Position numbers and translations under genes: made by a program. The notes beneath the pieces are model-generated. The model was not told the origin of the DNA. It was given only the letters and a program-made list of their open reading frames with translations, and did no database searches. This document shows, in pieces, positions 1-64,000 of a stretch of 64,000 nt of DNA. Position 1 is the first letter of the stretch, and each line of letters begins with the position of its first letter. Location: assembly GCF_009914335.1 (NCBI RefSeq), contig NZ_CP043925.1, positions 3,844,001 to 3,908,000 on the forward strand, in the 5' to 3' direction. Source of the DNA: Proteus columbae (GTDB lineage Bacteria; Pseudomonadota; Gammaproteobacteria; Enterobacterales; Enterobacteriaceae).

Positions 1-104
1 TTTTATCTATAAATTATTAACATTTATTCTTTGGTTTTGGTTTAATATTCTTATCAATGATAGAATTCGCTAATAAAAGCATTTGCACTTCGGGAGCTTA
101 AAAA

Positions 105-827
105 ATGCAAGAAAGTTATAAAGTGCTAATCGTGGATGATGATTTACGTCTGCGTTCACTCTTAGAGCGCTATTTGACAGAGCAGGGTTTTCAAATCCGT
201 ACTGCTGCAAACGCCGATCAGATGGATCGTCTGCTCACTCGCGAATCTATTCATCTTATTGTGCTCGATTTAATGCTTCCTGGTGAAGATGGCCTATCTA
301 TTTGCCGCCGCTTAAGAAGCCAAAACAACCCTATCCCTATTATTATGGTTACTGCGAAAGGGGAAGAGGTTGATAGAATTGTTGGACTTGAAATCGGGGC
401 TGATGATTACATCTCAAAACCCTTTAATCCAAGAGAACTACTAGCACGTATTCGCGCAGTTCTTCGTCGTCAAGCAAATGAATTGCCTGGCGCACCTTCA
501 CAAGATAACGCCATTATCTCTTTTGGTAAGTTCAAGCTAAACCTTGGTACGCGTGAAATGTTCCACGAAGAAGAGCATATGCCTCTAACAAGTGGTGAAT
601 TCGCCGTATTGAAAGTACTGGTATCTCACCCTCGTGAACCACTTTCTCGTGATAAATTAATGAGCCTTGCTCGTGGTCGTGAATACAGTGCGATGGAGCG
701 TTCAATCGATGTCCAAATTTCACGTTTACGTCGCATGATTGAAGAAGACCCAACGCATCCTCGCTATATTCAAACAGTTTGGGGACTCGGCTACGTATTC
801 GTTCCTGATGGAACCAGCGTTCAATGA
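105..827 (+). CDS. ompR: OmpR response regulator
   Basis: OmpR/PhoB-class transcription factor that controls porin genes in response to osmolarity and pH through its partner kinase EnvZ. The 240-residue product has the length of E. coli OmpR (239). The receiver domain (about 1-120) has the acidic pocket around Asp11-13 and the phospho-acceptor Asp55 in LIVLDLMLPG, and a conserved Lys in ISKPFNPREL. The winged helix follows (about 135-235, with RSIDVQISRLRRMIE as recognition region). The start is supported by a GGGAG ribosome site about 9 bases upstream. The stop overlaps the start of envZ by 4 bases, the usual ompB arrangement. The receiver is intact even though the downstream envZ carries a nonsense codon, so OmpR may depend on acetyl phosphate or another kinase here. 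Confidence 0.97.
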   Translation: MQESYKVLIVDDDLRLRSLLERYLTEQGFQIRTAANADQMDRLLTRESIHLIVLDLMLPGEDGLSICRRLRSQNNPIPIIMVTAKGEEVDRIVGLEIGADDYISKPFNPRELLARIRAVLRRQANELPGAPSQDNAIISFGKFKLNLGTREMFHEEEHMPLTSGEFAVLKVLVSHPREPLSRDKLMSLARGREYSAMERSIDVQISRLRRMIEEDPTHPRYIQTVWGLGYVFVPDGTSVQ

Positions 828-2164
828 GAAGGCTGAGGCTTTCACCCCACAATAAACTGACACGCTCGTTATTTCTGGTTATCTCGCTACTTTTTTTTAG
901 CTTGATAGCCAGTTATATCATTGTGCAACACCTTATTGTTGGGCCAAGCCTTCAGCAATTTAATAAAGTTTTAGCGTATGAAATACGCACTTTAATGCCT
1001 GAAGAACTGATCCTAGTAGACGGCACTCCGCTAAAAATTTCCCCTGCTTTACGCAATAAAATCTATACCGAACTCGGTATCTCTTTCTTTGATAAAGAAG
1101 CCGCGCTTGAGGAAGGACTCTATTGGGCCAAAATCGATGATGAATTAAGTGAACAGATGTTTGAATATCTGGGAGGGAAAACAGAGATCTGGGTTGAAAA
1201 CACGCTAGAATACCCTGTTTTATGGGTTAATACGCATATGTCCCCCTCACTTTGAATCCGTGTTCCACTCACTGAATTAGGGCAAAACTTCTTACTGCCT
1301 GTTTACCGACAAGCGATTATTTTCATTATTATCGTTGTCGCTTTTTTCTGGCTTTATAATCGTTTTCAAAACCGCCCACTTAATGAAGTAGAGTACGCTG
1401 CGCGCCGTATCGGAAAAGGCGTTATTCCTCCTCCTATTCCTGAATCTGGCTCTTCTGAAATGCGCTCAATTATTCGTGCCTTTAACCAGATGTCATCAGG
1501 TATTCGCTCGCTGGATAATGATAGAACGCTTGTTATGGCAGGTGTTAGCCATGACTTACGTACACCACTGACTCGAATTCGTCTAGCAACTGAAATGATG
1601 AGTCCCGAAGATAGTTACCTCGCAGACTCTATCAATAAAGATATCGAAGATTGTGATGCCATTATTGGGCAATTCTTAGACTATATGCGCACAGGTGAAG
1701 AGATGTCTTTAGAACTGTGTGATATGAATAATCTATTACAAGAAGTCATTTCAGCTGAATCTAATTTAGGAAAAATCAGTGAAGAACATCTTCATTCTGA
1801 ACCCATTAATATCACCGCCAACCCTATTGCAGTAAAACGCGCCCTTGCCAATATGATTGTCAATGCCAATCGCTATGGTAATGGTTGGGTCAGTGTTTCA
1901 AGTGGGAAAAATGAAGAATATGCATGGTTTCAAGTAGAAGATGATGGCCCTGGTATTCCACAAGAAGATAGACAACGTCTTTTCCAACCTTTTGTTCAGG
2001 GCGAACAAGCTCGAAGCTCAACAGGTGCGGGTTTAGGATTATCCATTATTCGCCGTATCATGGATGCCCACGGCGGCTATGTTGAACTTGATGATAGCGT
2101 TAAGGGCGGATTATTAATTCGAGCTAACTTCCCATTAAAAGAACGTGAAGACGAGAATGATTAG
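824..2164 (+). pseudogene. envZ: EnvZ sensor kinase interrupted by an in-frame TGA
   Basis: Inner-membrane osmosensor histidine kinase that phosphorylates and dephosphorylates OmpR. Read as one frame from 824 to 2164 it gives 446 codons (E. coli EnvZ is 450). TGA at 1253-1255 interrupts it at codon 144, directly before IRVPLTE; at this point E. coli EnvZ reads WVRVPLTE, so a Trp codon (TGG) has probably become TGA. The 5' part encodes the first membrane helix and most of the periplasmic domain. The part after the stop encodes the second helix, HAMP, the H-box with His243 (codon 1550-1552, same number as E. coli) and an intact ATPase domain with N, G1 (DDGPGIP) and G2 (GAGLGLSI) boxes. ATG codons after the stop (for example 1460) lack a clear ribosome site. 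No frame change is needed, so the lesion is a single substitution or a base-call error. Confidence 0.85.
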
Positions 2165-2255
2165 CCCACTCTATTTCAAATATTGAAGTGCATTTTATTA
2201 CACCATTTCCATTCTAATTTCTCTCCTCCTATAAATATTTCATCATTTTTTCACT

Positions 2256-2306
2256 TTGTCATAAAACTGTCACAATTAAGACATTTAATTGTCATCAAAC
2301 TGACCT
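2256..2306 (+). promoter_or_regulatory. Two Pho boxes upstream of pstS
   Basis: Two near-consensus PhoB sites, at 2256-2273 (TTGTCATAAAACTGTCAC) and 2289-2306 (TTGTCATCAAACTGACCT). They match the 18-bp Pho box CTGTCATAAAACTGTCAT and lie 33 bp apart, three helical turns in register. They precede the pstS ribosome site by about 60 bp, as expected for PhoB activation of the operon in low phosphate. Confidence 0.9.
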
Positions 2307-2377
2307 ATTGTCTGTGCGTACCGTAACCGAAGTTGATAGATGTCGAAAATTATTCTACCTATCCCACAGGAGGGATT

Positions 2378-3418
2378 ATGAAACTGATGCGTACCACCCT
2401 GACTAGTGTCATTGCCGCTGCGTTTTCAATGACCGCTCTTTCTGCACAGGCAACGACCTCACTGACTGGTGCTGGCGCAACGTTCCCTGCCCCAGTTTAT
2501 GCTAAATGGGCAGATTCCTATCAGAAAGAAACGGGTAACAAAATTAACTACCAAGGCATTGGCTCTTCTGGTGGTGTTAAACAAATCATTGCAAATACTG
2601 TTGATTTTGGTGCTTCTGATGCGCCATTAGCAGACGACAAATTACAAGCTGACGGTTTATTCCAATTCCCTACCGTGATTGGTGGCGTTGTTATGGCAGT
2701 AAATATTCCTGGTATCAAATCAGGTGAACTGACCTTAGATGGCGACACTATTGGTAATATCTATCTAGGCAAGATCCAGAAATGGAATGACCCTGCCATT
2801 ACAAAACTCAATCCAGGCGTAAAATTACCAGACCAAAATATCGCGGTTATTCGCCGTGCTGATGGTTCAGGTACATCATTCGTTTTCACTAGCTACTTAT
2901 CAAAAGTAAATAGTACATGGAAAGATGAAGTAGGCGCAGGCTCTACCGTAAAATGGCCGACAGGCTTAGGTGGAAAAGGGAATGATGGTATCGCGGCATT
3001 CGTTCAACGTGTACCAGGTTCAATTGGTTATGTTGAATATGCTTACGCGAAACAAAACAATCTTGCTTATACTAAATTAGTCACAGCTGATGGCGAGGCA
3101 ATCGCACCAACAGCTGACAGTTTTAGTGCCGCAGCAAGAAAAATTGATTGGAGCAAAAGCTTTGCACAAGACCTGACTAACCAGAAAGGTGAAAACGCAT
3201 GGCCGATTACTTCAACCACCTTTATCTTAGTGCATCAAACACAAAAAGATGCCGTAAAAGGTAAAGAAGTACTGAATTTCTTCAACTGGGCTTACGACAA
3301 AGGTAATCAGGAAGCGAAAAACCTAGATTACGCAGTATTGCCAACCGAAGTTGTAGAGCAAATTCGTGCAGCATGGAAAACAAGTATCAAAGACAGTAAT
3401 GGTAAACCGATTTACTAA
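2378..3418 (+). CDS. pstS: Phosphate-binding protein PstS
   Basis: Periplasmic high-affinity phosphate receptor of the Pst ABC importer. The ATG at 2378 is chosen because it follows AGGAGGG and gives a 25-residue signal peptide ending AQA, then [14 protein letters not shown], the usual mature PstS start; an upstream in-frame ATG at 2333 would add an implausible extension. The product is 346 residues, the E. coli length. The phosphate-contact motifs TGAGATF, GSSGG and RRADGSGT are present. It is the first gene of pstSCAB-phoU, preceded by two Pho boxes and followed by a stem-loop before pstC, which fits excess production of the binding protein. Confidence 0.97.
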
Positions 3419-3453
3419 TAAAACGGCAACCATTAAGAGATAAGTTAACGTTC

Positions 3454-3474
3454 ACCCCCTGACAAACAGGGGGT
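3454..3474 (+). other. Intercistronic stem-loop between pstS and pstC
   Basis: Perfect 8-bp GC-rich stem (ACCCCCTG at 3454-3461 with CAGGGGGT at 3467-3474, loop ACAAA). It has no T-run after it, so it reads as an RNA-stabilising or partial-termination element rather than a full terminator. pstC begins 20 bases later. Confidence 0.7.
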
Positions 3475-3494
3475 AATAAATTAAAAGAGGCTTT

Positions 3495-4454
3495 ATGGCC
3501 GAGCACACAACGGTAATAAAGGCCCCTAGTAAACGAGGGGACGTTATTTTCAGCGCACTAGTTCGCCTAGCTGCGTTGATTACGCTTTTGCTTTTGACGG
3601 GTATCATTGTTTCACTGATTTTCGCCTCATGGCCAAGTATTCAACAATTCGGCCTTTCATTCTTATGGTCGAAAGAGTGGGATCCTCCTGCACAGGAATT
3701 TGGTGCATTAGTGCCTATTTACGGTACCATTGTGACCTCGATAATCGCATTGGTTATTGCGGTGCCTGTCAGTTTTGGTATCGCCCTTTTCTTAACCGAA
3801 TTAGCGCCTAACTGGTTAAAACGCCCATTAGGTATTGCTATCGAGTTACTCGCCGCTATTCCTAGTATTGTTTATGGTATGTGGGGGCTGTTTGTCTTCG
3901 CACCACTCTTTGCAACCTATTTCCAAGAGCCTGTAGGTAATGTGATGTCCTCCATTCCTATCGTTGGCGAGCTTTTCTCTGGCCCTGCTTTTGGTATTGG
4001 TATCTTAGCTGCGGGTGTTATCCTCGCTATCATGATCATTCCTTATATTGCTTCTGTGATGCGTGATGTGTTTGAACAGACTCCCGTTATGATGAAAGAG
4101 TCTGCCTACGGCATTGGTTGTACAACATGGGAAGTGATTTGGAATATCGTTCTGCCTTATACCCGTAATGGGGTGATTGGTGGTGTCATGTTGGGATTAG
4201 GTCGCGCCTTAGGTGAAACCATGGCGGTAACCTTTATCATCGGTAATACCTACCAATTAGATTCAGCCTCACTGTTTATGCCAGGTAACAGTATTACCTC
4301 TGCATTAGCCAACGAATTTGCGGAAGCCGAAACGGGGTTACATACTGCGGCATTGATGGAATTAGGGCTTATCTTGTTTGTCATCACCTTTATCGTCCTT
4401 GCGATTTCTAAGTTTATGACATTACGTTTATCTAAGAATGAAGGAGCGCGTTAA
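3495..4454 (+). CDS. pstC: Phosphate ABC permease PstC
   Basis: Inner-membrane permease subunit of the Pst phosphate importer; pairs with PstA and is powered by PstB. 319 residues (E. coli 319) with about six hydrophobic segments. The typical EAA-loop stretch is present ([21 protein letters not shown]) and is followed by [14 protein letters not shown]. The ATG follows an AGAGG ribosome site. The stop lies 1 base before the pstA ATG, so translation is probably coupled. Confidence 0.96.
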
Positions 4455-4455
4455 T

Positions 4456-5358
4456 ATGTCCAAAACATCCTCTTCTTCATTACAAGTTCAAACAGAAAGT
4501 GAATTGCGTGTACGCCATAAACGCCAACTTTGGCGCCGTCAAAAAAACCGTATCGCGCTGTTTTTATCAGTCTCTACCATGGCATTTGGTCTTTTTTGGT
4601 TAACGTGGATTTTATTCTCTACGTTCACAAAAGGCTTTGATGGCATGTCGTTAGCCCTTTTTACTGAAATGACGCCTCCGCCAAATACTGATGGTGGTGG
4701 ATTGGCGAACGCCATTGTCGGTAGTGGATTACTAATTTTATGGGCGACAGTTATTGGAACACCGTTAGGTATTCTGGCAGGGATTTATCTTGCTGAATAT
4801 GGTCGTCGTTCATGGCTTGCTGAAACTACCCGTTTTATTAACGATATTTTGCTGTCAGCACCATCAATCGTTGTTGGGCTCTTTGTCTACACCATTGTTG
4901 TTGCACAGATGCAGCACTTTTCAGGATGGGCTGGAATTATCGCATTAGCGTTACTGCAAATTCCTATTGTTATTCGTACCACTGAAAATATGTTGAAGTT
5001 AGTGCCAGATAGCTTGCGTGAAGCCGCTTACGCATTAGGCACACCAAAGTGGAAGATGATCTCTAAAATCACCTTAAAAGCCTCGGTATCAGGCATTATC
5101 ACAGGTGTGTTATTAGCGATTGCACGTATTGCAGGTGAAACTGCACCACTGTTATTTACTTCACTATCAAATCAATTCTGGAGCACAGACTTAAACGAAC
5201 CGATAGCTAACTTACCTGTGACTATCTTTAAGTTCGCCATGAGTCCTTTCGCACAATGGCAAGAGCTTGCTTGGGCTGGCGTATTACTTATCACCCTCTG
5301 TGTTCTATTTATCAATATTATTGCGCGCGTGCTGTTTGCTAAACGCAAGCACGGTTAA
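4456..5358 (+). CDS. pstA: Phosphate ABC permease PstA
   Basis: Second permease subunit of the phosphate importer. The ATG at 4456 is preferred because AAGGAG lies at 4441-4446; a start at 4438 would lie inside pstC without a ribosome site. The product is 300 residues (E. coli 296) with six predicted helices, a basic N-terminal tail ([12 protein letters not shown]) and the EAA loop [22 protein letters not shown]. The segment [18 protein letters not shown] is characteristic of PstA. It lies between pstC and pstB in the operon. Confidence 0.96.
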
Positions 5359-5387
5359 CGCAGAAAGTTAAGCAAGAGAGACGTTGA

Positions 5388-6164
<777 letters not shown>

Positions 6165-6178
6165 TAACGAGGCAATTA

Positions 6179-6913
6179 ATGGATAATTTAAATCACAATA
6201 AGCATATTTCTGGTCAATTTAATGCTGAGTTAGAGCATATCCGCACTGAGCTTATGGTTATGGGGGGGCTTGTCGAAGAGCAACTGAAAAAAGCCATTAT
6301 GGCAATGCATAACCAAGACCAAGCCTTGGCAAATGAAGTGATCCAAGGTGACCATAACGTTAATATGATGGAAGTCGCCATTGATGATGCGTGTATGCGA
6401 ATTATTGCTAAGCGTCAGCCAACAGCGAGTGACCTACGTTTAATTATGGCAATATCAAAAACGATCGCTGAATTAGAACGTATTGGTGATGTTGCTGAAA
6501 AAATCTGTAAAACTGCGCTTGAAAAATTTTCACACCAGCATCAACCTCTGCTTGTGAGCTTAGAATCGTTAGGTCAACACGCCATACAAATGCTGCACGA
6601 TGTTCTTGATGCTTTTGCCCGTATGGATGTCGATGAAGCAGTGCGTATCTATCGTGAAGATGAAAAAATTGATAATGAGTATGAAGGTATCGTCCGCCAG
6701 TTAATGACTTATATGATGGAAGATCCTCGCACCATTCCAAGTGTGCTAACCGCTTTATTTTGTGCTCGTTCTATTGAGCGTATTGGCGATCGTTGCCAGA
6801 ACATTTGTGAATTTATTTTCTATTACGTGAAAGGTCATGATTTCCGCCATCTTGGTGGTGATCAAGTAGAAAGAATGCTGACAAAAAACGACGACAACAA
6901 CGCCACTAAATAA
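6179..6913 (+). CDS. phoU: Phosphate signalling protein PhoU
   Basis: Cytoplasmic regulator that links Pst transport activity to repression of the PhoR-PhoB system. 244 residues (E. coli 241), all helical, with the two PhoU repeats. The metal-binding-like motifs [11 protein letters not shown] in the first half and [11 protein letters not shown] in the second half mark the repeats. It is the last gene of the pst operon and is followed by a strong terminator. phoB and phoR are not in this window. Confidence 0.96.
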
Positions 6914-6938
6914 ATTTCTCTCTCTTTTTCTTCTCTTC

Positions 6939-6969
6939 AAAACAGCGACATAAATGTCGCTGTTTTTTT
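6939..6969 (+). terminator. Terminator after phoU
   Basis: Stem AAAACAGCGACA (6939-6950) pairs with TGTCGCTGTTTT (6955-6966), loop TAAA, followed by a T-run. It ends the pst operon. Confidence 0.9.
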
Positions 6970-7127
6970 ATTCTCTCATAAATTAATACCATTCTATCTC
7001 AACGCTTTTTTTCAACTTATTCCTTAAAAGCATATCGATATCAACTTTTATTATTTTATGAACTTAGAACAACTTGATAGCGTGATATCCAACATAACGA
7101 TGATAATTCTTTTTCTTTGGGGTGAAT

Positions 7128-7967
7128 ATGAAATTACGTGTTTTGGCAACCGCATTAATTGCAGGCTCTGTGCTTTTCTCTGGTATTGCAAAAGCAGATA
7201 AACTCGATGATATAAAAAAAGCAGGTGTAGTACGTATCGCGATTTTTGATAGCAATCCTCCTTTTGGCTTTATTGATCCTCAAACCAAAAAACTCGCAGG
7301 TTATGATGCTGATATTGCCAACGAGATCGCTAAAGATTTAGGTGTAAAACTGGAACTACGTCCAACTAATCCAGCAAACCGTATTCCACTGTTAAGCTCA
7401 AAAAAAGTCGATTTGATCGCGGCTAACTTCACCATCACGGATGAACGCGCTAAACAAGTCGATTTCTCTGTACCTTACTTTGCAACAGGGCAAAAATTTA
7501 TTGCACGCAAAGGTGTTTTAACCAAACCTGAACAAATCCACTCACTACGTATTGGTGCTGATAAAGGTACCGTACAAGAAATCACTTTACGTGAACGCTA
7601 TCCTGACACCAAAGTTATCTCTTATGACGATACACCACTCGCTTTCGCTGCATTACGCAATGGTAACGTACAAGCTATCACGCAAGATGATGCAAAACTC
7701 GTGGGTTTATTAGCAAATTTACCTGATGCTGTAAAAGCTGACTTTGAAATCTCACCGTTTAGCATTACGCGTGAATACCAAGCGGTAGCCGCCGCTAAAG
7801 GCGAAGATCGCTTAATCAACGAAATCAACAACACGCTATTAAGATTAGAAAAAGAAGGCAAAGCAGGCGAAATCTACAATCGTTGGTTTGGCCCTGAAAC
7901 AAAATCAGCGCAACCTCGTGGCGATTTCAAATTTGCTCCATTATCAGAGCAAACACCACAATCTTGA
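7128..7967 (+). CDS. Polar amino acid ABC transporter, substrate-binding protein
   Basis: Periplasmic receptor of the SBP_bac_3 (HisJ/GlnH/GltI-type) family for a polar amino acid; the ligand cannot be told from sequence. The ATG at 7128 follows GGGGTG and gives a signal peptide of about 24 residues ending AKA before DKLDDIKKAG. The family pattern (FGFIDPQTKKLAGYDADIANEI, then FTITDERAKQVDFSVPYF) is clear. Length is 279 residues. It is followed by a stem-loop and two permease genes. No ATPase gene follows, so the energy subunit must come from elsewhere in the genome. Confidence 0.88.
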   Translation: MKLRVLATALIAGSVLFSGIAKADKLDDIKKAGVVRIAIFDSNPPFGFIDPQTKKLAGYDADIANEIAKDLGVKLELRPTNPANRIPLLSSKKVDLIAANFTITDERAKQVDFSVPYFATGQKFIARKGVLTKPEQIHSLRIGADKGTVQEITLRERYPDTKVISYDDTPLAFAALRNGNVQAITQDDAKLVGLLANLPDAVKADFEISPFSITREYQAVAAAKGEDRLINEINNTLLRLEKEGKAGEIYNRWFGPETKSAQPRGDFKFAPLSEQTPQS

Positions 7968-8025
7968 TCCTTAAAGCGTAATAACTTTCTTCTCTCATTA
8001 AAAACAAAGTTATTCCTTTATTAAA

Positions 8026-8056
8026 ACACCTACCCCGCTTCTGCGGGGTTTGGTGT
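8026..8056 (+). other. Intercistronic stem-loop between binding protein and permease genes
   Basis: Two-step hairpin: ACCCCGC (8032-8038) with GCGGGGT (8043-8049), extended by ACACC (8026-8030) with GGTGT (8052-8056). No T-run follows. The position suggests it protects or attenuates the transcript so that the receptor is made in excess over the membrane subunits. Confidence 0.7.
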
Positions 8057-8074
8057 CTGCAATAGGTCTATTAT

Positions 8075-8812
8075 ATGTTTGAGCAATTTCTTTCACATTA
8101 CCTTCTGGAGCCACACTATTTAAGCTGGCTTTGGAACGGTTTTCTAATCACCTTGCTTATCTCTTTTTGGACTATTGTCATTGCAACATTAATGAGCTTC
8201 GCCCTTAGTGCTGCAAGAGATAGCGCTTTTGCACCATTACGCTGGTTGGCCACTGCTTATACTTCACTGTTCCGTAATACACCACTGTTAGTGCAATTGT
8301 TCTTCTGGTATTTCGCATCGGGAGAAATTCTGCCGCAAAGTGCCATGATGTGGCTAAATACACCTCATGAAATTTCCTTTCTAGGATTAACGCTTGCTTG
8401 GCCTTCTTTTGAGTTTTTAGCTGGCATTGTAGGTCTGACATTTTACTCAACCCCATTTATTGCCGAAGAGCTAAGAGCTGGTATTCAAGGTGTTAAACAA
8501 GGGCAAAAATATGCTTCTTTAGCACTAGGGTTAACACAGTGGCAATCTATGCGTTATGTGATTTTACCTCAAGCCTTTCGTATTGCTCTGCCTCCTTTGC
8601 TGGGTCAATACATGAATGTGATAAAAAACTCATCACTGACTATGGCTATTGGTGTTGCGGAGCTTTCTTACGCATCAAGACAAGTTGAAACCGAATCATT
8701 ACGTACCTTTGAAGCCTTTGGTGTCGCAACCATTCTTTATATTGCAGCAATAGCCTTGATGGAAGCGTGGGGACAATGGCATCAGCAACGTAAATTAGTA
8801 CAAGGGTATTAA
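8075..8812 (+). CDS. Polar amino acid ABC transporter, permease subunit 1
   Basis: Inner-membrane permease of the HisM/GltJ class, 245 residues with about five hydrophobic segments. The N-terminal pattern SLFRNTPLLVQLFFWYF and the EAA loop GQKYASLALGLTQWQSMRYVILPQAFRIALPPL are typical of the polar amino acid permeases. Its stop is 2 bases from the next permease, so the two are made together. The substrate is probably that of the upstream binding protein. Confidence 0.88.
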   Translation: MFEQFLSHYLLEPHYLSWLWNGFLITLLISFWTIVIATLMSFALSAARDSAFAPLRWLATAYTSLFRNTPLLVQLFFWYFASGEILPQSAMMWLNTPHEISFLGLTLAWPSFEFLAGIVGLTFYSTPFIAEELRAGIQGVKQGQKYASLALGLTQWQSMRYVILPQAFRIALPPLLGQYMNVIKNSSLTMAIGVAELSYASRQVETESLRTFEAFGVATILYIAAIALMEAWGQWHQQRKLVQGY

Positions 8813-8814
8813 AT

Positions 8815-9567
8815 ATGGACTTTACTGTTATTGCTGATAACTGGCAGTATTTACTCTTTGGTGCTTATCCTGACGGGCCTTTAGAAGGCGCAGCGCTGAC
8901 CGTCTTTATCAGTATCATTGCGGGTATTGCATCTATTATTTTGGGTACATTGGGTGGTATTGCACTGGCTATGCTCAGAGGTGTATGGGTTAACCTTTTT
9001 GCAGCTTTTTTAGGCTTTTTCCGTGCTATTCCTGTGATTATGTTGATATTTTGGGTCTATTTTCTATTGCCCATTGTATTGGGAATGGAAATTCCTGAAA
9101 TCACGACCGTGATTTGTGCTCTCGCGTTGATTACATCGTCTTATATTGCGCATGGTGTCAAAGCGGGTATTTTGGCAATAGGGAAAGGGCAATGGCAGGC
9201 AGGATTATCTTTAGGTTTTAATCGTTGGCAAGTCCTATGGCATATCGTATTACCTCAAGCATTGCGAATGATGGTGCCTTCATTTATAAATCAGTGGATA
9301 GCCTTAATCAAAGATACTTCATTAGCCTATGTGGTGGGTGTGGGTGAACTTTCTTTCTTAGCGACACAGGTCAATAACCGCAGTATGGTTTATCCAATGG
9401 AAGTCTTTTTATTTGTGGCCTTCGTCTATTTTGTTCTCTGTTTCTCATTAGAAATTATTGCCAATAGAGTGGCTAAATTATTCTCGACACAAAAAGAGAA
9501 ACGTCCTTTTTGGCAAATAATCTTTCCTGTTAAAAAACAGAAATTCATTGAGAAACGTTTAGGTTAA
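8815..9567 (+). CDS. Polar amino acid ABC transporter, permease subunit 2
   Basis: Second HisQ/GltK-class permease, 250 residues. It shows FFRAIPVIMLIFWVYF near the first third and the EAA loop GKGQWQAGLSLGFNRWQVLWHIVLPQALR, followed by SFINQWIALIKDTSLAYVVG. A basic C-terminal tail (KKQKFIEKRLG) lies on the cytoplasmic side. It ends at a convergent terminator and no ATP-binding gene follows. The importer is therefore incomplete as encoded here. Confidence 0.88.
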   Translation: MDFTVIADNWQYLLFGAYPDGPLEGAALTVFISIIAGIASIILGTLGGIALAMLRGVWVNLFAAFLGFFRAIPVIMLIFWVYFLLPIVLGMEIPEITTVICALALITSSYIAHGVKAGILAIGKGQWQAGLSLGFNRWQVLWHIVLPQALRMMVPSFINQWIALIKDTSLAYVVGVGELSFLATQVNNRSMVYPMEVFLFVAFVYFVLCFSLEIIANRVAKLFSTQKEKRPFWQIIFPVKKQKFIEKRLG

Positions 9568-9595
9568 TCACTCAAAAGCACTCATTTTCTAAGTA

Positions 9596-9623
9596 AAAGT
9601 TATGCTGTTAACGGCATAACTTT
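9596..9623. terminator. Convergent terminator shared by the importer and the facing membrane-protein pair
   Basis: Inverted repeat AAAGTTATGC (9596-9605) with GCATAACTTT (9614-9623). It overlaps the stop codon of the minus-strand gene (9608-9610) and has short A/T runs on both sides, so it can act in both directions. Confidence 0.7.
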
Positions 9624-10009
9624 GGCGATATCACATAAGTATTTGATTTAGATGAGGGGCCTTCTTTACAAATAAAATATCCTTGCGAGACAAGTTCATA
9701 TCTTACATATAAATTAAAAAAAATGCCGAATACAATACCCAAAAGAAATATCATTACAGTTGCTATAAAGAGTTTGTTATTAATTTTTATTAACTTATCT
9801 TTTATTGCAGATATCAATAACAAAGAAAAAAGATAACAAACAAAAGGCAGCGTAAAAGGTATGCTTGCGGTGACAACAGAAAATTTTATTTTTTCTGCTA
9901 AAAAGAAATAGTCCGCATAAACCATAATTGACGCATAGATAACAAAAACGATTGGAGGGAGAACAATTAATAAGATTAAATAAATTTTATCTTTAACTTC
10001 AGTATCCAT
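9608..10009 (-). CDS. Small four-helix membrane protein, paralogue of its neighbour
   Basis: Function unknown. 133 residues with about four hydrophobic segments and no enzymatic motif. It aligns along its whole length with the upstream neighbour: both share (Y)xxYFxLxEKxxFS, a basic mid-loop, LFxFGxxFxxFxxxYV and LxSxGYFIC near the end, followed by an acidic/polar tail with a final Cys. It resembles the small membrane-protein family DUF1240 seen in Proteus-like bacteria, but that assignment is from memory of the pattern. It begins 2 bases after the stop of the neighbour, so the two form an operon. Confidence 0.75.
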   Translation of the reverse strand: MDTEVKDKIYLILLIVLPPIVFVIYASIMVYADYFFLAEKIKFSVVTASIPFTLPFVCYLFSLLLISAIKDKLIKINNKLFIATVMIFLLGIVFGIFFNLYVRYELVSQGYFICKEGPSSKSNTYVISPKLCR

Positions 10010-10011
10010 AA

Positions 10012-10416
10012 TTAATTACACATCATGAATGATTTAACATAGAGATTAGATTCTGTAAAATCGTCTGTTTCACAAATAAAATAGCCTTTAGAAAGAAGAT
10101 CTTTTTCAACATAATTGGAAAAGAAAAAGCTAAAGATATAGCCAAAAAGAAAGAGCATGAGAAAAAACATCATTAATTTTTTACTTTTTTCTATGGTTCT
10201 CTTTTTTGATGATGGAAAGACCAATAAATAAATAAGATAAAAAACAGCAGGTACAGTAAATAAGAAAATAGATGTTTTAAATGAAAACTGAAACTTTTCA
10301 ACAAGAAGAAAATAATTGATATAGCTCTCTATTGAGAGATATAACTCTATAGAGAAAATAACAAATAAAATACCTGATACTAGATATATTATTCCCATTA
10401 AACGCCTACCCGACAT
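10012..10416 (-). CDS. Small four-helix membrane protein, first of a tandem pair
   Basis: Function unknown. 134 residues, about four hydrophobic segments, start preceded by AAGGAG at about 8 bases. The central helices are separated by a very basic loop (SSKKRTIEKSKKL). The C-terminus SKGYFICETDD repeats in the neighbouring gene, which suggests tandem duplication and divergence. Base composition is more AT-rich by eye than the flanking transport genes. An immunity or lineage-specific envelope role is possible, but nothing in the sequence proves it. Confidence 0.75.
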   Translation of the reverse strand: MSGRRLMGIIYLVSGILFVIFSIELYLSIESYINYFLLVEKFQFSFKTSIFLFTVPAVFYLIYLLVFPSSKKRTIEKSKKLMMFFLMLFLFGYIFSFFFSNYVEKDLLSKGYFICETDDFTESNLYVKSFMMCN

Positions 10417-10565
10417 TCCCTATCTCCTTTTCTATCCTTAAGGAATAAAATATACGGAAAAAACTTATAATCAATACTGTATAAAAATTTAATATTTTTA
10501 AGATAATACGACTATTATTAATAACAAGACATTTCCCTAGCTTATCTAAATTTCATCCCTTACAG

Positions 10566-10581
10566 ACGCAATCGATTACTT
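10566..10581 (+). promoter_or_regulatory. PurR operator upstream of the adenine permease gene
   Basis: ACGCAATCGATTACTT matches the PurR consensus ANGCAANCGNTTNCNT at every defined position. It lies 70 bp before the adeP start, which suggests repression by PurR when hypoxanthine or guanine is present. Confidence 0.8.
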
Positions 10582-10651
10582 TTTTAGGTGCAGTTCTGGT
10601 TTTATTTGTGTAGGATAAAGCGAAAAACATTTTTTTTGGGATCTTTTGTCT

Positions 10652-12010
10652 ATGAGCATGTCATCACCAAATTCTGGTTCACAGGGTTTGCTCCAACGTG
10701 TGTTTAAGCTACAAGAACACGGTACAAACGCTCGCACTGAACTAATTGCGGGTATCACGACTTTCTTAACGATGGTTTATATTATCTTCGTTAACCCTCA
10801 AATCCTCGCTGCTGCGAATATGGATATCAAAGCCGTCTTCGTGACGACCTGCTTAATTGCAGCTTTCGGCAGTATTTTAATGGGACTCGTTGCAAATTTA
10901 CCTATTGCGGTTGCCCCTGCAATGGGTCTAAACGCCTTCTTTGCCTTTGTCGTTGTTGGCGCAATGGGTTATTCATGGGAAGTCGCGATGGGTGCGATTT
11001 TCTGGGGTGCAGTAGGACTATTTTTACTGACTCTTTTTCGTATTCGTTATTGGATAATTGCCCATATCCCATTGAGTTTACGTGTTGGTATTACGAGCGG
11101 TATCGGACTGTTTATCGCCATGATGGGACTAAAAAACTCCGGTATTATTATTCCGAATAATGACACCATCGTCACTATTGGTAACTTTGCCTCTCATAAC
11201 GTGTTATTAGGTGCCTTAGGCTTTTTTATTATCGCCATTCTTGCCGCGCGTAATATTCACGCCGCAATTCTTATCTCAATTGTTATCACCACTGTTATTG
11301 GTCTTCTCTTAGGGGATGTTCAATATCAAGGTATCTTTGCTATGCCGCCTTCTATCACCACTGTTGTTGGTAAAGTGGATATTGTCGGCGCGTTAGATAT
11401 TGGTCTTTCTGGTGTTATTTTTGCCTTTATGTTGGTTAACTTATTTGACTCATCAGGCACATTAATTGGTGTAACAGATAAAGCTGGTTTAACCGATGAC
11501 AAAGGCAAGTTTCCACGAATGAAACAAGCGTTATATGTCGATAGCTTAAGTTCTGTTGCAGGCTCTGCAATGGGTACATCTTCTGTCACTGCCTTTATCG
11601 AAAGCACTTCAGGGGTTTCTGTTGGTGGTCGTACAGGCTTAACCGCAGTTGTTGTTGGTATTCTTTTCCTACTCGCTATCTTCCTATCACCACTTGCAGG
11701 CATGGTGCCAAGTTACGCAACAGCTGGCGCATTAATTTATGTTGGTGTATTAATGACATCAAGTTTAACGCGCGTGAAATGGGATGACTTAACAGAATCA
11801 GTGCCCGCGTTTATCACTGCGGTAATGATGCCATTTAGCTTCTCAATCACCGAAGGTATCGCACTTGGTTTTATTGCCTATTGTGTAATGAAAGTGGGTA
11901 CATTCCGCTGGAAAGAAATTAACCTGTGTGTTGTGATTGTTTCACTGCTGTTTATTTTAAAAATATTACTAATTGATACTCATGTTATTGATTTGAATAA
12001 TTTATTCTAA
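10652..12010 (+). CDS. adeP: Adenine permease (NCS2 / AzgA-type)
   Basis: Proton-coupled purine transporter of the inner membrane. The 452-residue product closely follows E. coli AdeP (PurP, YieG): ERVFKLxEHGTxARTE-type start, FLTMVYIIFVNPQIL, APAMGLNAFFAFVVV, LVNLFDSSGTLIGVTDKAGL and SSVTAFIESTSGVSVGGRTG. The last of these holds part of the purine site. There are about 12-14 hydrophobic segments. The ATG at 10652 is preferred over a TTG at 10646 because GGGA lies about 10 bases upstream; an ATG at 10658 is also possible. Adenine specificity is inferred from similarity to AdeP rather than to the guanine/hypoxanthine carriers GhxP/GhxQ. A PurR box lies upstream and a terminator downstream. Confidence 0.9.
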   Translation: MSMSSPNSGSQGLLQRVFKLQEHGTNARTELIAGITTFLTMVYIIFVNPQILAAANMDIKAVFVTTCLIAAFGSILMGLVANLPIAVAPAMGLNAFFAFVVVGAMGYSWEVAMGAIFWGAVGLFLLTLFRIRYWIIAHIPLSLRVGITSGIGLFIAMMGLKNSGIIIPNNDTIVTIGNFASHNVLLGALGFFIIAILAARNIHAAILISIVITTVIGLLLGDVQYQGIFAMPPSITTVVGKVDIVGALDIGLSGVIFAFMLVNLFDSSGTLIGVTDKAGLTDDKGKFPRMKQALYVDSLSSVAGSAMGTSSVTAFIESTSGVSVGGRTGLTAVVVGILFLLAIFLSPLAGMVPSYATAGALIYVGVLMTSSLTRVKWDDLTESVPAFITAVMMPFSFSITEGIALGFIAYCVMKVGTFRWKEINLCVVIVSLLFILKILLIDTHVIDLNNLF

Positions 12011-12043
12011 TATTCAATAAATTAAGATCATTATGATACAGAC

Positions 12044-12070
12044 AAAACGGCACCAATAAAGTGCCGTTTT
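12044..12070 (+). terminator. Terminator after adeP
   Basis: Stem AAAACGGCAC (12044-12053) with GTGCCGTTTT (12061-12070), loop CAATAAA, ending in a T-run. Confidence 0.85.
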
Positions 12071-12090
12071 TTATAAGAAAAGAGGTGATT

Positions 12091-12402
12091 ATGCACGTGC
12101 TTCTACAAGTAGATTTCCCGTATCATGGCCCTTTCGGTGATGAAATGACACAAGCCATGGATGTATTATCTGCATCAATCAACCAAGAGCCTGGCTTTAT
12201 TTGGAAGATTTGGACTGAAAATAAAGAAACACAAAAAGCGGGAGGTATTTATCTTTTTGATTCAAAAGAAAACGCTCAAGCTTATTTAGATAAACACAGT
12301 GCTCGATTAAAATCTTTTGGTATTCCAGAAGTACGTGGTGATATTTTTTCAGTAAATCAGGCGTTAAGCTTAAAAAATCAAGCCTCTTTTTTGGCTAAGT
12401 AG
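12091..12402 (+). CDS. ydhR: YdhR-family monooxygenase-like protein
   Basis: Small dimeric alpha/beta-barrel protein of the YdhR family, related to antibiotic biosynthesis monooxygenases; the substrate is not known. 103 residues from the ATG at 12091, which follows AGAGGTG. A longer reading from 12061 would start inside the adeP terminator. It follows E. coli YdhR (101) closely: LLQVDFxYHGPFGDEM, SINQEPGFIWKIWTE and GGIYLFDSKENAQAYLDKH. It stands alone between terminators. Confidence 0.9.
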   Translation: MHVLLQVDFPYHGPFGDEMTQAMDVLSASINQEPGFIWKIWTENKETQKAGGIYLFDSKENAQAYLDKHSARLKSFGIPEVRGDIFSVNQALSLKNQASFLAK

Positions 12403-12408
12403 CGACAA

Positions 12409-12434
12409 GCACAAGTGTTATATCTCACTTGTGC
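12409..12434. terminator. Convergent terminator between ydhR and the GNAT gene
   Basis: Perfect 9-bp stem GCACAAGTG (12409-12417) with CACTTGTGC (12426-12434), loop TTATATCT. It sits 7 bases after ydhR and before the stop of the facing gene, with T-rich sequence on the plus side. Confidence 0.75.
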
Positions 12435-12451
12435 CTATCTATTTTCTGCAA

Positions 12452-13000
12452 TTACTCTACTTTGGTGGGCAATAACAACCCAAAAATAGCAGAATCAGAC
12501 ACTTCATCCCCCACAATCCAACGCTGTTTAAGATACCCTTCTTGTTCAAAACCTAATTTCGCTAACAACGCAGCTGATGCTTTATTATCTGGGTGGATAT
12601 CCGCTTCTAAACGGCGAACAGATAGATGTGTATAGAGATACTCAATAAACGCCACCATAGCTTCTTTCATCATGCCTTTTCCTCGATAAATTGTATCAAG
12701 GCAATACCCTATTTCGCCACGTCGTGAATTAGGATAATGGTTAAAGAAAACACACATTCCCATTAATGTATGTGTTGCCTTATCAATTACCGCTAAGCGC
12801 AGATACTCTTTTCTTTCCATATGAGTGATATCTTGAATAATATCTTCCTGTGCTTCTTGCCGTGATTGCCAAGGGAGATGGCTCCAGTAGCGCGTCACTT
12901 CAGGTGAACTCATGATCTTAAACCAATCTTCAGCATCCCCCATTTCAAAGGGACGCAATATCAATCTTTCTGTTTCGACCCGAATATCAGCGTAACGCAT
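12452..13000 (-). CDS. GNAT acetyltransferase, RimJ/RimL type
   Basis: Probable N-acetyltransferase using acetyl-CoA. 182 residues with the RimJ/L layout: TERLILRPFEMGDAEDWFKI at the start, the acetyl-CoA loop in CLDTIYRGKGMMKEAM (Q/RxxGxG/A form RGKGMM, about 108-113) and DIHPDNKASAALLAKLGFEQEGYLKQRW near the end. The acceptor cannot be named. It starts 2 bases after the stop of the upstream GT39-like gene, so it may modify the same substrate or only share its promoter. Confidence 0.85.
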   Translation of the reverse strand: MRYADIRVETERLILRPFEMGDAEDWFKIMSSPEVTRYWSHLPWQSRQEAQEDIIQDITHMERKEYLRLAVIDKATHTLMGMCVFFNHYPNSRRGEIGYCLDTIYRGKGMMKEAMVAFIEYLYTHLSVRRLEADIHPDNKASAALLAKLGFEQEGYLKQRWIVGDEVSDSAIFGLLLPTKVE

Positions 13001-13002
13001 CT

Positions 13003-14475
13003 CTACTTTTCCTTATGTGTTTTTGGAGCCACAAAAGCAATACAAACTGGCTCAGTAATGGCATCTGGTTCAGCACGGAACATTATCTCTTGAGTATCGG
13101 CTATTTTTAAACTCGGCCAGTGCTTTAATCCTTCATCAAAATGTGCTTTTTCACAGTAATAACCAACTTCACTTACCAATACGACACCTTTTTCTTCTAA
13201 TTGTTGAAGTGTAATATGCCGATTATAAATGTTAGGAGGTTGCACATTCTCTTCTAACACCCAAGGCTGTGAAGATAATGGTCTATCTTTACCATAAAAA
13301 GTTACCCATTCATGCATATATTCACCTCCCACATACGCAAGTGGCGTGTGATAATGTTGATGCCAAGCTTGTTCAACATCTTGCACAAAGGTTTTTACAC
13401 CAATAAATTTTTGTCCTGCATTACGTACATTAGCGGCTTGAACGACTGTATAACCAGAAACAACCAACATACCAAAAACACCTAAACCATACAGTGCGCC
13501 ACGTAATGAACGTTTAGGCATTACACTAATTGAGCCCACAAAAAGTGCAGTCGCAATCGACATAAAGGGTTGTAACCACTCGCTGATACGCCCCCCTTCA
13601 TGAAAACTAAACCAGATAAAAATAATCGTTAATGGAAACAGAAAAATAAAATTGAGTAATTGGCTATCTTTAGAAGCAGACCAACTTACACGTCCACCAT
13701 AAAAACGTAAAATTCCCCACATTAAAACCACAGGATAAAAAACGGTCAGTGCCGCGCGCGTTGTACGTAAATTAAAACGGTTTTCAATTTGTGAATCGAC
13801 CCACTTAAACGCTGCAAAGTCGGTTTGCCATAACCAAATAAAATTCGGAATAACAAAAGCAAACCAAATAGCTAATGCTAAATAGAAATAAGGAGAACAA
13901 TAGCTTGCTCGGACTTTAGGTACAAAAAGGCTTGATAAAAACACAGAACCAATAAAAGCTAATGATGAATACTTCCCCATTGTGGCAATTCCCATAGCGA
14001 TAGCGAAACCAATCCAATACTTTTGATTATCATTAATCGCACAAAGGAAAAAATAGAACGCCCATGCCCAACAACCAACTAGAATATAGTTATCGTTATA
14101 AGGGATAATATCAAAGTTGATAACGCCAGATAAATTAAGCGCCAACATAGCAAACCAAGCTAGGTTAGTATTTTGTGTCAACTTGTAGGCTAAGTTCCAA
14201 ACGCCTAGTAGCCCAACAGCAATGACAATAAAGTGGATAAAATACCAATAAAAGCTAAAATCGATACCGCCGTAAATAGCGGGTGTCATTATAAAACCCA
14301 CAAACCAAGGATTTTTGGGGGAGCCCCACCCTCCGTTAGTGCCCCAATTGACAGCCTCAACGGCATCATAAGGCACAGTAGGGTCAAAGAGATAACTCAC
14401 TAAGATCCAAAGAGTCGCATAACCAATAACCCACCAATATACTGGTTTACGTAATTGTGCAGATGATAATGTCAT
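13003..14475 (-). CDS. Multi-pass membrane glycosyltransferase, GT39/ArnT-like
   Basis: Probable polyprenyl-phosphate-sugar transferase of the PMT_2/ArnT fold acting at the outer face of the inner membrane. 490 residues, about 11-12 hydrophobic segments, and a soluble C-terminal domain (about 380-490). The first periplasmic loop carries an Asp-x-x-Glu pair (VPYDAVEAVNWG), the position of the catalytic acid in this fold, and IPYNDNYILVG follows later. The acceptor (lipid A, O-antigen or other) is not known. It is the first gene of a two-gene unit with the GNAT gene. Confidence 0.75.
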   Translation of the reverse strand: MTLSSAQLRKPVYWWVIGYATLWILVSYLFDPTVPYDAVEAVNWGTNGGWGSPKNPWFVGFIMTPAIYGGIDFSFYWYFIHFIVIAVGLLGVWNLAYKLTQNTNLAWFAMLALNLSGVINFDIIPYNDNYILVGCWAWAFYFFLCAINDNQKYWIGFAIAMGIATMGKYSSLAFIGSVFLSSLFVPKVRASYCSPYFYLALAIWFAFVIPNFIWLWQTDFAAFKWVDSQIENRFNLRTTRAALTVFYPVVLMWGILRFYGGRVSWSASKDSQLLNFIFLFPLTIIFIWFSFHEGGRISEWLQPFMSIATALFVGSISVMPKRSLRGALYGLGVFGMLVVSGYTVVQAANVRNAGQKFIGVKTFVQDVEQAWHQHYHTPLAYVGGEYMHEWVTFYGKDRPLSSQPWVLEENVQPPNIYNRHITLQQLEEKGVVLVSEVGYYCEKAHFDEGLKHWPSLKIADTQEIMFRAEPDAITEPVCIAFVAPKTHKEK

Positions 14476-14663
14476 AATAAATAGAAATTTAAGTTAATTA
14501 ATTTAATTTAGTCGTTAATTGACGTCACAACACAGTAAAGTATAGTGAAATGAACCGCACATTGTACGTGAGCAAAAATTAAATTGTCTTAAATTTGCGC
14601 TTTTATTGAAATTTTGTTTCTGATAGATTGCGCAACCAAGAAGATCACTATCGAGTTACCATT

Positions 14664-15161
14664 ATGAATATGATTAAAAGAAAGCCCGCAGCTAAAGCAC
14701 GTAAGAAATCGCGTGAAGAGCTGAACGCGGAAGGACGTGAACGTAAACGTCAAAAGAAACACCGTGGCAATCCTGCCGGTAACCGTCAGCAGGAAGCGGA
14801 AAATAAACAGCAAGCGAACAATACAGCGCCGAAAGATCCACGTATTGGTAGCAAAAAACCGATCCCTCTGATTGTGGGCGATGCACCAAAAGTTGCGAAG
14901 AAAAAACCTGCGCCAGTTAAAGTAGAGCCCGTTCGTTTAACACCTGAGCAAGAGTTAGACCTATTAGAAAACGATGCACGCTTAGATGAATTACTGTCTC
15001 GTCTTGAAAACGGTGAAAAACTCAACGCAGAAGAGCAGGCTTATACTGAGAAAACCCTTGATCGCATTGATGAATTAATGGTTGAGCTAGGTATTGAGTT
15101 TGAAGATGATGACGATGAAGAAAAAACTGAAGACATCATGCAATTATTGAAAGGTAAATAA
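14664..15161 (+). CDS. yihI: Der GTPase-activating protein YihI
   Basis: Modulates the ribosome-assembly GTPase Der (EngA) in enterobacteria. The 165-residue product has the family layout: very basic N-terminus (KARKKSREELNAEGRERKRQKKHRG), the motif APKDPRIGSKKPIPL, a helical middle with LDLLENDARLDELLSRLE, and an acidic tail (FEDDDDEE). The ATG at 14664 is chosen because it gives the E. coli-like length (169); a nearby ATG at 14670 is possible. A strong terminator follows. Confidence 0.93.
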   Translation: MNMIKRKPAAKARKKSREELNAEGRERKRQKKHRGNPAGNRQQEAENKQQANNTAPKDPRIGSKKPIPLIVGDAPKVAKKKPAPVKVEPVRLTPEQELDLLENDARLDELLSRLENGEKLNAEEQAYTEKTLDRIDELMVELGIEFEDDDDEEKTEDIMQLLKGK

Positions 15162-15199
15162 TCAAAAGGCTAATCATTTTCCTTGATTACCTTACATCT

Positions 15200-15237
15200 A
15201 ACGGATATCAATAACTTATTGATATCCGTTATTTTTT
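15200..15237 (+). terminator. Terminator after yihI
   Basis: Perfect 15-bp inverted repeat (15200-15214 with 15216-15230, core GGATATC and GATATCC) separated by one base, followed by ATTTTTTAT. Confidence 0.9.
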
Positions 15238-15386
15238 ATAGCTCGCTCTCTCTTTTACTTTTCATTAATACTCATTATTAACAATAGATTAAATAACCCT
15301 CTCAAGCTCAGATAACTCCATCTATTCCTCTCTTGTTATCCCTGATATCCTATTTTTCTATCTTTAATATACGAGTGATAAAAAAT

Positions 15387-16826
15387 ATGGATAACAGACA
15401 GCAGTACTTAGATATCGCAGCCGGGCAAGGAGAAAAAGTGCCCTCTCGTATAGTGGCCTTCCCTGCACAGCCACTAAACTATGCGCTTATTGAACAACGC
15501 TTAGAAGAACAGACCGATTACACTGATGGTGAGATAAATTATCTAAGTGAAAATATTGACGATGGTTTTTTCTATCGCTGCCAACATGGTGATGACGAGT
15601 TACATTTTTTTGTCTGTCTTTACCCTCGTGATAAAGATTACGAAATACGTCCAATGTATTCGACTGATGAACTTACACCACAACTACTCGCGCATGCGAA
15701 TTCGACAACTCAAGACTTATTATTAGAAACACTTTTTACTGAAACTTTGCATCCTTTAGCAAGCTATCGCCATCAACTGAATTTTCTTAATATCATCGCA
15801 CCTGAAATGGTCTTAGCATTAGATGAATCAGCGGCAGGTAAAGCATTAACACCTGAGTGGATACGCTTTCAATTAGAAACGCCCGATCTCTATCCTGAAG
15901 TAGAAAGCTTATATGTTATTCATGCTGTCTATGACACAGAAAATGATCCACCAACTATGTTTTGGTTCCATACGCATGGATTAGCGCGTTGCGGCTTAAC
16001 AGAAGTCGATTTAGTTATTCCAAGTATGCTTGAATCTTACTATGGTATTCCTGATCTCTTCCGCTGCTTTGTTAACAACAGTATTAATCATCGCCAAATT
16101 GAATTTGGTGAACCGATGCTGTGTGGTCAAACATCATCAGGTTTGGAGTATCTTGTCGCATTACCTTTTGAAGAAGGTATTCGTCATATTAATCAATCAA
16201 CACCTCTTGGTAGCCTTAGACCTTTAGAAGAGATGCGTTATGACACTGAAGGCGCACCAAATGGCGTTTTCTTGGGTGATTTGGCTGATCGTGATGAATA
16301 TCATCAACACCCTTCTTCTATGCTATTTAGAACCAATGAAGAAAATCCTGTTTTAGAAACCTTCTTTAAAGGTTATGAAGAGCAACAAGCGATGATGCTA
16401 CTGCGTAGCAATGAAGAAACCTATGAGATGTCTGAAAAAGCCAAGCGACGCTGGGAATACTTCGTTTCTATGTTTGATAACTACAATCAACCGCCTGTTG
16501 AGAAAAAAAGTGGTTTTCTCTCCAAATTATTAGGAAAAGACAAACCCGAAGAGACTGAAAACCCGTGGCAGTTTATGATCAAGTTCGGCATTCCTTATGG
16601 TGAAGAGGAAGAGCTAGAGCATATGTGGTTTGTGCCACAGTCTCGTGATGGAGACACCGTTTATGCAAAATTACTCAACGTGCCATTTTATGTTGAGGAT
16701 ATGCAAGAAGGTGAAATCTATCCTATCAACACCGCATTAATAACTGATTGGGTCGTTTCATACGAAGACGATAGTTATACCCCGAACAATATTTACCAAC
16801 TTTTTAGCCACCAGCAAACTCACTAA
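15387..16826 (+). CDS. DUF4026 / DUF2314 protein
   Basis: Function unknown. 479 residues, soluble and acidic, no signal peptide. The N-terminal and middle part (about 1-370) resembles DUF4026. The C-terminal part (about 395-475) resembles DUF2314, with ENPWQFMIKFGIPYGEEEELEHMWF and DWVVSYEDDSYTPNNIYQLF. A Lys/Gly-rich linker (KKSGFLSKLLGKDK) separates them. The ATG at 15387 is preferred over an upstream ATG at 15333 because the latter adds a hydrophobic stretch unlike the family. The gene is alone in its transcription unit. Confidence 0.8.
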   Translation: MDNRQQYLDIAAGQGEKVPSRIVAFPAQPLNYALIEQRLEEQTDYTDGEINYLSENIDDGFFYRCQHGDDELHFFVCLYPRDKDYEIRPMYSTDELTPQLLAHANSTTQDLLLETLFTETLHPLASYRHQLNFLNIIAPEMVLALDESAAGKALTPEWIRFQLETPDLYPEVESLYVIHAVYDTENDPPTMFWFHTHGLARCGLTEVDLVIPSMLESYYGIPDLFRCFVNNSINHRQIEFGEPMLCGQTSSGLEYLVALPFEEGIRHINQSTPLGSLRPLEEMRYDTEGAPNGVFLGDLADRDEYHQHPSSMLFRTNEENPVLETFFKGYEEQQAMMLLRSNEETYEMSEKAKRRWEYFVSMFDNYNQPPVEKKSGFLSKLLGKDKPEETENPWQFMIKFGIPYGEEEELEHMWFVPQSRDGDTVYAKLLNVPFYVEDMQEGEIYPINTALITDWVVSYEDDSYTPNNIYQLFSHQQTH

Positions 16827-16850
16827 TTAGCGGGTATTTACAATAACAAC

Positions 16851-16886
16851 GCGAGCTTTTCATTTAAAAAACGATGAAGAGCTCGC
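16851..16886 (+). other. Stem-loop downstream of the DUF2314 gene
   Basis: Inverted repeat 16851-16863 (GCGAGCTTTTCAT) with 16874-16886 (ATGAAGAGCTCGC), one mismatch, loop about 10 bases. There is no T-run, so termination is uncertain. The remainder of the 410-bp gap 16827-17236 carries the feo promoter and its FNR and Fur sites. Confidence 0.5.
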
Positions 16887-17049
16887 CATGCTAATCGCCT
16901 TAAAATCTGCTGTCATATTGTGACCCGTTAATATCATTAATTAATTGTTATTTTATTGCTACATTGACACTTCAACTCTTCACATTCTGTTTTTGTCTAG
17001 TAACAGATAAGGTAAACAGCCTATTTTCATCTCAATATCTTTTCTCTGG

Positions 17050-17063
17050 TTGATTTAAATCAA
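17050..17063 (+). promoter_or_regulatory. FNR site upstream of feoABC
   Basis: TTGATTTAAATCAA is an exact match to the FNR consensus TTGAT-N4-ATCAA. A TAAATT/TTATAC-like -10 lies about 30 bp downstream, which fits class II activation (site centred near -41). It predicts anaerobic induction of ferrous iron uptake, as for E. coli feo. Confidence 0.85.
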
Positions 17064-17104
17064 GTGCAGATATGCATAGACTAGGCTAAATTATACCCAA
17101 TAAG

Positions 17105-17123
17105 GATAATTATAATTCTCATT
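17105..17123 (+). promoter_or_regulatory. Fur box 1 upstream of feoABC
   Basis: GATAATTATAATTCTCATT matches 14 of 19 positions of the Fur consensus GATAATGATAATCATTATC. It lies just after the predicted transcription start, where bound Fe-Fur would block the promoter. Confidence 0.65.
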
Positions 17124-17187
17124 AGCATTAAAAATATTTATTATAATTAACCTTAATATTATTATGTGAATTCTCATACACATTAAT

Positions 17188-17206
17188 AATTATCAGTATC
17201 ATTATT
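17188..17206 (+). promoter_or_regulatory. Fur box 2 upstream of feoABC
   Basis: AATTATCAGTATCATTATT matches 13 of 19 positions of the Fur consensus, with the 3' half (ATCATTAT) intact. It lies 30 bp before the feoA start. Confidence 0.55.
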
Positions 17207-17236
17207 CTTTGTATCAATATTCGTGGAAGGACAATC

Positions 17237-17473
17237 ATGTCTCTGATCCCAAATCACAGTTATAAAATCTTGAGCTACTCACCTCAGATTAGCCCTGCAT
17301 ACAGACAGAAATTATTATCTTTAGGTATGTTACCTGGCGCTGTGTTTAACGTTATTCGTATCGCACCACTGGGTGATCCTATTCAAATAGAAACGCACCG
17401 AGTATCCCTAATTTTGAGAAAAAAAGATCTCGCACTCATTAATCTTAGCGAAGTGGTTCATAACGAAAAATAA
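17237..17473 (+). CDS. feoA: Ferrous iron transport protein FeoA
   Basis: Small SH3-like cytoplasmic partner of FeoB. 78 residues, start preceded by GGAAGGA. The family pattern [40 protein letters not shown] is clear. It is the first gene of feoABC. The gap of 48 bases to feoB lacks a terminator. Confidence 0.95.
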
Positions 17474-17521
17474 TCGTTATTTCTCATTCAACCAGGCAAG
17501 ACAACTATTGGCATCACTATT

Positions 17522-19849
17522 ATGACTCCTCTCACTATAGGCCTTATCGGTAATCCCAATGCTGGTAAAACAACACTCTTTAATCAGTTAACAGGCTCTC
17601 GCCAGCGTGTGGGTAACTGGGCGGGTGTAACGGTCGAACGCAAAGTTGGTCGTTTCACAACTGCAAATCATAAAATTGAGCTCGTCGATTTACCCGGCAC
17701 TTACTCTTTAACGACAATCTCAGAACAGACATCGCTTGATGAGCAAATTGCCTGCCATTTCATTTTAAGTAATGAAGCAGACATGCTGATTAACGTGGTT
17801 GATGCATCAAATCTTGAGCGTAACCTCTATTTGACATTGCAACTACTTGAGCTTGGTATTCCGTGCATCGTGGCATTAAATATGCTCGACATTGCAGAAC
17901 ACCAAGATATGCAAATTGATATCAAGGCACTTTCAGAGCAACTGGGTTGCCCTGTTATTCCAATGGTTTCAACCAAAGCATCGGGAATTGATAAGCTCAA
18001 AGAAGCCATTGATACCTTCCCTGCTGAAAAGAAAAAACCACAAGAATTACTGACGTCTTATCCGATATGGTTACTTAATGAAGTCGAGGCACTTGCTGAA
18101 AAAATTAATCACGATGAGTTTAATTTACAGCAACGTCGTTGGATGGCATTACAGTGTTTAGAAGGGGATATCTATACCCATCAACGCGCCCAAATCACGA
18201 CAGAAGATATCAAAACGATCCGTCAACGCATTCAGGACGAGCATAACAATGAACCTGAATTAGTCATTGCAGATGCCCGTTATCAAAATATTGAGCGTAT
18301 CTGTCATACCGTGATTAATATGGAAGCCATTAAGCCGAATATTCTGACGCAAAATATCGATAAAGTGATATTAAACCGTTGGTTAGGTGTTCCTATCTTC
18401 CTGTTTATTATGTATTTAATGTTCGTTCTAGCAATTAACATTGGTGGTGCTTTACAGCCTGCTTTTGAAGGTGGCTCTGAAGCTATCTTTATCCATGGTA
18501 TTCAATGGATTGGTGCAACCTTTAACTTCCCTGAATGGCTGACCATTTTCCTTGCTCAAGGTATCGGTGGTGGTATCAATACCGTTCTGCCATTAGTGCC
18601 ACAAATCGGGATGATGTACCTGTTCTTATCTATTCTTGAAGATTCAGGTTATATGGCGCGAGCTGCTTTTGTGATGGATAGATTGATGCAGGCTCTGGGT
18701 TTACCTGGTAAATCATTTGTACCACTTATTGTCGGTTTTGGCTGTAACGTACCTTCCATTATGGGTGCGCGTACACTAGATGCACCAAGAGAACGTCTGA
18801 TCACCGTATTGATGGCACCGTTTATGTCTTGTGGTGCGCGTTTAGCTATTTTTGCTGTGTTTGCTGCTGCTTTCTTTGGTAAAAATGGCGCAAGTGTTGT
18901 TTTCTCACTTTATCTTCTGGGTATTGTGGTTGCTATCCTCACAGGCTTACTGCTAAAACACACCATTATGCGTGGTGAAGCCTCACCTTTCGTGATGGAG
19001 CTGCCGGTTTATCACGTTCCTCACCTAAAAACGTTACTGATGCAAACATGGCAACGTCTAAAAGGCTTCGTGGTACGTGCAGGTAAAGTCATTATTATTG
19101 CCAGTATGTTTATTGGTGCGCTAAACAGCTTTACCTTCTCAGGTAAACCTGCGGATAACATCAATGATTCAGCGCTAGCTTCTGTCAGTAAAGTGATCAC
19201 ACCATTACTGCAACCTATTGGTGTTCACAACGATAACTGGCAAGCAACGGTTGGTTTAGTCACTGGTGCAATGGCAAAAGAAGTGGTAGTAGGAACATTA
19301 AATACCCTCTATACCGCAGAAAGTATTGTTAATGAGCCTTTTGATCCTGAAGAATTCGACCTGTGGGGCGAAATTGGTGACGCCTTTGGTGAAACATGGG
19401 ATAGCTTAAAAGAAACCTTCACGCTAGCTGCGCTTTCTAACCCAATTGAAGCCAGTAAAGGTGATGGCGAAATGGATACAGGCACCATGGGCACCATGGG
19501 CGCTAAATTTGGTTCAGGCATTGCGGCATACAGCTACTTAATCTTTGTTTTACTGTATGTACCTTGCGTTTCAGTCATGGGTGCTATTGCCCGTGAAACA
19601 AGCCGTGGTTGGATGACTTTCTCTATTCTTTGGGGATTAAATATTGCTTACTCATTGGCAGCCCTGTTCTATCAAGTGGCAACCTTCAGTGAACATCCAC
19701 AAAGCAGTGGCATAACGATTGCTGCTGTGGTTATCTTCAACTTAATTTTATTTATCTTGTTGCGTAATGCGCGTAGTCGCCTAACAATTAACTTAAGCAA
19801 TAAACCTTCATTGTCTAAACAATGTTGTTCAAAAGGTAGTTGTCACTAA
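17522..19849 (+). CDS. feoB: Ferrous iron permease FeoB
   Basis: Inner-membrane Fe(II) transporter with an N-terminal G-protein domain. 775 residues (E. coli 773). GTPase motifs: G1 GNPNAGKT at 10-17, G3 DLPG at 56-59, G4 NMLD at 120-123. A helical GDI-like region follows, then the two Gate motifs (LPLVPQIGMMYLFLSILEDSGYMARAAFVMD and the GFGCNVPSIM Cys motif). The C-terminus is Cys-rich (KQCCSKGSCH), a potential metal site. The ATG at 17522 has only a weak ribosome site, so coupling to feoA is likely. Confidence 0.97.
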   Translation: MTPLTIGLIGNPNAGKTTLFNQLTGSRQRVGNWAGVTVERKVGRFTTANHKIELVDLPGTYSLTTISEQTSLDEQIACHFILSNEADMLINVVDASNLERNLYLTLQLLELGIPCIVALNMLDIAEHQDMQIDIKALSEQLGCPVIPMVSTKASGIDKLKEAIDTFPAEKKKPQELLTSYPIWLLNEVEALAEKINHDEFNLQQRRWMALQCLEGDIYTHQRAQITTEDIKTIRQRIQDEHNNEPELVIADARYQNIERICHTVINMEAIKPNILTQNIDKVILNRWLGVPIFLFIMYLMFVLAINIGGALQPAFEGGSEAIFIHGIQWIGATFNFPEWLTIFLAQGIGGGINTVLPLVPQIGMMYLFLSILEDSGYMARAAFVMDRLMQALGLPGKSFVPLIVGFGCNVPSIMGARTLDAPRERLITVLMAPFMSCGARLAIFAVFAAAFFGKNGASVVFSLYLLGIVVAILTGLLLKHTIMRGEASPFVMELPVYHVPHLKTLLMQTWQRLKGFVVRAGKVIIIASMFIGALNSFTFSGKPADNINDSALASVSKVITPLLQPIGVHNDNWQATVGLVTGAMAKEVVVGTLNTLYTAESIVNEPFDPEEFDLWGEIGDAFGETWDSLKETFTLAALSNPIEASKGDGEMDTGTMGTMGAKFGSGIAAYSYLIFVLLYVPCVSVMGAIARETSRGWMTFSILWGLNIAYSLAALFYQVATFSEHPQSSGITIAAVVIFNLILFILLRNARSRLTINLSNKPSLSKQCCSKGSCH

Positions 19850-19868
19850 GTGACAAAGGAAAAGTAAG

Positions 19869-20099
19869 ATGGCAAGTCTGATAGAAGTACGTGATTGTAT
19901 CGCCCTTAATGGTCGAGCCGATGCCCGTCTTATCAGCCATCAACTCAATATGCCTGAACCTTTGGTGCAAGCAATGTTAGAGCGGCTCACATTGATGGGT
20001 AAGCTTGAAGAGGTGGATGTAGAAGATTGTCTTACGGGCAGTTGTAAAAGTTGTCCTGAAGCCACCGCATGTCAGACAAAGCTTTATCAATTACGCTAA
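19869..20099 (+). CDS. feoC: FeoC, Fe-S winged-helix protein of the Feo system
   Basis: Small winged-helix protein that binds FeoB and carries an iron-sulfur cluster in enterobacteria. 76 residues; four cysteines at 54, 59, 62 and 68 follow the CxxxxCxxCxxxxxC pattern (CLTGSCKSCPEATAC). It lies 19 bases after feoB and ends the operon at a terminator. Confidence 0.92.
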   Translation: MASLIEVRDCIALNGRADARLISHQLNMPEPLVQAMLERLTLMGKLEEVDVEDCLTGSCKSCPEATACQTKLYQLR

Positions 20100-20126
20100 C
20101 TATTTGTTAAATATCGCTTAAACACA

Positions 20127-20157
20127 AAATCCCTTACCTTGGTAAGGGATTTTTTTA
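20127..20157 (+). terminator. Terminator after feoC
   Basis: Stem AAATCCCTTACC (20127-20138) with GGTAAGGGATTT (20141-20152), two-base loop, followed by a T-run. Confidence 0.9.
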
Positions 20158-20168
20158 TCTTATCGTTA

Positions 20169-20429
20169 ATGATGACATTTTTTAAGCTCGAAAATATTCG
20201 TATTGAAGTCAGAGGTAAATTAGATACCGATGGTTTTATGGGGAAAAATAAACAAGCCAAAATAGGTTTTAGTAAAATTTCCACTCACTTCTTTATTCAG
20301 GCAGACAATAGCGAAGAAGAAATTGCTGAATTTATCGCCTTTATTGAGCGAACTTGTCCTGTCTTTGACACAATCAAAAATCCACCGATTTGTGAAACTT
20401 TATACAGTATTGAAAATGTAATGGCGTAA
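20169..20429 (+). pseudogene. C-terminal fragment of an OsmC-family protein
   Basis: About 86 residues that match only the C-terminal half of OsmC-type peroxide-reducing proteins: LENIRIEVRGKLDTDGFMG, then a beta-strand, then the helix with the second active-site cysteine in ERTCPVFDTIKNPP. Family members are about 140 residues or longer and carry the other active cysteine in the N-terminal half, which is missing. The frame opens right at the feoC terminator, so no room exists for the missing half. Two ATGs (20169, 20172) could start translation, but no good ribosome site is seen. Called a remnant; a short stand-alone protein is the alternative. Confidence 0.65.
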
Positions 20430-20440
20430 GAAAAATACGA

Positions 20441-20460
20441 CTGCCCCCTATTTGGGGCAG
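20441..20460. terminator. Convergent terminator between the OsmC fragment and bioH
   Basis: Stem CTGCCCC (20441-20447) with GGGGCAG (20454-20460). On the minus strand, as bioH is read, it is followed by TCGTATTTTTC. It can serve both genes. Confidence 0.75.
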
Positions 20461-20475
20461 TTATTGATAAATTGA

Positions 20476-21246
20476 TTACTTAAGAGAACAAGCATTAATT
20501 AACGCTTGCGTAAATTCATCAGGGTGCGAAATAAACGGAGCATGTGCAGCATTACGGAAAATAACAGAAGGTGATTGAGGATAAATAGCATCTAATAATC
20601 CAGCCACTTTTCGAGGCACTAACCCATCTAAATAACCATAAAAACGAATAAAAGGACAACGCAAAGCTTTCAACTCTTCTCGTAAATCTTCAGTTCTCAA
20701 AATTTCTAATCCGCCATTAAGCACTTCAACAGAAGGCAATGGTTGTTCTAATACCACGGATTTTAACGCTTTCATATCCTCACGCGCACTCTGGGTGCCT
20801 AATGTTTGTAGTGCTAAAAAGCGTTCAACGGTGCGATGAAAATTTTCATTTAATTGCTGCTCAAACCCTTTTAGCACCTCAGGTTTGATACCTGGCCAAT
20901 CATCATGAGCGCCAAAACAAGGCGAAGATGCCACCGTAACCAAGGCTTGTACATGATTGGGATTATCTAAAACCACACGGCTCGCCACTAATCCACCTAA
21001 AGACCAACCTAACCAAATTGCATTTTCAGGGGCTTTGGCAAAAACAATCTCTGCCATCTCTTTTAATGTAAGAGCAGGAAAACCTTGGCTACGACCATAT
21101 CCAGGGAGATCAACGAGATGCAGTGTAAAATGCGAGCTTAATCGCGGTATTAATGATTGCCAAACCTGTGCATTCAATCCCCATCCGTGTAATAGCACAA
21201 GATGCGTTTTTCCTTCACCTATTGTCTGCCAATACAATTTATTCAT
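20476..21246 (-). CDS. bioH: Pimeloyl-ACP methyl ester esterase BioH
   Basis: Removes the methyl group from pimeloyl-ACP methyl ester so that biotin synthesis can proceed. 256 residues, exactly the E. coli length. The alpha/beta hydrolase triad is in register: Ser82 in GWSLGG, Asp207 in YLDGLVP and His235 in AAHAPF. An oxyanion segment HGWGLN is at 20-25. It is divergent from gntX with 36 bases between the starts, the same order (bioH, gntX, nfuA) as in E. coli. Confidence 0.96.
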
Positions 21247-21282
21247 TGTTATGCTCTCTTTTCTTTTACAAGGATGTTCATT

Positions 21283-21975
21283 ATGTGGATAACAATAGCA
21301 GGATATTGTTGGTTATGTCGTCAACCCTTACATTATGATACTAAAGGTATTTGCTCGAGTTGTATTCGTTATTTACCTAAACAGCATAATCGTTGCCCAG
21401 GCTGTTTATATCCCTCATCCCACTCTATAATGCTATGTGGACGCTGCTTACAATCGCCTCCACCATGGAAACAGATGTTGACAATCACTGACTATAAACC
21501 ACCATTAAATAAATTATTACACCTTTATAAATACCAACCTCGCCCTCAAATAGCGTTATGTCTTGCACGACTTTTTCTATTGCGATGGCTTTCACATCGG
21601 CGAGAAAATTTGGTGCAGAAACCCGATAGAATTATTAGCGTTCCTTCACATCGTCAACGCCGTTGGTCTAGGGGCTTTGAGCAAGTAGAAGCTATCGCTA
21701 AGCCTTTGGCAAGGTGGCTAAATTGTGCTTATCAACCGGATACCCTGATAAGAACTCGTGCTACACTGGTGCAAACGCATCTTAATGCCAAGCAAAGGCA
21801 ACAAAATTTAAAGAATGCATTTGTATTAAATAACACAGTGTCGGTATCAGGGAAAAATCTGGCACTAATTGATGATGTTATCACTACAGGTGCGACATTA
21901 AAGAGCATTATACCCTTGTTATTTCGTGCGGGAGCACGCTCTATTGAGGTATGGGCGATTTGTCGCACCTTGTAG
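21283..21975 (+). CDS. gntX: GntX/ComF-family phosphoribosyltransferase-like protein
   Basis: Homologue of competence protein ComF; E. coli GntX (YhgH) is linked to DNA use and gluconate metabolism, but the exact role is unsettled. The N-terminal zinc-ribbon cysteines are visible (CWLC, CSSC, CPGC, CGRC) and the PRPP-type loop is [12 protein letters not shown] near the C-terminus. The ATG at 21283 is preferred because AAGG lies about 9 bases upstream; an ATG at 21274 would add three residues. 230 residues (E. coli 227). A still longer reading from 21202 would overlap bioH and is unlike the family. Confidence 0.88.
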
Positions 21976-22035
21976 TTAACCGCCAATTGGGCGTATGATA
22001 ACCAACCAGAACAGTCAACTATTGAGCAAGACGAT

Positions 22036-22614
22036 ATGATTATTATTACTGATGCCGCACAGGCGCATTTTGCCAAACTACTGGCTAACCAAGAACCCAA
22101 CACCCAAATTCGTGTATTCGTTATCAATCCAGGCACACCTAATGCTGAATGTGGCGTTTCATATTGCCCACCTGATGCCGTAGAGCCAAACGACACTGAA
22201 ATTAAATTCGAAAAACTTTCTGCGTATGTTGATAACATCAGCGCACCTTTCTTAGAAGATGCGGAAATTGACTTTGTCACTGACCAACTGGGCTCACAAT
22301 TAACCCTAAAAGCACCTAACGCAAAAATGCGTAAAGTCGATGCTGATGCACCGTTAATTGAACGCGTAGAATACGTACTACAATCACAAATTAACCCACA
22401 ATTAGCGGGTCATGGTGGTCGTGTTAGTCTGATGGAAATCACTGAAGACGGCTATGCTATCTTACAATTCGGTGGTGGTTGTAACGGTTGTTCAATGATT
22501 GATGTCACCTTAAAAGATGGTATCGAAAAAGAACTGTTAAACCTGTTCCCAGAAGAGCTAAAAGGTGTGAAAGATTTAACTGAACACCAACGTGGTGAAC
22601 ACTCCTACTACTGA
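22036..22614 (+). CDS. nfuA: Fe-S biogenesis protein NfuA
   Basis: Carrier that delivers [4Fe-4S] clusters to target enzymes, especially under oxidative stress. 192 residues (E. coli 191). It has an N-terminal degenerate A-type domain (about 1-95) and a C-terminal Nfu domain with the cluster-binding pair Cys149 and Cys152 in [11 protein letters not shown]. Its place next to bioH is notable because biotin synthase is an Fe-S enzyme, although this order is simply conserved in enterobacteria. Confidence 0.97.
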
Positions 22615-22626
22615 TCCCTCAGTATC

Positions 22627-22670
22627 AAATCCCCTATGATAATCACCTACACTGATATCATCGGGGATTT
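22627..22670 (+). terminator. Terminator-like hairpin after nfuA
   Basis: AAATCCCC and ATGAT at 22627-22640 pair with ATCAT and GGGGATTT at 22657-22670, one bulge, loop about 16 bases. It ends in TTTGTGTG, so the T-run is short. Confidence 0.6.
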
Positions 22671-22791
22671 GTGTGTTAAAAAATAATCATTTACAAAGAG
22701 TAACGTCATCTTTACCGATTTGACGCTATGATAAATGTATCGTTCTCTCGCTCAGAACAAATAAATTAACAACATAATAAATAAGACAATT

Positions 22792-23118
22792 ATGGATAAG
22801 TTTCAATTTCTCAGCATTGAACAAGCTTATCAATTCTGGGTATCTCAATCGGCAATTTTAGTCGATGTGAGAGATCCTCAGAGTTATCGCTTTGGTCATG
22901 CTACCGGCGCATTTCATCTCACTAATGATACGCTAAACCAATTTTTACAAGATGCTGACTTTGATGTGCCTGTTATGGTGATGTGTTATCACGGTCATAG
23001 CAGCCAAGGTGCGGCTCAATATCTGGTCAATATGGGCTTTGAAACCGTTTATAGTATTAATGGTGGTTTTGAAGCATGGCTAAGAGAGTTTCCACAAGCG
23101 ATAACTTCTCTGCAATAA
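22792..23118 (+). CDS. glpE: Thiosulfate sulfurtransferase GlpE
   Basis: Single-domain rhodanese that moves sulfane sulfur from thiosulfate to cyanide or thiols. 108 residues (E. coli 108). The active-site loop CYHGHSS starts at Cys65, the E. coli position. DVRDP and [10 protein letters not shown] motifs precede it. First gene of glpEGR. Confidence 0.95.
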
Positions 23119-23137
23119 CTACAGATGAGTTTTATTA

Positions 23138-23977
23138 ATGATCCACATTCTTACGCTTTCTAACCCTCAATCGGCTGATTTATTTGTCAATTATATGGCA
23201 ACGAAAGGTGTGCGAATTCACGCAAAAAATGAAAATCAGCAAATCTCACTTTGGTTAGAAGACCAACATCAGTTGGATATGGTTGAAAAAGAACTAAACA
23301 CTTTTCTACGTGAGCCTTTTCACCCACGCTATCAAGCTGCAAGTTGGCAAGCTGGTGATCCGCAAAAAACAGGCATAAAATATCGTCCTGCATTTTCGAT
23401 AAAAAATATGGTGCAACGATCAGGCCCTTTAACGGTACTGGTAATTATTTTATGTATCCTCGTTTTTATCTGGCAACAAGTGGTGGGTGACTATAATGTT
23501 ATGCTCCACCTCGCATGGCCTTATGAAGAGAGTCTAGACTTTGAAGTCTGGCGCTATATCACGCCAGCTTTTGTTCATTTTTCATTGATGCATATCGCCT
23601 TTAATCTCGCCATGTGGTGGTATCTCGCCAGCCAAACAGAACAGCAACTCGGCACCAGTAAATTATTTGTGATTATGCTCGTTTCTGCGCTATTTAGTAA
23701 TTGGGCACAATCACTGTTTACAGACTCCAACTTCGGTGGACTTTCTGGTGTTGTGTACGCATTAATCGGCTATGTAGGCTTAACGGGCATACGTAATCCA
23801 GAAAAAGGTATTGGTGCGCCAACAGGCTTAATCGCCTTTTCGATTTTGTGGATTGTGGCGGGTTATATGGGCGTTTTAGGTGACTCTATCGGAAATGCCG
23901 CACATTTTGCAGGCTTCCTTATCGGCTTATTGATGGCTTTGTGGGATAATCGACATCAATTATCTCGTGGATCATAA
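23138..23977 (+). CDS. glpG: Rhomboid intramembrane protease GlpG
   Basis: Serine protease that cuts membrane proteins within the lipid bilayer. 279 residues (E. coli 276). It has a soluble N-terminal domain (1-75) and six membrane helices. The catalytic Ser203 is in GGLSGVVYAL and His256 in GNAAHFAGF. The supporting HxxxN motif is in HIAFNLAMW. Second gene of glpEGR. Confidence 0.96.
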   Translation: MIHILTLSNPQSADLFVNYMATKGVRIHAKNENQQISLWLEDQHQLDMVEKELNTFLREPFHPRYQAASWQAGDPQKTGIKYRPAFSIKNMVQRSGPLTVLVIILCILVFIWQQVVGDYNVMLHLAWPYEESLDFEVWRYITPAFVHFSLMHIAFNLAMWWYLASQTEQQLGTSKLFVIMLVSALFSNWAQSLFTDSNFGGLSGVVYALIGYVGLTGIRNPEKGIGAPTGLIAFSILWIVAGYMGVLGDSIGNAAHFAGFLIGLLMALWDNRHQLSRGS

Positions 23978-24015
23978 TAAAATTAACATGATATTTTTAA
24001 CATTAGGGGACACCT

Positions 24016-24774
24016 GTGAAGCAAACGCAACGACATGATGCCATCATTGAACTGGTACGCCTACAGGGCTATGTCAGCACTGAAGAATTGGTGGAGCATT
24101 TTGAAGTCAGCCCACAGACAATCCGACGTGATTTAAATGAATTAGCGGAAAAGAACAAAATCCAACGTCATCACGGTGGTGCAGCATTACCTTCAAGCTC
24201 CGTGAATACGGCTTATCATGATCGTAAAATTATGTGGTCTGATGAAAAATCACGTATCGCACAACGAGTAGCAAGCTTAATTCCAGATGGTGCAACACTG
24301 TTTATTGATATCGGCACAACACCTGAAGCTGTCGCACATGCATTAATTAACCACAAAAACCTACGTATCGTGACCAACAACCTCAATGTGGCAACGTTAC
24401 TGATGGGCAAAGAAGACTTTCGCTTAATTCTTGCGGGTGGTGAAGTGCGTACACGAGATGGTGGTATTGTCGGTGAAGCTACGCTTGATTTTATCTCTCA
24501 ATTCCGTCTTGATTACGGTATTTTGGGGATAAGCGGTATTGATATGGATGGTTCTCTACTTGAGTTTGATTACCATGAAGTTCGCACTAAACGCGCAATT
24601 ATCGAAAACTCACGCTGTGTAATGTTGGTGACTGACCATTCTAAGTTTGGTCGTAATGCGATGGTTAATTTAGGTAATATGAATCTGATCGATTACTTAT
24701 TTACCGATCAAGAACCACCAGCAGGGATCCAAAAAATTGTTGAGCAGCACAACGTTCAACTCGAATTATGTTAA
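24016..24774 (+). CDS. glpR: Glycerol-3-phosphate regulon repressor GlpR
   Basis: DeoR-family repressor of the glp genes; glycerol 3-phosphate releases it from DNA. 252 residues (E. coli 252) from a GTG start preceded by TTAGGGGA. The helix-turn-helix is at about 20-45 (VSTEELVEHFEVSPQTIRRDL), and the sugar-phosphate sensor domain contains DIGTTPEAVA and TNNLNVA. It ends at a terminator before glpD, which carries a GlpR operator. glpD lies in the same direction here, unlike the divergent E. coli arrangement as I recall it. Confidence 0.95.
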   Translation: MKQTQRHDAIIELVRLQGYVSTEELVEHFEVSPQTIRRDLNELAEKNKIQRHHGGAALPSSSVNTAYHDRKIMWSDEKSRIAQRVASLIPDGATLFIDIGTTPEAVAHALINHKNLRIVTNNLNVATLLMGKEDFRLILAGGEVRTRDGGIVGEATLDFISQFRLDYGILGISGIDMDGSLLEFDYHEVRTKRAIIENSRCVMLVTDHSKFGRNAMVNLGNMNLIDYLFTDQEPPAGIQKIVEQHNVQLELC

Positions 24775-24790
24775 TTTAGCAATTCTCCTA

Positions 24791-24818
24791 AAAAGTACCT
24801 CTCGAGGTACTTTTTTTT
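24791..24818 (+). terminator. Terminator after glpR
   Basis: Stem AAAAGTACCTC (24791-24801) with GAGGTACTTTT (24804-24814), two-base loop, followed by T-run. Confidence 0.9.
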
Positions 24819-24936
24819 CGTCTATTCTCAATAAAAACCTGATTAACTTATTCTATTTTCTCTCTTTTTTGTTAACACATTAACAATGTTGTTTATTTCT
24901 AATAAACACACAGTTTATGTGGATATGATAATAAAT

Positions 24937-24952
24937 TGTTATCCATATCACG
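24937..24952 (+). promoter_or_regulatory. CRP-like site upstream of glpD
   Basis: TGTTATCCATATCACG matches 8 of 10 positions of TGTGA-N6-TCACA. It lies about 70 bp upstream of the GlpR operator, a plausible activator position for a glycerol gene. Confidence 0.5.
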
Positions 24953-25008
24953 CGGTTATGTTTTTTATCAGTTATATAGTTGGCATTTTCATCAAACTTC
25001 ATTACAAT

Positions 25009-25028
25009 TATGAGCGAAAACGAACATT
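25009..25028 (+). promoter_or_regulatory. GlpR operator upstream of glpD
   Basis: TATGAGCGAAAACGAACATT matches 18 of 20 positions of the GlpR consensus WATKYTCGWWAWCGAMCATW. A weaker half-site (TTGTTTCG) lies at 25035-25042. This supports repression by the neighbouring GlpR. Confidence 0.8.
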
Positions 25029-25062
25029 AAAGAATTGTTTCGCGCATTCGTAGGAGGATGTT

Positions 25063-26556
25063 ATGAAAACTCAAGACTTGATTGTCATCGGCGGCGGAAT
25101 AAACGGCGCTGGAATTGCGGCGGATGCAGCTGGCCGAGGCCTTTCAGTACTTATGCTGGAAGCTCAAGACTTAGCAAGTGCGACATCTTCCGCAAGCTCT
25201 AAACTTATTCATGGTGGTTTACGTTATCTCGAACACTACGAGTTTCGCTTAGTGAGCGAAGCACTGGCAGAGCGTGAAGTATTATTACGCTTAGCGCCAC
25301 ATATCGCATTTCCAATGCGCTTTCGTCTGCCACACCAACCCCATTTACGTCCAGCTTGGATGATCCGCATTGGTTTATTCCTTTATGATCATTTAGGAAA
25401 ACGCGTGAGCTTACCAAGCAGTAAAGGCATTAAATTCGGCGCAAACTCTGTTTTAAAACCTGAACTAACACGCGGTTTTGAATATTCAGACTGTTGGGTT
25501 GATGATGCACGTTTAGTGGTACTCAACGCACAAGAAATCGTTCGTCGTGGCGGTGAAGTACGCACACGAACTAAAGTCACTCGAGCTTGGCGTGAAAATA
25601 ATTTATGGATGGTAGAAGCACAGGATTTACGCACTGGTGAAACATCGCTCTATCAAGCAAAAGCACTTGTCAACGCAGCTGGCCCTTGGGTTAAAACACT
25701 GTTTGATGAAGGCTTAAAACTGAAATCACCTTATGGTATCCGTTTAATTAAAGGTAGCCATATTGTTATTCCTCGTGCTCATAACGAACCACAAGCGTAC
25801 ATCTTACAAAATGAAGATAATCGTATTGTCTTTGTTATTCCTTGGATGGATGAGTTCTCCATCATCGGTACTACGGATGTTGAATATAAAGGCGATCCTA
25901 AAGATGTGGCGATTGATGACAATGAAGTTCAGTACTTACTGAAAGTCTACAATGATCACTTCAAAAAACAACTGACCAAAGAAGACGTTGTTTGGGATTA
26001 CTCTGGTGTGCGTCCATTATGTGATGATGAATCTGATTCACCACAAGCAATCACGCGTGACTATACCTTAGATGTTCACGATGATAATGGCCAAACTCCT
26101 CTGCTATCGGTATTTGGTGGTAAATTAACCACTTATCGTAAATTGGGTGAACACGCCGTAGATAAACTCATTGCTTACTTCCCTAACATGGGTAAAGCAT
26201 GGACTAAAAATGGTCAATTACCGGGTGGTAATTTAGAAGGCTGTGATCGTGATGGTTATTCACGTTTAATTCGCCAACGTCACCCTTGGTTACCAGAAGC
26301 GCTGGCATTACGTTTTGCACGTACTTATGGTAGCAACACTGAATTACTGCTCGAAGGCATTACTGATTTAGCGGGTATGGGCGAAAACTTCGGTCATAAC
26401 CTGTATGAAGCAGAATTACGTTATTTAGTGAAACATGAGTGGGTTATCGAAGTTGATGATGCAATTTGGCGTCGTACTAAACTCGGCATGTGGCTAAATG
26501 ACGAACAAAAACAACGTATTGCCCAATGGTTAGTAGCAAATACTCAAAATTCATAA
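25063..26556 (+). CDS. glpD: Aerobic glycerol-3-phosphate dehydrogenase GlpD
   Basis: Membrane-associated flavoprotein that oxidises glycerol 3-phosphate to dihydroxyacetone phosphate and passes electrons to quinone. 497 residues (E. coli 501). The FAD fold GGGINGAG is at 10-17. ASSKLIHGGLRYLEHYEFRLV, the GTTDVEYKG motif and WDYSGVRPL are typical. Start preceded by GTAGGAGG. Regulated by GlpR and probably CRP (sites upstream). A terminator follows. Confidence 0.97.
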   Translation: MKTQDLIVIGGGINGAGIAADAAGRGLSVLMLEAQDLASATSSASSKLIHGGLRYLEHYEFRLVSEALAEREVLLRLAPHIAFPMRFRLPHQPHLRPAWMIRIGLFLYDHLGKRVSLPSSKGIKFGANSVLKPELTRGFEYSDCWVDDARLVVLNAQEIVRRGGEVRTRTKVTRAWRENNLWMVEAQDLRTGETSLYQAKALVNAAGPWVKTLFDEGLKLKSPYGIRLIKGSHIVIPRAHNEPQAYILQNEDNRIVFVIPWMDEFSIIGTTDVEYKGDPKDVAIDDNEVQYLLKVYNDHFKKQLTKEDVVWDYSGVRPLCDDESDSPQAITRDYTLDVHDDNGQTPLLSVFGGKLTTYRKLGEHAVDKLIAYFPNMGKAWTKNGQLPGGNLEGCDRDGYSRLIRQRHPWLPEALALRFARTYGSNTELLLEGITDLAGMGENFGHNLYEAELRYLVKHEWVIEVDDAIWRRTKLGMWLNDEQKQRIAQWLVANTQNS

Positions 26557-26608
26557 GAGTAGTCATACTATTCTCTGACTCTGTTCGATGTTTTTATTAG
26601 CAATTTTT

Positions 26609-26640
26609 GTGGCGCCTAATACCGCGCCACTTTTTTTTTT
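26609..26640 (+). terminator. Terminator after glpD
   Basis: Stem GTGGCGC (26609-26615) with GCGCCAC (26624-26630) followed by ten T. Confidence 0.92.
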
Positions 26641-26683
26641 GCTTTTTTTATATCAAAATCATCAAAATACCCTAAATTAACCG

Positions 26684-27037
26684 CTATTTAAGCTGTTTTT
26701 CTAGAAAGGCTTTTAACACGGTAGCATTGTTTTGTTGCTCATCTTTTCCTGAATAAAGTAATACCAAAGGCTTCTCTTTTGCTATCGCAACAAGCGATTG
26801 CCAATGTTCTGGTGCCGCCATTAATTCTTGGAGATAACGTTGTGTGAATTCAGCAAAATCACCACCGCCTCCATGAAACCATTTTCGCAATTCGGTCGAA
26901 GGTGCGACGCCTTTATTCCACTCGTCATAATGAAAATCGGTCTTTTTCACACCTCTCGGCCACAGCCTATCGACTAATACGCGATAACCTTCATGCATTC
27001 CGTCTTTATCACCATAAACACGTTTACAAGTGATCAT
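26684..27037 (-). CDS. yeaO: YeaO-like DUF488 protein
   Basis: Function unknown; DUF488 family. 117 residues from the ATG at 27037, which follows GGGAGGCGAA; longer readings start upstream of this ribosome site. It matches E. coli YeaO (115): CKRVY, GYRVLVDRLWPRGVKK, WNKGVAPSTELRKWFH and LVLLYSGKDEQQNNATVL. It stands alone between glpD and metF. Confidence 0.88.
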   Translation of the reverse strand: MITCKRVYGDKDGMHEGYRVLVDRLWPRGVKKTDFHYDEWNKGVAPSTELRKWFHGGGGDFAEFTQRYLQELMAAPEHWQSLVAIAKEKPLVLLYSGKDEQQNNATVLKAFLEKQLK

Positions 27038-27230
27038 TTCGCCTCCCATCAATCAGTTATTTCGCTTTATTGTAGAAGAAAAATCACCCAACTTATCAGG
27101 TGATATACTCACTTTTCTCACAAATACGTCTTACAACATGAATTTTTCTCTTATTGTGACTGAATTATCCTCATCAAAAATAGGGTGAATAGTTGTTGAC
27201 TAAATAACCTAATTAAGAGAATCTACATCT

Positions 27231-27238
27231 AGACGTCT
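27231..27238 (+). promoter_or_regulatory. MetJ box upstream of metF
   Basis: A perfect MetJ octamer AGACGTCT, flanked by weaker octamers (CTACATCT before it and AGATGGGC 8 bases after). A -35-like TTGACT is at 27196-27201. It predicts repression of metF by MetJ with S-adenosylmethionine. Confidence 0.7.
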
Positions 27239-27306
27239 AAATGGTTAGATGGGCAAATAAGTAGTGATACTTAATAAAAATAACAACACAGTGACACGAT
27301 TGATGA

Positions 27307-28215
<909 letters not shown>

Positions 28216-28230
28216 TCCTATGACACAATT

Positions 28231-28259
28231 ACCCCGCCAATTAAGCGGGGTGACATTTT
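28231..28259. terminator. Terminator between metF and the DUF4291 gene
   Basis: Stem ACCCCGC (28231-28237) with GCGGGGT (28245-28251), followed by GACATTTT. It separates two convergent genes. Confidence 0.8.
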
Positions 28260-28265
28260 GATGAA

Positions 28266-28856
28266 TTACTCACCAAAGTGATAAGGTTTTTCTACAGGTA
28301 ATAGGCTGTATGCGGTGTCTAAATCACCATTAGCAATACAAGTATCTATTTTACGTACCTTATCGGTAATATCTGTAATATTCACTATCCACTCTTTGCA
28401 GTATTTTTCAACGGCTTGATTACGCAGACCAATTTGAATGGTGCGATAGTTGAGTCGATTAAGATAAATATCACGTTCAGGATCCCACTGAATGCGGATA
28501 TTACTGGTTTCTGATGCCTCTTTCCACGCGTCTGCACTGGTGTAACGGTCTGGATCAAAATGACTCACAACACCTTGTGTCAGCATCTCTTGAAAACCTT
28601 CATGCGTAATATCAACCGCAAGAATAGACGCTTGATTAGCATCTTTGCGTCCCCAGCCAGAACGGTACATCATCCAAAGAAAGGAAGGTTTTACCCACGT
28701 CATGCGGGTCATACTAAAAGGGGGCGAAACAAAAGTTCCGTTTGCGACTGCGCTCTGAGCAATAGTATTAGAATAGGCTTGGTAAACACGAACAAAATCA
28801 TCCGTATAATATGCCCTTACTTCGCACTCAGGACATCGGTCAACATCATCGTTCAT
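28266..28856 (-). CDS. DUF4291 family protein
   Basis: Function unknown. 196 residues, soluble. The family pattern is clear: VRAYYTDDFVRVYQAYS, FSMTRMTWVKPSFLWMMYRSGW, QWDPERDIYLNRLNYRTIQIGL and EWIVNITDITDKVRKI. An N-terminal CPEC pair (residues 8-11) could bind a metal but is not general in the family as I know it. It faces metF and follows the fic gene on the same strand with a 196-base gap. Confidence 0.85.
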   Translation of the reverse strand: MNDDVDRCPECEVRAYYTDDFVRVYQAYSNTIAQSAVANGTFVSPPFSMTRMTWVKPSFLWMMYRSGWGRKDANQASILAVDITHEGFQEMLTQGVVSHFDPDRYTSADAWKEASETSNIRIQWDPERDIYLNRLNYRTIQIGLRNQAVEKYCKEWIVNITDITDKVRKIDTCIANGDLDTAYSLLPVEKPYHFGE

Positions 28857-29052
28857 CTTTCTTTAATATCCTTTTATATTAATAAAATGGAACTATACGC
28901 TTAAATTATGAGCCTCTGATCACAGATAATCAAGAGCCCCTATTTTTGTTAAGACTCGATAAATAGAGTAACGCGCGTTCACAAAGATAAAAAAAAGAAT
29001 AACAATAAAACAAATAGACTAATGTCGCGATTGTGGTTTAATAATAACAAAC

Positions 29053-30150
29053 CTAGTCTTGCAAAATATATCTCACACTCCGTCCACCAGCACCGCTATC
29101 CGCTAAAAAGCCGTGTTCAACCAGAAATGCTAAATGCCTTGTCGCACTGGCTCGGCTGACTTTTGCTACACTTTTATATTGGCTATTATTAATTCCATCA
29201 ACAAAATCCCCACCAAGCATTCTATTAATCACTTTTGATTGCTCTGATGATAACAACGCTTGATCGTGGGTTTGCCAATATTTTGTTGCCCTTACTGTAT
29301 TATCAATTTCATGGGTTGCATCCAAAATCGATAATTGAAGCATTTGTAAAAACCATTGAAGCCATAATGTAATATCGCCATCACCTTTTTGCATATTTTC
29401 GATGACGTCATAATATTCTTGGCGATGCTCATTAATCGTTTTTGACATTGCATATAGCCTTACTGTTTTATTCTCAGCTTGAGCCAATGCTAAATCCATA
29501 ATTAATCTGCCTATCCGACCATTTCCATCTTCAAATGGATGAATAGTTAAAAACCAAAGATGTGCAATAGCCGCTCGAATAATTAAATCAGGTTCATAAT
29601 GCGTTCTCGTTTCATTAAACCAGTCTAAAAATAAAGCCATTTCCGTTTCTATTGATTTTGGTGGTGGTGCTTCAAAATGAACAATGGGCTTATCAATTCT
29701 TTTACCCGAAACAACCTGAACAATACCTGTTCGATATTGCCCTGAAGTAATCGGATTTAAAATAGAGTGTCCCTGAGGAAATAAGAGGTTATGCCACTGA
29801 AATAATCGCTCATGCGTTAATGGCTCATCTAAATTATTAATCGCATCTAATGCCGCTTGAACAAAACCTTCTGATTTTTCATCAGTAGGATATGTTTTTT
29901 CCTCTACAATACCTAATCGAGTTGCTAATGAAGAGCGAACAGAAAAAGCATTTAACTTTTCACCTTCAATATCACTCGAATAAATAATATTCGCCAAAAT
30001 AGAATCTAATGCTGAAGTGCTATTTTCAGGCAACATTTGGCTTTGCCCATAAAGCATCCCTTGAATAAAACGGGTATCAATAAGCAAAGGTATGATTGTA
30101 TTGCTTTTAAATCTGAAATGAGTCCAGTTTGAATGTTGCCAAATCCACAT
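29053..30150 (-). CDS. Fic-domain AMP-transferase with N-terminal inhibitory helix
   Basis: Probable AMPylating (or related NMP-transferring) enzyme. 365 residues: an N-terminal WxW-type domain like DUF4172 (about 1-90), the Fic core with the active-site loop HPFEDGNGRIGR at 204-215, and a C-terminal winged helix (about 310-365, SRASATRHLAFLVEHGFLADSG). The (S/T)xxxE(G/N) inhibitory motif is present before the core (Ser58 to Glu62-Gly63), marking a class II self-inhibited Fic. No antitoxin gene is adjacent. Two operator-like repeats lie just upstream; the winged helix could bind them. Confidence 0.88.
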   Translation of the reverse strand: MWIWQHSNWTHFRFKSNTIIPLLIDTRFIQGMLYGQSQMLPENSTSALDSILANIIYSSDIEGEKLNAFSVRSSLATRLGIVEEKTYPTDEKSEGFVQAALDAINNLDEPLTHERLFQWHNLLFPQGHSILNPITSGQYRTGIVQVVSGKRIDKPIVHFEAPPPKSIETEMALFLDWFNETRTHYEPDLIIRAAIAHLWFLTIHPFEDGNGRIGRLIMDLALAQAENKTVRLYAMSKTINEHRQEYYDVIENMQKGDGDITLWLQWFLQMLQLSILDATHEIDNTVRATKYWQTHDQALLSSEQSKVINRMLGGDFVDGINNSQYKSVAKVSRASATRHLAFLVEHGFLADSGAGGRSVRYILQD

Positions 30151-30184
30151 AAATCACCCCATGAGTCAAATACAAACTCTATTT

Positions 30185-30240
30185 TACTCACAAAGTGAGG
30201 CAAATAGAAAGCTTAATCTACTCACAAAGTGAGGCGAATA
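30185..30240 (-). repeat. Duplicated operator-like repeat upstream of fic
   Basis: Two 22-bp direct copies at 30185-30206 and 30219-30240 with 21 of 22 bases identical, 34 bp apart. Each contains the perfect palindrome CTCACAAAGTGAG followed by GCAAATA or GCGAATA. They lie 35-90 bp upstream of the fic start on the minus strand. The layout suggests a binding site for a dimeric regulator, possibly the Fic winged helix itself. Confidence 0.75.
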
Positions 30241-30258
30241 AGTTTGCTAATTGACTCA

Positions 30259-31260
30259 TTAGGCTGGAATGAGACGTTCAATAAGCTGTGTTTTGATAAG
30301 TGCAGGCGCTTTCACAACAGTGCCTGAAATTTTTGCCGTCATGATTTCAAAGGCTTTTTCGACCAATAACGCTTCGTCCTGCTTCATGGACCACACATTA
30401 TTCGGTAAAAAGCTGAGCATCACATGATCATCGAATGTACCAATATGAAGATGAGCAGGGATACTCCCTTCACGTTGACGGATAACACTCAATAAACCTT
30501 CAAGAATAGGCAACGATGAAGCAATAAAATGAGAAGGTATTTGCTGATGTTGTTCCAAATACTGTTTCATCATCCGCTCACCATCTTTGGTCGTATTATG
30601 TTCAGCATAAGAGACAGTGACGCGGTTATCATCACCATAATGCCCTTTTATGGCTTGCACATAACCGCGCAAACGAGCGGCAATAGTTGGTAATAATGCA
30701 TCACCCGCAAAAAAGTGGATTGGCGCATCTTGCTTTATCATCGCTCTTGTCAGCTGAGCACCACTGTCACAGTTATCTGAAGCGACACAAATAGCTTCAC
30801 TAACAGAGAAATCTCTATCTAAAAAAACCAATGGTTTTTGACGATGCTTAACATGATGTAGCTGATTTTTGCGGCTAGACGAAACAATAAAAATGCCATC
30901 AACATTGCGCTCGTCCATTGATTTAACGAGCTTATTTTCATTTTTGATATCACCATAAGTACAGCTAATCGTTAGCTGACAACCAATTTGGTGACAATGC
31001 ATCTCTAATTTTTCGGCTAAAGCGGCAAAGAATGGGTTAGAAAGACGAGGAATAACCAATCCGTAGGTATCTGTTTTATTAAGCTTTAAGCTTCTAGCCG
31101 CATGATTGACGGTATAACCAAACACCTCAACATAGTCTGCTATCTTCTTTTGCGTTTTTGCACTGATCCGGTATTGATCACCTTTGCCATTTAATACCAA
31201 TCTGACTGTGGTAATAGACAAATTCAGGTCATTTGCAATCTGTTCAACTGTTTTTGCCAT
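30259..31260 (-). CDS. LacI-family transcriptional regulator
   Basis: Probable repressor of the upstream catabolic operon, of which it is the last gene. 333 residues. The LacI helix-turn-helix and hinge are at 1-60 (TVEQIANDLNLSITTVRLVLNG, NHAARSLKLNKT), followed by a periplasmic-binding-protein-like sensor domain (YGLVIPRLSNPFFAALAE). The effector is not known. The regulator lies 54 bases after the tctA-type gene, with a stem-loop between them. Confidence 0.88.
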   Translation of the reverse strand: MAKTVEQIANDLNLSITTVRLVLNGKGDQYRISAKTQKKIADYVEVFGYTVNHAARSLKLNKTDTYGLVIPRLSNPFFAALAEKLEMHCHQIGCQLTISCTYGDIKNENKLVKSMDERNVDGIFIVSSSRKNQLHHVKHRQKPLVFLDRDFSVSEAICVASDNCDSGAQLTRAMIKQDAPIHFFAGDALLPTIAARLRGYVQAIKGHYGDDNRVTVSYAEHNTTKDGERMMKQYLEQHQQIPSHFIASSLPILEGLLSVIRQREGSIPAHLHIGTFDDHVMLSFLPNNVWSMKQDEALLVEKAFEIMTAKISGTVVKAPALIKTQLIERLIPA

Positions 31261-31280
31261 TAATATTCCATCATTGATAT

Positions 31281-31305
31281 AGCCCTCATCTTAATGATGA
31301 GGGCT
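31281..31305 (-). other. Stem-loop between the TctA and LacI-family genes
   Basis: Stem AGCCCTCATC (31281-31290) with GATGAGGGCT (31296-31305), five-base loop. No T-run follows on the minus strand. It may limit read-through into the regulator gene. Confidence 0.6.
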
Positions 31306-31314
31306 GATTAACCT

Positions 31315-32832
31315 TTATTGAGCAGGCTTAGCTCGGTATTTCTTCCACATCGCTTTTAACGAAGGTCCAATAATGGGCAGGATCAACGTCAGTATCGCAA
31401 TACCTAAGAATGTCGCTGTAATTGGGCGTGTATACAGGATAGATAAATCACCCTGAGACATCATTAAAGCACGGCGTAAGTTTGATTCTGCCATCGGCCC
31501 TAAGATAATCCCGATAACCACAGGAGACATGGAGAAATCAAGCTTAATCATAATGTAAGCGAGTAACCCTGCCCCCATCATCACAAACACATCGATGATG
31601 CTATGGTTCACAGAATAAGCACCTACACTACATAATACAAAGATAATTGGTACTAATACGCGACGCGGAACATCCATCACTCGAACGAAGAGTTTCATAC
31701 ATAAGAAACCTAAGATACCGAGGAAAATATTCGCCATCATCAAACCAATAAAGATACTGTTAACTTCAACTGGATTGTCAGTAAAAAGCTGAGGCCCTAA
31801 CGCCAATCCTTGAACCATAAATGCACCCATGATAATAGCAGTTGCACCATCACCTGGAATACCTAAGGTCATTAAAGGCACCATGGTTCCGCCTGTCACT
31901 GAGTTTGCACCGGCTTCTGGTGCAGACACACCTTCTGGTGAACCATGACCAAACTCTTCAGGGTGTTTAGACCAACGTTTTGCTTCGTTATAAGAGATAA
32001 ATGATGAGATATCTCCGCCCGTACCCGGAATAGCTCCAATCGTTGTACCAATAGCAGAAGAGCGTAAATATGTTGGTAATACGCGTTTAAAATCTGCCCA
32101 CGTTGGTAATACACGGTGAATACGTGCATTAATTTTTTCGTTTTTCTTCTGCTTACGCTCACGGTACTCTTCTTCGAAGCTAATAAGTCCTTGAGAGAAA
32201 GCAAACAGGCCAACCAGGATAGGAATAAATGAAACACCCCCCATTAAATACACAGTATCAAAGGTAAAACGAGGTCCTGATGTCATCGGATCAAGTCCAA
32301 TGGTTGCGATTGCTAAACCAATTGCCCCGCCCATTAATCCTTTCACAATCGATTGCGATGATACACTGGTAATAATACTTATGCCAAATACAGCGAGTGC
32401 AAAATACTCAGCAGCAGAGAAACCCGTCGCTACTTTTGCCAATTGAGGCGCAATAACAATCAGGGCAATCGTACTAAAGATCCCCCCAAACATAGAGCCC
32501 ATCGTAGATAAACCCAGTGCTCTTCCTGCTTCACCTTTTTTCGCCATTGGATAACCATCCAATACCGTTGCAGCAGAAGCGGGTGTTCCTGGTGTACTTA
32601 TTAGTATTGCGGTAATTGAGCCACCATATACGGCACCACAATACATCCCCAATAATAATAAGATCCCTGTCATTCCTTGGAAGGAGTAAGTTAACGGGAG
32701 AAGCAGTGCGATCCCCATATTCACTGTTAGGCCTGGTAATGCACCGATAATAATACCCGCGAATACCCCCAACAGGATCATCGTTATCGTTTCCAGACTG
32801 AAAACGACCATTAAAGCGTCTAGTATTTCCAT
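31315..32832 (-). CDS. Tripartite carboxylate transporter, large membrane subunit (TctA family)
   Basis: Large permease of a TTT-type secondary importer for carboxylates or sugar acids. 505 residues, about 11-12 hydrophobic segments. The family motif GALPGLTVNMGIALLLPLTYSF is at 27-48 and a repeat-like GAIPGTGGDISSFISYNEAKRWS in the second half. The ATG follows AAGGAG. It is encoded with TctB- and TctC-type subunits just upstream. Confidence 0.9.
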   Translation of the reverse strand: MEILDALMVVFSLETITMILLGVFAGIIIGALPGLTVNMGIALLLPLTYSFQGMTGILLLLGMYCGAVYGGSITAILISTPGTPASAATVLDGYPMAKKGEAGRALGLSTMGSMFGGIFSTIALIVIAPQLAKVATGFSAAEYFALAVFGISIITSVSSQSIVKGLMGGAIGLAIATIGLDPMTSGPRFTFDTVYLMGGVSFIPILVGLFAFSQGLISFEEEYRERKQKKNEKINARIHRVLPTWADFKRVLPTYLRSSAIGTTIGAIPGTGGDISSFISYNEAKRWSKHPEEFGHGSPEGVSAPEAGANSVTGGTMVPLMTLGIPGDGATAIIMGAFMVQGLALGPQLFTDNPVEVNSIFIGLMMANIFLGILGFLCMKLFVRVMDVPRRVLVPIIFVLCSVGAYSVNHSIIDVFVMMGAGLLAYIMIKLDFSMSPVVIGIILGPMAESNLRRALMMSQGDLSILYTRPITATFLGIAILTLILPIIGPSLKAMWKKYRAKPAQ

Positions 32833-32851
32833 CTCAAAGCTCCTTTACCGC

Positions 32852-33313
32852 TTACTCAAAAAAGACGGAGGTTGGCAGAGGTGAATTAAAGATAATGTCA
32901 AAGAAGACATAAACGGCGGCAACCATTACGACTGGAATAATAACCAGCGCAATAGGCTTTCTTTCATTCATCAACCACATAATGATTGGGATGAGAAGCA
33001 ATGACGGAATAATAAAACCAAAAAAATACAAGCCAGTTGCATATAGCAGCATAAAAATGCCTAAGCCATAAGCACGCTTAACCGCAGTCGAACTTAAGTC
33101 AACAGATTGGTGAACGTGTTTTACTTTTTGCACAATCACACCTATCCATTGAAAAATCCCCAGTAAAACAAATAAGATGGCTAAACCATAAGGCCAGAAA
33201 CGCTCTCCTGGTACACCATATTCATCAAACATACTCATATCACGGGAGAGATAGATAATAAGTAGCCCAAAAGCTACTGAAATCGCACCGATGATTGTAT
33301 TGATTTTAGTCAT
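32852..33313 (-). CDS. Tripartite carboxylate transporter, small membrane subunit (TctB family)
   Basis: Small membrane subunit that works with the TctA-type permease. 153 residues with four hydrophobic segments and the TctB pattern (FGFIIPSLLLIPIIMWLMNERKP in the second half). The start is next to a GTCGGGGAGATCCCGAC sequence that can fold and may hide the ribosome site. The gap of 19 bases to tctA suggests translational coupling. Confidence 0.82.
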   Translation of the reverse strand: MTKINTIIGAISVAFGLLIIYLSRDMSMFDEYGVPGERFWPYGLAILFVLLGIFQWIGVIVQKVKHVHQSVDLSSTAVKRAYGLGIFMLLYATGLYFFGFIIPSLLLIPIIMWLMNERKPIALVIIPVVMVAAVYVFFDIIFNSPLPTSVFFE

Positions 33314-33328
33314 GTCGGGATCTCCCCG

Positions 33329-33353
33329 ACCCTATCCAGCTTGCGGATAGGGT
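33329..33353 (-). other. Intercistronic stem-loop between TctC- and TctB-type genes
   Basis: Stem ACCCTATCC (33329-33337) with GGATAGGGT (33345-33353), loop AGCTTGC. No T-run. It lies between the receptor gene and the membrane subunit genes, as in the other binding-protein transporters of this window. Confidence 0.7.
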
Positions 33354-33370
33354 GGTTTATCATAGAAAGG

Positions 33371-34345
33371 TTATTTTTTCAGAGTTGCTGAAATTAACTC
33401 AGCATACATTTCGTGGTCTTCTTTCATCATTTGGTAAGCATCGTCACCTGTGATGTAAACAGGCATAATACCTTGTTTTTTCAGTGCTTCTTGATATTCA
33501 GGTTTTTGAACCACTTCAGAGAATGCACCGACTAACTCTTTCTTCACGTTATCAGGGACATTAGCTGTTGTTGCTAATACAGCCCAAGCACGCATTTTCA
33601 CGTTAGTGTCTAATTTCAATGCTTCTTTGAAAGTAGGTACGGCTGGGAATAATGGGAAGCGACGCTCATCCATTACACCAAGAACACGTAGAATACCAGC
33701 ATCAACTTGAGATTTAACTGCACCCGGAGTTGTTAATACGCCATCAAGGTGGTTACCCACTAAAGCTGCGATTGAAGGGCCTGTACCTTCGTTATAAGGG
33801 ATATGGTTAAATTTAGCCCCCGTGGTACGTTCGATATTAACGCCAGCTAAGTGATAAATAGCACCCATCCCTGAGTTACCCACTTTCAGTTTACCTGGGT
33901 TCGCTTTCGCGCCATCGATAAACTCTTGTAACGTGGTGTAAGGTGATTCTGCATTAACAACTAACACCACTGGATCAGCGATAGTTGTTGCGATTGGGGT
34001 GAAGTCTTTATAAGTAACTGGTGATTTTCCTTGGTGTGGGAACATCGCAAGTTCAACGGTTGTCATTACTAATTTAGTGCCATCTGGACGCGCATTAGCA
34101 ACTTCAATCAGACCCGTTAAACCATTACCCGCAGGCTTATTCACAGGAACGAAAATACGTCCAGCCGGCATCACATCTTTTGCAAATTCAATGATAGTAC
34201 GTGCAGAAGTATCAGTACCACCGCCTGGATTTTTCGGGATGACAACATCAATATTTTTTGTAGGATACGTTAACTGTTGGGCAACTGCGTTCCCCATGCC
34301 CAGTGTCATCGTAATCGCCAACGCTGCGAGTAGACTCTTTTTCAT
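33371..34345 (-). CDS. Tripartite carboxylate transporter, periplasmic receptor (TctC family)
   Basis: Periplasmic binding protein for a carboxylate ligand. 324 residues from the ATG at 34345, which follows GAAAGGG and gives a signal peptide ending AVA before QQLTYPTKNIDVVIP. The Bug/TctC pattern is clear: PKNPGGGTDTSARTI, VNKPAGNGLTG and NSGMGAIYHLAGVNIERTTGAKFNHIPYNEG. The ligand is not identifiable; the adjacent sugar enzymes suggest a sugar acid. Confidence 0.9.
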   Translation of the reverse strand: MKKSLLAALAITMTLGMGNAVAQQLTYPTKNIDVVIPKNPGGGTDTSARTIIEFAKDVMPAGRIFVPVNKPAGNGLTGLIEVANARPDGTKLVMTTVELAMFPHQGKSPVTYKDFTPIATTIADPVVLVVNAESPYTTLQEFIDGAKANPGKLKVGNSGMGAIYHLAGVNIERTTGAKFNHIPYNEGTGPSIAALVGNHLDGVLTTPGAVKSQVDAGILRVLGVMDERRFPLFPAVPTFKEALKLDTNVKMRAWAVLATTANVPDNVKKELVGAFSEVVQKPEYQEALKKQGIMPVYITGDDAYQMMKEDHEMYAELISATLKK

Positions 34346-34365
34346 AAAACCCTTTCTCCACATTT

Positions 34366-35418
34366 TTATTGAGTAGCCATTAACTGCTGATAAACAATGT
34401 TTTTTCGGTTCCAAGTAAAGGTAACGTGTAGGGTATTGTTTTCAGCAATAATAGCCGGATATGAAAATTCGCCTTCCCCATCGAGTAAATCGAATGGTTC
34501 AGACCAAGTACTGCCATTATCGGATGAAAGACTGACAGAGATGGGATAACGACGACTCCAGTTACCTGAATTCGGGTTATACACCAATGCCAGTTGACCA
34601 TCTGCGAAGGAGACGACATCAATGCCGCTATTATTATTTGGTAATATTGTTGCATAAGCTGGACACCAACTGCGCCCATAATCCGTTGAATCGCTACGAT
34701 AAATCGTACCGCGCGTACTCCGCATCATGGCATGCACATGCCCAAGCCGGGATTCCCATAGTGTTGGCTGTATCACGCCATCCCATTGAAAAACGCGTTG
34801 TAGATCAGTCTCCCATAAGGCATCGTCCTTTAAACCCTGCCAGATTTCATGTTCCGCCTGTTCACCTTTATGATGTTCAATTGGAATATCTACTCGCAAC
34901 CAGTGTTGACCGTTGTCACTCGAAATATCGACAAACGCATCCCAGAATTGGTCATCCTCAACCGATCCTGGTGCCAACCACTCGCCATTCGACATCACTA
35001 ACACTTTATTTTTCACAGGACCTCTAGGTGCTACATCACCAGAAACCAATTCACTCGGTAAACTCCAGCTATTTCCGCCATCCTTCGAGATAACGTATTG
35101 GGTCGTCCAACTATGTACATCGGGACCCGTTTTATAAAACAGCCAGATATTACCTGTTGATGGGTCAACATGTAAAACTGGATTCCAGTGCGCAACACCC
35201 GGATTTTTAACAACAGGCTGAGCGTGTTGCCAATGATCACCCTCTTTCATCACTAGCCAGATAGCGGTATTACCGCTACCTTCTTTATCACCAGCGAAAA
35301 AAGCGGTTAACAAACGCTCAGAGTTAGGCACACGCACAATCGTTGAAGCATGGCAGTGATTAAAAAGTGAATGTGCATTATCAAGCACAAACTGGGTTTC
35401 CTTCATCACGAAAGGCAT
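34366..35418 (-). CDS. Cytoplasmic BNR-repeat protein, sialidase-like
   Basis: Six-bladed propeller of the exo-sialidase-like (COG4692 type) family. 350 residues. Four Asp-box repeats are visible: SKDGGNSW (111-118), SSDNGQHW (166-173), STDYGRSW (244-251) and SSDNGSTW (298-305). There is no signal peptide, so the protein acts inside the cell and is not a secreted sialidase. Its place between a lyase and the transporter suggests it cleaves or isomerises an imported glycoside or sugar acid. That role is inferred from position only. Confidence 0.75.
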   Translation of the reverse strand: MPFVMKETQFVLDNAHSLFNHCHASTIVRVPNSERLLTAFFAGDKEGSGNTAIWLVMKEGDHWQHAQPVVKNPGVAHWNPVLHVDPSTGNIWLFYKTGPDVHSWTTQYVISKDGGNSWSLPSELVSGDVAPRGPVKNKVLVMSNGEWLAPGSVEDDQFWDAFVDISSDNGQHWLRVDIPIEHHKGEQAEHEIWQGLKDDALWETDLQRVFQWDGVIQPTLWESRLGHVHAMMRSTRGTIYRSDSTDYGRSWCPAYATILPNNNSGIDVVSFADGQLALVYNPNSGNWSRRYPISVSLSSDNGSTWSEPFDLLDGEGEFSYPAIIAENNTLHVTFTWNRKNIVYQQLMATQ

Positions 35419-35440
35419 ATTCCTACTCCTGTGTCCTAAA

Positions 35441-36370
35441 TTAATCTAACGAAAGCCACTTCTTCATATTTTCACCCAATGCAGTCATGCTATTGACGGC
35501 AGAAGGGAAAAATGAGTTTTCAAACTGACTGCTGTTACGGGAACGGCAGACCAGTGTGCTGAAGTTACCAATCAGGCGCTGATGATATTTAGCGCACGCT
35601 GGATAATCCAGTGTTTCGGTCATCGCTGCTGTTGATAAATAATCTGCTAACACCGCAGCCTGCTCTGGTTTATCTTTCCAATTCTCATAAAGCCAAACAT
35701 AAAGCTCTGGATGGAAGTTTGCCATAACACCGCTATATGCCTGACATCCAGCTTGGAATGAAGCTAATAGCGTTTGACTGTTAGCGTTTGCAAGATGCAA
35801 ACGAGTTCCTTTTGATAATGCCAAACGACGTTCTATCATCGGAAGAGAACAGCACGTATCTTTGATAAAGGTAAAGCGATTACTTTGTGCACACCACTCT
35901 ACAATCTCTTCAGATAACAAGCGTTTGTAAGGATAAGGGCATTCATAGATACCCAAATCAATCTCTTTTGGTACCACATTGGTTAAGACTTGCAGTGTTT
36001 CCATCGCTTTATCATCTGACTCCCCGACTAGAGCCAAGCGATTACTGATCATAATGACGCCATCGACGCCAGTACCCGCCATTGCCTGCAATTGTTCTTT
36101 TTGTTGACTTAATGCGGTTGCAGTATGACCAGAAGCAACTACAGGTACTCTTCCATCTGCTTTTTCAACGATAAAACGGGTAAGTGCTTGAGTTTCCTCA
36201 TCACTTAAATAAAACATTTCGCTTGATTGGCAGGCGGCAAATAGTCCATGTACACCAGAATCGATATACCAGTCTACAAGGCGCTCTAATGACGCCCAAT
36301 CAATCTCCCCTTTGGCATCAAAAGGGGTTAGCATAACAGGCCAAACACCGACGTATTTTTGCTGACTCAT
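35441..36370 (-). CDS. DapA/NanA-type class I aldolase or lyase
   Basis: Schiff-base TIM-barrel enzyme of the dihydrodipicolinate synthase / N-acetylneuraminate lyase superfamily. 309 residues. The Schiff-base Lys is in FTFIKDTCCS and the Tyr in GIYECPYPYK. The usual GTTGE/GGSTGE loop is changed to ACQSSEM (GVHGLFAACQSSEM near residue 40), so substrate handling probably differs from DapA and NanA. The ATG at 36370 (AAGGA 7 bases upstream) is preferred; 36373 is possible. It likely splits a 2-keto-3-deoxy acid made by the isomerase/kinase steps, but this is inference. Confidence 0.8.
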   Translation of the reverse strand: MSQQKYVGVWPVMLTPFDAKGEIDWASLERLVDWYIDSGVHGLFAACQSSEMFYLSDEETQALTRFIVEKADGRVPVVASGHTATALSQQKEQLQAMAGTGVDGVIMISNRLALVGESDDKAMETLQVLTNVVPKEIDLGIYECPYPYKRLLSEEIVEWCAQSNRFTFIKDTCCSLPMIERRLALSKGTRLHLANANSQTLLASFQAGCQAYSGVMANFHPELYVWLYENWKDKPEQAAVLADYLSTAAMTETLDYPACAKYHQRLIGNFSTLVCRSRNSSQFENSFFPSAVNSMTALGENMKKWLSLD

Positions 36371-36380
36371 CATCAATTCC

Positions 36381-38027
36381 TTACAGTAAGTTAATGGCAT
36401 CGCCTGCCACTTTCACTTGGATACCTTGAGTCAGTGCTTGAGCAACGAATGCTTTTAGCACAAACGCCAATTTATCTTCATCAACATAAGCCACAGTAAT
36501 GTGGTTACTTTGATGTCCCGCCATAAGGTCATCACGAGTTACGCCATCTAACGTACAGTTCAATAATGGCCATTCGTAGTTAGTTGCTCTACGGCGACGT
36601 TCAAATTCTGCTTCAGGTAATTCTACCGCCACACCTGTACCGATATGCATAATCACATCAGTACCTTCATAGTGTGCACGGCTCCATAACAAGCGTCCTG
36701 CCTTGCCTTGACCAGCGATAGTTGAACCCCCTTTAGGGAAGAACATCGGAGGCTGGCGATAACCTGTTGCACCTTTTAGGCCACCTTTGAGGTGTTCAAA
36801 AGGAACAGAGCCTGAAATTTCCATATCCCAGTAGAATGTTCCTTCATACTCACTACCCCAACGAATATCATGTAGTGTGGTTTCAGCCGGTAATCCTAAT
36901 GATGTTAATAAACGCCATAACATCGTTTGAGGAATAGCCGTACCCATATCCACTTCGTTGATACAAGGAATTGGCGTGTTAGGACAGATAATCTCGCCGT
37001 TTTCATCTGGTAGTGGGAAACGCGCGGTCGAACCAATTGCACCTTCAGCAAAGTCAGACGCAGGGCAACAATCTTTTAAACCCTGCTGATATTGCACACC
37101 CACCGCAGTTAAACCAAAACGTTTTACGAAACGCGCCATTGCAATCATCATGGCGCACTGCTCCATCACTTGTTCACGAGTGAGTTCAGTTTTGTCATCT
37201 TGACCAAACATAAACGTCATCCCGTTATCTTCGTACCACTGTAAACATGCCTCTCTTAATTCTGTCGGTACTTTCGCCATTTCGACCAGTAACGCAGACT
37301 GAGAAAGGGATTCAATTGGCATACCAATATTGATCATTGCCTGTTGTGGGAAGACCCCGTTAATCATTCCCATACAGAATGTATCGAACAAACCGATTAT
37401 TTCTTTATTTTTAATTATATATTCACCGACTTTACGACCCACTTCGCCGGCTTCTGACGCCATTACCCTGTGTGTTGGCGCAATATCTGTAAGATAGCTA
37501 AGTTTATGATTTACATAACCATATTTTAACCAAGTTGCTAAGCCATCTACAAAGAATTCATCATCAAACTCTTCTGACCATAAACGTGAATAATTTTTAC
37601 CTAAACTGGTCATCGTACCCGCTAAACACAACATGCCCACCAGACCCGGCCATGTACCATCAAAGTTAGCCAGCAGTAAAATAGGGCCACGATGGTGTGC
37701 TAAAGAAGAGGCAATATGGTGTGAATATTGCCATGCGGTTAATAACACGATAACAGGAGCATCAGGATCGATTGCAGCAAACATATCGCAACCTTCACGC
37801 TGACTGCTGATAAAGCCATGACCGCGAGCTTCATTGATCTCATGAGCACGCTTCATTTTGTAACCTTGAGCTTCTAATGCTGTGGCCAGTTTATCTTCAA
37901 ATTTTTTCTGTACAGGCCAGCACGTTACGTTTGCAGGCTCACGTAAGTCTGCGTTGGTGACCATCAGGATCTCTTTAGAACCTGCTGTAATGGTCGTTGG
38001 TAATTTTGGTAGATTTAAGTTCAACAT
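36381..38027 (-). CDS. L-fucose isomerase-family protein
   Basis: Probable Mn-dependent ketol isomerase. 548 residues from the ATG at 38027, the usual start context; a longer reading into the kinase gene (38084) has no family similarity. Acidic metal-ligand motifs resembling those of fucose/arabinose isomerases are seen in FAEGAIGS and NEVDMGTA, and a His-rich loop is in GHQSNHITVAY. E. coli FucI is 591 residues, so this one is somewhat shorter. The true aldose is unknown. It lies between the FGGY kinase (50-base gap) and the lyase (10-base gap). Confidence 0.8.
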   Translation of the reverse strand: MLNLNLPKLPTTITAGSKEILMVTNADLREPANVTCWPVQKKFEDKLATALEAQGYKMKRAHEINEARGHGFISSQREGCDMFAAIDPDAPVIVLLTAWQYSHHIASSLAHHRGPILLLANFDGTWPGLVGMLCLAGTMTSLGKNYSRLWSEEFDDEFFVDGLATWLKYGYVNHKLSYLTDIAPTHRVMASEAGEVGRKVGEYIIKNKEIIGLFDTFCMGMINGVFPQQAMINIGMPIESLSQSALLVEMAKVPTELREACLQWYEDNGMTFMFGQDDKTELTREQVMEQCAMMIAMARFVKRFGLTAVGVQYQQGLKDCCPASDFAEGAIGSTARFPLPDENGEIICPNTPIPCINEVDMGTAIPQTMLWRLLTSLGLPAETTLHDIRWGSEYEGTFYWDMEISGSVPFEHLKGGLKGATGYRQPPMFFPKGGSTIAGQGKAGRLLWSRAHYEGTDVIMHIGTGVAVELPEAEFERRRRATNYEWPLLNCTLDGVTRDDLMAGHQSNHITVAYVDEDKLAFVLKAFVAQALTQGIQVKVAGDAINLL

Positions 38028-38077
38028 AAGGTATCCCTGGTAAGGTAAACTCGGTTCATAATCGGAAAAATTAGTGG

Positions 38078-39664
38078 TCAACAATCTGACATCATTTCGT
38101 TATAACGCTGCTGATCTTGATACATCTGCAAATAAACTTGATATTTGGCCTGATGGAAGGCAAACGTGTCGCTATCTGGTGCGATAATGCCACCTTCTCG
38201 TACCATTGCGCTGGCAGCTTTAGAGAAATCATCAAAGGCTTTACACGCTACGGCACCTAATAATGCAGCCCCTAAATTCACTGCATCTTCTTCTTGTGCT
38301 AAATGAATTTCACGGCCTGTCGCATTAGCATATTCGCGTAGCCACAATGGATTTTTCGTTGCACCACCACACATCACGATGCGATTAATTTGATGTCCAG
38401 CATCTTCAAGTGTGTCGATAATATGGCGTGTGCCATAAGCAATAGATTGCAGTGTTGCAAGATAATAACGAGCCAATGCAACACGACCACTTTCCAACGT
38501 TAATCCGCTTACCATACCTTTTGCGGCAGGATTAGCGCGCGGAGAGCGATTACCATGGTGATCAGCTAAAACATGAAACTGTGCGGTTGGATATTGTTCT
38601 GTTTCTTCCAATTCAGCGACAGCTTCATTTAATAAGGCGTAGTAATTCACCCCTTTTTCATTCGCTTCTTGTTCTAATTCAACCCATGACTCATGACGAC
38701 GAATAGACCACTCGACTAACGCACCAGCAGCACTTTGACCGCCTTCATTTAGCCATAAGTCTGGTAACATCGCGCCAAAATAAGGTCCCCAAACACCGGG
38801 CACCATAATGGGATATTGACTTACGATCATATGGCAGTTAGACGTACCACTGATAATTGCCAAACTACCTTCAGGTTGTGATGCCGTTAATGCTAAACCA
38901 CCTGCATGTGCGTCAATAATGCCTGAAGCAACAATGACCCCCGTGTGCAAGCCAAACGCATTGGCAACCGACTCATCTAAACAACCCGCTTGTTCACCTA
39001 ACGCAAGGATGGTTTGTGGTACTTTTTCTAATAATTCATCCAAACCTACATCGGCTAACAAGCTCTCACTAAATTGTCCCTGATGTGCTAAATAGTTCCA
39101 TTTACAGGTTAATGTACAGGTACTTGCTACATCCCCTGATGTTGCTTTCCAAACTAAAAAGTCAGCTAAATCAAAGAATCGCCATACGTTTTGATAACGC
39201 TCTGGATAATGATTTTTTAACCAGAGAATTTTTGGCAACTCCATTTCAATACTCACTTCACCACCGACATATCGCAGTGAAGGATCATTGGTCAGATTAA
39301 TGGTAACCGTTTCTTGTACAGCACGGTGATCCATCCACATGATGATATCTTGTTCCGCTTTGCCGCTCGGTGAAACAGAAAGCCCTTTGCCATCCTTATC
39401 CACAGCAACTAAAGAACAAGTGGCATCAAAGCCAATAGATTTCACATGGATAGGATCAATAGCAGATAACGCCACCGACTCTTTTACAGTCGTGCAAACC
39501 TGCTGCCAAATATCGGTAGACGATTGCTCAACGAAATCCGTTTTTGGGCGGAATTGAGCAATAGGGCGGACAGAAAAGCCCAAACGCTTTCCATTGCTAT
39601 CGAATACCGCTGCACGGACACTGGCTGAGCCAACATCAACGCCAATAAAATATTGTTGTTCCAT
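38078..39664 (-). CDS. FGGY-family sugar kinase, D-ribulokinase-like
   Basis: ATP-dependent kinase for a ketose or polyol. 528 residues from the ATG at 39664 (GAGGG upstream); longer readings start in the operator region. The N-terminal ATPase motif YFIGVDVGSASVRAAVFD and the C-terminal IVMCGGATKNPLW (FGGY signature 2 type) are clear. FDATCSLVAVD and WMDHRAVQE are typical of the ribulokinase-like YDR109C subgroup. First gene of the operon, so it is probably the step most tied to induction. Confidence 0.85.
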   Translation of the reverse strand: MEQQYFIGVDVGSASVRAAVFDSNGKRLGFSVRPIAQFRPKTDFVEQSSTDIWQQVCTTVKESVALSAIDPIHVKSIGFDATCSLVAVDKDGKGLSVSPSGKAEQDIIMWMDHRAVQETVTINLTNDPSLRYVGGEVSIEMELPKILWLKNHYPERYQNVWRFFDLADFLVWKATSGDVASTCTLTCKWNYLAHQGQFSESLLADVGLDELLEKVPQTILALGEQAGCLDESVANAFGLHTGVIVASGIIDAHAGGLALTASQPEGSLAIISGTSNCHMIVSQYPIMVPGVWGPYFGAMLPDLWLNEGGQSAAGALVEWSIRRHESWVELEQEANEKGVNYYALLNEAVAELEETEQYPTAQFHVLADHHGNRSPRANPAAKGMVSGLTLESGRVALARYYLATLQSIAYGTRHIIDTLEDAGHQINRIVMCGGATKNPLWLREYANATGREIHLAQEEDAVNLGAALLGAVACKAFDDFSKAASAMVREGGIIAPDSDTFAFHQAKYQVYLQMYQDQQRYNEMMSDC

Positions 39665-39678
39665 GCGAACCCTCATCA

Positions 39679-39721
39679 TTTGCTAACGCTATGCTAATTT
39701 TTGCTACTTCGAGTTAGCAAG
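39679..39721 (-). promoter_or_regulatory. Operator-like cluster upstream of the FGGY kinase operon
   Basis: Inverted repeat TTTGCTAAC (39679-39687) with GTTAGCAAG (39713-39721), and two further copies of the TGCTA core at 39692 and 39702. It lies 15-57 bp upstream of the kinase start. It is a good candidate operator for the LacI-family gene that ends the operon. A weak CRP-like TGTGATGCAGATCTAC (7 of 10) is at 39765-39780. Confidence 0.55.
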
Positions 39722-39861
39722 TTAATTCGAGCATGCTGAAAAAACAATCACAATAAGATTAGTTTGTGATGCAGATCTACATAGATAATTTAATATCATG
39801 ATTTTATTGATAATTTATTTATTTGGCTTTATGCGTTATTGAGATGACGTACTGAATCGAT

Positions 39862-39889
39862 TATGTTCGTTATGAAGCTAACGAACATT
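39862..39889. other. Two perfect GlpR-type half-sites with expanded spacing
   Basis: TATGTTCGTT (39862-39871) and AACGAACATT (39880-39889) each match a full GlpR/DeoR half-operator. Eight extra bases separate them, so the site is 28 bp instead of 20. It can also be read as a perfect 10-bp inverted repeat (39863-39872 with 39879-39888). No T-run follows. The remainder of the 440-bp gap 39665-40104 is AT-rich and holds no gene that I can see. Confidence 0.5.
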
Positions 39890-40104
39890 TAATTAATAAG
39901 GTAAGTAAAAACACTTATAAAAATAGCAATATTTCGACAATAAATACCCTTTTATAAAAAGATATCTCTCTAATAATAGGAGATATTATTCAAAAAATAA
40001 TAAAATAAACAAAAACAATAATATTCCTATTGCTATAACGCTCTATTACTTTACTTTTAATAAGTTAATTTAAATTTATATATTCTTTTTTGGAGCATTT
40101 AATT

Positions 40105-40533
40105 ATGTTGAAAAATATTGCTATTAGTCTTTCTCTACTGCTTATTTCCTCTTCTACCTTTGCAGCGACATTAGCTGAAAAAGAATTACAACAAAAATTC
40201 GAGGAGAATATTCAATCTCGTGTTGTCGATTTAAATAAAAGCTGTGATGCCAATATAAAAGTCATGTTTGATTGGTCTGCATTTACTGCTGATGATTTAA
40301 AAACAACAGGTGTTGATAGTTATTGTAGCGAAGGATTAAAAGGCGTAATTAATACTTGTGAGAGCTCAAAAATAGCACAAGAAACGGTAAAAGAAAAAAT
40401 ACAGAATATTACCTGCTCTAAAGCAACACCACGTAGTATTGAGCTAAAAGAAGGCACGCTGAATTTTGGTATTGATTTCAATGCTGCAAACGATGCAAAA
40501 GCAGTTCAAGAACATTTAATGAATAATCTTTAA
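40105..40533 (+). CDS. Small exported protein with four cysteines
   Basis: Function unknown. 142 residues from an ATG at 40105 preceded by TGGAGC. A signal peptide (LKNIAISLSLLLISSSTFA) ends at about residue 20, leaving a 122-residue periplasmic or secreted protein. Four cysteines in the mature part (SCDAN, YCSEG, NTCES, ITCSK) could form two disulfides. No known motif is recognised. It stands alone, facing the nik operon, and ends at a bidirectional terminator. Confidence 0.75.
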   Translation: MLKNIAISLSLLLISSSTFAATLAEKELQQKFEENIQSRVVDLNKSCDANIKVMFDWSAFTADDLKTTGVDSYCSEGLKGVINTCESSKIAQETVKEKIQNITCSKATPRSIELKEGTLNFGIDFNAANDAKAVQEHLMNNL

Positions 40534-40545
40534 TTTTTGCCAATA

Positions 40546-40574
40546 AAAAACAGCAGTATTTTACTGCTGTTTTT
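40546..40574. terminator. Bidirectional terminator between the small exported protein and nikE
   Basis: Stem AAAAACAGCAGTA (40546-40558) with TACTGCTGTTTTT (40562-40574), three-base loop. A and T runs on both sides suit two convergent genes. Confidence 0.92.
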
Positions 40575-40589
40575 ATTACTATTTATCGA

Positions 40590-41342
40590 TTAAATAACAG
40601 ATTGAATTAATTTTTTTGAATAATCCTGCGTGACTTTACCTAGGTTATTTATCTCACACAATTCAATATTTTTACCTTGTAAAAAGAACATCACTTTATC
40701 GCAGAAATAAGCCACAGTTTGAATATCATGACTAATAAAAAGATAAGAGAGTGTAAATTCTTCTTTTAACTGTTTTAATAAATCTAATATTTGAACTTGA
40801 GTGGGAATATCTAAAGAGCTAAGCGCTTCATCTAATACAATAAGTTTTGGATAAGATGCTAATGCACGACATAAACATACCCGTTGAGCCTGCCCTCCAG
40901 AAAGTTCAAATATATAACGTGTATAGCAGCTTTTAGGTAATTCTACTTTATCTAAAAAAGCAAAAATAAGTGTTTTCAGTGCTTGAGTGCTAATACTTGG
41001 ATTAATGATTTTAATCGGCTCAGCAATAATTTCGCCTACCGTTAATGTTGGATTAACAGAAGTCATATAATCTTGAAAAACGATACTAATTATACCTTGG
41101 CGATGAAGTCGTTTTGTAACGGGCTTATTATTTAAAAAGATAGCACCACTATCAGGTAACTCTAATCCACAAATTAAACGCGCTAATGTACTTTTACCAC
41201 TGCCACTTTCACCCACTAAACCAAAAGCTTCACTCGAATTAATATTAAAAGAGAGTGAGTCGATAACCTTCACTTTTTCACCAAATAGTGTGTTATTTTT
41301 TTGAGTATAGTACTTACTAATATTCTCAACGCTTAATAACAT
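40590..41342 (-). CDS. nikE: Nickel/oligopeptide-type ABC ATPase (NikE-like)
   Basis: Second ATP-binding subunit of a Ni/peptide-type importer. 250 residues. Walker A GESGSGKST (about 45-53), signature LSGGQAQRV, Walker B LIVLDEALSSLD and H-loop LFISHDIQTVAYFCD. The Walker B Glu is followed by Ala (DEALS), which is normal for this family. Last gene of the methyltransferase-nikABCDE operon. The exact ligand (Ni, a metallophore or peptide) is set by NikA. Confidence 0.82.
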   Translation of the reverse strand: MLLSVENISKYYTQKNNTLFGEKVKVIDSLSFNINSSEAFGLVGESGSGKSTLARLICGLELPDSGAIFLNNKPVTKRLHRQGIISIVFQDYMTSVNPTLTVGEIIAEPIKIINPSISTQALKTLIFAFLDKVELPKSCYTRYIFELSGGQAQRVCLCRALASYPKLIVLDEALSSLDIPTQVQILDLLKQLKEEFTLSYLFISHDIQTVAYFCDKVMFFLQGKNIELCEINNLGKVTQDYSKKLIQSVI

Positions 41343-41371
41343 AAACCCTCTTTTATTTGGATAATATTAAT

Positions 41372-42181
41372 CTATTTTTTATTAATCAATTGTTCGAAAC
41401 GTAATGAAAGCTGTCGGCGTGCATTAATTAAATAACGCGTATATTCTTGTGTTGGATGCGATAAAACGGTTATTTTCTCACCGCATTCAACCATTTTTCC
41501 TTTTTGCATCACTAATATATCGTCAGCAATTTCATTGACTATCCCTAAGTCATGAGAAATAAAAATCAGTGTTGAATGATGAGTTGTGACGACATGCTGG
41601 AGTAGTTTTAAAATATCTTGGCGAAGAGGTGCATCAAGCGCTGTTGTCGGTTCATCTGCAATTAATAACGTCGGTGATAAGGCAAGTGCAATCGCAATCA
41701 TCACACGTTGTAATTGTCCACCACTTAATTGATGAGGAAATGCTTGCATAATAGATTGAAACTGATGAGGAAATACATGAGATAATGCCAACTCAGTTTC
41801 TTCTATGGCTTGCTTTTTAGAATAGGAAAAATGGTAGATTAAAGTTTGGCAAAATTGCTTTCCTATTCTCATTAGAGGATCAAAGGCACTCATGCCATTT
41901 TGCACAATCACACCTAAAGATGTCCCCAATAAAGCTCGACGTTGAGAAAGCGCCTCATGACTAATTTTCTTTCCATTCAAGAAAATCTCCCCTGACATGA
42001 CTAATTGTTCAGGTAGTAATCCCATAATAGCTTTACTAATCAGACTCTTGCCACTCCCACTTTCGCCTACAATCGCTAATGTACGCCCTTGCTTTATCGA
42101 GAAAGAGATATCATCAATCAGTTTTTTTCCGCTTTCTTGATGAGTAATAGAAACGTGCTCAAGCGTCAGTAAGTTGTTCAT
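41372..42181 (-). CDS. nikD: Nickel/oligopeptide-type ABC ATPase (NikD-like)
   Basis: First ATP-binding subunit of the importer. 269 residues. Walker A GESGSGKSL (about 39-47), signature LSGGQLQRVMIAIALA, Walker B LLIADEPTTALD and H-loop FISHDLGIV. The gene start overlaps the end of nikC by 23 bases, so expression is coupled. The C-terminal extension (RRQLSLRFEQLINKK) is basic. Confidence 0.83.
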   Translation of the reverse strand: MNNLLTLEHVSITHQESGKKLIDDISFSIKQGRTLAIVGESGSGKSLISKAIMGLLPEQLVMSGEIFLNGKKISHEALSQRRALLGTSLGVIVQNGMSAFDPLMRIGKQFCQTLIYHFSYSKKQAIEETELALSHVFPHQFQSIMQAFPHQLSGGQLQRVMIAIALALSPTLLIADEPTTALDAPLRQDILKLLQHVVTTHHSTLIFISHDLGIVNEIADDILVMQKGKMVECGEKITVLSHPTQEYTRYLINARRQLSLRFEQLINKK

Positions 42182-43031
42182 GCTTTTCTCCTACTGACTG
42201 ACGATTATCCGGATCAAACACATCACGTAAGAAATCACCCCAAAAATTAAATGCAGTGACAACAAGGGTAATTGCAATGCCTGCGGGTAACATTTGCTCT
42301 GGGTGTAATACCATGACATTTTTTGCTTCACTAAGCATATTTCCCCATTCTGGCGTTGGTGGTTGTACACCTAACCCTAAAAAGGAGAGCGCCGAGATCA
42401 TTAAAACAACACTACCAATATCCGTTGATGCTAAGACAATAGTTTCAGCAAAGGTGACGGGTAATAAATGACGTCGTAAAATATGACTAGAAGGTGCACC
42501 AATCACCTGTGCATATGCAATGTAATTACGATGGGAATATTGGCGAACAACGCCTCTGATCATTCTGGCATACCATGCCCATTTCACTAAAATAACGGCA
42601 ATTAAGATATTACCAATACCCGGCCCCATTATTCCCACTAACGCTAAGATCATAATTTCTGCTGGGAATGACAAAACCACATCACATAGTCGCATAATCA
42701 AGGTATCTGTCTTGCCATGAAAAAATCCGGCTAACATTCCCATTAACCAACCAATCATTAATGTCACACTCATGGCTAATAAGGCATAAAATACCGTCGT
42801 TCTTACACCAAACAATAACCTTGAAAAGATACAGCGCCCTAAATTATCCGTACCCAGCGGGTAATCAAAGCTTATAGGCTTAAATTTCAAACGTATTGAG
42901 GTTAATGTGGGATCATGCGGAGCTAACCAAGGGGCGAATATTCCTGCAATAACCACAATCATAATCACCAATAAACACAGTTGCGCACTTTTATCTTTTC
43001 CGAGTCGTTGCCAAAAAATCCGCCACATCAT
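42159..43031 (-). CDS. nikC: Nickel/oligopeptide-type ABC permease NikC
   Basis: Permease subunit of the DppC/NikC class. 290 residues, six hydrophobic segments. The N-terminal segment APHDPTLTSIRLKFKPIS followed by YPLGTDNLGRCIFSRLLFG is typical, and the EAA loop lies in YIAYAQVIGAPSSHILRRHLLP. The start overlaps the nikB stop by one base (TAATG). Confidence 0.87.
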   Translation of the reverse strand: MMWRIFWQRLGKDKSAQLCLLVIMIVVIAGIFAPWLAPHDPTLTSIRLKFKPISFDYPLGTDNLGRCIFSRLLFGVRTTVFYALLAMSVTLMIGWLMGMLAGFFHGKTDTLIMRLCDVVLSFPAEIMILALVGIMGPGIGNILIAVILVKWAWYARMIRGVVRQYSHRNYIAYAQVIGAPSSHILRRHLLPVTFAETIVLASTDIGSVVLMISALSFLGLGVQPPTPEWGNMLSEAKNVMVLHPEQMLPAGIAITLVVTAFNFWGDFLRDVFDPDNRQSVGEKHEQLTDA

Positions 43032-43957
43032 TATCTCCTTAGCCTTGGATCTGCCATCATTTGAATGACGTCCATCAGAAAATTAAAAAAGAGAAATAAC
43101 AGTGACATCAATAAAATATAAGCTTGTATCATCGGATAATCACGACCAAATATAGCGCTGATACATAGTCGCCCTATTCCCGGCCAAGCAAAAATATTCT
43201 CAATCACCACCGTACCAGCAATAAGCTTTGGAATACTCATCCCTAAAGCCGTTAAACTGGAATACAGCGAATTACGTAAAATATGGCGACGCAAAATAAG
43301 ATTATCAGGTAATCCACGCGCTTTGGCATAAAAGACATAAGGCTGATGCCATTGATTTAACATCGCACCGCGTAATAACCGTAAATAAGTGCCGATATAC
43401 CCTAAAGAGAGCGCCAGAGCAGGCAAAATAACAGACTGAGGCGATAGCATCCCGCTGACAGGCAACCAATCCAAATAAACAGCGACTCCCCAAATTAATA
43501 GCAATCCTAACCAATAATTAGGAATAGCCGTTAAAATAAACACAATGAAACGGATACATTTATCCGTAAAACTTTGAGGTTTAGCCACACACCATAATGC
43601 TAAAGGGAGTGTCAGAATAATCGTAAAGAATAGCGCGGTTGAAGCTAACCAAAGTGTTGGAGGTAACGCCCTTAACATCTCTTGAATAACAGGGGTTCTT
43701 GTAAGAAAAGAGGTACCAAAATCGAGTTGCAAACCCGCCATTAACCACAAAAAGTAACGCGTAAAAAAAGGCTTATCTAACCCTAATTCATGGCGCATGC
43801 CTTCAATGGCTTCGGGTGTGGGGACTATTTCATTGACGCGTAGCGCGACTTCCGCAGGATCAGACGGAGCTAATTCCAACAGAATAAAGGCAATAAATGA
43901 AATGATCAGTGCCAGTGGGAAGATAGCCAGCACTCTCCAGAATATATAACGTAGCAT
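43031..43957 (-). CDS. nikB: Nickel/oligopeptide-type ABC permease NikB
   Basis: Permease subunit of the DppB/NikB class. 308 residues, six hydrophobic segments. It has the long first periplasmic loop (ELAPSDPAEVALRVNEIVPTP, then LGLDKPFFTRYFLWL) and the EAA loop YVFYAKARGLPDNLILRRHILRNS. It is separated from nikA by a 71-base gap holding a stem-loop, which can lower its expression relative to the receptor. Confidence 0.88.
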   Translation of the reverse strand: MLRYIFWRVLAIFPLALIISFIAFILLELAPSDPAEVALRVNEIVPTPEAIEGMRHELGLDKPFFTRYFLWLMAGLQLDFGTSFLTRTPVIQEMLRALPPTLWLASTALFFTIILTLPLALWCVAKPQSFTDKCIRFIVFILTAIPNYWLGLLLIWGVAVYLDWLPVSGMLSPQSVILPALALSLGYIGTYLRLLRGAMLNQWHQPYVFYAKARGLPDNLILRRHILRNSLYSSLTALGMSIPKLIAGTVVIENIFAWPGIGRLCISAIFGRDYPMIQAYILLMSLLFLFFNFLMDVIQMMADPRLRR

Positions 43958-43969
43958 AAGATTTGATCA

Positions 43970-43998
43970 GTGAAGCACGTTGATATTACGTGCCTCAC
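43970..43998 (-). other. Intercistronic stem-loop between nikA and nikB
   Basis: Stem GTGAAGCACGT (43970-43980) with ACGTGCCTCAC (43988-43998), one mismatch, loop TGATATT. No T-run. It lies between the binding-protein gene and the permease genes. Confidence 0.65.
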
Positions 43999-44028
43999 TT
44001 ATTTTGGTTAATCTCATTGATGCATTAA

Positions 44029-45603
44029 TTAAGGCTTAAAGCGCATCTTTTCAAACGGTATTTCATATTGAGATGGATTAAATCCCACATTTTCTAATTC
44101 ACTACGATGGATAGCCTTAGTACGTGAATAGGTTAACGGAATATAGACCGCTTGCTCGGCTAATGACGTAAATAAGTTTTTATAGAGTTCCTGACGGCGC
44201 GCTTCATTAGGTGTAATTAATAACTCGCCAATCATTGCATCCAATTGGACTTTATTTGCCAACCCTTTTTGCCCTTGATAATCTGCGTGAGCCGGTATTC
44301 TAAATGATGAAACAAAAGAAGCGGGATCGTAAGGCGTTCCCCATGACAGTGAATATTGTAAATCAAAATCACCATTTTTTTGTCTATCTAAATAGGCTTG
44401 TTTCTCTTCACCTAAAATCGTTAAACCGACACCAATCTTTTTAAAATCATCTTGAATAAGTTCAGCTATCTCTTTCTCAACGGCATTATTCACATTATAA
44501 GAGAGCAACAGCTGTAATTTCTCACCTTGTTTCTCACGAATAGCTTTACCTTTTGGTAATACCCAGCCTTCGGCTTCTAATAGTTCAATCGCTTTTGTTG
44601 GTTGATAAGCATAAGTTGGAGAGTCAAAATCACAGTAAGGCACACTGCGCGCCATTAAAGTATCAGCGATTTTTTCGCTACCCGCTAAAATACCTTGTGC
44701 AATCCCTTCTTTATCAACCGCATATTGTAATGCTTGGCGGACTTTTTGGCTGGATGTCATTGCACGACTACTATTGAGCACAATTGCGCGAGAAGCGATC
44801 GGTGCGCTCATTTCAGTTTTGAATTTATCTGACGCCATAAGAGCTTCAAATGAATCCATATCTAACATGTCGCCATCTGCACCAAAAATAAGCTGAATAT
44901 CCCCTTTTTGCAGAGAAAGTAACATGGTTTGTCTATCGGGGATCACTCGCCACATCACGCCATTTAATACCGGCTTCTCTCCCCAATAATTTGGGTTAAC
45001 TTTAAACTCAGCATATTGGTCTTTTTTATGCTCAGTTAATACCCAAGGCCCTGTACCAATATAGTTCGCAACACCCGTTTTTGTTTTGCCATTAATAAAA
45101 GAATTTGGCGAAATAAAGCGGAATGGGCGAGTTAAACCTAATTCGGTTAATGTTGGGTAGTAAGGGTTTTTTAGATTTAATTTAACCGTGAATTCATCAA
45201 CAATTTCAACACTATCAATCTGACGAACTAACTCTAACCACGCATGTCGTTCATAGTTGTCTAGCACAGCTTCAATATTTAATTTTACTGCTTTAGCATT
45301 AAAAGGTTCACCATCGCTAAAAGTCACATCATGACGTAAAAAGAAGGTGTAGCTCTTTCCATCAGGAGAAATATCCCAACGCTCCGCTAAATAAGGTGCA
45401 ACACCTTTTTCGGTATTTAATACAAGGGATTCAAATACCATGTTTTGAGCTGCCATCTCACCAGAGTAGAGATGCGGGTTAATATCACGAATGTCTTTTG
45501 TGCTGGCATAATCCAACATATTATTACTTTTATCTGCTAACGCAGGAAAAGCACATGCAAGTGTTAATAATAGTGTTGGGAACACTGAAAATAAGGGCTT
45601 CAC
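44029..45603 (-). CDS. nikA: Nickel-binding periplasmic protein NikA
   Basis: Periplasmic receptor of a Ni(II) (or Ni-metallophore) ABC importer. 524 residues, the length of E. coli NikA. The signal peptide ends ALA before DKSNNMLDY. Close NikA features: INPHLYSGEMAAQNMVFESL, VLDNYERHAWLELV, LGLTRPFRFISPNSF, GTGPWVL and RIPAHADYQGQKGLA. The last contains a His at the position of E. coli His416, which touches the Ni complex. Nickel import suits a urease-bearing genus such as Proteus, but urease genes are not in this window. Confidence 0.85.
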   Translation of the reverse strand: MKPLFSVFPTLLLTLACAFPALADKSNNMLDYASTKDIRDINPHLYSGEMAAQNMVFESLVLNTEKGVAPYLAERWDISPDGKSYTFFLRHDVTFSDGEPFNAKAVKLNIEAVLDNYERHAWLELVRQIDSVEIVDEFTVKLNLKNPYYPTLTELGLTRPFRFISPNSFINGKTKTGVANYIGTGPWVLTEHKKDQYAEFKVNPNYWGEKPVLNGVMWRVIPDRQTMLLSLQKGDIQLIFGADGDMLDMDSFEALMASDKFKTEMSAPIASRAIVLNSSRAMTSSQKVRQALQYAVDKEGIAQGILAGSEKIADTLMARSVPYCDFDSPTYAYQPTKAIELLEAEGWVLPKGKAIREKQGEKLQLLLSYNVNNAVEKEIAELIQDDFKKIGVGLTILGEEKQAYLDRQKNGDFDLQYSLSWGTPYDPASFVSSFRIPAHADYQGQKGLANKVQLDAMIGELLITPNEARRQELYKNLFTSLAEQAVYIPLTYSRTKAIHRSELENVGFNPSQYEIPFEKMRFKP

Positions 45604-45614
45604 GTTATTCTCCT

Positions 45615-46400
45615 TTAATTATCTATTCTTTGTTTTTGTGCGTGGATCATAAACATCGGTGTGGAGCCATAATTAATCTTTTCTTCTTCGTTCCACACAA
45701 AATCACCAATGCGAGTATCTATCATATATCGACTAAAACCGACTTCTAACAGGGTATTAATATCCCATTGTGGGCGTTTAATTTGACTTAATGGTAATTG
45801 GCGGGCAATTCGTTCCATCTCTTTGGTATCTGTATTGACGTAGTGATCTTCAACTTGCTTTTCAATTGAACGCTCTCTATCTGCCACAAAACCTTGCCAG
45901 TAATTTTCATCAAAAAGATGTAAATACCAATTAGCATCAAAATTAATCAAACTACCGCCTGGTTTTAATACACGAAACCACTCCGAATACGCTTTTTGAG
46001 GCGCTTTTAAATTCCATGTCACGTTGCGACTAACCACTAAATCGAATTGTTCACTGGCAAAAGGCAGTTGGTGTACATCACCGCGAATAAATTGAATATT
46101 TGCCTGATGCGTTTGCGCATTTTGTTTGGCTTCCAGCAACATGCCCTCAGTTGCATCAATTGCCGTGACATCATGACCTGATAACGCTAATAAAATGGCA
46201 AAAAAACCCGGACCCGTACCAATATCAAGCACTTTTAAGGTTCCACCTTCTTTGATATGCCCCAATAACAGATGACGCCATTTCTGTTGTTTCTCGCTCA
46301 GCAATTCCTGTTGATTAGACTCACTATAACTTTCAGCTCTGATATTCCAGTAGCGAGTTACATCATTAAGTAATTGGTTATTATTTATTTTATTTGTCAT
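45615..46400 (-). CDS. Class I SAM-dependent methyltransferase at the head of the nik operon
   Basis: Probable methyltransferase; substrate unknown. 261 residues. SAM motif I VLDIGTGPGFFAIL is at 57-70, the acidic strand at TAIDATEG and motif II/III at FDLVVSRNVTWNL and LKPGGSLINFD. It ends 11 bases before nikA, so it is co-transcribed. Its place suggests it makes or modifies a nickel-chelating small molecule, or acts in nickel use; no metallophore synthase is adjacent. This role is inference. Confidence 0.82.
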   Translation of the reverse strand: MTNKINNNQLLNDVTRYWNIRAESYSESNQQELLSEKQQKWRHLLLGHIKEGGTLKVLDIGTGPGFFAILLALSGHDVTAIDATEGMLLEAKQNAQTHQANIQFIRGDVHQLPFASEQFDLVVSRNVTWNLKAPQKAYSEWFRVLKPGGSLINFDANWYLHLFDENYWQGFVADRERSIEKQVEDHYVNTDTKEMERIARQLPLSQIKRPQWDINTLLEVGFSRYMIDTRIGDFVWNEEEKINYGSTPMFMIHAQKQRIDN

Positions 46401-46811
46401 CAGAAACCTGCTGTTATATCAACGTAAAAAGAGGAATAAATTCCCCTAAAAGCGAATGATTTGGCTATTTTTTAGTGTAGGTAACATACCTTGTAACGCC
46501 TTGATGCTCTATGTGCTATATCAATATTCGCCAGTACTCAATAAGAGAGATCGGCCAATTTGCGATCTTTATCTTTAACATAAACGCGCATCCTAATGGG
46601 AGTGAAGATAAATAAGCAAATGAATTATTTCCCCTGTTAAAATAGAGAAATAAATTGAGCGGATTTAGAAATGAAATTTAATTTTGTCTGATATTAAAAA
46701 AGTGAGCGCTTTAATTTCACCTTTTTTATAAAACCGTTATAGTCAATAATATTGTTATCTTAAATTGCTTTCTTTAACCACATATAGCCGTCACATAAGG
46801 CTCTCTAAAAT
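46401..46811. other. Divergent intergenic region between nik operon and vWA gene
   Basis: 411 bp without a gene. It contains a short inverted repeat AGGTAACATACCT (46479-46491), 79 bp upstream of the methyltransferase start, a possible operator. I find no clear NikR site (GTATGA-N16-TCATAC). The rest is AT-rich and should hold both promoters. Confidence 0.5.
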
Positions 46812-48317
46812 ATGAATCGAATCTCACGATTAACGGCTGATATTACCCGTGCCGATTTTGCCTTAACGCACCAACAGCAATTACTTCAATTGCTAACTCA
46901 ACACTTTCCGACTAAGTATCGTTCTCTATTTGCGACGCCAGAGAAAAAGTCGGATGACGTGATTGAGTGGTATTCGCCTGTTTCTGGTAATCCTGTCGCC
47001 TTAACGTCGCTACAAGGGCAAGAACAGCAAGAAATAAGACGTATTTTAGATGAACGCCTTAACGATATTAAAACGCAAGCGGCGCTATTAGCATCGCAAA
47101 ATAGAATTACGGATGAAGAGCGCCATCTTTTAGATACAGCATCGACGCTACCTGATAGCGAAAGTGTCTATATTATTAATGGGCAACCCGTTATTACATG
47201 GTGGCCACGCACAACACCATTGCCGCCACCTATTGCACAAGTCACCGCAGGCGCAAGTGCGGCGGCTGCGGGTGCCGCGCTTGCTGATGTACCCGCCAAA
47301 ACACGCAATCGCTGGCTACGTTGGCTATTACTCTTCTTATTCTTGCTATTTTTAATTTTATTGGCGTCTTGGTTAAAAGGCTGTTTTGATCCGAAAGCGG
47401 TTCCTCCTGTGGTTGAAGAGAAACCTGCCGCTGTCATACCGCCAAAACCAGAGCCTGTTCCTGAGCCAGAGCCAATCCCTGAACCCGTTCCAGAACCTAT
47501 ACCAGAGCCTATTCCTGAGCCTGTACCAGAACCAGCACCAGTGCCCAAGCCTGTGCCAGTGAAAAAACTCACTCCATTAGAAGCTTGTGTACAAGATGAA
47601 TTGAAAAAAGCGGGTGTGACCGAGAAAGCCGCAAATACAACCTGTGAAAATCGCTTAGCCAGTAAAATTAAACAAATGTGCCCCGCAGATCGCCCAGCGG
47701 AACTTGCACCTCAAGTGATCCTTATCTTTGATGCCTCTGGTTCTATGGCGCTGAGCATGAATTTAACGGAGAGTGATTTAGACTATATCGCTTCAACTGG
47801 ACAACTTTTCCCAGGTTATGATGCCGAACCTCGACGGATCACAACCGCAAGAAACGCAGCAATAAAAATCATTAATAACATTCCGTCAGATATGAAAATT
47901 ACCACCGTTGTGGCATCTGACTGTGGTGTTGTGAAATCAAGCCCTGCTTATGGTGGTAATGAGAGATCAAAATTACTCAGTTACATTAAACGTATTGAGC
48001 CCGATAGTGGCACACCATTAGCCGAGTCTATCAAACGTGCAGGTAATTTAATTAAAGGCAATAATCGTGACACCATTATTGTGTTGTTATCAGACGGTTT
48101 AGAGTCTTGCGATCAAGACCCTTGTGCCGCAGCCAGAACCTTAAAACGCGCTCACCCTCGCGCCGTCATTAATGTGGTGGATATTTTAGGTACTGGTGCA
48201 GGTAACTGTGTGGCAAATGCCACTGGCGGTAAAGTCTTCACGGCGCGTAATGCGAATGAAGTCAGTTTAATGACTCGAAAAGCGATTGAAGATTATATTC
48301 CAAAGAACTGTAAATAA
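46812..48317 (+). CDS. Membrane-anchored vWA protein with SrfA-like N-terminal domain
   Basis: 501 residues. A cytoplasmic domain (about 1-135) shares WYSPVSG (53-59) and GQPVIT (124-129) with SrfA downstream. A single membrane helix follows (about 168-188, preceded by RNRWLR, so N-in), then KGCF, then a PEP-repeat stretch (211-250) of the TonB/spacer type. The periplasmic vWA domain (about 300-495) has an intact MIDAS DASGS (307-311) and LLSDGLESC. Several cysteines in the periplasmic part may form disulfides. It is separated from srfA by a terminator and 560 bases, so it is a separate unit, but its domain sharing ties it to the srf locus. Confidence 0.82.
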   Translation: MNRISRLTADITRADFALTHQQQLLQLLTQHFPTKYRSLFATPEKKSDDVIEWYSPVSGNPVALTSLQGQEQQEIRRILDERLNDIKTQAALLASQNRITDEERHLLDTASTLPDSESVYIINGQPVITWWPRTTPLPPPIAQVTAGASAAAAGAALADVPAKTRNRWLRWLLLFLFLLFLILLASWLKGCFDPKAVPPVVEEKPAAVIPPKPEPVPEPEPIPEPVPEPIPEPIPEPVPEPAPVPKPVPVKKLTPLEACVQDELKKAGVTEKAANTTCENRLASKIKQMCPADRPAELAPQVILIFDASGSMALSMNLTESDLDYIASTGQLFPGYDAEPRRITTARNAAIKIINNIPSDMKITTVVASDCGVVKSSPAYGGNERSKLLSYIKRIEPDSGTPLAESIKRAGNLIKGNNRDTIIVLLSDGLESCDQDPCAAARTLKRAHPRAVINVVDILGTGAGNCVANATGGKVFTARNANEVSLMTRKAIEDYIPKNCK

Positions 48318-48345
48318 TGATTGATTACTGTTTCTAATATTTAAC

Positions 48346-48381
48346 TCACCCTCTTTGGTTTCACATTGAGGGTGAATTTTT
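48346..48381 (+). terminator. Terminator after the vWA gene
   Basis: Stem TCACCCTC (48346-48353) with GAGGGTGA (48368-48375), followed by ATTTTTT. Confidence 0.8.
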
Positions 48382-48511
48382 TCACGTATTACGTGTATTT
48401 TATTATTATATTGAAGTTCACAAGCTCTATATCTTATCTATTTAAGAGCATTCCTTAATTAGGTATTTTTTTCCTTTTTTTATTTCCTCATTATTCAGAA
48501 TAAACCTATTT

Positions 48512-48527
48512 TGTGATTATTATCACA
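48512..48527 (+). promoter_or_regulatory. Perfect CRP site upstream of srfA
   Basis: TGTGATTATTATCACA matches all 10 positions of TGTGA-N6-TCACA. It lies about 385 bp before the srfA start, so a long leader or a more distant promoter must be involved. It predicts cAMP-CRP control of the srf operon. Confidence 0.7.
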
Positions 48528-48898
48528 ACAGTTAGATGATCATTAATAGTTTATTCTTTTATATTTTGTCTTTTTTTTCTTCTATTTCATTATTTTTTAA
48601 TGTAAAACTCAATATCTCGGTGATTTAATCCATATATTTAAGAAAATATAGCGCAACCTGTAACATCATTATTTAATTATCATAATCGTTATCTTAATAT
48701 TCCCTCTTTCACTCAAGAAAAATAAAAAAGCCTTTAATAATAATCAGTTAATTAACCCTAAATAATCCGCTAGATAGACACCCAATTTCTGATAATATAA
48801 AATGTATATCAATTTTATATCTTTATTTTTAGCCTTAAAGCCTATTTACGGATAAGCCAACTTACCCATAGATAATCTTGCCTAGCGGAATGATCGTC

Positions 48899-50374
48899 GT
48901 GAATAAAGCATTCTTACGAAGTGGTAAATTAGAAAATTACCTCCCTATGGGAGAAAATGGACAGGCTGTTTATATCTCGGCACTGCAGCTACGTGAAACT
49001 CTACGTTTAAGAGGAAAGGCACATATTTCTCAATGTCTTGCTATTCCTCAGCCAAATGAAACAGGCGAGCGTATTGACTGGTATTCACCGATTGACGGCT
49101 CTGTTATTCCTTGGTCTGCGGCTTCAGAAGAAGAGCGCACTGCCGCTTATGCTCTACTGAAAAAGAATCAAGATGATTTAATCGCCTTTAGTGAACAAGA
49201 GCAGCAAAGAGCTGGAAATAAAGAAAGCCAGCTTTTTGGCGCCCTGCTCAGTAAAACTATCCAATTTCCTGACGAAAACCATATTTTTATTGTTGATGGA
49301 CAACCGATTATTACCTTTTGGGGGTTTGTCAGCGCCAATCAGCAACTTAGAGTTGACCCTGTTGCTTGCTTAAAGCCAGCGGTTGCGCCAATCGCACCAA
49401 CATCAACAGCGGTTCCACCAGCACAAGAAAATGTTATCATTACTGACACTAAGCGTCCTTGGTGGCGTTTCTTATGGTGGCTGTTACCTTTATTATTACT
49501 TCTACTCGCTATTTTCTTCTTAAGAGGCTGTTTTTCAACGCCAGCATTACCTACGGTCGATATTAAAACGCCAGATATTGAAGCGCCTAAATTGTCAGAT
49601 CCTACGCTTGAAAAACCGAAAGTCCCCACAGTGGTAACTAACGGTCACAGCGTCGGTGTGCCAACAGGCACTGTTCACACTGGAACATTAGGCACTGTAG
49701 ATGCTAATGGAAATGTGATTAATGGCACTGACGGTAACGGTGCAGTGGTTGATCCTAATACGGGTTTACCTGTGGTTGATCCTCAAATAGACAATAACCA
49801 AGGTGCCTTACCTGAAGGAACATTGCCAGAAGATGCGCAACAACCGAATGTACCACCCGTTGATCCTGCGGCACAAAATGAGCAACCGAAAACAGATAAC
49901 AACCCAAATACAGGGAATGAGAGCAACACGCCTAACCCTCCTGTTGATCCCAATGCTCCACCCGATGTTACACCGCCTACGACAGTTGATAACACAACAC
50001 CTCTGACCATTCCTGCGAATGCATTAGCGAATGGCTCAACCCAATTCCTAAATGGTCAATGGAAAGCAGGGGCGGGAATTCAAGATCAAAAAACAGGTAA
50101 GCCACTGAGCCTAAATTACCAACTCGATAATGGCAAAGGACAAGTCGTAATGACTCGCAGTGATGGCGTGACCTGCAAAGCACCTGTCAACGCAGCCGTT
50201 AATCAAGGCGGATTAAATATTAATAACCAAGGTCAGGCTCTGTGTAGTGATGGCTCAAACTATTTGATGCCAAACATTATTTGCCAGCCAGGAAGCCAAA
50301 ATATTGCTGATTGCCAAGGAAAATATGAGAACAGTCAGCCATTCCCATTATCAATGAAGCGGGAGAATAACTAA
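48899..50374 (+). CDS. srfA: SrfA family protein
   Basis: Membrane-anchored member of the SrfA family, named from Salmonella SsrB-regulated factors; molecular role not established. 491 residues from GTG at 48899 (GCGGA 9 bases upstream); ATG at 48890 is possible. The cytoplasmic domain has WYSPIDG (61-67) and GQPIIT (134-139), shared with the vWA protein upstream. One membrane helix (about 190-208) is preceded by KRPWWR and followed by RGCF. A long Pro/Asn/Asp-rich periplasmic linker (about 215-370) leads to a C-terminal domain with four cysteines (TCKAP, LCSDG, ICQPG, DCQGK). The next gene starts 3 bases after the stop. Confidence 0.82.
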   Translation: MNKAFLRSGKLENYLPMGENGQAVYISALQLRETLRLRGKAHISQCLAIPQPNETGERIDWYSPIDGSVIPWSAASEEERTAAYALLKKNQDDLIAFSEQEQQRAGNKESQLFGALLSKTIQFPDENHIFIVDGQPIITFWGFVSANQQLRVDPVACLKPAVAPIAPTSTAVPPAQENVIITDTKRPWWRFLWWLLPLLLLLLAIFFLRGCFSTPALPTVDIKTPDIEAPKLSDPTLEKPKVPTVVTNGHSVGVPTGTVHTGTLGTVDANGNVINGTDGNGAVVDPNTGLPVVDPQIDNNQGALPEGTLPEDAQQPNVPPVDPAAQNEQPKTDNNPNTGNESNTPNPPVDPNAPPDVTPPTTVDNTTPLTIPANALANGSTQFLNGQWKAGAGIQDQKTGKPLSLNYQLDNGKGQVVMTRSDGVTCKAPVNAAVNQGGLNINNQGQALCSDGSNYLMPNIICQPGSQNIADCQGKYENSQPFPLSMKRENN

Positions 50375-50377
50375 TTC

Positions 50378-53362
50378 ATGTTAGCGCCACTGACCGATTA
50401 TAAAGATAAAATTACCCTTATCCGAGACAGTAATATTCAGTTTCTGGATTTCGGTTTTAAGCTACCACAGCGCAAAGAGTACGGTGAGTTTGTTAAAAAA
50501 GGCGAAAACGGCCCGTTAATGCGACTCATCTATAATGAACGAGATGATAACTATCTTTATCCTGCACCTAAAAATCAGCCTCAAACACCGAGAGAAGCTG
50601 AATTTAGTTTCTCCCTTGATGAGTCATTAACGCTATTAAATGACACATGGTTGCCAGTGCCATTTTTCCGTTTTAATCCGCCACGCGCATTCTCTCAAGG
50701 CCCTGATAACTGGGTAAGAATGATGTTCCATCAACTGCCAGAGCCCGATGAAGATGGACATACACACCGTGTTGTTGTGGCATTTGATACCCGTATTGAG
50801 CCTAATCGCGCCAATACCGCTTATCTTGCACCAAACGAAGAAGATGTCCGCTCTGGTGTTGCTTTTGCTCTGGCCTATTTAGGCTATGAAGTTGAGAACT
50901 TCCTTGAAACACCATGGATTGATGGTTGGTTAAAGGAAGTCTTTAGCGAAAGAGCGCTGGCTGTAACCAAAATGTACCATGATGAACTCGAAGAGGCGCT
51001 CAAAGAGTTTCAACATCAGGCTCATTATCTCAATTTACTCAATATATTAGGTGAGAAACTCCGCTTACCTGAAATCAAAATTAACGAAACCAAACCGCAA
51101 GAGCCCGCAATTGAAGTTGATCTTATTCTTGATGTAGGTAACTCACGTACTTGTGGGATATTAATTGAAGATCATATCAATGATAACAAAGGGTTGACGC
51201 AACTCTATGAAATGACACTGCGTGATTTAAGCCACCCTTATCAAATCTATAATGAGCCCTTTGAAAGCCGTGTTGAGTTTGCGCAAGCTGAATTTGGTAA
51301 ACAAGATTTTTCAGTTAATAGTGGTCGTAATAATGCCTTTATGTGGCCCACCATTGGTCGCGTTGGCCCAGAAGCCAATCGCATGGCAGCGCAACGCTTA
51401 GGTACTGAAGGTTCAACAGGTATTTCAAGCCCTAAACGCTATTTATGGGATGATTCGCCTTATTCGCCGGGTTGGCGCTTTAGTCGCTCTTTTGGTCAAA
51501 CAGACAGAGAGCCACTGGCGACTGCTGTGCCGATGACTTATCTTCTAAACGATCACGGTGAACCGTTATTCCGTTTAGAGCCTGATGATCGCATGCCAGT
51601 ATTTACGCCAAACTATACTCGCAGTTCATTAATGACCATGATGTTAACCGAAGTGTTGGCGCAGGCATTAACACAAATGAACAGCCCAGCTCAACGCCTT
51701 AAAATGAGTCACGCAAGTGCGCCTCGTCAATTGCGCAATATCATTTTGACTATTCCACCTGCGATGCCAAAACCAGAGCGCGCTATTTTTGAGACGTGCA
51801 TGGAAAACGCATTAGGGCTAATTTGGAAAGCCATGAATTGGGACCCGACTGACGAAAAACTGCGTTTTGACGGTAAAGACGAACAATGTCGTATACCGAT
51901 GCCAAACATCCATGTGAAATGGGATGAAGCCACTTGTGGTCAGTTAGTTTATCTCTACAACGAAACACAAATTAAATTTGGTGAGCGTACTGAAGCCTTT
52001 TTTGCCAGCCAAGTGCGTGAAGATAACCGCGCATTAACGGGTGATAGTACATTAAAGATTGCTTCAATTGATATTGGTGGCGGAACAACCGATCTCGTTA
52101 TCACACGCTATAAATTGGATACGGGTACAGGTAGCAACGTCAAAATTATTCCAACACAGTTATTCCGTGAAGGATTCAAAATTGCAGGTGATGATATTTT
52201 ATTAGATATCATCCAAATTTGTGTGTTGCCTGCATTACGCACAGCATTAACGGATGCGGGTATTTCTGATGCTGATGCTCTGATGTCTTCTCTTTTTGGC
52301 AGTGAAGGTTTAGATGCAGGGCAACAAGTGTTACGCCAACAGCTTACCCTACAAATCTTTAATCCGATTGGGTTAAAGATTTTAAGCCAATACGAAAACT
52401 ACGATCCCTTAGTTCCTCATGAAGGCATTAACAGTACTTTTGGTGAATTACTTAACGTTCTACCGACAGAACATGTACGTCGTTATATTGATGACGCAAC
52501 CAATAAAGAGCTCGGTGGTGGAGAAAGTTTCTCCATTTTAAATGTGCCTGTACAAATTAACTTTGCGCAATTGCACGCTGAATTTATTTCAGGTGAACGT
52601 ATTAATATCACACGTAGTTTAAAAGCACTGTGTGAAGTACTTTATTACTACTCCTGTGATGTTTTACTGCTGACAGGTCGCCCTTCTCGTTTACCGGGAA
52701 TTCAAGCGCTATTAAAAGTATTACAGCCTGTACCGCCTTCTCGTATTCTGCCATTACACGGCTACAAAACAGGGGGTTGGTATCCATTCAACAAAAAAGG
52801 CCGTATTGACGATCCAAAATCAACAGCGGCAGTCGGTGCAATGTTGTGTTTAATGGCTGAAAATGCACGTTTACTCAACTTCTACTTCTCGACAGGTAAC
52901 TTTAAAACTTACTCAACAGTACGTTATTTAGGGATGTTGGATAACAACAACACTATTTCCGATAATGACGTTTACTATCGTGATATTCAGGATAAATTTG
53001 AGCCTGATCCTGATACCTATTTTGAAGTCAGAGGCGGAATACGCTTAGGTTTCCGTCAATTGGATAATGCCCGTTGGCCTGCGTCTCCACTTTATACCTT
53101 ACGCATTAAAAATCCGAAATTGGCACAGCAACTTAGCCAAGAAGACAGCGTATTGCATATCAAGTTGGGAGAAGAAAGAGGTGCCTCCGGCCATAATGAT
53201 GACAATAAATCTGAAAAATTACGTATTGAAGAGATGGAGCTTATTAATGGCAAAGGTGGCGTTAATAAGAACGGTTTAAGCTTCAAACTCAATACGTTAG
53301 CAGATAGTGGTATTGGTGAAACATCCTATTGGCTGGATAGCGGGAGTGTATTAGGTAAATGA
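50378..53362 (+). CDS. srfB: SrfB family protein, actin/Hsp70-fold ATPase
   Basis: 994 residues, the SrfB ('virulence factor SrfB') length. No signal peptide and no membrane helix, so cytoplasmic. Actin-fold ATPase motifs are in order: phosphate-1 LILDVGNSRTCGIL (about 247-260), phosphate-2 IDIGGGTTDLVIT (about 563-575) and adenosine-type LLTGRPSRLPGIQALL (about 765-780). This supports an ATP-dependent switch or polymer role, which is inference from the fold. The stop overlaps the srfC start (ATGA), so SrfB and SrfC are made in a fixed ratio. Confidence 0.88.
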   Translation: MLAPLTDYKDKITLIRDSNIQFLDFGFKLPQRKEYGEFVKKGENGPLMRLIYNERDDNYLYPAPKNQPQTPREAEFSFSLDESLTLLNDTWLPVPFFRFNPPRAFSQGPDNWVRMMFHQLPEPDEDGHTHRVVVAFDTRIEPNRANTAYLAPNEEDVRSGVAFALAYLGYEVENFLETPWIDGWLKEVFSERALAVTKMYHDELEEALKEFQHQAHYLNLLNILGEKLRLPEIKINETKPQEPAIEVDLILDVGNSRTCGILIEDHINDNKGLTQLYEMTLRDLSHPYQIYNEPFESRVEFAQAEFGKQDFSVNSGRNNAFMWPTIGRVGPEANRMAAQRLGTEGSTGISSPKRYLWDDSPYSPGWRFSRSFGQTDREPLATAVPMTYLLNDHGEPLFRLEPDDRMPVFTPNYTRSSLMTMMLTEVLAQALTQMNSPAQRLKMSHASAPRQLRNIILTIPPAMPKPERAIFETCMENALGLIWKAMNWDPTDEKLRFDGKDEQCRIPMPNIHVKWDEATCGQLVYLYNETQIKFGERTEAFFASQVREDNRALTGDSTLKIASIDIGGGTTDLVITRYKLDTGTGSNVKIIPTQLFREGFKIAGDDILLDIIQICVLPALRTALTDAGISDADALMSSLFGSEGLDAGQQVLRQQLTLQIFNPIGLKILSQYENYDPLVPHEGINSTFGELLNVLPTEHVRRYIDDATNKELGGGESFSILNVPVQINFAQLHAEFISGERINITRSLKALCEVLYYYSCDVLLLTGRPSRLPGIQALLKVLQPVPPSRILPLHGYKTGGWYPFNKKGRIDDPKSTAAVGAMLCLMAENARLLNFYFSTGNFKTYSTVRYLGMLDNNNTISDNDVYYRDIQDKFEPDPDTYFEVRGGIRLGFRQLDNARWPASPLYTLRIKNPKLAQQLSQEDSVLHIKLGEERGASGHNDDNKSEKLRIEEMELINGKGGVNKNGLSFKLNTLADSGIGETSYWLDSGSVLGK

Positions 53363-56073
53363 ATATGATGGATGAAAAACAGTTAACAGCCAAATGGGAT
53401 GCCATTTATCAAGGCGCAGGTAAAGCCATTGATTGGGTAACGGCCGTAAGAGGTAATGCACCTCGTTTAAATACCGAAGCCGATAGCCTTATCTATCGTC
53501 TGCGCCGTAGCCGTAATATGGCGAAAAATCTCAGTTTAGCGACACAACGACCAATGTCTGTGGGCTTTTTTGGTCTGTCTCAGGCAGGAAAATCGTACCT
53601 GATTTCAGCACTTGCCGCAGGACAAGAAGGCCGATTAAGAACGAGCATGTCAGGTAAAACCCTTGATTTTATCGACCACATCAACCCACCAGGTGGCGGT
53701 AAAGAAGCCACAGGCTTAGTGACTCGCTTTAGTCGCAATGCTACAAAAGGTACTCAAGAGTTTCCTGTCGAGCTACATCTTTTCAGCGAAATTGAGATTG
53801 TTAAAATTCTCGCCAATGCTTATCTGTATGACTTTAATCAGGAAAAAATTGAATTTGAATTAGATGATGAGAAAATTTCTCGTTTAATCAAATCATTAAG
53901 CACACAATGCAGTGCGACACCTGTTGCTGGTATTACTCATGATGATGTTGTTTCATTATGGGATTATCTGCAACGCCATGCGGAAAAAAGCCAGAAAAAA
54001 CTGGCGACAACCTATTGGCCTAAAGCGATCGAATTAGCGCCTTATCTCAGCATTGCGCAACGCGCTAAACTCTTTTCTGTGTTATGGGGCGATATTGCAG
54101 AGCTGACATCTGCTTATCAACGTTTTAGCACCACACTTGCTTCTTTAGGTAATGCATCTCTTGTTTTGGCTCCGCTCTCTTCTTTAGTCAAAGAGCAAGA
54201 TGGCGTATTAGTACAAGCAGACAGTATTATGAATGTGGATATGTTAGAGCGTCTCAATACTGCCAATGATAGCCAGATCAGTATTTGTCCTGTTCATGGT
54301 GATCGTATTGATGCCCCTGTCACATTGTCATTAGCCGAATTAACTGCACTGACGGTTGAATTAGTCGTCCCATTATTAGATGCACCGAGTAAGGCTCTAT
54401 TTGAACACGTTGAACTACTCGATTTTCCAGGCTATCGCGGTCGCTTAGGTGTTGAAACCATGGCGGATGTACGTCGTCAGGTTAACGATGACAGCGCTAA
54501 CCCACTCGCTCAGCTTATCTTACGGGGCAAAGTTGCCTATCTGTTTGAACGTTATACCGATAACCAAGAGATGAATGTGCTGGTGGTATGTACCGCATCA
54601 AACAAGCAATCAGACGTAAAAGAAGTCGGTGCAGTTCTCACAGAGTGGATCAATAACACGCAAGGTAAAGATGCACAAACCCGCGCTAAACGCCCTTCTG
54701 GTTTAATTTGGGCAATGACCATGTTTGATATGCGTATTACCAACTCTTTAACCCTGAATGAAGCGTTATTACGCCAATCATGGGGTAAAGGTGGCATGAT
54801 CAAAATGGCCATGTTAGAGCGCTTTGGTCAATATGAATGGATGTCATCAGATTGGATCAATGGTGAAGCCTTCAATAACACCTTCTTAGTGCGTAAACCG
54901 GGTGTACCTACCCCATTTATTCAAATCAGTAATGGCAAAGAGACTGTCTTAAACGAGGACAGTGTTTCACAGTTACATCTGATGAAAAAAACCTTTGCTG
55001 AAGACGAAACTGTCCAACGCTATATTCGTGAGCCAGACCAAGCATGGGATGCTATGTTGTCGCTTAACGATGGCGGCATGCAACGCCTTGCCGACTACCT
55101 TGAAACCGTTGCGTTAAAATCACTGAAACTTGAACGTATTAGTGAGCAATTGCAAGAAATTCAACGTGATTTAATCGGTCATCATCTTGAAAAATGGTAT
55201 CAATCAGGTGGTGAAGAAGAGCTCCAAGTCAAACGCCGTAATGCAGCCACTATTTTACGCTTTATGCAAAGTCGCCCTTATTTGCAAGGTGCTTTACTGG
55301 ATTACCTGCTGCCTTCTCGCAAATCACTCTACGATCTGTATATGCAGGAAAAAGAGGTTATCGATACGCTTTCAGATAACAAAAAAGCGACTCAAGCGCC
55401 AGTTTCTGCCTTTGCAGCTATAGAGCAACCGACTTTTGATCTCTTTAGCGATGCCCCGATTTCTCTAGAGCCTGAAGAAGATGAAGCCCCTAAAGGTCAC
55501 GGCAATGAGGTTACCTATCCTAAAAAAGTGATGGCATTATGGATAAATCATCTGCGTAGCCTGCCTGATAACAGTACCTTGTTAACCTATTTAGGCATTG
55601 ACCAAGAAATTATGGTGTTGCTAGTTGATGAGCTTATCACGGCTATTAATCGCCTAGGTGTTGAACAACGCATGTTGAAAACCCTTGCAGGGACAGAAGC
55701 CATTGCCCGTCGTGATGACTTAGCCGAACAGCAGTCATCCCGTGTTTATAATGTACTGGGTGATTTTATTACTTGGTTTAATTTCAAAGATAACGGTGTT
55801 GAGAAGCCAGATAGCAAAATCAATGTCGGTCATAAAATCTTTGAAAAACCCGATAACACTAGCGTGCAATGGGGTGATGATGAGCGCTTAGTTCGCTTAC
55901 CTACCAACCCTGTTAACTACACCCTTTTATTTGTAATTGATTGGCTTATCGCTTTATCAGCGATTATTACTGAGAATGCGGGGCATTCTGCGGGAAGAGA
56001 GATCAGTGCTGAACAAAACGCACTATTAGGCCAAATAATTCAAACTATGAAATCATCCGTCGTGGAGTCATAA
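53359..56073 (+). CDS. srfC: SrfC family protein, dynamin-like GTPase
   Basis: 904 residues, the SrfC ('putative virulence factor') family. GTPase motifs: G1 GLSQAGKS at 72-79, a G2-type Thr in GGGKEATGLVTRF (about 112-124), and G3 DFPG at about 355-358 (LLDFPGYRGR). The G1-to-G3 gap is very long, so a large insertion splits the GTPase core; the region after it is helical. No membrane helix is seen. Start ATG at 53359 overlaps the srfB stop; ATGs at 53365 and 53368 are alternatives. In this operon it sits directly before the membrane protein gene. Confidence 0.86.
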   Translation: MNMMDEKQLTAKWDAIYQGAGKAIDWVTAVRGNAPRLNTEADSLIYRLRRSRNMAKNLSLATQRPMSVGFFGLSQAGKSYLISALAAGQEGRLRTSMSGKTLDFIDHINPPGGGKEATGLVTRFSRNATKGTQEFPVELHLFSEIEIVKILANAYLYDFNQEKIEFELDDEKISRLIKSLSTQCSATPVAGITHDDVVSLWDYLQRHAEKSQKKLATTYWPKAIELAPYLSIAQRAKLFSVLWGDIAELTSAYQRFSTTLASLGNASLVLAPLSSLVKEQDGVLVQADSIMNVDMLERLNTANDSQISICPVHGDRIDAPVTLSLAELTALTVELVVPLLDAPSKALFEHVELLDFPGYRGRLGVETMADVRRQVNDDSANPLAQLILRGKVAYLFERYTDNQEMNVLVVCTASNKQSDVKEVGAVLTEWINNTQGKDAQTRAKRPSGLIWAMTMFDMRITNSLTLNEALLRQSWGKGGMIKMAMLERFGQYEWMSSDWINGEAFNNTFLVRKPGVPTPFIQISNGKETVLNEDSVSQLHLMKKTFAEDETVQRYIREPDQAWDAMLSLNDGGMQRLADYLETVALKSLKLERISEQLQEIQRDLIGHHLEKWYQSGGEEELQVKRRNAATILRFMQSRPYLQGALLDYLLPSRKSLYDLYMQEKEVIDTLSDNKKATQAPVSAFAAIEQPTFDLFSDAPISLEPEEDEAPKGHGNEVTYPKKVMALWINHLRSLPDNSTLLTYLGIDQEIMVLLVDELITAINRLGVEQRMLKTLAGTEAIARRDDLAEQQSSRVYNVLGDFITWFNFKDNGVEKPDSKINVGHKIFEKPDNTSVQWGDDERLVRLPTNPVNYTLLFVIDWLIALSAIITENAGHSAGREISAEQNALLGQIIQTMKSSVVES

Positions 56074-56076
56074 TTC

Positions 56077-57093
56077 GTGTTTAATCCAGAATTAAAACCC
56101 GTACAACCTGCTCGTCCCGGCTTTGCGGTATTAAGTATTCGTAATTGGGAAGGTGACGCTTCCCCTGTTTATTTAAGCATTCAGCGTAACCAAGATCGCT
56201 ATTTCTTAAATGATAAAGGGGAATGGGTAGGCAATGCCTTTTTCCACCAGCTTTCACTTGAAGATGCTGATGACGGTTATCAAATCGTTCTTGATAAAAC
56301 GTTGGTTGATCCCCTCGTTAGCAACTTACAAATGGCGTATCAATTTACGTTGAAAGACGATAATGAAACACAAGATATCGGGCGATTACGTATTCGTGAT
56401 GGCGTATTAGCCTCGCAAGCGCAAGGTCAAAGTGAAGCATTAAAATCAACAGCAACATTAGATAATCAGCCTGTTCCACCTGCTCCTATTGTTGAAGAAG
56501 CGCTACAGGAGCCAGAGCCAGAACCTATCAAAATTGGCTCTGAGGAACCAGAGCCAATTATCCCTGAAATCAAAGTAGATGAACCGCCACAGCGCCCAAT
56601 ACCACCCGCGCCGAAAAAATCAAAAATTGGCTTAATTTTAGCCATTATCTTGATTTTAATTTTAGCAGGTGTCTTAACATGGTTCTTCTTACTAAGAGGT
56701 AATCCTGCTGGCGAGCCTGCGCCACAGCCGACACCAGAACCCACAACCCCAAGTGTGTGTAGTGTTGAAAATATGAAATCTGGTACTGCATTAGCCTTTG
56801 TACAAAGCTGCATACAGAGCCAACCAGATAGCAAAACTATCCTTGCAACGATTGAACAAGCAAAACAGAACAATCAATGTGATGTTGCTCAACGTTTATA
56901 TGCTTACAAAGCACAATCAGGTGATGTTGATATCGCACTGAATTACGCTCGTGAATACGATCCAGAAACCGCATCAGCACAAGGTTGCTTTAGTGCAGAC
57001 AAAGAAACGGCCATTTATTGGTACGAAGCGGTTCTAAATCATGACTCACAAAACAGTGACGCAAAAGCGCGTCTTGAAGCTTTGAAAAAATAG
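56077..57093 (+). CDS. Single-pass membrane protein with periplasmic Sel1/TPR-like end
   Basis: Function unknown. 338 residues from a GTG start preceded by TGGAG. A cytoplasmic domain (about 1-115) is followed by a Pro/Glu-rich segment (about 130-178), one membrane helix (185-206, preceded by KKSK, N-in) and a periplasmic part (about 225-338) with Sel1/TPR-like helices (CDVAQRLYAYKAQSGDVDIALNYA, AIYWYEAVL). The same layout, cytoplasmic domain, Pro-rich stretch, helix, periplasmic domain, is seen in SrfA and the first vWA protein. It lies 3 bases after srfC and 9 before the next vWA gene. Confidence 0.78.
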   Translation: MFNPELKPVQPARPGFAVLSIRNWEGDASPVYLSIQRNQDRYFLNDKGEWVGNAFFHQLSLEDADDGYQIVLDKTLVDPLVSNLQMAYQFTLKDDNETQDIGRLRIRDGVLASQAQGQSEALKSTATLDNQPVPPAPIVEEALQEPEPEPIKIGSEEPEPIIPEIKVDEPPQRPIPPAPKKSKIGLILAIILILILAGVLTWFFLLRGNPAGEPAPQPTPEPTTPSVCSVENMKSGTALAFVQSCIQSQPDSKTILATIEQAKQNNQCDVAQRLYAYKAQSGDVDIALNYAREYDPETASAQGCFSADKETAIYWYEAVLNHDSQNSDAKARLEALKK

Positions 57094-57102
57094 GAAAGTC
57101 GC

Positions 57103-59106
57103 ATGAAAAAGGCGCATTGGCTTACTCTTATTCTCAGCGGTTTAATTCTAACAGCACCAGCAAGTGCTGAAGAGAAAAAGCCGCTATTACAAGAGGGTAA
57201 AAAGACCCTCTATCAACGTGTATTAACTTATCCAGGTTGCCAAGTTGCTGACAAGATTGGCGCAACAGGAAAAGAGCAACCTGCATTCAGCCGTTTTTAT
57301 GTTTATCAGCGTCAAAAACAAGGCGCCAATGAGTGGCTACAAGTTGGCCCTGATAGCTTAGGTCATATTAGCGGTTGGATGAATGCAAGTTGTACATCAG
57401 AGTGGAAAATGCAGTTAACTCTCGCATTTACTAACCCTGCGGGTCGTAACCCAATGCTGTTTTTCAAAGATAAGCAAACGGTTGAAAGCTTACTTGAAAG
57501 CCCAACCCCTGAAAAACAGTACAAGCCCTTTTTAGCAGATATCAAAAACCAAAAAGTGAATCCGGCTGTTTTAGCAAAAGAGCCCGATTATATGATTGAT
57601 CAGAAAAGTAATTTCTATCTACTGCCGGTATTAGGTTCAGATGAAGTCTTTACTGATGCTGGCTATAAAGTACGAGTGCTCAATGTGGCTTCTGTCTCTT
57701 CACAAACCAAAGACAGCAAAGACGCACAGAATGCGAATGCTACTGCAAACAGTACAAAACCAGCAACACCTAACAGCAAAGATGCTGACAATATGATGCA
57801 AGGTTTTTCTGCCGCAGTGGTGTTTGTTATCGACTCAACAATATCAATGGATCCTTACATTGATAGAACCAAAGAAGCGATTCAAAAGGTTTACGCACAA
57901 GTCGAAAAAGACAATATGTTGGATAAGGTCAAATTTGGTTTAGTGGCATTTCGCTCTAATATCAAAGCCGTACCTGCTTTGGAATACGACAGCAAAATGT
58001 TTGTTAATCCCAATGATGTCAAAGACGGCCCTGACTTCCTCAATAAAGTAAAAGAGTTACGCCAAGCGAAAGTCTCAAGCAGTCGTTTCGATGAAGATGC
58101 TTATGCGGGTGTAATGCAAGCCCTTGATGATGTTGATTGGACACGCTTTGGTGCGCGTTACGTTATTTTAATCACCGATGCAGGCGCATTAACGGGAGAT
58201 GATCCTCTTTCATCAACTAAGCTCGATGCTGAACAAATTCGCCAAGAAGCCGCTTATCGCGGTGTTGCTCTTTATACACTGCATTTAAAAACGCCATCAG
58301 GTGCAAAAAATCACGCTTCTGCACAAGCACAATATGAGGCGCTAACGCTCAATCCTTTCTTACACAAATCGCTTTACTACCCAATTAATTCAGGGGATAT
58401 CAATAACTTTGGTCGGATGGTCGATAGCCTAGCAACCGCTGTAACCACTCAAATTCAAACGGCTTATCGTGGTGAAGCGGCTGTGGGTAGCGCACTAAAT
58501 GCTGATCCTGCTTATAGCAAAGACAAAGAAACAAACACCTTACTTAACGATGCGCACGATTTAGGCTATGCCATGCGTTTAGCCTATTTAGGTGAAAAAC
58601 AAGGCACTAAAGCACCACCTGTGTTTAAAGCATGGATAAGCGACCGTGATTTATTGCAGCAAAATATCCCAACTACAGAAGTACAGGTCTTATTGACTAA
58701 AAGTGAGTTGAGTGATTTAAGCGATGTCATGAAAAAAATCGTTAATGCTGCTAATGAAGGTTTGATCTCTCCAGACAATATGTTTGCGGATTTGCGTTCG
58801 ATTGCCGCCACAATGGGTAACGATCCAAACCAAATCAAACAAGGTTCAGCAACCAAATTAGGCGAAATGGGCTTACTCGGTGAATACGTCGAAAACCTCC
58901 CTTACTTAAGTGAGGTGCTTGGTTTAGATGAAGAAACGTGGAAAAGCTGGGATGGCCTTGAGCAAGAGAAATTTATCCGCCGACTCAATACGAAGTTGCA
59001 ATATTATCAACGCTATAACGAAGATGTTGATCGTTGGATATCCCTTGCACCACAAAGCGATCCTCGCGATCACGTTTATCCTGTTCCACTGGAAAACCTG
59101 CCTTAA
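57103..59106 (+). CDS. Exported vWA protein, PpkA periplasmic-domain-like
   Basis: 667 residues. A signal peptide (about 1-22, ASA before EEKK) makes it periplasmic. The N-terminal part (about 30-130) has RVLTYPGCQV, WLQVGPDSLGHISGWM and LTLAFTNPAGRNPMLFF, a pattern I associate with the extracytoplasmic half of the T6SS kinase PpkA. The vWA domain (about 238-430) has the MIDAS-type DSTIS (244-248) and LITDAGALTGDDP. A helical C-terminal third follows. No kinase domain is present. The stop overlaps the ATPase start (TAATG). Confidence 0.8.
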   Translation: MKKAHWLTLILSGLILTAPASAEEKKPLLQEGKKTLYQRVLTYPGCQVADKIGATGKEQPAFSRFYVYQRQKQGANEWLQVGPDSLGHISGWMNASCTSEWKMQLTLAFTNPAGRNPMLFFKDKQTVESLLESPTPEKQYKPFLADIKNQKVNPAVLAKEPDYMIDQKSNFYLLPVLGSDEVFTDAGYKVRVLNVASVSSQTKDSKDAQNANATANSTKPATPNSKDADNMMQGFSAAVVFVIDSTISMDPYIDRTKEAIQKVYAQVEKDNMLDKVKFGLVAFRSNIKAVPALEYDSKMFVNPNDVKDGPDFLNKVKELRQAKVSSSRFDEDAYAGVMQALDDVDWTRFGARYVILITDAGALTGDDPLSSTKLDAEQIRQEAAYRGVALYTLHLKTPSGAKNHASAQAQYEALTLNPFLHKSLYYPINSGDINNFGRMVDSLATAVTTQIQTAYRGEAAVGSALNADPAYSKDKETNTLLNDAHDLGYAMRLAYLGEKQGTKAPPVFKAWISDRDLLQQNIPTTEVQVLLTKSELSDLSDVMKKIVNAANEGLISPDNMFADLRSIAATMGNDPNQIKQGSATKLGEMGLLGEYVENLPYLSEVLGLDEETWKSWDGLEQEKFIRRLNTKLQYYQRYNEDVDRWISLAPQSDPRDHVYPVPLENLP

Positions 59107-59798
59107 TGATCCAGATTGAAGGCATGGCAATTACGCGTGGTGATACGCAACACGGCTTTCGTGTTGCGCTTCCTTCATTGACCCTTGAGAAAGGGGAAAT
59201 CGGCGCGCTAACTGGCTTAAGCGGTTGCGGTAAAAGCACCTTATTGGAAATGTTCGGGCTGATTTTACGTCCCGATGAATTAACCCATTTTCAACTCGGT
59301 GATGATTTAATTATCACGCAAGCGGTGTTGAGTAATGAACAAGCGCAACTCTCATCATTACGTGCTGAAAAATTGGGTTTTATGCTCCAAAGTGGCGGGT
59401 TACTTCCCTTTTTAACCGTCATGCAAAATATCCAATTACCTCGCAAAATGCTGGGATTAACACTGCACTCTTCTTGGCTTGATCACGCTATTGATCATTT
59501 GCAACTACGCCCCTTGCTTAATCGCCTTCCTCGTCAGCTCTCCATTGGTGAACGTCAACGCGCTGCTTTTATTCGTGCCATTGCTCATGAACCCGCGTTA
59601 TTGCTTGCCGATGAGCCCACTGCCGCTCTCGATCCCCATAATGCACAAGCGCTATATGCATTGATTGTGGAGATGGTAAAACAACTCGATATCTCTGCGC
59701 TGGTTGTTAGTCACGATTGGTCTTTAGTCGAGCGTTTTGGCTTCAGCCACTATCATGCACAACTAGAAGGAGGCGGTAGTGTCTTTATCAAACAATAG
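59106..59798 (+). CDS. ABC ATPase, LolD/TagT-like
   Basis: 230 residues. Walker A GLSGCGKS (37-44), Q-loop MLQSGGLLPF, Walker B LLLADEPTAALD and H-loop VVSHDW are intact. The signature reads LSIGE instead of LSGGQ (RQLSIGERQRAAF), a known type of variation but one that could lower activity. It belongs to the LolCDE/MacB/FtsE branch that drives FtsX-type permeases. The permease start lies inside its 3' end (20-base overlap), so the pair is translationally coupled. Similar to TagT of the T6SS Tag module by context. Confidence 0.87.
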   Translation: MIQIEGMAITRGDTQHGFRVALPSLTLEKGEIGALTGLSGCGKSTLLEMFGLILRPDELTHFQLGDDLIITQAVLSNEQAQLSSLRAEKLGFMLQSGGLLPFLTVMQNIQLPRKMLGLTLHSSWLDHAIDHLQLRPLLNRLPRQLSIGERQRAAFIRAIAHEPALLLADEPTAALDPHNAQALYALIVEMVKQLDISALVVSHDWSLVERFGFSHYHAQLEGGGSVFIKQ

Positions 59799-61014
59799 CG
59801 CCAATCCTAATCGCCTTGGCTTACTCAGTTCACTCGCTTGGCGAGACTTAATTTATGATCGCAAAGTCGCTCTCTGTATTGTGTTCTCTTTAGTCTCTGT
59901 TATTGCACCACTGTTACTGCTATTTGGACTAAAAAACGGCATTGTGACGCAGCTTCACAACCAACTGCTAAATGATCCTCGTAACCTTGAAATACGTATG
60001 TTAGGCAATGGTAATTATCCACAAAGTTGGTTTAATGAGATTGCACACAAAGAAGAGGTTCGTTTTGTTATCCCATTAACTCGTAGCTTAAACACACAAG
60101 CCGATATTGTGATTGATGGGCAACATTTTATTGATAATGCGGAAATTATTCCGACAGCAGAAAACGATCCGTTATTAGAGGATGTGGCTATTCCCCAAAA
60201 TGCAGACACCTTAGTACTTTCGGCCAATGCCGCTCAAAAACTACAAGCAAATGTCGGCGATAGTGTGCGCTTATTTATCAGCCGTAAACTTAATGGCGTT
60301 AATGAGCGCGCCAAACGTACCTTTACTGTTGGCGCCATTATCAGCGATAGCAAATTTCCAAGAGCGGCAGCTTTTGTTTCTCTTGATGTTTTAGTGGCAA
60401 TGGAAGATTACCGAGATGGTTATCAAACGCCGCTTTTTGGCATAACACAAGGCACTGAAGCGAAACCAAGAACTCAATTTGCTAAAGCTCGCCTTTATGC
60501 AAAAAATTTAGATGCCATTGCACCACTAGATGATTGGTTTAGACAACAACACATTGATGTGATGACACAAAAAAGCCAAATAGATTCTGTAAAAGCAATC
60601 AGCTACGTTCTTAACGTTATTTTTTCCGTGATTGCTTGGGTATCACTATTAGGCTGTATTGCCTCATTAATTGGCGCCTTCCTTGCCAATATTGATCGCA
60701 AACGTAAAGACATGGCAGTACTACGCCTATTGGGTTTTCGTCAATTTGCAGTTTCTTTATATATTGTGTTGCAAGCGCTGTTATTAACGAGTGTTGCCTT
60801 TATTTTAGCCCTTGGGCTTTATGGTATCGGTAGCACCTTATTTACCACATTATTAGGCACACATTTACCTGAACAATCCTTTGTCTGTCAGTTAACATTT
60901 TGGGATTTATTGATTGCCATGTGCAGTGCCTTACTTGTGGCTTTAGTGGTGGCAAGTATTGGTGCATTACGTGCCGTTTCGATTGAACCTGCGGAGAGCT
61001 TACGTGAAATTTAA
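59779..61014 (+). CDS. FtsX-type ABC permease, TagS-like
   Basis: 411 residues from a GTG at 59779 preceded by AAGGAGG. Layout: one membrane helix near 30-50, a large periplasmic domain (about 55-270, MacB_PCD type) and three helices at the C-terminus (about 275-410) with RKDMAVLRLLGFRQF, the typical FtsX motif. It pairs with the ATPase before it. Such systems move force or a signal across the membrane rather than always exporting a substrate. The SUMF1-like gene starts inside its 3' end. Confidence 0.87.
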   Translation: MSLSNNSANPNRLGLLSSLAWRDLIYDRKVALCIVFSLVSVIAPLLLLFGLKNGIVTQLHNQLLNDPRNLEIRMLGNGNYPQSWFNEIAHKEEVRFVIPLTRSLNTQADIVIDGQHFIDNAEIIPTAENDPLLEDVAIPQNADTLVLSANAAQKLQANVGDSVRLFISRKLNGVNERAKRTFTVGAIISDSKFPRAAAFVSLDVLVAMEDYRDGYQTPLFGITQGTEAKPRTQFAKARLYAKNLDAIAPLDDWFRQQHIDVMTQKSQIDSVKAISYVLNVIFSVIAWVSLLGCIASLIGAFLANIDRKRKDMAVLRLLGFRQFAVSLYIVLQALLLTSVAFILALGLYGIGSTLFTTLLGTHLPEQSFVCQLTFWDLLIAMCSALLVALVVASIGALRAVSIEPAESLREI

Positions 61015-62560
61015 TTTATCGCTTCTAACTTTATCATTCGCGCTGTTATCTAGCAGTTTTACCGCATCTGCCAAATGGGACGATAAATTCGTTAACCCAA
61101 AAGCTTTGCCTGATGATGTGATCTTGCCCTTCCCTTGTGAAGGTTCAATGGTCTTTCGCCAAGTCACTATTCCATTAAGCCAACCGCTACAAGACTACAG
61201 CGTGACATTAGGGCAAGAAGGCGATGAATGGGGTTATTTAGAACAATCACGAGCAGAACATATTGCGGGTAGCTTTCCATTAAAAGGTAAAGAGAAAGGC
61301 CGTTACTACCTTATGGCAAAATACCCCGTTACCGATCTGCAATATAACGCCATGCAGAGCGTGATTAACGGTAAAGAGTGCCCTGTTGCTTCAAATAAAT
61401 TACGTTTACCAAAAGTGAATATCAGTTGGTATGAAGCAATGCAATTTGCAGACCAATATAACCAATGGTTAAGAAGCAAACATCCCGAAGCACTCCCTGT
61501 TGAAGATGGCGCAAAAGGTTTTGCAAGATTACCGACAGAAACGGAGTGGGAATTCGCGGCGCGTGGTGGCTTAAAAGTGTCTGCCTCAGAATTTCGTGAT
61601 ATGCGCTTCCCGATGCCAGAAGGTACCAAAAACTATATTTGGTCTGCGGGCAGTCAATCTGCGAATGGCTCTTTACAGTTAACCGGTTTGTTATCGCCTA
61701 ATCCACTAGGCTTACATGACATGCTCGGTAATGTCGCTGAAATGATGTTTGAACCCTTTAGATTAAACAAACTCGACCGCTTACATGGACAAGCTGGTGG
61801 CTTTATTGTGCGTGGTGGTAGTTATCTCACCCCAGAAAGCGATATGCGCAGTTCATGGCGTCAAGAAGAGCCTTATTACACCAATACCGGTGCAAATAAA
61901 AACAAATACACGGGCTTTCGTTTAGCGATTGTCGCGCCAGCATTGACATCGAGAGACAAAATCAAAGAGATCGAAAAAGAGTGGCAACAACTGGGCAATG
62001 AGAAGCCCGCTAACGATAAATCAAAAACCAATAGCGATAACTCGATTAATAGCCTAAATACGCTCTCAACCCAGGTGCAAGATGAAGCACTGAAAAAGCA
62101 GTTAGCTGAATTGAAAAATACATTACGCGCAAATGCCCAACTGCGTGATGAGCAACGAGATCAAGCTATCCGCACATCACTGCAATTGGGCGCATTTTTA
62201 TGTACCAAATTAAAAGATGATGGCGAGTTCTACGACAGATTAATTGCATTACATGAAAAAAATTGTCCTGCGGGCACAAAAGATGCCACTTGCGAACGAC
62301 GCCAAGAGCAAGTTAACGAACATAAGAAAACCCTCGACTTTGTCGTGAGTTATTACGCAGACACATTAGTGGATATGGCAACAACTTATGATGCCTCTTT
62401 GGTGAAACCACAAATTGACGTTGTACACCAATTGATGGAAGCCAGAGGAAAATCAAATTTAAATACGTACCTTTCAACGTATATGCAGGGACTCCAAGGA
62501 TATTGGGCTAACGGTAAAGTTTCACGGAACGAATGGCTTGAAGCGTGCAAAAAACAATAA
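61004..62560 (+). CDS. Periplasmic SUMF1/FGE-fold protein, TagR-like
   Basis: 518 residues from a GTG at 61004 (GGAGAG upstream). A signal peptide (about 1-22, ASA before KWDD) directs it to the periplasm. The FGE-sulfatase fold (about 60-320) has KYPVTDLQYNAM, WYEAMQFADQYN, RLPTETEWEFAARGG, GLHDMLGNVAEMM and GGFIVRGGSYLT. The catalytic cysteines of formylglycine-generating enzymes are absent: the usual GFRCA position reads GFRLA. It is therefore a binding or structural SUMF1 protein. A coiled-coil C-terminus (about 335-470) follows. The position and fold match TagR of the T6SS Tag module. Confidence 0.83.
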   Translation: MKFNLSLLTLSFALLSSSFTASAKWDDKFVNPKALPDDVILPFPCEGSMVFRQVTIPLSQPLQDYSVTLGQEGDEWGYLEQSRAEHIAGSFPLKGKEKGRYYLMAKYPVTDLQYNAMQSVINGKECPVASNKLRLPKVNISWYEAMQFADQYNQWLRSKHPEALPVEDGAKGFARLPTETEWEFAARGGLKVSASEFRDMRFPMPEGTKNYIWSAGSQSANGSLQLTGLLSPNPLGLHDMLGNVAEMMFEPFRLNKLDRLHGQAGGFIVRGGSYLTPESDMRSSWRQEEPYYTNTGANKNKYTGFRLAIVAPALTSRDKIKEIEKEWQQLGNEKPANDKSKTNSDNSINSLNTLSTQVQDEALKKQLAELKNTLRANAQLRDEQRDQAIRTSLQLGAFLCTKLKDDGEFYDRLIALHEKNCPAGTKDATCERRQEQVNEHKKTLDFVVSYYADTLVDMATTYDASLVKPQIDVVHQLMEARGKSNLNTYLSTYMQGLQGYWANGKVSRNEWLEACKKQ

Positions 62561-62586
62561 CAGAGACTTGGGATAATAGGTGTGGT

Positions 62587-63270
62587 ATGAACAAACAACT
62601 TATGGCAGTACTTGGCATTAGTGCTGTGCTTGCCCTATCAGGATGTCAAAGTAATAGCGGTACTGACCCTCGTTTGAAAAATAACAGTGATATGGAGTTT
62701 TTCAGCAAATCAGGCATTACGGCTTGTGCGGGTGGTGCGGCGATTGGTGCATTAGGCTGTTTAGTCTCAAACTCCAGCAATAAAGGCGCATGTATGCTCA
62801 TTGCTGCTGTCGCTGGCTGCGGGGTAGGTATTGGTGCAAATGCCTATTTAGACAATAAACGCCAAAACTATGCGACGAAAGAAGAGATGCTCAATTCAAT
62901 GATTGCTGATATTCGAAATGAAAATCAGCGTTTACAGAGTGCCTCTAACACAGCGAAAGCGGTTATTGCTGATGATAAAAAAGCCATTGCAAAAATTCAG
63001 CAAGAAATGAAACAACAACGTTTAAATAAAGAAGCTGCAGAGAAACAACTGAAAGGTATTGATGCCAATATTGCAGCACTGCGTTCTCGTTTAGCAGATA
63101 TGAAAAAACGTGAAGGTGAGTGGCGAGATATTGCAGCGCAGAGTCGTCAAGATGGCTTAAAAACAGCGCAACTTGATAAACAAATCGATGGGATGAAGAA
63201 GCAAGTGACCTCTTTACAAGAAGAACTTGATAGCCTTTATACTCAACGGACAGCAATAAAGCTTAGTTAA
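62587..63270 (+). CDS. Coiled-coil lipoprotein with glycine-zipper-like segment, TagQ-position
   Basis: 227 residues from the ATG at 62587. Lipobox LSGC is at the end of an 18-residue signal; the residue after Cys is Gln, so sorting to the outer membrane is expected. A Gly/Ala/Cys-rich hydrophobic stretch (about 50-90, AGGAAIGALG and AAVAGCGVGIGANA) is followed by a long coiled coil (about 100-225). In gene order it occupies the place of the outer-membrane lipoprotein TagQ next to the SUMF1-like gene. Function not known. Confidence 0.8.
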   Translation: MNKQLMAVLGISAVLALSGCQSNSGTDPRLKNNSDMEFFSKSGITACAGGAAIGALGCLVSNSSNKGACMLIAAVAGCGVGIGANAYLDNKRQNYATKEEMLNSMIADIRNENQRLQSASNTAKAVIADDKKAIAKIQQEMKQQRLNKEAAEKQLKGIDANIAALRSRLADMKKREGEWRDIAAQSRQDGLKTAQLDKQIDGMKKQVTSLQEELDSLYTQRTAIKLS

Positions 63271-63287
63271 CGTTAAAAAGGATGATA

Positions 63288-63776
63288 ATGAAATTTTTAC
63301 CTCTTTCCCTTGTTGGCATGACCTTACTATTAAGCGGTTGTGTCACCAATCCCGCTGATTGTGATCCAACAACGGGTGACGTCAGTATAATTACTAAGTT
63401 TAACTGTAATTATTCAGGGACTTACGACAATCGCGTCGAGCAAAAAAAAGCTATTCTCGCTAATGAGAAAGCATTAAATACAGAGTTTAAAGCCGTTCTT
63501 GCTGCCATTGAGAAAGAAAAGCAACAAACCAATGCCTCTCTCAAAAGTAAGCAAGCTAGCCAACAAGCATTAAACCAATCAATGAATAATCTGTTAAATC
63601 AAATTCGCCAAAAAACGAAAGGGCAAAATGATATTCAAAAACAGATCAATGAAATTGATAAACAAATGAAAGCGGCACAAAACAATCCATCAAAATCAGT
63701 GATGGAAAAACAACTTGAATTAGAGAACTTACAAAATCAAGTCATTAACCTACAAAGTGATTTAGGTCTTAAATAA
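63288..63776 (+). CDS. Small coiled-coil lipoprotein at the end of the srf operon
   Basis: Function unknown. 162 residues from the ATG at 63288 (AAGG 7 bases upstream). Lipobox LSGC with Val following Cys (CVTN), so outer-membrane sorting is likely. After a short Cys-containing segment (CDPTTGD, FNCNYSG), the protein is one long Gln/Lys-rich coiled coil. It ends the operon at a terminator. Confidence 0.8.
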   Translation: MKFLPLSLVGMTLLLSGCVTNPADCDPTTGDVSIITKFNCNYSGTYDNRVEQKKAILANEKALNTEFKAVLAAIEKEKQQTNASLKSKQASQQALNQSMNNLLNQIRQKTKGQNDIQKQINEIDKQMKAAQNNPSKSVMEKQLELENLQNQVINLQSDLGLK

Positions 63777-63780
63777 GCCT

Positions 63781-63816
63781 AAAAAGGCTCTCTATTATTA
63801 TTTAGAGAGCCTTTTT
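63781..63816 (+). terminator. Terminator of the srf operon
   Basis: Perfect 14-bp stem (63781-63794 with 63803-63816, core GGCTCTCTA and TAGAGAGCC), 8-base loop, ending in T-run. The remaining bases to 64000 are AT-rich and I see no gene in them. Confidence 0.92.
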
Positions 63817-64000
63817 ATTTAATTCCATTCTTATTTTTTATTTATTTTCATCGTGATTTATATTATCAAAATATTATTTATATAATATTAATAACAACTA
63901 ACAGACCTCTTTAATAAAACAACCTTATTTAAGCTAACGTGTTATTTTTTATTCCATTAAAAATGGACTCATCATTATAATTCCATCGCTTAATAATGCA

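Follow-up and report, generated by a model that had tools for sequence, protein, structure and literature searches.

Introduction

The TagQRST-PpkA threonine-phosphorylation system of the Pseudomonas aeruginosa H1-T6SS signals outer-membrane damage (PMC11881912; this and the other cited papers are drawn on for the parts available to us). A linkage of SrfABC genes with TagQRST/PpkA genes has been in print since 2013 for host-associated Deltaproteobacteria (PMC3608642) and is also mentioned for Xenorhabdus (PMC6950479); the SrfABC-Tag linkage itself is thus not new. In Salmonella, srfABC is linked with swarming and envelope-stress regulators (PMC4219756, PMC6543913). For loci with the long type of SrfC described below, the available parts of the literature gave no experiment except the cytotoxicity work in Xenorhabdus (PMC6950479). 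SrfB and SrfC have long been labelled virulence factors without a mechanism. The Rickettsia "Srf" effectors (PMC11258249, in the part available) and, judged by their titles, the papers on Bacillus surfactin have the name alone in common with these proteins. This paper describes a srfABC operon of Proteus columbae in a window of 64,000 nucleotides (contig NZ_CP043925.1, positions 3,844,001 to 3,908,000).

Organization of the Locus

An earlier note on this DNA had read eleven plus-strand genes, ten of them nearly gapless, and this reading holds: eleven plus-strand ORFs at 46812-63776 of the window are all open, and from SrfA to the last lipoprotein (L) the distances between neighbours are 3, -4, 3, 9, -1, -20, -11, 26 and 11 bases. 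A0 (46812..48317), which opens the series, is possibly a transcription unit of its own, given the gap of 572 bases between its stop and the start of SrfA. Directly 3' of L lies a terminator-like hairpin on the plus strand (63780..63817) of 15 pairs with a T-rich tail; terminator-like matches number 35 in the window against 17.1 in shuffles, and the operon-end hairpin alone is used here. Matches of the sigma-70 promoter type number 25 in the window, fewer than the shuffle mean of 41.1, and no promoter is claimed. The window gave no match to Rfam and none in a tRNA scan. The genome is a single contig of 4.11 Mb. Among the matches listed, five Proteus records share 97-98% identity with SrfC and P. 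hauseri shares 89%, and SrfB was found in 17 of the 19 congeners searched; the operon is a chromosomal locus of most Proteus species.

SrfA, SrfB and SrfC families were all recognized over their cut-offs and in that order. SrfA (48890..50374; NF040486, SrfA_fam, 450 bits, cut-off 150) has one TM-like stretch. A0 consists of a SrfA-like N-terminal part (56.7 bits to SrfA_fam, under the model cut-off of 150), one TM-like stretch, a proline-rich linker and a C-terminal vWA domain with a DxSGS motif (VWA_2, 36.7 bits), and on plasmid pENTE01 a gene annotated VWA occupies its position. M (56077..57093), which had no match in the family-model scan, is a predicted bitopic membrane protein according to its AlphaFold2 (AF2) model and fold searches, with an N-terminal beta-sandwich (residues 1-103), a low-confidence proline-rich linker, a TM-like helix (184-206) and a C-terminal part of Sel1/TPR-like helices (230-337). 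The standalone modules described below have, upstream of their V, a short M-like protein that is related to this C-terminal part and lacks the beta-sandwich. The counts of the A, A0 and M labels are left out of the evidence because the profiles of these three proteins cross-match through their shared TM and proline-rich parts.

SrfB and SrfC

SrfB (50378..53362; PF07520, 1345 bits) is a candidate actin-like ATPase. It carries the motifs DVGNSRT and DIGGGTTD, and motifs of the DxGN and DxGGGTTD types are conserved in the motif survey; these may correspond to the phosphate-1, phosphate-2 and adenosine motifs of actin/Hsp70-like proteins. A search of SrfB against PDB sequences, also as a profile, gave no meaningful match to any solved structure.

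SrfC (53359..56073; PF10139, Virul_Fac, 1020 bits) belongs to the long type and is a predicted dynamin-like GTPase, as the earlier note had proposed. The G1-G4 motifs (GxxxxGKS, T, DxPG and TxxD) are invariant across the alignment of long-type SrfC, and the top PDB fold matches of the AF2 model are SynDLP, BDLP, CjDLP, IniA and the mitofusins. The firm part of the predicted fold is limited to the GTPase domain, because the whole-chain TM-scores from Foldseek are low (0.12-0.22 in the first 14 rows). SrfC has no meaningful sequence similarity to solved structures in the PDB.

The Sensor Genes

V (57103..59106; vWA, 28.4 bits) is an exported vWA protein of 667 aa with a signal-peptide-like start. 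It is 37% identical to P. aeruginosa PpkA over 651 aa (E 4e-143), with the alignment confined to PpkA residues 316-940; Pfam gives the vWA domain and no kinase, that is, the N-terminal Ser/Thr kinase domain of PpkA is missing. T (59106..59798; ABC_tran, 79 bits) is a TagT-like ABC ATPase and S (59779..61014; FtsX, MacB_PCD) is a TagS-like permease of the FtsX/LolC type; they are 41% and 34% identical to the ATPase and permease beside a PpkA-type V in the reference genome G902. R (61004..62560; FGE-sulfatase, 117 bits) is a TagR-like SUMF1-fold protein with a signal-peptide-like start, which matches the R of G902 with 252 bits by profile (positions 36-515 of 521) and 28% pairwise identity over 553 columns. 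In 13 R proteins the invariant cysteines are C45 and C126 only, and the consensus after GGSY, where we presume the catalytic cysteine pair of formylglycine-generating enzymes to lie, contains no cysteine. Q (62587..63270) is a predicted lipoprotein with a glycine zipper and a coiled coil at the place of TagQ. L (63282..63776), with a lipobox-like LSGC and a coiled coil, is a second predicted lipoprotein, for which no Pfam family was above cut-off.

In the reference genome G902, V shares 49-63% identity with kinase-bearing proteins, mostly of Pseudomonas, and the neighbour of R is a TagQ that passes the curated cut-off; V-T-S and R-Q lie on separate contigs, their adjacency being inferred, and V (L169) is truncated by the contig end, so that its own kinase is out of view. 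With this reference, the earlier assignment of the vWA, ABC, permease and SUMF1 proteins to the PpkA extracytoplasmic part, TagT, TagS and TagR is borne out as homology. The complete TagQRST set that had been proposed stands for T, S and R and is weak for TagQ: Q scores 30.1 bits with NF041250, whose cut-off is 300, and the model was dropped as support since sub-threshold TagQ matches (1e-5 or better) occur in 112 of 369 genomes, mostly through the glycine zipper only. Two TagQ-like loci (L118, L119) were rejected as unrelated, their neighbours being WD40-caspase proteins.

Conservation of the Neighbourhood

The neighbourhood was surveyed at 84 of the SrfB places found, mostly one per genus, and around the relatives of long-type SrfC. 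The full set of B, C, V, T, S, R, Q and L stands in 75 of 80 named loci (T counted at 100 bits or more only). These 80 were kept as the best out of at least 544 relatives; the query was a long-type SrfC, and the scan is no measure of the frequency of the short type. The cluster also occurs on plasmids, with V in 125 and SrfC in 141 plasmid records, of which Klebsiella accounts for 114 of each. The linkage of SrfB/SrfC with the sensor genes, which had been left in the earlier note for such a survey, is therefore conserved and not a matter of chance. The sensor set is incomplete at some long-type loci: G193 has long-clade SrfB, SrfC and M and lacks V in the whole genome; at L249, L244 and L151, V-T-S is present and R, Q and L are out of view; in the full flank of L211, V stands without T, S, R, Q and L; and L248 has R, Q and L and no V within 3 kb past M.

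The Kinase

A PpkA-kinase profile built from seven PpkA proteins, which recovers 5 of 5 held-out PpkA proteins, gave no match at E <= 0.001 in the ORFs of the 84, 80 and 21 fetched loci. Three V ORFs of excessive length (L151, 894 aa; L216, 978 aa; L244, 778 aa) were rejected as kinase-bearing, the profile having no match in them; read by eye, the extensions in L151 and L216 are N-terminal and overrun the neighbouring gene. Genome-wide, some Pkinase match is present in 21 of 24 long-type genomes, and no Hanks-type kinase matched at E <= 0.001 in the other 3.

Kinase-less vWA-ABC-FtsX modules are widespread, and at 17 fetched loci they stand with no SrfABC in view. These standalone modules show that SrfB/C is not an obligatory target of the sensor. 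In a tree of V with 61 rows, which took in 12 of 120 listed PpkA proteins, PpkA forms one clade, and therefore a single change of state suffices. The tree has no fixed root; in a midpoint drawing the fork uniting PpkA with the Srf clade is weak (93/72), and L033, L035 and L167 are long branches of unsure placement. The direction and date of the gain or loss of the kinase would depend on the root, and the loss of the kinase at the Proteus locus, as earlier supposed, does not follow from these data. The receptor region of PpkA also exists widely as an independent module, and some database entries go under the name PpkA or serine/threonine kinase without having a kinase.

Possible Functions

The homologies, the gene order, the conservation, the lack of a PpkA-type kinase in the neighbourhood, the dynamin-like fold and the GTPase motifs are computed. 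From them we tentatively propose, at somewhat less than even confidence, that the operon encodes a trans-envelope stress-response machine in which a sensor acts on a dynamin/actin-like membrane machine with no kinase. The predicted lipoproteins Q and L, with R, V and the T-S ABC unit, would form an envelope sensor of the kind that reports to PpkA in P. aeruginosa, and the signal sensed may likewise be outer-membrane damage. The bitopic M together with A and A0 would carry the signal over the inner membrane to SrfB and SrfC, which would assemble at the membrane and then remodel or seal it. Gene order suggests that the sensor is wired to SrfB/SrfC, and a dynamin/actin-like machine is the putative output step. 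With a dynamin-like long-type SrfC beside a PpkA-like receptor, an imprecise annotation becomes a pathway open to experiment. A broader and rather doubtful extension takes the vWA-ABC-FtsX core to be a receptor for envelope damage in bacteria at large, with interchangeable cytoplasmic outputs: the PpkA kinase, another output in the standalone modules, and here a dynamin and actin-like pair that would reseal or remodel the inner membrane at the damage. If this is true, membrane repair triggered by damage would have a counterpart in bacteria.

Other functions are to be weighed against this stress-response machine. It is improbable that V-T-S-R-Q-L is no sensor and acts as a LolCDE/MacB-like lipoprotein or lipid transporter energised or positioned by SrfB/SrfC: the best NCBIfam models are LolD for T and LolCE for S, and the top PDB match of S is LolC, but the scores are far under the equivalog cut-offs (T 120.7 of 307.75, S 34.9 of 362.45 bits), TagT and TagS, the nearest relatives of known role, work in signalling, and V is a PpkA-type sensor part. 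The homology to TagQRST/PpkA would also fit a module acting in trans on a T6SS, the role that TagQRST itself has, and one TssC is present in the genome of the window and at least one in 17 of 24 long-type genomes. However, this TssC lies about 0.9 Mb away, the Proteus sensor set being outside any T6SS locus; TssC is missing from 7 of the 24, including the one- or two-contig assemblies G438, G743, G345 and G411; and the sole Pkinase match in the genome of the window is partial (39.7 bits), and the 502-aa protein concerned lies far away from the operon as well as from TssC, which makes an action in trans very improbable.

Defence against attack, in which a contact- or phage-triggered puncture of the envelope recruits SrfC to reseal the membrane or abort the cell, has little probability in our estimate. 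Bacterial dynamins protect membranes, and the carriage on plasmids given above speaks for defence, as does the mediation of P. aeruginosa retaliation by TagQRST (PMC11881912, part available). Against it, a PADLOC scan of 10 of the 11 proteins (L left out) gave no defence system, its ABC ATPase and coiled-coil lipoprotein matches being taken as noise, and the operon is chromosomal in 17 of 19 Proteus species. Less probable still is that SrfABC are host-directed toxins or effectors whose release is controlled by the Tag-like genes. Relatives of the cluster are also present in Azotobacter, Halomonas, Nitrosomonas and Methylococcus, none of them a known animal pathogen; the laboratory organism Azotobacter vinelandii has the cluster in full (L186). 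In the available parts of the papers, SrfABC of Xenorhabdus stockiae is cytotoxic to cell lines and its three proteins interact (PMC6950479), in keeping with the virulence-factor annotation, but Erwinia billingiae has srfABC and no T3SS (PMC2897811).

Comparison with Known Systems

The closest system, TagQRST-PpkA, shares homologous V, T, S and R with the Proteus operon and has a lipoprotein at the place of Q, and the gene order here fits ppkA-tagT-tagS-tagR-tagQ. The Proteus operon differs in that it lacks the kinase, adds SrfA/B/C, M, A0 and L, and lies outside a T6SS locus, its operon type occurring also without any T6SS. In the srf-tag neighbourhood of the Deltaproteobacteria, SrfB, SrfC, TagQRST and a gene called ppkA stand together; in the part of that paper available, the product of this gene is named PpkA and a kinase role is assumed for it (PMC3608642).

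The LolCDE and MacB transporters are alike in their ABC ATPase and FtsX-type permease families. The short-type enterobacterial SrfABC loci, to which we take Salmonella srfABC to belong, have homologous SrfA, SrfB and SrfC in the same order, but their SrfC is smaller (about 695-844 aa), its GTPase motifs are mostly degenerate and the sensor genes are missing. V is absent from 57 of 57 genomes with short-type SrfC only, and the shorter SrfC proteins, which come from loci without sensor genes, mostly lack intact GTPase motifs (80 of 84 loci, those with an ORF of at least 600 aa, were used for the motif count and the other 4 omitted). Finally, the bacterial dynamin-like proteins SynDLP, BDLP, CjDLP and IniA share with SrfC the predicted GTPase fold and motifs; SrfC differs from them in having no detectable sequence similarity to the solved structures and in having as partners an envelope sensor and SrfB, the candidate actin-like ATPase.

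Operon Structure and Host

The operon at 46812-63776 consists of eleven open reading frames (ORFs), all on the plus strand and open where they had been described when the window sequence was read, and ten of the eleven genes overlap or stand at most 26 bases apart, which bears out the earlier note's picture of eleven plus-strand genes, ten of them nearly gapless. A terminator-like hairpin of 15 pairs lies directly 3' of the last gene. In family scans, the SrfA, SrfB and SrfC proteins (genes A, B and C) score well above the family cut-offs and the remaining products contain vWA, ABC, FtsX and SUMF1 domains: V is an exported vWA protein (57103), T an ABC ATPase, S an FtsX-type permease and R a SUMF1-fold protein. 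Q and L are predicted lipoproteins, M is a predicted membrane protein, and A0 has an SrfA-like N-terminal part and a vWA domain. A single contig of 4.11 Mb holds the window, SrfC is 97-98% identical to that of five Proteus records among the matches listed, and SrfB is found in 17 of 19 congeners.

Elsewhere in the genome, the A0 profile (46812-48317) picks up the C-terminal region of a TerD-domain protein (L112:14023-15219), presumably through a vWA domain common to both. Just upstream of the operon, at 42159-46400 on the minus strand, are oligopeptide-type ABC transporter genes (binding protein and permease) and a methyltransferase gene, and a minus-strand block at 29053-39679, possibly a sugar-use cluster, encodes a Fic/DUF4172 protein, a TctA transporter, a BNR-repeat protein, a fucose-isomerase-like protein and an FGGY kinase. 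Downstream of the window (locus L110), regulator-like and efflux-pump-like ORFs lie between two 402-aa ORFs (about 4234-5442 and 11958-13166) that share their N-terminal sequence and point in opposite directions, an arrangement which, by eye, we take to resemble a Tn10-type composite transposon.

Conservation of the Neighbourhood

Phylum-wide, SrfB (PF07520) passes its cut-off in 21 of 398 genomes (in 22 with E <= 0.001 as the threshold); within the family it does so in 90 of 198. The window proteins were mapped onto each of 84 fetched SrfB loci, and V, T and S are present in 19, R in 18, Q in 18 and L in 16. Long-type loci, the kind of SrfABC locus linked to sensor genes, were counted as 22 by adding three to these 19: L047, with Q and L at the locus and V about 115 kb off in the same genome (G584); L032, a contig-end fragment whose genome (G170) has M-V-T-S-R-Q-L on another contig (L150); and L034 (G193), a long-clade SrfA-B-C-M locus in whose genome a search found no V, an exception to the linkage. 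The G584 cluster is split near M (C1:518885-520822 and 637508-640567). In four loci (L046, L047, L050 and L089) Q and L stand upstream of SrfA, not at the end; therefore the set stayed together through rearrangement.

When long-type SrfC was used as the query of a named scan and the best 80 of at least 544 relatives were kept as loci, B, C, V, T, S, R, Q and L were all present in 75. The matches listed come from Enterobacterales, Pasteurellaceae, Gilliamella, Pseudomonas, Azotobacter, Halomonadaceae, Aeromonas, Methylococcus, Alcaligenes, Taylorella, Burkholderiaceae, Nitrosomonas, Insolitispirillum and others. Among the five incomplete loci, L220 is cut by a contig end, L249 and L244 have V-T-S with R, Q and L absent from the 10-kb flank, L211 has V with T, S, R, Q and L all absent from the full flank, and in L248, where R (partial), Q and L stand upstream, V is missing from the 3 kb left between M and the end of the contig. 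Moreover, plasmid pENTE01 (typed conjugative) carries, judged by annotation, position and size, the same eleven genes with their order unchanged, and V and SrfC occur in 125 and 141 plasmid records, respectively, Klebsiella accounting for 114 of each. SrfABC and the ABC/SUMF1 genes are thus not neighbours by chance.

Long and Short SrfABC

The other loci of the 84, 62 in number, are of the short type, and 58 of them have an SrfC that scores at least 300 bits; we take Salmonella srfABC to be of this type. V is absent from all 57 short-only genomes and present in all five genomes with both kinds. SrfB of the long loci forms one clade (SH-aLRT 100) in a 56-row tree made by a quick method, and L032, the sole member of this clade to bear the short label, is actually a long locus. 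In long-type SrfC the G1 motif is found in 22/22 and G3 in 21/22, the exception being L032, truncated where its contig stops. Among short-type SrfC proteins 12/58 have G1, 18/58 have G3 and 9/58 have both, with the G1 lysine kept in 57/58. It is therefore in the sensor-linked kind of SrfC that the GTPase motifs are consistently intact.

Relationship to PpkA and the Tag Proteins

V aligns with residues 316-940 of P. aeruginosa P0237 (940 aa, named serine/threonine-protein kinase, with kinase and vWA domains) at 37% identity over 651 columns, and has no counterpart of the kinase part. Five V proteins that lack a kinase and are about 650-665 aa long (P0037, P0053, P0056, P0083 and P0099) are named "serine/threonine protein kinase" or "PpkA" in their sources; their precomputed Pfam domains are vWA only or none.

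R, S, T and Q were compared with their Tag counterparts in a reference genome, G902, whose TagQ (334.5 bits, cut-off 300) adjoins a SUMF1-fold protein. Its V lies on another contig, follows a TM-like and proline-rich stretch, is truncated where that contig ends and is adjoined by T and S; its best 120 relatives, at 49-63% identity bar one near-copy, mostly have a kinase domain and are mainly from Pseudomonas. The two contigs probably join. Window R matches the G902 SUMF1 protein at 252 bits by profile over nearly the full length (28% pairwise), and S and T are 34% and 41% identical to those of G902. Q matches TagQ weakly, and 112 of 369 genomes contain TagQ matches at 1e-5 or lower, for the most part over the glycine zipper. 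The Tag/PpkA-like sensor set proposed earlier therefore stands for V, R, S and T; for Q the match is weak and unspecific.

Judged from gene numbers and statements in the text of source excerpts, the order V-T-S-R-Q agrees with ppkA-tagT-tagS-tagR-tagQ: tagR is placed downstream of pppA-ppkA (PMC3224232), and tagQ to tagT are numbered PA0070-PA0073 (PMC6657622). The strain list of the latter paper has pppA as PA0074 and ppkA as PA0075, the reverse of the expected numbering.

Standalone Modules and the Kinase

A V profile run over 369 gammaproteobacterial genomes gave matches at 1e-5 in 39; in 23 of these the match is nearly full-length, and the neighbourhoods of 20 of those were fetched. T and S follow V in all 20. 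One of the 20, L151, shows SrfB/SrfC within view, and L150 comes from the Srf genome G170. Leaving out L150, L151 and G902 gives 17 standalone loci, with R in view in one (L167) and TssC in four of the genomes. A small related protein precedes V in 14, and in 10 loci its match to M covers the TM-like stretch and the C-terminal part; M's beta-sandwich is absent from it. Loci L152-L168 present a Sel1/TPR-type TM protein with vWA, ABC and FtsX and no SrfABC in view, 13 of the 17 genomes being without TssC.

In a 61-row tree of V, there are three clades: PpkA together with G902 (100/100), 29 of 31 Srf-linked V (100/99) and 16 of 17 standalone V (100/100); the Srf-linked V of L033 and L035 and the V of L167 stand apart on long branches. 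On these sequences, one change of kinase state suffices for the tree. Depending on where its root lies, either PpkA acquired the kinase or the forms without one descend from a shared ancestor that lost it, and neither is a loss at the window locus. The idea that the kinase was lost here is therefore not borne out, PpkA being one clade, a single change of state sufficient and kinase-less V widespread at the standalone loci. Searched against the ORFs of the 84 SrfB, 80 named and 21 V/TagQ loci, a PpkA kinase profile that recovers 5/5 held-out PpkA proteins gave no match at E <= 0.001. At the same threshold Pkinase has no match in three of 24 long-type genomes (G584, G528 and G465) and some match in 21; TssC is present in 17 of the 24 (G193 included) and absent from seven.

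Proposed Mechanism and Known Systems

TagQRST-PpkA is described, in the excerpt available, as reporting outer-membrane damage in P. aeruginosa (PMC11881912). With receptor parts as in that system and the kinase absent, SrfB and SrfC would be the cytoplasmic partners in the operon, and the predicted bitopic proteins M, A and A0 are candidate couplers. Because SrfC is a predicted dynamin-like GTPase, membrane remodelling or sealing is suggested as the output. Excerpts on Salmonella srfABC, which serve as indirect hints, report a swarming defect (PMC4219756) and, in a review (PMC6543913), regulation through RcsF and PmrAB, both of them envelope-stress systems.

In the accessible parts of the open-licence literature, no description turned up of the kinase's absence, of SrfC's dynamin-like fold and its division into two kinds, or of the standalone module. 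The SrfABC-Tag/PpkA linkage itself is already described: as far as the excerpts go, SrfABC, TagQRST and PpkA share one neighbourhood in host-associated Deltaproteobacteria, only one of which has T6SS machinery genes (PMC3608642), and in Xenorhabdus genes for post-translational control of the T6SS lie beside srfABC (PMC6950479).
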